30,000 bases of DNA from Chromera velia (lineage: Eukaryota > Sar > Chromeraceae): contig JAHBMJ010000382.1 in NCBI GenBank assembly GCA_018398765.1, forward strand, positions 1-30,000, read 5' to 3'. Made by a program: the position numbers and the translations under genes. Position 1 is the first letter of the stretch. Each line of letters begins with the position of its first letter. This document shows, in pieces, positions 1 through 30,000 of the stretch. The notes below the pieces were generated by a model. It was not told the DNA's origin. It saw only the letters and a list, made by a program, of their open reading frames with translations, and ran no database searches.

Positions 1-424
1 GAGGGAGGGAGGGAGAGAGGGAGGAAGAGAGGGAGGGAGGGAGAGAGGGAGGAAGAGAGGGAGGGAGGGAGAGAGGGAGGAAGAGAGGGAGGGAGGGAGA
101 GAGGGAGAAAGTGAGGGAGGGAGGGAGAGAGGGAGGAAGAGAGGGAGGGAGGGAGAGAGGGAGAAAGTGAGGGAGGGAGGGAGAGAGGGAGGAAGAGAGG
201 GAGGGAGGGAGAGAGGGAGAAAGTGAGGGAGGGAGGGAGAGAGGGAGGAAGAGAGGGAGGGAGGGAGAGAGGGAGAAAGTGAGGGAGGGAGGGAGAGAGG
301 GAGGAAGAGAGGGAGGGAGGGAGAGAGGGAGAAAGTGAGGGAGGGAGGGAGAGAGGGAGGAAGAGAGGGAGGGAGGGAGAGAGGGAGAAAGTGAGGGAGG
401 GAGGGAGAGAGGGAGGAAGAGGGA
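1..424. repeat. GA-rich minisatellite, 56-bp higher-order period
   Basis: Pure purine tract of GAGG, GAGA and GAAG units. The landmark AGAAAGTGAGG recurs every 56 bases (about 111, 167, 223 and so on), so it is an ordered higher-order array and not a random GA tract. 56 is not a multiple of three and there is no sign of coding. It probably lies in an intron of, or downstream of, the MAEA gene that continues leftward on the minus strand. Confidence 0.9.
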
Positions 425-1332
425 AACGCGAAGATCACATGTTCTGTGAGTTGGAATGAACATACACAAAAGTCCAGCTGCAACAATGGAGAGAGAGAGA
501 GAGAGGCGAAGTGAATGAAGACGCGATCGGATTTGCGCGCTCTCTCCTTTGACCACTTGTTCTTTTTTTTCTCTTCGTCTCGAATCCAAAAAAGAAGGTT
601 CAGGAAGAACAAATCAGTCTTTGGCAAAAATCAATCAATATCGTTCTGTATCAATCTCACCTATTCCCAACATCTCTCTCTCTCGCTCTGTCTGTATCTT
701 ATGCTCCTCTTCCTCTGTGTGTGTGTGTGCGTCTGTCTGTCTGTGCGATGATCTGACGTCCCCCGCTTGCCTGGATTCGCTTTGCAGCCCCGCTTTCAAT
801 CCTGTTTCATGGCTCTTCTCTGACCCTTCTGCAAACAACCACCCCACCCCTCTATCCTACCAAGACCAACCGACCGAACGCTTCTGGAGGTACGTTCTTC
901 CTCGAATACTCCAGAGCCTGCATAGATGGATGGGTGGATGCGGTGTCTGTCCATGCACGCGTCCATGCGTTCATTCGTTCTTTGTTTACACATGAAGGAC
1001 ACAGAAGTGCTGATTCTCCTTTACTCCAGTCCGCCAACCAGCCAGCCCACGTGGTTTCTTTCTTTCCCCCCCTCTTTCACTGATGCACCAGTATCCACTT
1101 CCGTTTCAGACAGACAGAAAATGAACTGGCAAACACTCAAATCACAGGCAGGCAAACAGGCAGAGCTTCAGACAGAAATGGACATTGACACGCATCTGCA
1201 GGCAGGCACGCGGACTGAAGGAAGCAAAGATGGAGCGAGCAAGGGAGAGACATCGGAAGAAAAGAAAACGGTCCCTCGGGAGGGAGGGAGCGAACAATTA
1301 AAACAAAACAAAACACAAACCGACCGACCGAC
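425..1332. other. Unassigned stretch, probably MAEA intron
   Basis: I searched this stretch on the minus strand for the next MAEA exon (the rest of CTLH, then CRA and the RING-like end) and found nothing that aligns. Short open frames here are low-complexity and lack flanking splice sites in the right phase. It is most simply a long intron whose downstream exons lie left of the window. Confidence 0.4.
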
Positions 1333-4300
1333 CGCCAGAGGTCCTTTTTCGTGGAGAGTCCAGAGGAAGACTTCGAAGAGAAGACGGGCCTCCAGGAGGC
1401 ACGAGACCTTCTTCAGCCGCGCTCTGCGTTCATGCGTTCGTTCAGTCAGTCAGGCATCGCATCCAGGCAGGTAGGCAGATAGGCAGACAGAGAGACCAAC
1501 GAACGGAATCGACTGTTTTTCTTTGCACTCTTCACTTTAGAGCAGACAGACACGCGCGAGGAAAGAAGATAACCGCGCGTGCGTTCAGAGAACATGAAAG
1601 AGCGAACAAAAAATGATTGAAACAATCAAGGGCAGGAAGAAACGATACAAAAGGAAGAACAATTCAGCCGGAAGCAAGAAGACAGACAGAGGGCGCGGAA
1701 GAAGAAAGCGTGGGAGAGAAGGGAAACAGAAGTATCCAAATCTGACTGACAGACACACACGTACACACACACACTCACACTCACAGAGAGAAAGAGAGAG
1801 TCACAGTGACACACGATGTCACGCACTAAAACAGAAAGAAAGCATCAAAACGACCACCTACCTGTGGAGAGTGCAGAACTCGAAGGCACTCGCAGTCTCT
1901 CCTCTGGCCAGTGCAGACTTCACCTCTCGAATTCGATGCAGAAACTCGCGATCCACAAGGCCCTGCACGCACTCACTCACCCACTCGCTCTCCCACTCTC
2001 ATATCTATCTATCTACTCAATATATCACCCACTCGCTCCACCAGACATGCTTTCCTTCCACACACGCCCCCCACTCACGTATCGATACACATTCGTTCAT
2101 CCCGCACCAAAGAAGGAAAAAAGCAAACTTGCATTCGGACGGATGATGAGGGAGGATGCACGCAACGAGGGAGGCCTCCATCGGACCTATGGGATCAGGA
2201 CTTCAGAAACAAGCAGCACAGTCAGAATGTATATGTGCATTTGCATGCATGCAAGAGACCTGTCCGCAGTGCCCCGACATCCCACAACGCTTGCATTGAG
2301 CAGGGAGGGACTTCACAAGCGTGATCGATCTGCGACGAGTTTGCGAAAGCCTCACCGGTCCTGTTCATTCATTTCAAAACATCCTTCTTTCTCTGTTTGT
2401 TTAAGACACCACGGCGCTCTCTCTGGCAGTCTCGCACTTCAAAAGAGACCGATCGATCAGTACGGACAGATGCTCGACTGACTTCAATGTTCTGCAAAAA
2501 GAATTCTGTATGAAAGTAAATGCATGCAAAGAAAAGAAAAAAAAGACTGACTTCAATGTTCTGCGCCTTTGCGAAAGCCACGGCTGTCTTGTACATTCCC
2601 TTCCTTTCCATCCACTCACACACAGCGAGATCTGCATGCACACCCTCATTGCCCATCTCCGCTCGCTGAATGAGCGCCTTGATGATCCCGCAGAATTCCG
2701 CTCCGTGCGGGCCGCCTCCATACTGCTCTCTCCCTCTGCTGATGCCCATCCCTCTTCTGGCCAATTGCGCCTGGTGATCAGTTTTCCGTCCCTCAGCTTC
2801 CTTTCCCTGGCGGTCTTCATCCGGTTCTTCCGCTGCTGTTTTTGCGGTAGGCTCTTCGGCAACCGTCGGCAGTGTTTGGGTTACTTGGGCTCGCTTTTTT
2901 GCCCTCTCTCTCGCTCCTGCCCTCTCTGCGTCCTTCAAACCAGCATCTTCAAGGAGAGAGAGAGAGTCACCTAAACGTCCTAGAGGCAACTGAAGCCGTT
3001 GTAGGCTGTTGGCCACCCTCTCTCCAACAGAGTCTTCGAGGTCGTCAAGGGGAGAAGAAGGAGAGGATGCAAGGTTTTTCTTCTCCCTCTCCGTCTCCTT
3101 CTCATCAGGGGAGGCTGGTGTCATCTTCACGTCCTCTCCCTCACACTCTTCCTCCACCTTCACAACCACTCCTCCAGACGCAGCAGCCGCAGCAGCAGAA
3201 GAAGAAGCGGAGGAAACTGAGGACGAGGACGGGACTCCCCCCTCCGGTTCCTTCTCTCCCCCCTTTTCTGCGTCATTCTGCACTCCCACCATCATATCCT
3301 CTCCTGCACAATTTGAATGAAGAACCGAGCGTCTCTCTCTATATGTACTTGCAGGCATCAATGAATCAAGCACACGCATGCATGGAAACACCCAGCTGTA
3401 GATGTGAACATCATATGCACTTTCTTTCATACGCCCTTTGGGTCAAGATGCCCCCCCCCCCGTTGTTTTAATGGCTTTTATCCACAAGTTTTTCTTTTTG
3501 CCCTCTGCTTGGCTGCAATAAGGAGAGGATGAAACGCACACGAAAGCTGAAAAGAAAAACAAGGAAAGAGGAGCAAACGAAACAGAAATATTCATAATTT
3601 TCTACCTGTGAGCAACCCTCCGTTTCCATCCGGCACTCCGCAGGATCAGCCCACCAAGGAACTCGTCACACTGCGTCTCTTCACGTGGCTCACATGCAGA
3701 CTCTCAGATCCACAATACGATAAAATACATACATTAGTCAGACGACTGCCACGAGCAGACTCACTCACTTCGAGGCATGCCCTGCCGAGTGCCCGTTCTC
3801 TTCAGGACCTTTCTTCTGAAGGCAAGGGTACCCAGGCTCTGAATGCTCCTCTCGTCCGCCTGCAACACCTGCAACGCCACACACAAACGCCCATGCACGG
3901 TTTTACACTCTCTCTTACTCTCACACACACACGACAGAGAGAGAGGGTCTTTCAGACCATCATCGGTGAGTGGGTTGAACGACCCTTTTCGGACGAATGT
4001 CTCTCCGGACGCATGTACATATTCATCATACACAGATTCATCCGTGCACGTAGCAATAAATACTTGGATCGACTCAAACTGACTGACTGTTTGCTTGAGT
4101 TTCTCGAGTCTCGCCGACAGTTTTTCCATTGTCCGAATAGTGTCCTTCAGAGAAAGCCCCATAGTCGGCAGCTTGACTGCCATGAAGTTGGTCAGCTGGG
4201 CGATTTCCTTCTCGACAGCTTTCTGGTCACTCCTGCAGGCAAAAAGGCAAGCAGGCAGGAAGGGAAGGAGTGAATGAGTGAGTGAGTGCGGGTATCTCTT

Positions 4301-4466
4301 GAGAAGACTGTTCAGGACATTGGTTCTGTCTGTGTCTCTCTTCTTCTCTCTTGCAGTGAGACAGCTGATTGTGTAAAGGGGGGAGAAAGGGAGAGAGAGG
4401 AAGGGAGGGAGAGAGAGAGAGTGAGAGAGAGAGAAAGACAGACAGACAGACAGACAGACAGACACA

Positions 4467-4515
<49 letters not shown>

Positions 4516-4739
4516 CGCGCGCGAGAGAGAAAGGGAGAGTGACGAGAGGGACGGAGGGAGAGAGGGAGAGAGAGGGCGTCCTGTGAAAGAGATGAAAAAG
4601 AAGAAACAGTCATCCCGATGAGGCGACCGTGTTATCCAATTTACCTGAAGTTCGAGAGGAGAAGTTCATACGGAGGTTTGAGAAGGGTCCTCTCATAGGA
4701 CGGAATGGAAAAGGGCTCGTTCTTGCCCATCGAGGACAT
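1333..4739 (-). CDS. MAEA: MAEA/GID9 (Fyv10) subunit of the CTLH/GID E3 ubiquitin ligase, partial (C-terminus not in window)
   Basis: Minus-strand exons 4739-4645, 4232-4064, 3859-3769, 3303-2552, 1962-1862 and 1423-1333 join with matching phases to give 433 residues. The N-terminus has the family pattern: a PxYE segment (IPSYERTLLKPPYE), then a helical stretch (LEKLKQTVSQFESIQ) like human MAEA. After a roughly 180-residue Ser/Ala/Glu-rich insert comes a LisH motif at about 340-369 (WMERKGMYKTAVAFAKAQNI). A CTLH segment follows at 370-433 (SALARGETASAFEFC, then RLKKVSCLLEARLLFEVFL), collinear with human ESLERRETATCLAWC and RLRKMKSCLEFSLRIQEFI. In known CTLH complexes MAEA pairs with RMND5 to form the catalytic RING-like core. 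The CRA and RING-like parts were not found and should lie to the left. The start at 4739 is the first ATG before the conserved PxYE segment. The insert between coiled coil and LisH is unusual. The donor after exon 4 sits in a duplicated segment (see findings); the last donor is uncertain. Confidence 0.85.
2476..2564 (-). repeat. Direct repeat with 49-bp pyrimidine-rich insert at MAEA exon 4 donor
   Basis: A perfect 20-bp direct repeat (2476-2495 and 2545-2564; minus-strand reading GCAGAACATTGAAGTCAGTC) flanks a 49-bp insert. The repeat itself starts with a CAG acceptor-like end and contains GAA|GTCAGT, the exon 4 donor. The insert reads T/C-rich, then CTTTCATACAGAATTC, then TTTTT on the minus strand. 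The 69-bp unit keeps the reading frame open, so frame alone does not show which donor is used. Confidence 0.85.
4379..4575. repeat. Compound microsatellite in MAEA intron 1
   Basis: Successive GGGA/GA, GACA, CA, GA and CG tracts, ending in more GGGAGA. It lies in the intron between MAEA exons 1 and 2. The opposing open frames seen here are repeat translations. Confidence 0.9.
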
Positions 4740-5694
4740 CTTCACAACTTCAAGTCTCTTCTGCTGCTCTTGTCTTCTGTTTCCGCGTATCGGCTTTCTT
4801 TTGTGGTTCGTGTCCAAAAGTTCTCCAAAAAGACGGCAGGTGGAGATCCAGTTCAGTCTAGAGACGAGGTTCCTGCTGGTATATGTAGGCTCGTGAATTC
4901 AGTGAAGAGACGCCAGTCTCCCTTTTCTAGGCGCCTGGAAGAGCGACTGAATTGATGCATGCAAGTGTCGATCGCCTGAAACACAATCGAGCGGAAGACT
5001 TAGCGTTGAACTGGCCTCCTTAACGAAGAAGTCTTTGGGCTTCTCTCATGAAAACCACAAGAAGAGACGGATACTGATGAACGAGGATTCTCCTTTGAGT
5101 GCTCAACGGCACACTGCGAATACACCTACCTGCTTCGCATCTACTGTCGCAAAGCAATCACGATGCCGTACGGGAAGAGCTCACCTTAGCTCAACACATC
5201 GGTCCGTTCCTCAAATGCAGCACGCACAAAGCCTTCGATTTCGATCAGGATCGAGATTCGAGATATATATCATGCAGGAGTTGGTGAATGTTGGTGATGG
5301 AGCCTCAGTCTGGTATCAGTCTGGTTCACGCGATTGTGAGGCGAACAATATAATTGACGCAATCCCTCGCGGCGCCTATTAATATAGTCGGCGGTGCAGA
5401 TCCGATTATTCACGCTCAGAATCGATTTCACAGAATTCGAGTTTGAGGGGTTTCAATGCTTTGTCACGCATAACCTTTCAAAGCTTTCCTGTTGAAAGCT
5501 TGGCCAGATTGAGACAATACTGTTCTGCTCTAATTCTCCTAGTCTTTTTGCGTCACCTGACTGTGTTATCTACAGTTCTCATTGTTCTTTCACAGACAGG
5601 AACACAGACGCAAAACGCCCCAGGGCAACACATCAGCGACCCGAATTGAGCGTTGCACAGATCGAATAGAGAGTAAGTACTCAAAGGAAAAGCT
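4740..5694. promoter_or_regulatory. Divergent promoter region between MAEA and the acyltransferase gene
   Basis: 955 bases separate two start codons pointing away from each other. It holds a TGCATGCA palindrome at 4956-4963, the type of site bound by ApiAP2 factors in apicomplexans. No TATA box or start site can be fixed by eye. Part of 5400-5690 may be 5' untranslated exon of the acyltransferase gene. Confidence 0.45.
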
Positions 5695-8600
5695 ATGCCC
5701 CCCACCAACCGCCCTCCTCCCAGACGGAGCTCCATTCCCACGAAGGAAGATGTCCAGGTAAGGAAAGGGAGGGAATCTTCTTCGCTTCGACTTGAAGAGG
5801 AATTCTAGCTCTGTCGTGTATCCACAGAAAGGATATATATTCATCTATACCTTGATTGTCTTGTCTGCTTCCATGCAGGTGAGGAAGCTCGACCAGTATG
5901 AGCTTTTCTTCGACTGTGCCCAGGAGGCGGGGAACCTTCTGATCCTCAACCCAGTCACTCTTCGAGTCAACCAGCCCCTCGACGTTGCAGACCTCCAAAC
6001 CGCCTCTCTTGCAATGGCCAAGCGACACCAGGCTCTCCGCGTGAGGATCCTGAACATTCAAGAGAAGGAGGGGGGACGCTACAAAAGGTATTTCTACGAG
6101 ACACAGGAGGAGGACATCCGTGTCGATGTGAGAGAGTCAGTGCACCACCAGTGGGATCCGGCAGCCTCGGAGGAGCAGCTGGAGGGGTTTGACGTTGCCA
6201 GAGGTCCCCTCTTCCGTCTGGTTCTTTGCCAGCCTTCCTTCACGGGGGCCGACGAGAAGCTCCCTTTCCGTCAATCCATCTTGGGCCTCTTTCATCACTC
6301 CATCATGGATGGCATCTCGATGCAGGTCTGTCTTGTCTGTCTGTCACATAAGACGATATAGTCTGTCACATATAGTCTGTCTCTCTGTCTGGTGGTCCGT
6401 CTTCCTACGGCCTTTCTTTCAGTTTTTACTTCATGACTCCCTCATGAATAGCATACCTGAAGAAACACGCTTTGGACGGATGGGGTTTCCTGTGTTTCGT
6501 TCCGCTGGTATGTTTTCTCAGAGGGGCAAACTTCCACGAATCAACTCATGAGCAATGCATTCCAGTTTTGGGAGGGTCGAGGCGCCTCGCGCAAGCAAGA
6601 CACTCAGATTTCCTCTCTCTCTTGTTCTGCCTTGTTCAATTGATTGGCTGCCTTCAATCCTTCTGTCAGTTTGTCTGTCTGTCTGAGCGAAGAAACCATA
6701 AAGTCTGTCTGTCTGTCTGGTGTGATGATATCTACGCACGCAGGAATTCTGGAGTGAGTTCATTCCGCTGATGCAAAAGAGTTCCGTGCTCCGGTCATCG
6801 AGAACCTCTGCTCCTGCGGGAAAGCAGAAGGAGAAGGACGGAGACGCTTCATCCTCAGTCGCTTCTGCTCTCGCCACCTCTCCCCAAATTAGCCTTCCTG
6901 CCCCTCCCCCCTCCCCCCAAGCTCACCCTTCCAGCAGCGTCTTCTCCCCCACAGTGGGAGTCTCTGCCGGTCAAGGCACTCACCTTCAAGTCCCTCCCTT
7001 CTCCCCCTCGGTGAACACCTCGATCGTGGACCTGCTCTCAGAGACAGGGACGCACAAGGGAGGGCGCCCACGCACAGAGAAGGAGGTTGTGGCTCTGCTG
7101 GCTGACGGCCGTCCCTCCACACGTCTCCCTGCACCCATGATTTCATACATTCCAGACTCCCTCACTCTGCGCGCAATTCGACCTCTGACGCACTTGACAT
7201 CCACCGCCGGCGGGTTGTACTCGATTGTGCGGAATTACGTGTTCCCGAACCCCTTTTCCAAGCACTTCCCAGACGACACCAGCGGAGAGGCCCTCCCTTC
7301 GTCGTCCTCCGAGGGTTCCCAGCCTGGGGGGTCGATTGCGGGAGACAGGGGGGAGACGGCCTCCCTTCCTGATGGGGTCTCGAGGGAGAGTGTGATGAGC
7401 TCTGTGGAGGACGGAGAGACTTCCATCGTTCCCATGCACTTCGACAAGAACCTCACTTTGGCTCTGGTGAAGGCGTGCAAGGCAAAGGGAGTGAGTGTGA
7501 ATGCCGGAATCACCGCGATTGCTGGGGTAGCGATGAGGCAGGTAATTCTTGAAGAGAGAGCCAAGGGAAGAGGAGGGTGCTTCTCAGGATCCTACACTGA
7601 GGTCAGCCTCTCTCTCTCTCTCTCTCTCTGCGCATGCGTGCGCGCGCGCGCGCGCGTATGTGTGTGTGTGTGTGTGTGTCTCTTCTTCTCTCCACCTTTC
7701 TTCAAAGACGTTGCCGCCCGTGGGTCACATCAGCAGGTCTCAGGAGATTCTCCCTGCAGCCTTCCCGGTTCTTGTTTCTCTTTTTTCTTTTTTTCTTCTC
7801 CGGTGACCGCATGAGTATTACACTCTAGATACATGAATAAATCCATTCTCTTCTGCAGAACGACAGCGCTGCTGGTGGCAAAGGGAAGTCGTTTGGGTTC
7901 TACTCTTTCCAGTGCGTGTCTTCGCGACGTTGGGCGCCCTTTCTCGATGGCAGAGGGGCCCAGACGCAGGCCCAGGCAGGGGAGGGCACACGGATGAAGA
8001 CTCTGGAAGAACTGACTGGAGATACCTGGGAGAGCCTTGCTGGGGTTCCCTCAGAGAGGGTGACCTCCGAGGCGGTCAGTAAGAGAGAGAGGGGGGAGGG
8101 GGGAGTGAGTCAGGCTGCTTCTGTATCCTTCTGCTGGTACCTTTTCTTCTCTTGGGCTTTTGTTTCTCTTTTTGCGGTTCTCTCCTCTCTCTCGACCTGG
8201 GCTTGCTTGCTTGCTTGCGTTTGGTCTCGAGGGACTCCGACCGAGGGACTGAAGGAGTGAGTAGCGTGTTTTCTTTCCGTTTTGTTTTTCTTCTCGACTG
8301 AGTGACTGGCCGAAGGAAAAAACGAGTGTCTGTGTGCTTGCCCTCTCTCTCGTTCTTTGCTGTCTGCAGGAGATGAAGGCATCCCCTGCATTGAAGTCTG
8401 AGCCGGAGTCCCTTTCCACGGCTGCTTGCTCAAACGAGACTGTCCCCCACCAGGCCGCCAGAGGTGGAGCAGGCATGGCAGACAGCAGCAGCGCCTCTGC
8501 TTCTACATCGACTGCCCTGGTCAAGTACGACCACACGAAGGACACCAGACCTGCAGGCTTGGGGTGCTACGTCGTCCTGTCTCCCTTCCCCGTGGTGGTT

Positions 8601-10201
8601 TCTGGAAGTGGTTCGTCTCTTGTTTTCGCTTTCTCGACTGTTCCCTGTGCTTCTGTACAACTCGCTAGATGGATGGCTGCCTTTGGGTAGTGTGACCTTA
8701 CGTGATCCTGCCACGAGAAGATTCCAGTGCTTACACGTTTGCTGTTGGTTTTTCCTTCTTTACTCTCTTTGCTTTCACACAAAGCTCGATGAGACGTCCG
8801 CCAGAATCGGTGGTGTGTGTCAACTCATTGACCATGCATCAAGACGCACATGCTTACTCATTTCCTTAATTCTGACGAAAGACCGTGTTTTCTTTCCTTC
8901 TTTCTTCAGGCGAGTCGGAGGTGGATCGTGTGTGGACCTCCGCCGGCAAGGTGAAGAAGGACACTGCTGTGCTTGCCAAGAAAGACCCCATTCCGGGCAC
9001 CTGGCAGTGGCAGGCGGTGTCCACCTATTTGAGCCGGGTCTTTCAGTACCACGGCCTCGAGGGGTTTGCTCGCGTGGCCTCTGTTCGTCCTCGGATGTCC
9101 TGCTTCATGGTCTCCAACACCCTGCAGGTACGTCTGTCTGTCCCAACGCACAGTGAAATGCAATGCTTCACAGACAGAGAAAAATAGAGACAGGAGAATA
9201 GAGACACACAGAGAAGAATTACAGAGAGACGGCCAAAGAAACGGCAGGGAGGGAGACTGATGGACACACAGGCACGCAGAGCGACCCAGTGATGGAATCG
9301 GTACCCTGCATGCCCGTGTTGCTGTTGGTTTCAGACAAACACAAGAAAGTGCAGGTTTTCGCACCGCGTCCTCTGCACCCATCTTCGCAATCACACAGAC
9401 AGGCGGGAATACACGTACACATGCAGTTGCCCGTACAAGCATGCATTTGCGAATCCTTCCTCACCTCACCCTGCCAGTCACGCTCCGCATGGATGTGTGT
9501 ATGTATGTATGTATGTATGTGTGTATGTATGTTTGTATGTGTATGTGTATGTATGCAGTGGAACCCCAACCGCGCGTTTGCTGACGAGATGAGCACTTTC
9601 CTTTCCACCAAGGAAACAACAGGGGTCCCTGAGGAACTCCAGTGTGAGGTTGGTCGGTCTGTGTGTGGGTCTGTGGGTGCGTAGGCCGGTCTCGTCCGTC
9701 CCTCACATAATTGTTTTTTGTTTGATTCCGTGTTTAATTGTCTGCGGATCCGTTGATCGAGCCTCTGGTGCATCATCGTCAATAAGTGTGTACAGTGGTT
9801 GGCATTGCACGAAACCAAATCATTTTCTCCAGTGTGCCAGTTGCATATCTTTCTGTGAAGCCACGAAACACTAATTCAAGTATATTGTTGTTTTCGCCGT
9901 CTGTCTCACTTTTTGTCATTTTTTGTGTGTAACTCTCATGCAGGTGGAGAGTACTTTCTTCGGCACAACAAACCACCGGGTCGGCAATTCACTCTTCGTG
10001 CACAACTTGATGACCGTGGAGGGCTCTCTGTGTTGGGGTCTGGAGTATCACACCAACACAACCAGCCACGCGATCGCCCGGAGATACGCAAAGAGAATCG
10101 AAAAGACCCTCCGAGCCGTTGCCAGGGGTGACGACCGACTGGCCGAGAAGACCCCGGCTCGGCGAACATCCGACCCCACTCCCAGACGGGCATCGCGCTG
10201 A
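5695..10201 (+). CDS. CoA-dependent acyltransferase-like protein (condensation-domain / alcohol O-acetyltransferase superfamily)
   Basis: Eight exons (5695-5757, 5879-6325, 6744-7601, 7859-8074, 8370-8610, 8910-9127, 9559-9648, 9944-10201) join with consistent phases into 796 residues. The signature is HHSIMDG at residues 160-166, matching the HHxxxDG catalytic motif of this superfamily, in which the second His acts as general base. The N-terminus (RKLDQYELFF, then LRVNQPLDVADL and MAKRHQALR) has the usual look of the first half of such enzymes. The end (NLMTVEGSLCWGLEYHTNTT, then AIARRYAKRIEKTL) fits the closing strand and helix. Exon 3 carries a long Ser/Pro/Gly-rich insert, so the protein is larger than the usual 450-500 residues. 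No signal peptide is evident. The acyl donor and acceptor cannot be told from sequence. ATG 5695 is the first start in frame with exon 2. The strand of this gene is opposite to both neighbours. An extra small exon near 7708 was considered but breaks the phase. Confidence 0.8.
7608..7680. repeat. CT / CG / GT compound microsatellite in intron 3 of the acyltransferase gene
   Basis: A run of CT dinucleotides, then alternating CG, then GT, directly after the GTCAGC donor at 7602. Alternating purine-pyrimidine runs of this kind can adopt Z-DNA. Confidence 0.85.
9495..9556. repeat. GTAT tetranucleotide tract ending at an acceptor
   Basis: GTAT/GTGT repeats run directly into the ATGCAG acceptor of acyltransferase exon 7 at 9559. 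No polypyrimidine tract intervenes. Confidence 0.85.
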
Positions 10202-11639
10202 GGGAGCGGAAAGGAATGGAGTGAGGTCACGGAGGCTGCGTGAGAGGGTGAGATCACGGTGCAAAGTGAGAAGCAAAACGCCTCGTCGTTTTAGAAGAGA
10301 TACTTAAGAAACAAGGAAGTCTGGGTTTCCTCTTAAATGATTCACAGAACGACTGAAAGTTCCCTCAAAGGAACTGATGCGGTTTTGTCGTTTTAGTAGG
10401 TTCATGAATGTTTGCATGTACATGCATGTTGCGTGTGGTGTGTCTGTGGAAAGAGAGTTCATGATAAGTGAGTGAGTGCTCCGCGACAAAGACAGAAGAA
10501 AAGGTTCCGGAAGGCCATGCTGTCTGTCTGTCTGTCTGTCTCTAGATGCGTGCATGGTGACGTTTTTTTGTGAAACAATGAAAGAAAAAGTCACTGGCTT
10601 CTTCTGCGTATGAATGCGTTCTTGTGTGAGAAATCCTCTGACTGAAGGGTTGATGGAAAGACTCCGCGGGGAATCGTTGCGTTACATTCGTTGTATTGCG
10701 TGCAGTGCAGGGGAGTAGTTGATGCATGCATGCAGGATCGTCGTGTCACTCTTCTCTGAAACATGCATGTAGAGACTGGAAAGGAAAGGGAGGAAGGAAG
10801 CGGAGGAGGTAGAATAAATGATTTGAGTCCGTTTGATGAGATGAGGGGTCATCACTGCTTTTCCCTTTTGTAACCCTTTTCTCGCTTAGACACGACTTTT
10901 CCCCTCAATCCTTCCCCTGGCTCTCTGTGAGCGCCTGCCTGTCTTTCAATCAAGGAAGGGGAGAAGGAAGAGGGATGGATGAAGTCGTGTGTGGGGGGGG
11001 AAGGGGAAGAAACGGACGGCAGTGAGAGAGGTATCAACCTCTAACGTCCCCTGCTTTTTTGCTTGTCTTGTCGTGTCTAGCTCCTCCAGTTCCTTCAAGC
11101 ACATTTCTTTGTCTTGTCTCGGTTCTACATTCCTCTTTCTCTTCGTGCCCTTCTTTCTTCTTGTTTCGTGTGGCGCTTTGTGAAATCGCAATGAATTTAA
11201 GTGAGTGCATTTGTGGAAAAAGAACACTTCAGAGAACTCAGGCAAAAAGAAAATGAAAGGGTTGCACGTCTGACTGCATCTCAAGTGATGTCGTTTCACA
11301 TTGCTTTCTATCGTTCCTGTGTTTTTTCCTGCCGTCCTTCATTCTCTCTGTGACGGCTGACTTGTATCAGTACGCTTTCCGCTACGCCCCCCCCGTCTTC
11401 CACGCCCATGCCAGCTCATGACTGGGCACTTGCATGCCTGAAATGACTGAATGTCCGGGTGTGGTTTTAAGAGATCGGGAGTCCCGTGCCCAGGGATTTC
11501 AAAGTGTTCTGTGCACTCTCTACGTCCAGTAGCGTCTCACTGTCCCATTGACGGTCTTAAGCTAGGGGCGTTTCATATTCCTCTATTCGGCCGCCATAGC
11601 GGTTTTTGTAATTGCAAAGAATCAATGCACGAAGAAGTT
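10202..11639. other. Intergenic stretch, no gene seen
   Basis: 3' flank of the acyltransferase gene, convergent with the Rab gene. Open frames are short and of simple composition. It contains a small GTCT tract near 10518 and a TGCATGCATGCA run near 10722. The part at 11440-11640 has non-repetitive mixed sequence without a recognisable protein or RNA. Confidence 0.5.
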
Positions 11640-12700
11640 TAAAGTTTTTTTGTTCCTAGTTTTGTTCTGATGCATGCCAGTGTATTACCCGACTTGAATT
11701 AATAGATCAATGATCACATACATTTATTATTACTAAATTTACTGTAGAAGAAATTCAACCGATACATTGAATTCGGGTTAGTTAGTAGGCTACTAGCTAG
11801 CTGTTGTGTGCCGCTGTGATGTCGTAGGGCGCCATAGGGTGCGTTCCACATCATCCCACACAGTGGTTCCGCTATGTCCCAGCCAGGCACCTCGCTTACG
11901 CATATACAGGCGCGGGAGCCACCGCTGGATCAACCGGATTCAACCCTGAACGGCAAAATAATTGTTTCTGCTTACTCTTTACTCAGATCGATCCACACTG
12001 ATTGAAACCTCCTCTCTCTTCTAGCCCTATCTGACAGTCTTTAGATTTAATACGGCCGATGTATCTCCATTAATGATGTGAACTAGGAGTCTAGGATGTG
12101 AACTTATATACAGGCTGCTAGCCATGAATACAACACTAGCATGGTTTGTAATAAAAATTACGGTGAAACATTGATTGACTGATTGGTGAAACTGTACTGA
12201 AACAAATTAAATCTCTATGCTATGTAATCATAATTTTATTAACTTAGAATTTAACTACTAGTCTCTTAGAGTGTCTCTAAATTAGTCTGTAGAGTACTCT
12301 ACTAGTATACTGACTTTACGCTAGAGTTAGCTAGAGGCGCGGCTAGATTTTATATATAATCTAACTATAGAATCGGTATACAACTAGTTGCTAAGCTAAT
12401 CCCACATCTATCCACTGGTAGGACTAGTAGCCTATGGCTAGTAATAAGATTATCTTAGATTGTGTTCAAGGTACTTCTACATGCTGAGGCTGTCCTACTA
12501 GTAGAGGCTGTCATGCTCTTTAACTTTATACAGTCTAAGATGCTTTGATCGAGACTCTACTACATGCGTATAGTCGCTATAGTAGCCACTCGACACTCTG
12601 GTGAGTCTGGTCAAAGCTACTCTGAGTCGTCTTTTTTCTAGTCTTTTTTAGAGTCTTTTTTACACCGCTATACATACAGACGCTGCACTACTTTTAGATT
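11640..12700. other. AT-rich, CTAG-rich island
   Basis: Composition changes sharply to AT-rich with roughly 18 CTAG tetranucleotides in about 1 kb, several as CTAGCTAG or ACTAGT. A GC-richer patch at about 11820-11960 is open in some frames but matches nothing I recognise. No terminal repeats were found. The style matches the second island at 28935-29390, which abuts a reverse transcriptase, so it may be a decayed retroelement untranslated region; this is inference. Confidence 0.5.
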
Positions 12701-12968
12701 TAGTCCAAGAAAGGACAGTGTTCACCATATTTTTTGTTATTTATGGCCTCAACGCGAATTGGAGAATTGCTTGGAGTTGCCAGTAGACAAACGAGACAAA
12801 CGATCGGTGGCTCAAAATCTGTCTGTATGCGCGAGAATGCGGTGCTGGTAAGAGAAAGGAGCAAGACCCCCCCTCGGACGCAGGCGAAAAGAAAGCACAG
12901 TGGGCTGCATGGACTATGAGGAAAATGGCAGCATGCATGCAATTATTCTTGACCGTGTGACTGATTTC

Positions 12969-15070
12969 CTATCCCCCCCCCTTTCTGTTTATCTGCTGGT
13001 GTATTCTGCTTGCAAGTACTTCGAAGAGTCTGCCAACGTTCTCTCCGCTCTTCGCTGAACATTCTACAAAGGTCATGTCATTCTGTCTGCAAAACTCACG
13101 GGCTTCTTCAGCGTCTACTTCCCACTCAGACACGTCGCATTTGTTTGCAGCCACAGCGAGGCAACAGTCAGGCGGGCCCTTCTCTCGCAGCTCCTGCACC
13201 CAAAACTTCACCGCCTGCCAAGAAGGCGCGTGGCTGCACGCATTGCATAGCATAGCATTTCCATTGAAGACGTACGTTTGTTTTCAAAGGTGTTTGTTTG
13301 TTTTCTCTCCAATTGGGCAGAAAGAAACCACAATGCAAAGACATCAGAAGAGAAGGGGGCATCTGTGCAATCAGAATCCATATGTGGGGTTGCCACCAGA
13401 AAGGAAGCAGGGTTGCAAAACAATCAACGATTAGCCCGTAAAAGGCAAGCATGCAAGATGGGAGGACAAGCACGCATGCACACACACAGCACGCACGCAC
13501 CCGCACACACAGACAGAGAGCGAGAGAGAGGCGCGGCAACAGATACCAAAAAGAACTCCGCGAAGCCAGACAGGTGGACAGGGAACGGACAAAGAAACGA
13601 AAGCAGAACGCATTTCTTTCTCTTCATCGTTGTCTGCATGTGCATTTTCTCCTCTCCCTCTCTGATTGTATTAATATGTGTGTGGAGGAAGCAGACAAAT
13701 GAATAACGGGTCAGTGGGAGCGCAGACATGAAGTCGCTTGCAAAGTCCATGGTGCTCCAACGGTCTGACTCTGTGTCTTCCCTTTTGTTTGTCTTCAACC
13801 CCCCTAGGGGTCCTCCCTTTGTGTGTCGCTGTGTGTGTGGGTGTGAGTGCGTCAACCCCCCTAGGGGTCCTCCCTTTGTGTGTCGCTGTGTGTATTGGTG
13901 TGGGTGCGCGCGCATCCATCTAACATGCATACCGGCCCGATACAGGACCAGAGAGACACTAAAGAGAGATCTACCAGTCTGTCGGCTTGTTTGTCTTTCT
14001 CTGTGTCTCTTTGTTTGTCAGTCTGTCTACGCTTCTTTCTCTGTCCGGCAGTCAGTCTGTCTACACTCTTTTCTCAGTCCGGCAGTCAGTCTGTCTACAC
14101 TTGTTCCTCTGTCCGGCAATCAGTCTGTCTACGCTCCTCTCTGTCTCCGGCAGTCAGTCTGTCTACGCTCCTCTCTGTCTCCGGCAGTCAGTCTGTCTGT
14201 CAGGTTCCCGGAGTACCTGACTGAATGATCAAAATGCCTACACGCTGTGCGGGCAATACCAGGATCAAAGGAAGAAACAAATGGAAGGGCGTGATCAGAT
14301 GACCAATGCACCCACCTGCAGTCATACACAATCACCGCCCCAGCTGCGTCTCGGTAGTATAGAGGAATCATGGCTCGGAATCTCTCCTGCCCCCCCGTGT
14401 CCCACAAATGGATTTTCAGTTGTTTTCCATCCGGAAGCCGAACCAGCTGTTGGAGAAAAGCAGCGCCTATGGTGACCTCATGAAGGTTCGTGAAGCGTCC
14501 TTGGCAAAAACGGAGGGCAAGGGAGGACTTGCCCACACCCGAATCTCCCAGCAAAACGATTTTGGCATCCATGCTCCCCCCCTCCCCCCCCCCTCCTTTG
14601 CGATTCGCTCCATCACCCCCTTGTGCGTAACGCAGCCTTTCGGGGTCTGAGGAGGAGGCTCCTGCACCAACCAGCGCACACCACTCAGCGTCCATTGATG
14701 CTCTCTTCGTATGCATGCTATGCGTGTGATCCTGGGGGCACTGGAAGGGAAGTGAAGTGCAGTCAACACACAGGGGAGGGGCTCTGTGCAGTGCATGGAG
14801 AGAAATGGCGAATGGGCGAGAAGGATCCAAATGTCTAGCATCGAAGGCATGTTTGGAGAAAGGGAGGGCATCACCGGAAATCCACAAAGAGAGTCGGGAG
14901 AGAGAAAGAGAGGGAAGTGGAAAGACGAGAAAAAATAAAAGAATCTCTGTTCAAAAGACGGAGTGGATAAGATAGACTGATTTGGGTTGGGGAAATGAAC
15001 GGGCCGCATCTTTTTTTTGGTTTTCCCCCGGGAGTGTTCACTCACCGGGTTTGCTGTCAGAGCATCCCAT
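12969..15070 (-). CDS. Rab5b/ARA6-like small GTPase with N-terminal MGC lipidation signal
   Basis: Minus-strand exons 15070-15046, 14646-14316 and 13233-12969 join in phase to about 206 residues (14661 is an in-frame alternative acceptor for exon 2). G boxes are visible: GDSGVGKSS (G1), TIGAAFL in switch I, DTGGQERFR (G3), NKCD (G4) and ECSAK (G5). TIGAAFL and the overall order place it with Rab5. The first exon encodes MGCSDSKP, a myristoylation plus palmitoylation signal as in plant ARA6 and apicomplexan Rab5b. The C-terminus ends INRKGGG and stops, without the prenylated cysteines of ordinary Rabs; the other two frames past the G9 run give none either. ARA6/Rab5b proteins act in endosomal and plasma-membrane traffic. 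DTGGQ replaces the usual DTAGQ. If exon 1 is wrong, the protein would start at 14572 (MDAKIVLLGD) or 14695. Intron 2 is about 1.1 kb and full of repeats. Confidence 0.82.
13795..13892. repeat. Tandem duplication around the palindrome ACCCCCCTAGGGGT
   Basis: Two copies of about 42 bases at 56-base spacing (about 13795-13836 and 13851-13892), both containing the near-palindrome ACCCCCCTAGGGGT followed by CCTCCCTTTGTGTGTCGC. It lies in intron 2 of the Rab gene. Confidence 0.85.
14015..14205. repeat. Tandem repeat of about 30-35 bases in Rab intron 2
   Basis: About six copies of a unit built on TCCGGCAGTCAGTCTGTCTAC followed by a variable CTCCTCTCTG-like spacer. The open frames across it on the plus strand are repeat translations. 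Confidence 0.85.
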
Positions 15071-16156
15071 ACTGGTAGTACAAGAATGGTCTTCCGCTTC
15101 CTTCTGACGTACGTGGTGGGCTCTCTCTCTTTCTCTCGGTCAGAATGATCCGTCTCGCTCGATACCGTCGCCTGTTCCGGCGCCCTTCCCAGAAGCTGTG
15201 AGAAATAGACCTGAAGACCGGCAAAGTGTCAGAGGGTTTGAAAGAGAGAAATTGAAAGTTCCGTGTCCCGGGAGAAACACCAAATCATGCACGATCCTAC
15301 AGAGGCTTAGTACGTTGGCTTTCTCTTCTTGATAAAGCCACTGGGAACCCTTTCCTTTCTCAGAGCCAACAAATGTGTGTGGACAGGCACGGACAATCGG
15401 ATAAATCCAACGTCGTTCACGCACGCATTGATCTAAATGCACTCATAGTACAGATGATTGAATGAATCCATTGCATGGCTGGAGGATTCGATATTAATAA
15501 GGATTTCGTCTGTTGAGCTGTCTGTCATTGTCTGTCTGACTCTGTTTCGATCAGATCTGACACTTCGAAAATCGGGAGGGCCATGAACTGCGGTCCGCGC
15601 CGCCATGCATGCATCTGACGCAAGCAAGCTTGCGAACGGCCCCGGAAAGCAAGAAAAATGAGAACTGCACGATTGACGCCAGCCTCGCGCCGANCCCCCC
15701 CCGCGGGAAAAAAGCATGCGCGGAACCCCCCCTCCCGGGAAAAAAGCCCGGGGTGGAGATCTGATACCCATCTGACGCACGCATGGCCCAAATTCAGCCT
15801 TTCGGGGCCGGGTTTTTGGCGAAAGACACTGCATGCGTGCACGCGTGGGCTGGGGTATTTCTGTTTTGTAAGTGCCCCCCGCTTCGCTTTCCGGGGCCAT
15901 TTCTGTTTTGTAAGTGCCCCCCGCTTCGCTTTCCGGGGCCATGCTCAGTCTGTTGAAGACATGTTGAAGACCGTTGCAGAAGTCGGAATTTTCGGCTCAA
16001 CCTTTCAACTTCAACGGAAGAGAATTCTTCTTTCAAATCTTTTGCTCAGAAAGTGCCTCTCTTGTCACCATGGCAAGGTCCCTGCAAACGATCTGACTTG
16101 GAACGATTGGATGAGCAAAAAGTGAAAGTGTGAAAAGAAACAGACAACCATAGAAG
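15071..16156. promoter_or_regulatory. Divergent promoter region between the Rab and COX17 genes
   Basis: 1086 bases between diverging start codons. It contains TGCATGCA at 15606-15613, an ambiguous base at 15694 next to C and G runs (probable assembly uncertainty), and the 42-bp GC-rich tandem repeat at 15857-15942. Short open frames lack support. Confidence 0.4.
15857..15942. repeat. Two tandem 42-bp copies of a GC-rich hairpin repeat
   Basis: ATTTCTGTTTTGTAAGTG followed by CCCCCCGCTTCGCTTTCC and GGGGCC, twice with no visible difference. CCCCG and CGGGG can pair around a small loop. A diverged third copy in inverse orientation lies at 25912-25940. Confidence 0.85.
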
Positions 16157-16408
16157 ATGGGAACGACAAGTTCATCTCCAGCCAGCACTCCCGGCGCCTC
16201 TCCGGGAGTATCGATAGTCCAGTCGGTAAAAATTGATCATTCAAAGTGCGAGAACAAACCCAAGGAGATGAAGCGACCGTGTTGTGTTTGCAGAGAGACG
16301 CGCACAGCCCGAGATGAGTGTATACTGTTGAATGGGGAAGAGAAGTGCAAGGACTTTGTAGAGGCCCACAACAGGTGTTTGAAGGCAGAGGGTTTTGATC
16401 CTGCGTGA
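16157..16408 (+). CDS. COX17: COX17 cytochrome c oxidase copper chaperone
   Basis: Single-exon gene of 83 residues. It aligns over its C-terminal half with COX17: KRPCCVCRETRTARDECI, then GEEKCKDFVEAHNRCLKAEG. The adjacent cysteines in the KxPCC motif bind Cu(I), and the two CX9C pairs form the coiled-coil-helix disulfides in the intermembrane space, where COX17 hands copper to SCO1 and COX11. The length is near the family's usual 60-75 residues plus a Ser/Pro-rich leader of about 35. The start at 16157 is the only ATG in frame upstream of the domain. It begins MGTTSSSP, which could be myristoylated, although no other support for that exists. No intron is needed, unlike all neighbouring genes, which are intron-rich. 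Confidence 0.93.
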   Translation: MGTTSSSPASTPGASPGVSIVQSVKIDHSKCENKPKEMKRPCCVCRETRTARDECILLNGEEKCKDFVEAHNRCLKAEGFDPA

Positions 16409-18618
16409 TCTCTCACCCATTCAGCCGATCAACCAGTCAGGCCTACCTGCCGTCCAGTGAAGTGATCGGTTGGACAGCTGAGCCAGCCCGGGCAGGTTGT
16501 GAGTGTTGAAGTTTTCGGACAGCCAGAGACGGTGAGGTCCCTTGGAGGGGAGACGGGGGAATGAATGTGGAGATGTAGACGGGGTCAAGAAGAAGTGGCC
16601 ATGCAGGTCCGCATGAAGAATTAATGCACTGGCATGATCCATGCAACAGCAGGACCGAGCAGGACCGCTGTTTGGGAAAAGAGGAGAGCTGATGTGCGAG
16701 CAAGGATGAAAGTCTCTCTCTCAGACAGATGGAGACGAGAAAATATAGGGCTCCCTGCTAGGCTCCCTGCCTGCAGGCTGGGAGACGTGCCGGAGGCCGA
16801 GGGGTGGGATGGACGCGCAGGCAACACCAGATGCGTGAACGTGGGGGGGAGATTCCTCCACTGCCCAGCTGCTAATGAGTCAAGGGCGGCAGATCGGTGC
16901 GTGACCCCCGTACGACAGCGTATGTTGAGTCCTGATGTGCAATCAGCTGCTTGCAACGATTCAACCAGTAGCAGGGACCAGAGAACAAGTTGATTGACAT
17001 TGTGTTTCACTCAGTCGGTATGTTTTTGCAAGTGCTGCTGACACTTGCATTCCTCCCTAGATTCCTGAGATCATTCTTCCGTCCCCTCCGGTCAACGTCT
17101 CTAGCACTGACTTTTTCAAACTTTCTGAATGGATGATGGACTTGACTCTTAGCTTGAGTCTATATATTTGACTTTGTTTTATTCACATTTTTCTCATCTG
17201 GGCAAATATTGTACACGCTATTGCATTTAGAAGCAATTTGGACTATAATTTGGACTGAATTTTTGAAAACTAGTTTGAGAACTGGAATTTATGATTGAAT
17301 ACTACAGAGTCGGACTGTTTAATTGTCAACGATTAAGAAACAAAGCCCAAACACTTACTGACACTCTAATTTAATATAGTTGAGTTGCAAGCATTGACAC
17401 CATACAAGCCTAAGCATTATGGAAAGATATAGAAAAATAAAAATTTTTCTTTGAAAGTTTGTTTTTTAAGTACGTTTTCTTTGCAACTTTAACTAATTCA
17501 TACTAATTCGATCATAGTATATTTAAATTAAAGTTTTCTTCAATTGTTTTTACATCAAAAATTACGTGTTTTTCGTTCAAGGTTTTTTTGTTTGTTCTCT
17601 GTTTCCTGTTTCTATTTCTGTTTTCTTTAAGCTTCTTAAGGGGCTACATGCAAATCAGAAAGAGAGAGAAGTCGGAACGTCCACCCATTTGATAAACATT
17701 CCCTCTTGCTTAATTATCAGTTCGATCTTCTTGGTTTTTATGATATTTCACTCTTTTTTGAATTGCGTGGAGGACAAAAAGCCGGCCAGGAAGGAAGCTC
17801 GGTGACACAGAATGAAGACGCACAAAAATTGTAAGAACGGAAGCGTACATAACAAAGGGAGTATGTCAACTGTGAATGCATGATGTGAAAAAGCGGGTAG
17901 ATGGGGACTGAATAAGGTCGCAAACTCTCAATCCAACTCTTAATAGACGATGCTCCTCTCTCTTTTTTCTTTTTTGACTCTGACTGTGAGATCGAATGGG
18001 TTCTTTCAAACGAAGAAAGAACACAAGAGGAATGGGTGGGGGAGAGAGGGATTAGAAGAGATTCAAGGATGCTAGATGAATTTGTTGAGTAAGGGGTCAT
18101 CAAAAAAGAGACCACAGGGGATCGAGTAAACATTGAAGATCGAAAGGAGCTAAGACAGAAAAAACGCTTCTTTTTTTGGCACTCTCCCCCCCCTCTTCTG
18201 TCGACGGTATGAGTAGACCACTCACACCTTTGTTTCGTACAGTTTGCTTTTCATACTCGGCAGCTTCTTTTTGTTCCTTTCTGTCTGTCTGTTTGTCTTT
18301 GGAGAAGAAGGCCACTGCTGTGTCTGAAGTCGGGGACCGTGGAGATGACCCCCTTCCCTCCTTCCTTCCTTTCTTCGCTTTTTTCTCTTCGCTGTCATTG
18401 AATGCTTGTTTGAGGTAAAAGAAGGAAGGAAGATTAGGATAGGTCCCTGCATGTTGCTTTCTTTGCGTGTGTCTGTTGTCTGAAATGCCGAATCAAAAAG
18501 AGAGGAGAGGATCGAGAGGAAACCTACAAAAGAAGGAAGGAAGATTAGGTTCTTTGCGTGTGTCTGTTGTCTGAAATGCCGAATCAAAAAGAGAGGAGAG
18601 GATCGGGAGGAAACCTAG
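16409..18618. other. Convergent intergenic stretch, no gene seen
   Basis: Between the ends of COX17 and the large unknown gene. 17040-17600 is AT-rich without strong features. Open frames on either strand are short, unspliced and of simple composition. The right end carries the 91-bp duplication described separately. Confidence 0.5.
18420..18617. repeat. Tandem duplication with a 20-bp indel, 3' of the unknown gene
   Basis: AGAAGGAAGGAAGATTAGG occurs at 18420-18438 and 18531-18549; a following 68-base block occurs at 18459-18526 and 18550-18617 with one visible mismatch. The left copy has an additional 20 bases (18439-18458) containing GCATG. The right copy ends at the stop codon of the minus-strand gene. 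Confidence 0.88.
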
Positions 18619-19669
18619 CTAGAGAAGCATGAGACTCTCTGCGACGAAAGAGCCCCCTTCTTCCTCCCCCTGTTCTTCGTCTCCCTCCTCCTCCTCTCTG
18701 TCCTCTTCCTCTTCCTCACTGCTCCCTTGTGCCTCTTCCTGCGACTCATCACCTTCCTCGCAATACGAGATCACCGACATCTTCTGCCCCTTTCCAGCCG
18801 TTTTTCCTTCACCAAGCTCAACGAAGGAAGCACCGAAAGTAGCAGGAAGAGAAAACGAACCTTCTCCTGCAGCACTGTCGCCCCCCTTCCCTGCTGAGGA
18901 CAAGTGAAGGGCCTGGTTGGACTTTTCTTTTTCTGGGAGAGAGGGCGTTTTGGTGTTCTTCCTGCTGGGAGATTTGTCTTCTCTGTTACTGATTTCTTCT
19001 TTCTCTTTCTTACCCCCCTGTTTCTCTTCCTCTCTTTCTGTCTTCTCCCACATTGTTTGGGGGTCACCTCGCTCTCTCTCACACTCGTTCTTCTCCCCCC
19101 CCTGCTCCTTCTCCTCCTCTTTCTCATTCTCGCCATTGTTTATCACGTCCTCTTCCTCCTCTGCCTGCTTGAAGAGCTCTTCATTGAGTTCTTCTCCTCC
19201 AGGCATTTTCATTGTCAGACTCTTACTCTCTTGCAGGTTCCTTTTTCTTCTCTCTGTCCTCCTTGTTCTTCTCTGCTCTTTTTCTTCATCAGTCAGACCA
19301 GCCTTCGGCCGTCGGTAGGAGAAAAAGGAAGCTCTCGACAGCTCTTGATGAGGATTGGCGGCGGTCTCGGAGAGCATCATGGGCGGCATTCTCTGTCCCC
19401 CCGTCAGTAGAGCACTGCCGAAGGAAAAAGGCCCCCCAACAGATCGTGACCTCTCCTCCTCCTCCCGTCGTCTCCGGGCTCTCTCGGCTGCCTCCACCTC
19501 TCGCTTCACTCTCGCAATCGCAAGAGAGTGGCGCACAGACCTGCGAGGAAATTAACAAAGGGATGGATGGACGATGACATGCACAAACAACGCATTCCCT
19601 CTTCGATCCACTCCAAGGTCGAACAGCTCTGAATTGCCACATTCCTCTCTGAGAGCCCCCCCGGCTTCC

Positions 19670-19703
<34 letters not shown>

Positions 19704-20614
19704 GTGTGTGCGTGTGTGTGTTTGTGTATGTCCGTTTATCTATGCATGTGTGGTTCCTCTCTTCTTCCGTTCCTTCTTTTCTTTTTTTTTGTTCGTGAGG
19801 CCACTGACAGACAGGCCTCATGTCTGTTTGTCTGTCTGTCTGTCTGTTTGCTGGCTGACTGACTGACGATCTGACTGACTGACTGACTGACTGGTTGACT
19901 GACTGACTGACTGACTGACTGACTGACTGCCTGACTGCCTGCCTGACTGACTGCCTGCCTGCCTGACTGCCTGCCTGCCTGCCTGCCTGCCTGACTGACT
20001 GACTGACTGACTGACCCATACCCCCTCTGAAAGGATTTTAGTTCCTCGAAGGGAATCAGCTCGCTGGTCTCCTGGGAGGACGTGCGAGAGGAGTTGGGGT
20101 TGAGGTTCGCTGGCTGATCTTGGTTTTCATCGTCTCTCTCATTTCTGTTTTTGTTCTTGCTGCTCGAAACCTCCGGAGAGATTTTCTTTTGGCCAGAGGA
20201 GTCGTTAGACTCTTGGCCGTCCTGAGTGTTTGTCTGTCTGGTGACCGTTCTGATGGGGGTCTCGTCCGTCCCCTCTTGCAGATTTCTCTCCTGTCCCCCC
20301 ATGCGGTCTTCTCCCCTGTTCACACTGTCCTCCTCCTTCTCCCTCTGTTGTTGTTTGTCTCTCTTTCGGGTGGGACCGGAAGGGGAAGAGCGGGGTACAA
20401 TCACCGTGCGGTGGCTCTCTGGCACCTGTCTGTCTCTCTCCCTCTGTCTCCGCACAGATGCGAGCTCCCTCCTGTGAATGTAGGAGGGAGAACGGGGTCG
20501 GGACTGGGTGCTTCTGCAAAGCAAAACAGAGGATGGATCATACCCGAGTGTGTAAGCAATGACTACCTTCACAACATGCACATGGATACACACAGGCGTG
20601 CGTGCACATGATCG

Positions 20615-20669
<55 letters not shown>

Positions 20670-23600
20670 CGGCAAGTGCAGGAGCGGGGGTTGTCCCAGC
20701 GAAACAGAGAGACTGCCTCTACGGTAGATGTCCGTCCGTCTGTCCTGTGCACAGCCTGACTTCTGACTGGCTTAATTCTTGACTGACCGTCTGAGTGAGT
20801 CGAGAGCGTTTGTGACTTCCTTTCGGATTGTGAGTGGCAGCGCGAGGGCGGATGGCACTTGCCAGAATGCCGCCAAGCTAAACGACGGTTCGCCTGCTGA
20901 GGTCGGGGGAAGGGGATGATGATGGCACACGGAGTGACGAAGGCGAGGAACAGAATGGGGATGTTGGGTTGAGGAGGAATGATGAAAATGAGACGAGTGC
21001 GAACGCCCCCTCTGGTAAGTTTTCCCTGTCCCGATCATGAGTGAAGTCCCCTCAGACACCGTTGAGTGCACCCCTCTCCTTCTCTGTCTGGAGTTTTCCT
21101 CCACTTCGTCTGTGCACTGTGGCTCGCTCCCCTCCTCTTCTCCGTCTTCTTCTTCTTCGTCGTCGTCATCCACCCACATCCCCTCTTCTCTTTCCTCTTT
21201 TGGAGGGACCTGCTTGGTCTCTGTCTCCTGCTCTTCCTCCTCATCGGCTGTATTGCCCATCGGATTTGCTTTCTCGATTTCTCTGTGGTCCTCTTCTTTT
21301 TCCTTTTCTTCGGGGGTTGTCTCGCCTGCTGCTGCCGTTTTCATCCCTCCTGCACGGGAGGGAGGGAAGGGGATTCACACATATGGTTCTCCAGAAAGAC
21401 GGTGCATGCAGCGGATGCAAATCAACGCATGCATTTCACTTCACAGAGAGAAACTCGCTTCCAAAGTCAACCGAGCCACTCGCTTCCACAGCTCCATAGC
21501 AAACAAGAAAACCAATGGACTGCATGCAAACGGCATTCGCGTAGATAATGTTCGGATACCAGGGCATTTGATTAAAGACAAAGATCAATCGGTCGATCAA
21601 CCAAAAATGGCCATTCGACAATTGAGAAAGGTCCCGTTGCACCGACCAAATCGGCCCACCGACCTTGGTCCCCTTCCCCTTCCTCTTCTTCTTCTTCCTC
21701 TTCGGCAGCCACTGCGCAGTGCGCGTCCCCAATCATGGAGGGGCACTTTTCCGACAGAGGGGGCAAATCCACGGCTCCCGGCTCGTCTCCGCAGGTCTCT
21801 GTGTGGACTTCCTCGAACGAACCCTTGTCCTCAAATCTGTCTTCTGCATCGGAACCCTGCAACCAAACAAGCAAAAAAGGACGCACACATACGATACAGA
21901 GATATTCAGCACACTTCACCCCACCCACCTACACGGCAGGAAAAGACCTCGACGCAAACATACAATACAAATCGCAAACCTTCGTCTCCTTTCCCTCATG
22001 CAACAAAGCTTTCTCACGTATTGACTGCGCCTGCTTGTGAATCCCCTGCAGCAGTGGACTGAGAGAACTGACAGACAGACATCTAGAGTCGGATTGACAC
22101 GAGGAGCCAGCCCTCTTTTTTTGCGAGTGTGCGAAGGCGAGTAGAATGATGGATGGAAAACCGAAGAAAGAGTGCACGACTGCAATGCCGTGGTGAAAGA
22201 GAAGTAAAGGAGCGCATGAAGTGGAAAGGAAAGGAAGCACGCCTACGGGCGGACCTCGGGGGATCCTGCAGGTGTGTACAGACGGAAGCACTGGAGTCTT
22301 TCCCTCTCCCTCTCCACGTCGCTGTCCAAGAAGTAGTCCAGAGGGTCCGCAAACTGTCGGGGGCAACCTTTTCCTTTTTCCCCTCCTGCTCCTGCTCCTG
22401 GGGTCGAATTTGAGATTTCTCCCTCGGTCTTTCTTGACCGGTCTCTGACTAGAAGGTTGCTTTTCTTGCTTGGTTGGCCCTTCTGCAGTGACAAGCAGGG
22501 GAAGGAACTGTTAGGAAAAGAAAAGAAAGAAAGGAAGAATTGGAGGACCAATCGCGAGTCCGGGACAAACAAAGAGGGGGGGATTGAAAGAGAAAAGATA
22601 GGAGCAGGAGCGCAACAAAGGGATTTTGCGCGTGTTCCTTTTTTCCTTCCTTCCTTCCTTCCTTCCTTCCTTCCCCCATCCCCTCTACGGACGGACCGAC
22701 AGAGGCGCTGAGTTTCGAAAGAGACCCCAAGACTTGCTGCTCAAGCTGTGTGCGCGTCTCCTGGACCTGCAGATGCATGCATGCATGGATGGATGGATGC
22801 ATGGATGGATGGATGAATGGAAGGATGGATGGATGGATGGATGCATGGATGGATGGATGAATGGATGGATGGATGAATGGATGGATGGATGGATGAATGG
22901 ATGGATGGATGGATGGATGGATGAATGGATGGATGGATGGATGGATAAATGGATGGATGGATGGATGGAATGGATGGATGGATGGATGGATGGATGGAGG
23001 GATGTGAGGCGTCGGGGGAAATGGAAGGGAAGGGGGAAACGGTGACGGTCACGGTAGTCAATGGAGGCGACAGGGTGTCCTGGGGGGTCGGGGAAAGCCC
23101 GGTGACCATCGATCTGTTTGTGTGCTCACATTTATCAACGCAACGCGTTCACGTGTTAGATGGGCATAGGAGATAGGGTGGCTGTGTGTCTGATGCATCT
23201 TTGGAAAACTGTTTGAATGCGTGTCCCTGCTAATGTTCCAACATTTGGGAATTCTGTGCGTCCATGAAGGTGCATGTGTGCACAAAGTCCTTTCGATGTG
23301 CTGGCGCTTCTTTTAGGCGGCCCGTCTGGATCAATTCGACGATTGTCCGCCTGGCTGTGGTTGAATGTGCATGCAGCTGTTTGATGATTTCTTTCTCAGC
23401 CCACTCGAACGCTAGGATGAAATGTTGTTACAGAAGAGAATTAGAAAGAAGACACGGGATTCTGTCTGTCTGTTGTGCAAACGAACCTCCACACGAACAC
23501 GCGACGACTCCTTTTCCACCAGCGCGGAGACAATTTCGAAATGATCGTTCAGCATTTGTTCCACAGATCTGCATGCATGCATGCATGAATGAACTCGTCT

Positions 23601-25772
23601 TCTCATGCGCAAAGAAAAGCACAGATATGCTTGCATGCATGAATGAATGAACTCGTCTTCTCATGCACAAAGAAAAGCACAGATATGCTTGCATGCATGA
23701 ATGAATGAACTCGTCTTCTCATGCGCAAAGGAAAGCACAGATCTGCTTGCACTTGTCCCAACCACACAGACCAAATCAATGTCTTCGTGTCTACAGAGGG
23801 TTCAGGAGAGCTGAAGAGAGCTAGGAAACAGACATCAAAAAACAGACTGGTGCATTAGCAATTGACTGAGCAAGGAAAAAATGGAGAAGAGAAAGAAGGA
23901 CCGGCGCAAATGACCGCCCAGAAAGACGAAGACTCGTCAATGTGCAGACAGAATGAATGAAGGAAAACGACAAACTTGGGGCTGCGAAAGAAGGAATAAC
24001 ACAATGGTTGAAGAAAAAAAAACCTGCGTAGCAATTGGTCGCCAGATGACATGGACATGGCACGCACACATGAAGCAGTGTGGACCAGCCTGGACGCAAA
24101 TTTCATTTTTTGACTCACGTCAGCGTGTCTTGACGAGTTTTTTCCAGTTCCATCCGCAGCATTTTTTTTGTCATCGTCACTTTCTCACTTGCTTCTCCTT
24201 CGGCATCCGAGCTCCCTCTGAAAGGCTCTCCATCGCCTCCCACAGGATCCCCCCTGCTTTCCTCTCCCTGTCCCCCCCCTTGAGTGTGTAGTCCGACCTC
24301 TGCAGAGGCGCTCGAGCACGAGAGAGATGAAACACCAGGGGCCCCCATCTGCATCTGCCCCCCTGTGAGGCTCCACAGAGTGGAAGCGCTCTGCTGGGGA
24401 TGGGGAGGATCTCGGGAGGCGTCTGCAAGGCAGAGCACACCCACGCAGGCAGAAAGTCATGCAGGAAACACGAAAAAAAGGCAGGGTACGAGCACGGACG
24501 GAAGATAAAGTACGTTGCGGGACAGGAATATTTTGTGGGCAACCTTTCGTCGTCAGATCATTCTTCCATCTCACACTCACTCCCAATATGCGTCCCCTCT
24601 CGAGAAATCAATCGAGAAAAACAGACCAGAGAGACAAAAACAGGGAAACAGACAGAAATTTATCACCAAGTAAACAAAGCAAAAAGCCGACAGCAAACTG
24701 GGGAAATAGACAGTTGAATAAGAAAGACTGATAGATGGAAGAGAAGTATGGAGGGAGAAAGAGAAGGCAGTAAGGTGGACGCCTGGATAGATGTACTAGG
24801 AAGGGCGAGAAAAATGCGGGTGTGCCTAGACTCGTGTGGAGAGAACAGACCTCCCCACAAACGCATGCAAGTGGAGGAAGTGAAGAAGAATACACGTACA
24901 TGCAGAGGAGAGGCGTTTGAGCAGTCCTCCCTCTTCTCCCTTGTCCTCTTCTCGCACTGCCAGAAAGTTGGCTCCTCCTTCTTCTTCCACATCAGAAGAT
25001 TTGCCAGGCCCCTCTGTTGTCGCGTGGTCGCCCTGTGTCTCAGCTGGGGTCTGAAAAAGGTGCAAACGCATACGCACAGATGGAAGCATGTGCACGTAGA
25101 AACTTGTATTCATGTTTTCTGTGATATTCTTTGTGAACAGTCCAGTGAGCGGATGCTTCAACCGAATCATCTGCGCGCGCCCACATGCACATGCATATTT
25201 ATAGATTTCCGTATACTTGCAAACGAAGGGAGACATCGGGTAATTTTCACAAATCCACTCGCCCAGGTTCATGTGTACCTCGCTTGAGTCTTCCCACCGA
25301 CTATGTAGCTGCTCCATAGCCAGGCTCTCTTCATGCATAGCAATCTGAGCTCTCGGTCATCCAGCCTCAAGCCGAATGCATGTATATGTGTGACATACAG
25401 ACACAGTCCTTCCATCCATCCATCCGTCCGTCCACCTGCATGCATTTCCACCGGACCCTTCAGGAAGGGACTCACCTTGGCTTCGTCTGGGGGCTTCTTG
25501 AACGTCGCAGAAGTCATGAACTGGAGAAGAGGACTGTCGAACATCTTGCCAGGCTGGTTGCGTTGGGCACGACGGCTTGCTGCCCCGGAAGAGTTTTCGC
25601 TTTCCTTACCGATACGTTCTGGAACCGGTTGGTAGCTTGTGGGGGGTGACCTACACCGAATCCTCTCCCTGTGCAGGTTGACGTGTTTGAACTCCTGTGC
25701 AAACTGCTCCTCCTGCTTGTCTGCTTTGCAGGGCATTGGCTGAGGGCAAATCTGTGCATCGATCATTGACAT
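18619..25772 (-). CDS. Large acidic, coiled-coil-like protein of unknown function (13 exons)
   Basis: Exons on minus: 25772-25476, 25344-25279, 25050-24900, 24422-24119, 23568-23483, 23411-23284, 22766-22701, 22482-22255, 22045-21980, 21856-21664, 21349-20788, 20513-20022 and 19540-18619. All junctions agree in phase and give 1186 residues. I do not recognise the family. The best-structured part is in the middle: [20 protein letters not shown] and [20 protein letters not shown] are amphipathic helices, followed by [17 protein letters not shown]. The C-terminal half is mostly Glu/Lys/Arg/Gln, very acidic near 21600-21700 and at the end. The final exon starts with a basic helix ([20 protein letters not shown]) and has [18 protein letters not shown]. 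No signal peptide or membrane segment is seen. The end of exon 12 has two in-frame donors six bases apart (GTATGG and GTCAGT). Exon 5 (end) and exon 6 are the least certain. Start 25772 is the first ATG in the first open exon. Confidence 0.7.
19672..20013. repeat. GT tract followed by GTCT, GACT and TGCC tetranucleotide arrays in the last intron
   Basis: GT repeats (about 19672-19730), then GTCT, GACT and CTGCC arrays (about 19818-20013). Read on the gene's strand, the array begins at the donor: GGTATGG followed by (GTCA)n. Each GTCA unit resembles the start of the local GTCAGT donors. Confidence 0.9.
20617..20670. repeat. CA / GA dinucleotide tract in intron 11
   Basis: About 15 CA then about 11 GA dinucleotides, inside the intron between exons 11 and 12 of the unknown gene. 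Confidence 0.92.
22770..23005. repeat. GGAT tetranucleotide array in intron 6
   Basis: About 235 bases of ATGG/GGAT units with scattered GAAT and GCAT variants. Both strands stay open through it because of the period, but it sits between phase-consistent exons 6 and 7 and is not coding. Confidence 0.93.
23575..23748. repeat. Three tandem 58-bp repeats beside an acceptor
   Basis: Copies start at 23575, 23633 and 23691 and differ at a few bases. Each contains CACAGAT(A/C)TGC, which on the minus strand copies the GCAG|ATCTGTG acceptor of exon 5 (23568). The copy nearest 23748 keeps a perfect decoy GCAGATCTGTG. Confidence 0.9.
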
Positions 25773-26376
25773 CACTTGAATGCATGCAAATGGATTGAAT
25801 CTGGATCATTCGACGACCATCGATCGATCGATTCGGCCCGACGCGGCCGGCCGGTCGGTTCGGCGGCCCCGCGGCCCATGCATGCAGCCGCGCGGGGTCC
25901 GACCGCTTTGTGACCCCGCGGAAAGCGTAGCGGGGGGTACGTACAACTTAGAAAACGACATTTAGAGACCGTGTTGCCGTCTCCACAGCACCAGGTGACA
26001 GGTGTGTTCGTTCACTCGGATAGCTAGTCGGTCCATGTCAGTCCGTTGATGTCCTTTCCTCTAGCTACGCTCGAAGCTCTATATACAGCGGTAATCTGCC
26101 AACTCTCCGGGTTTTACTAAAGAGTCGCTTCGCCGCTTCCTGGTTGAGTTGTCTTTTTAAAACTCCAGTTTCTAGTTCGAAGTTGCCTGCCTGAGTTAGA
26201 AATTGTCCGTTGACGGCGAAAGACGCGTGCCCGAGTACCAGGGTCCTATCTGTTGACAGGCCATTGAGTCTTGGGGTGTGAAGGACAGTTTCGAAGTGTG
26301 AACTCTGCGATCAGGGTCCCCAAGGATCGATAGACGTCGTGCTTGTCTCCTCACTCCTGCCTACTCTCTCACCGGC
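25773..26376. promoter_or_regulatory. Divergent promoter region between the unknown gene and SRP9
   Basis: 604 bases between diverging starts. It has TGCATGCA at 25781-25788 and 25879-25886, a very GC-rich block at about 25835-25930 with ATCGATCGATCG to its left, and the GC-rich hairpin repeat at 25912-25940. 25950-26340 is non-repetitive and matches no RNA I could recognise. Confidence 0.5.
25912..25940 (-). repeat. Diverged inverse copy of the GC-rich hairpin repeat
   Basis: Reads GACCCCGCGGAAAGCGTAGC then GGGGGGTAC on plus. This matches the reverse complement of the unit at 15873-15898 (GGCCCCGGAAAGCGAAGCGG then GGGGCAC) with few differences. Weaker similarity continues for about 15 bases to the right. 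Confidence 0.65.
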
Positions 26377-28934
26377 ATGGTTAACTTTGAAAACTTCGAA
26401 GAATTCGCCACAGCGGCATGGCATCTCTTTTGCAAGAGACCTTTATTCGTCAGTTTTCCAGCCATTGGTTAGATTCGGGTGGCCGGCTGGAATGGCCATG
26501 CAAATAGAAGCCGACAACTGAAGAGTGGCCGACCTTCTTCACCCGTCTCCTCCCCTTCCCTCCGAAGGCTGTCTGCTTTCCGACCTGAATGCAAAGCGCT
26601 GCGCACGTTTTGTTCATTCTGTCAGTTCTGCTCACTGTTTGTCTCATGGCTGCTTAGAATGACTTTCCATCATTGACAGTATGACCATAAGCAAGTAAGT
26701 TACATGTTCAGTGAGACGGCAAAACTCTACCATCATGTAGAGACCCTCAGATGTGCTGGGGTTGGGGTGGGGGGGGGTGGGGAAGACAATCCATTTCAGA
26801 GAAACGAACGAGACACAGTCTCGGTGGGACGGCGTGGCAAAAGAAGCTTCCCTCCCCGTTGCTGCGTTTTCTTGACGACGCGCAGATCGTGCGATAGTTT
26901 TGAACGGCGACCGTTCCGCACAGAAACGCATACAGAAATAGGGAGGCGCACAGAAAGCGATCACAGACTGACAAAAAGACATGCGCCACTTCGTTTCCGT
27001 GGTTGCTCTGATGATCCTTGTCTTCCTTGTTTGTTTTGTTTTTGCAGACGCGATATGAAATCAAATACCGGCATGCAGATCGCGTGGTGGTGTTGAAGGT
27101 GACAGATGACATACAGGTCTGTCTTTTGGTTTGCAAATCAGGGCACGTGTCGGGATGCATTACATACACGACTAGAAAAGACTCGACTGACAGACACTCG
27201 TTTGAATGCATGTACGGTTTTCCTCGTGGTAGAGAAAGAGGAGAGACGAACAGAAAAAAGAAAGAGGAGGAAGAGGCCGCCATATGCGAGAGAGAGATGG
27301 CGGGGCACGAGACAGATACTCCAGAAAGAAAGCAAAGCATGTATCGACCTCTGGACGTTAACTGTCTTCTTTCCTTCCGCTCCTCTGAGCAAAAAAGTTG
27401 AGGGAGAGGTTTGTTGTGAGATAGAAAAGAAAGGAGACGCGGCAGACAGACAGACAGACAGACAAGTGGAGAGACTCTCAGAGAAAGTTGCAAGAGGGAG
27501 GGAGAAGAAAATGTGAGAGAGACCACAGAAAGAGATCTGGTCGGATTCGGGAATGGCCGCTGCGCTGTCCTGACGCTGGCGCTGAAATTCGATTGATTGT
27601 CTTTGAGGGGNGGGGGGGGGGGGGGGAGAGAGAGAGAGAGCTCTGCTGGATCGTGGGCGTGTGTATCTGTCTGTCTGTATCTTGAACGTGTGTGCATAGC
27701 ATTGCATTGAATGAAATTGATTGTTGCAGTGCATCAAATTCAAGTGCACGGAGCAATCATCATGGAGGCCCGTGGAAACTCTCCAGGCTCTGTTTCTGCG
27801 GTGGACCGTCTCTCCTACAGAGAGCCTCGACCCTTCATTGAAATTTGACGCCATGATCGGTCAGGTTTTTTTTCTTTCTTTCTTTTCTTTCATACAGAAT
27901 TCTTTTTTTTTTGTATGAAAGTAAACGTATCTCCTACAGAGAGCCTCGACCCTTCTTTGAAATGTGACGCCATGATCGGTCAGTCGGTCGGTCAGCAAGA
28001 GAGCCAGTGAGACAGTCAGTGAGACACTCAGTGAGACAGGCAATCAGTCAGTCAATCACCGTCTAAACTTCTTTTTTGCTTCCGTTGTTTTTCCGTTGCT
28101 TTCTTCCTTCCTTCAGCCTGTCCGCCTAGCTCTCTGTCCGGTCTCGCCTGTCTGTCGTTTATGTTTCCTTTTCTGATTCGCAGCGTGGGTTCTGTTCTTT
28201 TCGTGAAGTTTCCTTGACGTTTTGTTCCTCTTGTCGTCTTTGCGGCTGGTGGTTGATCCATTGTCAGCATGGACGTGACTTGGGTTCTCGACTGCATGGT
28301 TCCTGTGGAATTGGTTTTTGCTTCCTTGGGTTTTTGCCTGTTTGTTTCCCGGGCCGTCTGTTGCTCTGTCTATCTCTCTGCCTGCTTATCTCTCACTTTC
28401 TTTTTCCCGCTTAATTCGTTTTGTCTGTGCATCCATCCGCTTTGGACTTTGTCTGTGTGTTTTCCCATGTTCGTTTGTTTCTTTGGTCGCTGATGTTGTT
28501 CGTCTGTTGTTTTTTCGTTTCCTTCCATTCACCGCTTTGACCACAAGTGCAGCAGATTCTTCGACCCTGAAGGAACTCAGAGTGAGTGAGTGAGTGAGTG
28601 AGCAGTGAAAACGATGTATCAGAGGGTTGATAGATACACATATGATCTGCATGTGCTGTATGTGCAGGAGAGATCGGAGAAGCGTTGCACCATGTCGAGC
28701 CACAAGAAGGGCAGGGGGGCTCAGGAGCCAAAAAAAAGAAGAAAAACCGCCGCGGATGACGGTCCGACTGGCGGTTATATGACCTCGGTCACCCATGATT
28801 TCCGAACCAGTGCTACATCATCATGCATGGTCATGCATGTTGGGTACGTGACCCGGCTACCAATAATGTGTCACGAGCTAGGTGACGAAATAAAACTGCA
28901 TGGAGGTCAATTTCAAATTTTTCTTATAGATTAA
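26377..28934 (+). CDS. SRP9: SRP9, 9-kDa subunit of the signal recognition particle
   Basis: Five exons (26377-26448, 27048-27116, 27730-27859, 28553-28581, 28668-28934) join in phase to 188 residues. The first 47 residues align with human SRP9: FENFEEFATAAWHLFCKRP against the WEEFSRAAEKLYLADP segment, then IKYRHADRVVVLKVTDD against LKYRHSDGNLCVKVTDD, followed by CIKFK. With SRP14, SRP9 binds the Alu domain of SRP RNA and slows elongation during membrane targeting. The C-terminal 110 residues are extra: a Lys/Arg-rich stretch (SHKKGRGAQEPKKRRK) and a tail that runs to the edge of an AT-rich island, so the annotated end may be too far. The exon 3 donor (ATCG|GTCAGG) lies in a duplicated segment with an insert (27811-27983); reading through the first copy hits a stop. 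ATG 26377 is chosen from homology. Confidence 0.82.
27601..27640. repeat. Poly-G / GA tract with an ambiguous base
   Basis: A G-run with an N at 27611 followed by GA repeats, in intron 2 of SRP9. The N marks assembly uncertainty in the homopolymer. Confidence 0.9.
27811..27983 (+). repeat. 54-bp direct repeat with 65-bp pyrimidine-rich insert at SRP9 exon 3 donor
   Basis: Copies 27811-27864 and 27930-27983 differ at two positions. Each begins TCTCCTACAG (acceptor-like) and ends ATCGGTCAG (donor). The insert 27865-27929 is T/C-rich, then CTTTCATACAGAATTC, then T-run, then GTATGAAAG, so TTTCATAC and GTATGAAA form a short inverted repeat. If the second copy were spliced in as an exon it would add 39 bases in frame. 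Confidence 0.88.
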
Positions 28935-29390
28935 CTGCTAGCTAGTCAGACTTAGATCTAACCATCATCATAATTATCGTCTAGCATTATTAATCGCCAT
29001 ACGTCTTGATTGATTGATTGATTAATAATTTATTGATTGATTGATTGCTTTAATTGAGTGATGCTGACTGATTGGTATTGTATAATGGTCAGAAATTATG
29101 GTCTGATGGATACTTACACTCTAGTTGACAGTAAACTTGACACTGCTTGACAGACAGTTTATACTACTTGTAGTACTACTTGCTCTAGTAGTAAAGGATG
29201 TTCGCTACAATTAAAAGACTGCTTGGCTCCTAGCTAGCTTGGCTCTTAAACTGCATAGAAATAAATCGTATAAGTGCTAGTATATATAAGTGATAGGTGA
29301 TTTAGTAGAGCTTTAGGTAGAGCCTTAGAAAACTGAGTATATTGATTAAACAGATTAGACTCTATCACTATATAGGTCTGCCTCCTCGTC
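28935..29390. other. Second AT-rich, CTAG-rich island
   Basis: AT-rich with about eight CTAG tetranucleotides in 400 bases and a GATT tandem tract near 29008-29050. It lies directly left of the reverse-transcriptase fragment, so it could be part of that element; inference only. A CCTCCT microsatellite at about 29380-29430 separates the two. Confidence 0.5.
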
Positions 29391-29430
29391 CTCCTCCTCA
29401 TCCTCCTCCTCCTCCCCCTCCTCCCTCCAC

Positions 29431-30000
29431 TCGTACCCCCCCTCAGCTCGCCTACCAGCTCCACCCCTTGGCGATTCGCATTACACAGTATCGTCCTCTT
29501 CAGCCGCCTTGGCATCGGCCCAAAACGGAAGCGACTGGTTTTTCACAGCAGACAGATGGAGTGCAGGGGTGGCAGCCGGAACGGAGAAGAAAAAGCAACA
29601 GCAGCAGGAGCCCGATCCCCCTCAGAGATACTGGTACCAGCTCTGGTATGCAGATGACGCGTCCAATACCGGCTGGTTGCGCCAGCTGCGAGCATGGCTA
29701 CGCGAGTTAGTCAAGAGGGCGCCTGCGGCAGGGTATGTAGTAGAGGTGGACAAGTTGATCCTTGCAGTGTTCCCGCAATTTATGCAGAAAGCCAAAGAGA
29801 TTTTTGTAGAGTTCCCCGACCTGCAGATAGTAGAGGGGACGCGTCTCGTAGGGGGGTACGTAGGCATGGACGGACACAGAGAGAAATGGGTGCAGGAAAA
29901 GGTGAAGGAGTGGGCCGGAAACGTGGAGAGAGTCACAACAGCAGCAGAATTTGCCCCACACGAAGCATACGTAGCCTGTTCCAAATCCCTGCAATACGAA
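29431..30000 (+). mobile_element. Reverse-transcriptase fragment of a non-LTR-type retroelement, running off the window
   Basis: Frame 1 is open from about 29476 to the window end and encodes the RT catalytic box LWYADDAS (TAT at 29647), followed by LRQLRAWLRELVKRAPAAGY and later LVGGYVGMDGHREKWVQEKV and TTAAEFAPHEAYVACSKSLQ. This order is typical of the R2/LINE-like RT family common in dinoflagellates and chromerids. Just upstream, HPLAIRITQY in frame 2 resembles the GDPLAM box that normally precedes YADD by about 40-60 residues, which points to a frameshift. Fingers and 5' domains are absent; the upstream sequence is a CCTCCT repeat. Probably a 5'-truncated, decayed copy; the right end is unknown. 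Confidence 0.7.

Follow-up and report, generated by a model that had tools for sequence, protein, structure and literature searches.

How did a minus-strand and a plus-strand gene of the window (the whole 30,000-nucleotide stretch analysed here) both come to carry a short insert between two copies of a host segment, and does such an insert create an intron? The initial annotation had placed inserts between direct duplications in MAEA (minus) and an SRP9-like gene (plus), and this arrangement was confirmed. The MAEA insert of 49 bp lies between two perfect copies of a 20-bp segment (2476-2564), and in the SRP9-like gene a 58-bp segment is repeated around a 61-bp insert (27807-27983; alignment score 50.5). 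Of the insert lengths first given, 49 and 65 bp, the former stands, whereas the latter becomes 61 bp with the duplication edge set a few bases differently. The features are as follows.

1862..1962, minus strand: following MAEA exon, GLVDREFL...
2476..2495, minus strand: second (intronic) MAEA duplicate, 20/20 identical
2496..2544, minus strand: MAEA insert of 49 bp, in which a single arm, TGCATGCATTTACTTTCATACAGAATTCTTTTT, is recognisable beside a T/C-rich stretch
2501..2516, minus strand: 16-base core, CTTTCATACAGAATTC, within the MAEA insert
2545..2564, minus strand: first (exonic) MAEA duplicate, comprising the final 13 exon bases and the donor GTCAGTC; exon end at 2552
2552..2698, minus strand: MAEA exon upstream of the insert in transcript order, ending ...AKAQNIE; 5' limit provisional
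27730..27864, plus strand: last recognised SRP9-like exon as read, CIKFKCTEQSSWRPVETLQALFLRW...
27807..27864, plus strand: first SRP9-like duplicate, 58 bp
27865..27925, plus strand: SRP9-like insert, 61 bp, with a T/C-rich tract, the core, a T-run and an inverted arm, GTATGAAAGTAAA
27887..27902, plus strand: 16-base core, CTTTCATACAGAATTC, within the SRP9-like insert
27926..27983, plus strand: second SRP9-like duplicate

Identification of the minus-strand gene as MAEA is supported by its predicted exons, which when joined match human MAEA in the PDB with no gap at the joint (E = 2.3e-4). Singly, the exons gave nothing useful in Pfam or PDB searches, and the joined exons had no real Pfam match. 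The plus-strand gene was assigned as SRP9-like from a reading of its exons, and a Pfam search with the last of these was without a match. The duplicated segment had been read as starting with an acceptor-like AG and finishing with a donor; in MAEA the donor is real, but the 'AG' is exon sequence. The two inserts share 21 consecutive bases (CTTTCATACAGAATTCTTTTT), in agreement with the minimum of 20 proposed for them, and both core matches are exact. Within the window alone, two core matches at up to three mismatches are mildly unusual, as at least two occur in 9 of 100 shuffles.

A genome-wide search for the 16-base core, as the initial annotation had suggested, gave 656 exact matches in the 178-Mb assembly (177.8 Mb in 4040 contigs) and none for the reversed control. 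Other words of the insert family behave similarly, with 45 genome copies of an exact 29-mer against 0 for its control, 98 of an exact 24-mer arm against 0, and 1311 of a 12-mer against 10. Homology searches of the sites reveal that the host genes are many and mutually unrelated, and the family shows the dispersal of similar sequences across many genes by which introners are recognized. The 20-mer TTTACTTTCATACAGAATTC had no match in viral contigs or in bacterial and archaeal genomes. The assembly also gives 58 matches, at the level of exons, to light-harvesting proteins, in line with Chromera velia as the probable host.

The insert is short, AT-rich (29% GC compared with 50% in the loci) and often an inverted repeat (TGCATTTACTTTCATACAGAATTC...), with a length of 24-100 bp at the 63 single-core sites. 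A conserved half-element is recognized across inserts, with arm conservation declining inwards; interiors vary between copies, and the same short words are re-used within them. An arm score of at least 12 is reached by 42 of 73 inserts and by none of the letter shuffles. A strict pattern finds 40 one-armed and 32 two-armed copies, and a looser one 39 of each. The arm variants agree within a copy in 23 of 32 cases (15.8 by chance, p = 0.0006), and at a second arm position in 21 of 32 (16.8 by chance, p = 0.025), which fits copying of the element as a unit. Given this agreement, a model in which the two ends are capped independently from a single template was not retained. The suggestion that inserts lie in transcript orientation survives as a weak bias: the exact core is on the gene strand at 31 of the 46 sites having it on a single strand and a gene strand assigned by the analyst (p = 0.026), and on both strands at seven further sites. 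Since many copies are inverted repeats, however, orientation means little.

Long direct duplications of host DNA flank the insert at 59 of 65 sites (20-68 bp, median 43), compared with 6.9% of 1093 control positions. In a second set they are found at 22 of 23 sites with lengths of up to 84 bp, overstated at array-like sites (for example, L083, L081 and L076) where the alignment takes in part of the element. The exceptions fell below the score threshold (L022, L029, L050, L057, L061 and L070 in the first set, L084 in the second), and the duplicated flanks expected around copies are present at nearly all sites examined. The initial annotation had also named two outcomes that would tell against its reading, namely copies without duplicated flanks or orientation bias and a family of two copies only; neither was found. 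Identity between duplicates ranges from 79 to 100% and is perfect in 14 of 76, indicating that insertion ages vary. Empty sites were absent among the fetched loci, where matches were only to the same locus or an overlapping fetch, and, for five joined sites, across the genome. Duplications whose fillers lack the family sequence also occur at apparent exon edges (for example, the AT-rich L037:241 and L048:968), so that the underlying process may be broader than this family. The window itself contains three duplications without the core, at 13795, 15857 and 18459.

An exon-intron boundary could be placed by eye inside the duplication at 54 of 89 sites, with 35 left without placement, and the splice sites so placed are GT/AG. 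A loose splice-like motif is present in copy 1 of 63% and copy 2 of 56% of 81 duplications. Its frequency in 4629 control stretches is 32% (p = 1.5e-8 for copy 1 and 2e-5 for copy 2 by a binomial test), although the excess of 63% over 32% leaves room for many sites that may lie off splice sites. By hand placement, and with alignments that can trim diverged edges, the intronic part of donor-type duplications has a median length of 10 bases and departs from a uniform distribution (n = 25; KS p = 3e-6), and the reach of acceptor-type duplications looks uniform with a median of 20 (n = 27). These figures leave out L017 and L046 (2 of the 54 placements), which failed the automatic motif check, and count the SRP9-like site as donor type though it is doubtful; L071:3143 is outside the placement table. 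A hexamer coding-potential model proved noisy and was dropped.

Whether the insert creates a new intron, as was first thought, can be judged at the 3 of 89 sites where both neighboring exons are identified, in MAEA, a kinase and an oxygenase. At MAEA, L040 and L025 the intron runs on beyond the second duplicate by 513, 218 and 285 bases, respectively, to the known next exon. This argues that the intron pre-existed and that the insert enlarged it and doubled its splice site. At SDHA (L059), the frame is open past the second duplicate, yet homology to known SDHA ends at the donor; the query reached four residues past the donor, the sequence after the second copy was tested separately, and the next exon was not found at the locus. 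Kinesin (L090), RPA2 (L052) and SOD (L079) are consistent with a pre-existing intron but are not proof of one. Coding homology directly continuous on both sides of the insert was found at none of the 35 homology-searched sites. Nevertheless, three to four of 89 sites do not settle the question for the whole family.

Taken together, the inserts are probably copies of a mobile element that makes a long, variable staggered cut in its target, mainly in exons, with survival of those copies that span a splice site. Such an element would be very short and non-autonomous, with inverted-repeat ends. The target strands would be cut or nicked 20-70 bases apart, as judged from the observed duplication, and gap filling would copy the cut stretch onto both sides of the element. 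Exons or exon-proximal DNA would presumably be favored. An insertion wholly within an exon would break the gene, whereas a duplicated stretch spanning a splice site would leave one complete exon with that site intact, the element and the spare half-copy being absorbed into the adjacent existing intron. As splice-site-spanning insertions would be harmless, surviving copies would gather at exon edges, with few intronic bases duplicated at donor edges and ~20 at acceptor edges. The element would then enlarge introns and double splice sites, and could give a new intron in special cases only, of which none was observed at the sites examined. The two inward-facing 24-mer pairs fetched revealed neither a source protein nor a longer relative sharing the ends of the element. 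These pairs, on C1386 (2.8 kb) and C1427 (0.7 kb), were rejected as an autonomous partner because each end is a separate short element with its own duplication. The only transposase family searched, PF01609 (IS4-type), has one match, on contig C4035.

Other explanations share parts of this evidence. If the inserts were true introners, insertion together with a duplicated AG...GT segment would make a new spliceosomal intron. Dispersal, duplicated flanks, weak orientation bias and frequent placement of splice sites in the duplications all suit this reading, and individual sites are compatible with it: L003, with AG^GTCGGT in an open frame running through the duplication; L055, at an arabinofuranosidase C-terminus; and the SRP9-like site, whose AG-to-GT piece is 39 bases, such that splicing between the copies would preserve the frame. 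Intron creation is the part that is not supported, given the introns reaching past the insert at MAEA, L040 and L025, the end of SDHA homology at the donor and the lack of continuous coding homology among the searched sites, and we regard the introner reading as improbable. Somewhat less improbable, though still unlikely, is that no mobile element is involved and the inserts are scars of staggered breaks at exon edges, filled and joined with filler from a favored template. Variable duplication lengths and interiors, one-armed copies, re-used short words and the exon-edge duplications with unrelated AT-rich filler would all be accommodated. However, the abundance of the 24-base arm (98 against 0), the inverted pairs and the concordant arm variants would need a repeated, specific source. 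Furthermore, the sole non-array duplication with a filler in a further 60 kb of sequence bore the insert-family sequence, yet three in the 30-kb window have other fillers.

Target-primed insertion usually produces variable-length duplications, and an RNA template, as in LINE- or telomerase-like insertion, would account for arm conservation declining inwards through variable extension. Many copies, however, have two inverted arms and no tail, and variants common to both arms of a copy (p = 0.0006) would not arise by independent copying, making this route very unlikely. Least credible is an assembly or library artefact. The published Chromera assembly, if it is the one analysed here, was built from short reads (k = 71), and of the 81 duplications a single one is longer than 71 bp; but the duplicates differ in sequence, occupy meaningful positions in unrelated genes and enclose one specific sequence, and we consider an artefact extremely improbable.

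The mobile element with a long staggered cut is the reading we prefer. That it represents a new class of eukaryotic mobile element, with long, variable target duplications (~20-80 bp) aimed at exon edges and silent in the intron, is a more tentative proposal that falls short of probable. If true, the family would consist of transposons that double splice sites, enlarging introns and supplying spare splice sites genome-wide. With hundreds of insertions of differing age, this single genome suggests how a hit in an exon may be made harmless when the duplication copies the splice site. The family thereby offers a direct view of how introns grow, how spare splice sites arise and how the path to new introns begins. 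Duplications of this length and variability are not known to us from any eukaryotic DNA transposon, and the enzyme behind them would be of interest. Literature searches, mostly of open-access papers, found nothing on long variable duplications or splice-site duplication and, for introners or miniature inverted elements in Chromera, only a paper on Amoebophrya.

Among known systems, MITEs have short duplications of fixed length, and members of one MITE family have similar interiors. The insert family is likewise short, AT-rich and present in many copies, of which a part show two inverted arms, but its duplications are long and variable, its interiors vary and no parent transposon was found with the two 24-mer pairs and PF01609. 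IS1549 and IS1634 encode their own transposase. They differ also in being bacterial with no tie to splice sites, and the genome examined here has one PF01609 match. Their direct repeats, 8-514 bp depending on the copy and with no mechanism proposed at the time (PMC2266710), are similarly long and variable between copies. Introners, as described in PMC9860276, are short, dispersed genic elements; many have inverted repeats, along with target duplications that supply or carry splice sites, features echoed here. In the families described there, however, target duplications are 3-9 bp and the element makes the intron; a comparably short duplication is not seen in the insert family (20-84 bp, variable), and at the three testable sites the intron was already present. 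The introner elements of Amoebophrya, an alveolate like the host of the insert family if that host is a chromerid, as is probable, have 8-20 nt inverted repeats in introns and direct repeats of 3-5 nt at exon edges; the element is the whole intron and its ends are mostly non-canonical (PMC7789003), whereas the insert family has GT/AG sites as placed and long duplications. Finally, introns are described in the literature as gained when a piece of an exon that contains splice signals is duplicated in tandem, an arrangement similar to the one seen here. In the insert family, in contrast, a specific, repeated insert lies between the copies, and at the testable sites it is existing introns that have been enlarged.

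Both sites in the window have the structure described in the initial annotation, with host sequence present twice and a short insert separating the copies:

2476-2564, minus strand, insert in MAEA with its flanking duplicates
27807-27983, plus strand, insert in the SRP9-like gene with its flanking duplicates

The two inserts have 21 consecutive bases in common, in agreement with the claimed block of at least 20, and this block includes the core, a 16-base word. Near-perfect short tandem duplications are also found at 13795-13892, 15857-15927 and 18459-18627 of the window, with 13-19 bp fillers unrelated to the core.

As the proposal of a repeated element anticipated, the core recurs across the window's own assembly (177.8 Mb in 4040 contigs). 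The exact word, CTTTCATACAGAATTC, has 656 matches (309 forward and 347 reverse; none with its letters reversed), the 24-mer TGCATTTACTTTCATACAGAATTC has 98 compared with none in the control, and the 12-mer CTTTCATACAGA has 1311 compared with 10, these being counts of words rather than of insertions, in which arrays and two-armed copies are tallied repeatedly and diverged copies are missed. One further, diverged copy of the element lies in six 10-kb stretches picked independently of it.

Direct duplication of host DNA around the insert also holds beyond the window. A first set of 65 separate sites comprised the fetched ones among the first 100 listed places (contigs up to C422) and the two window sites. 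At 59 of these the flanks are duplicated (local alignment score of at least 18), compared with 6.9% at 1093 random positions in the same sequences, and the duplications have a median length of 43 bp (range 20-68), their two copies being 79-100% identical. A second set of 23 sites came from 21 further stretches picked by a 29-mer or 24-mer; 22 of them are duplicated by the same measure, with lengths of up to 84 bp; the random-position control covers the first set only.

The insert itself is 24-100 bp long in the 63 single-core sites with duplicated flanks. Its outer end is TGCATTTACTTTCATACAGAATTCTTTTT, and conservation drops inwards (82 half-elements). The arms, or inverted ends, pair with a score of at least 12 in 42 of 73 inserts and in none of the shuffled-letter controls, and under a strict pattern both arms are present in only 32 copies and one arm in 40. 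The left arm, TTTACTTTCATACAG, looks like an acceptor and the right arm, CTGTATGA, like a donor; at the outer end, TGCATGCA is similar to the ATGCAG present at many placed acceptors. At several sites, flank and insert alternate in a tandem array with a repeat interval of about 70-107 bp, probably produced by unequal crossing-over between duplicates:

L025, L031, L063, L069 and L001 (loci elsewhere in the genome)
C3817:122465-122812 (contig)
C3866:46658-47021 (contig)
C3293:65226-65610 (contig)

Apparent exon-edge duplications whose fillers do not contain the exact core are found at seven further places:

L037:242
L048:969
L048:2356
L053:1061
L014:804
L014:1129
L071:2469

Some of these fillers are AT-rich or simple-sequence and others are diverged family members. 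The process behind the duplications may extend beyond this insert family.

Reconstructed empty sites, read by eye, place an exon-intron boundary inside the duplication at 54 of the 89 sites considered (L099 and 88 others), with the other 35 unplaced. As a check independent of placement by eye, 63% of the first copies and 56% of the second (81 duplications) contain a loose splice-site motif, compared with 32% of 4629 length-matched stretches from the same loci. Homology was examined for open frames at 35 sites, which are not a random sample because they were picked for a frame overlapping the duplication; 21 were identified and 14 had no match. In 17 of the 21, the boundary was put within the duplication. 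The strong cases include a kinase (L040), a kinesin (L090) and a dynein (L087), where homology stops at donors, SOD (L079), USP (L035) and EGF (L014), where it begins at acceptors, and an RPA2 exon (L052), which aligns from its first residue onward. A further strong case is SDHA (L059), where the match to relatives runs up to CAG^GTCGGT and the frame following the second copy also matches no further than that donor. The L055 boundary is probably a donor. Weaker cases are L039, L043, L025, L034, L085 and L015, where some or all matches fall under the Pfam curated cut-offs, and L065 and L071, where the domain begins some way from the boundary. L022 and L046 were identified, with an ambiguous boundary. 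In a citrate-transporter-like gene (L068), the duplication that immediately precedes the core at 1478 apparently starts just inside the intron and therefore does not span the splice site.

The initial annotation had read the insert as an introner-like element that makes a new intron by duplicating splice sites. This is not borne out at the three sites where both neighbouring exons were found. In MAEA, the exon stops at the first-copy donor and the next begins 513 bases beyond the second copy, the joined peptide aligning to human MAEA with no gap at the joint (E 2.3e-4). In the kinase L040, the next exon begins at ACAG^GGAATACC, 218 bases beyond the second copy and in frame with the first-copy donor (76 bits for the joined exons compared with 51 for the first alone), and in an oxygenase (L025) it lies in frame 285 bases beyond the last copy (26 bits joined compared with 17). 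All three introns far exceed the length of insert plus duplicate and therefore predate the insertion. The SRP9-like site may differ, as the ancestral frame could run through to a nearby stop, and splicing there is putative.

The family consists of a specific repeated insert whose copies vary in age, have long, variable duplications and are over-represented at splice sites. Insertion would occur mostly into exons, where exon-breaking events would be lost and those whose duplication holds a splice site would survive. Lengths were measured for 52 placements. At donors, the duplication extends into the intron by a median of 10 bases and into the exon by 37, a strongly non-uniform pattern (p=3e-6), whereas at acceptors its median intron portion is 20 bases, with an apparently uniform distribution; these distributions fit a donor that works with few intron bases and an acceptor that needs more. 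Alternatively, insertion may target the splice sites themselves, which would also produce the excess there. The cut edges of the duplications show no conspicuous target motif. Selective survival of exon insertions is the reading we favour. The sole PF01609 transposase match in the genome is at C4035:4214-4597; that contig is listed towards the end, and we would guess that it is possibly a bacterial contaminant.

The main text of the 2015 Chromera genome paper contains no word starting MITE or TIR. Bacterial IS1549 and IS1634 are described with repeats of 8-514 bp for which no mechanism was proposed at that time (PMC2266710). Introner families with signs of DNA transposons are reported to have 3-9 bp duplications and to make introns (PMC9860276), and Amoebophrya elements to have direct repeats of 3-5 nt (PMC7789003). 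Where tested, the inserts of this family lack two defining introner features, but they are partly introner-like in being a harmless insert at splice sites.
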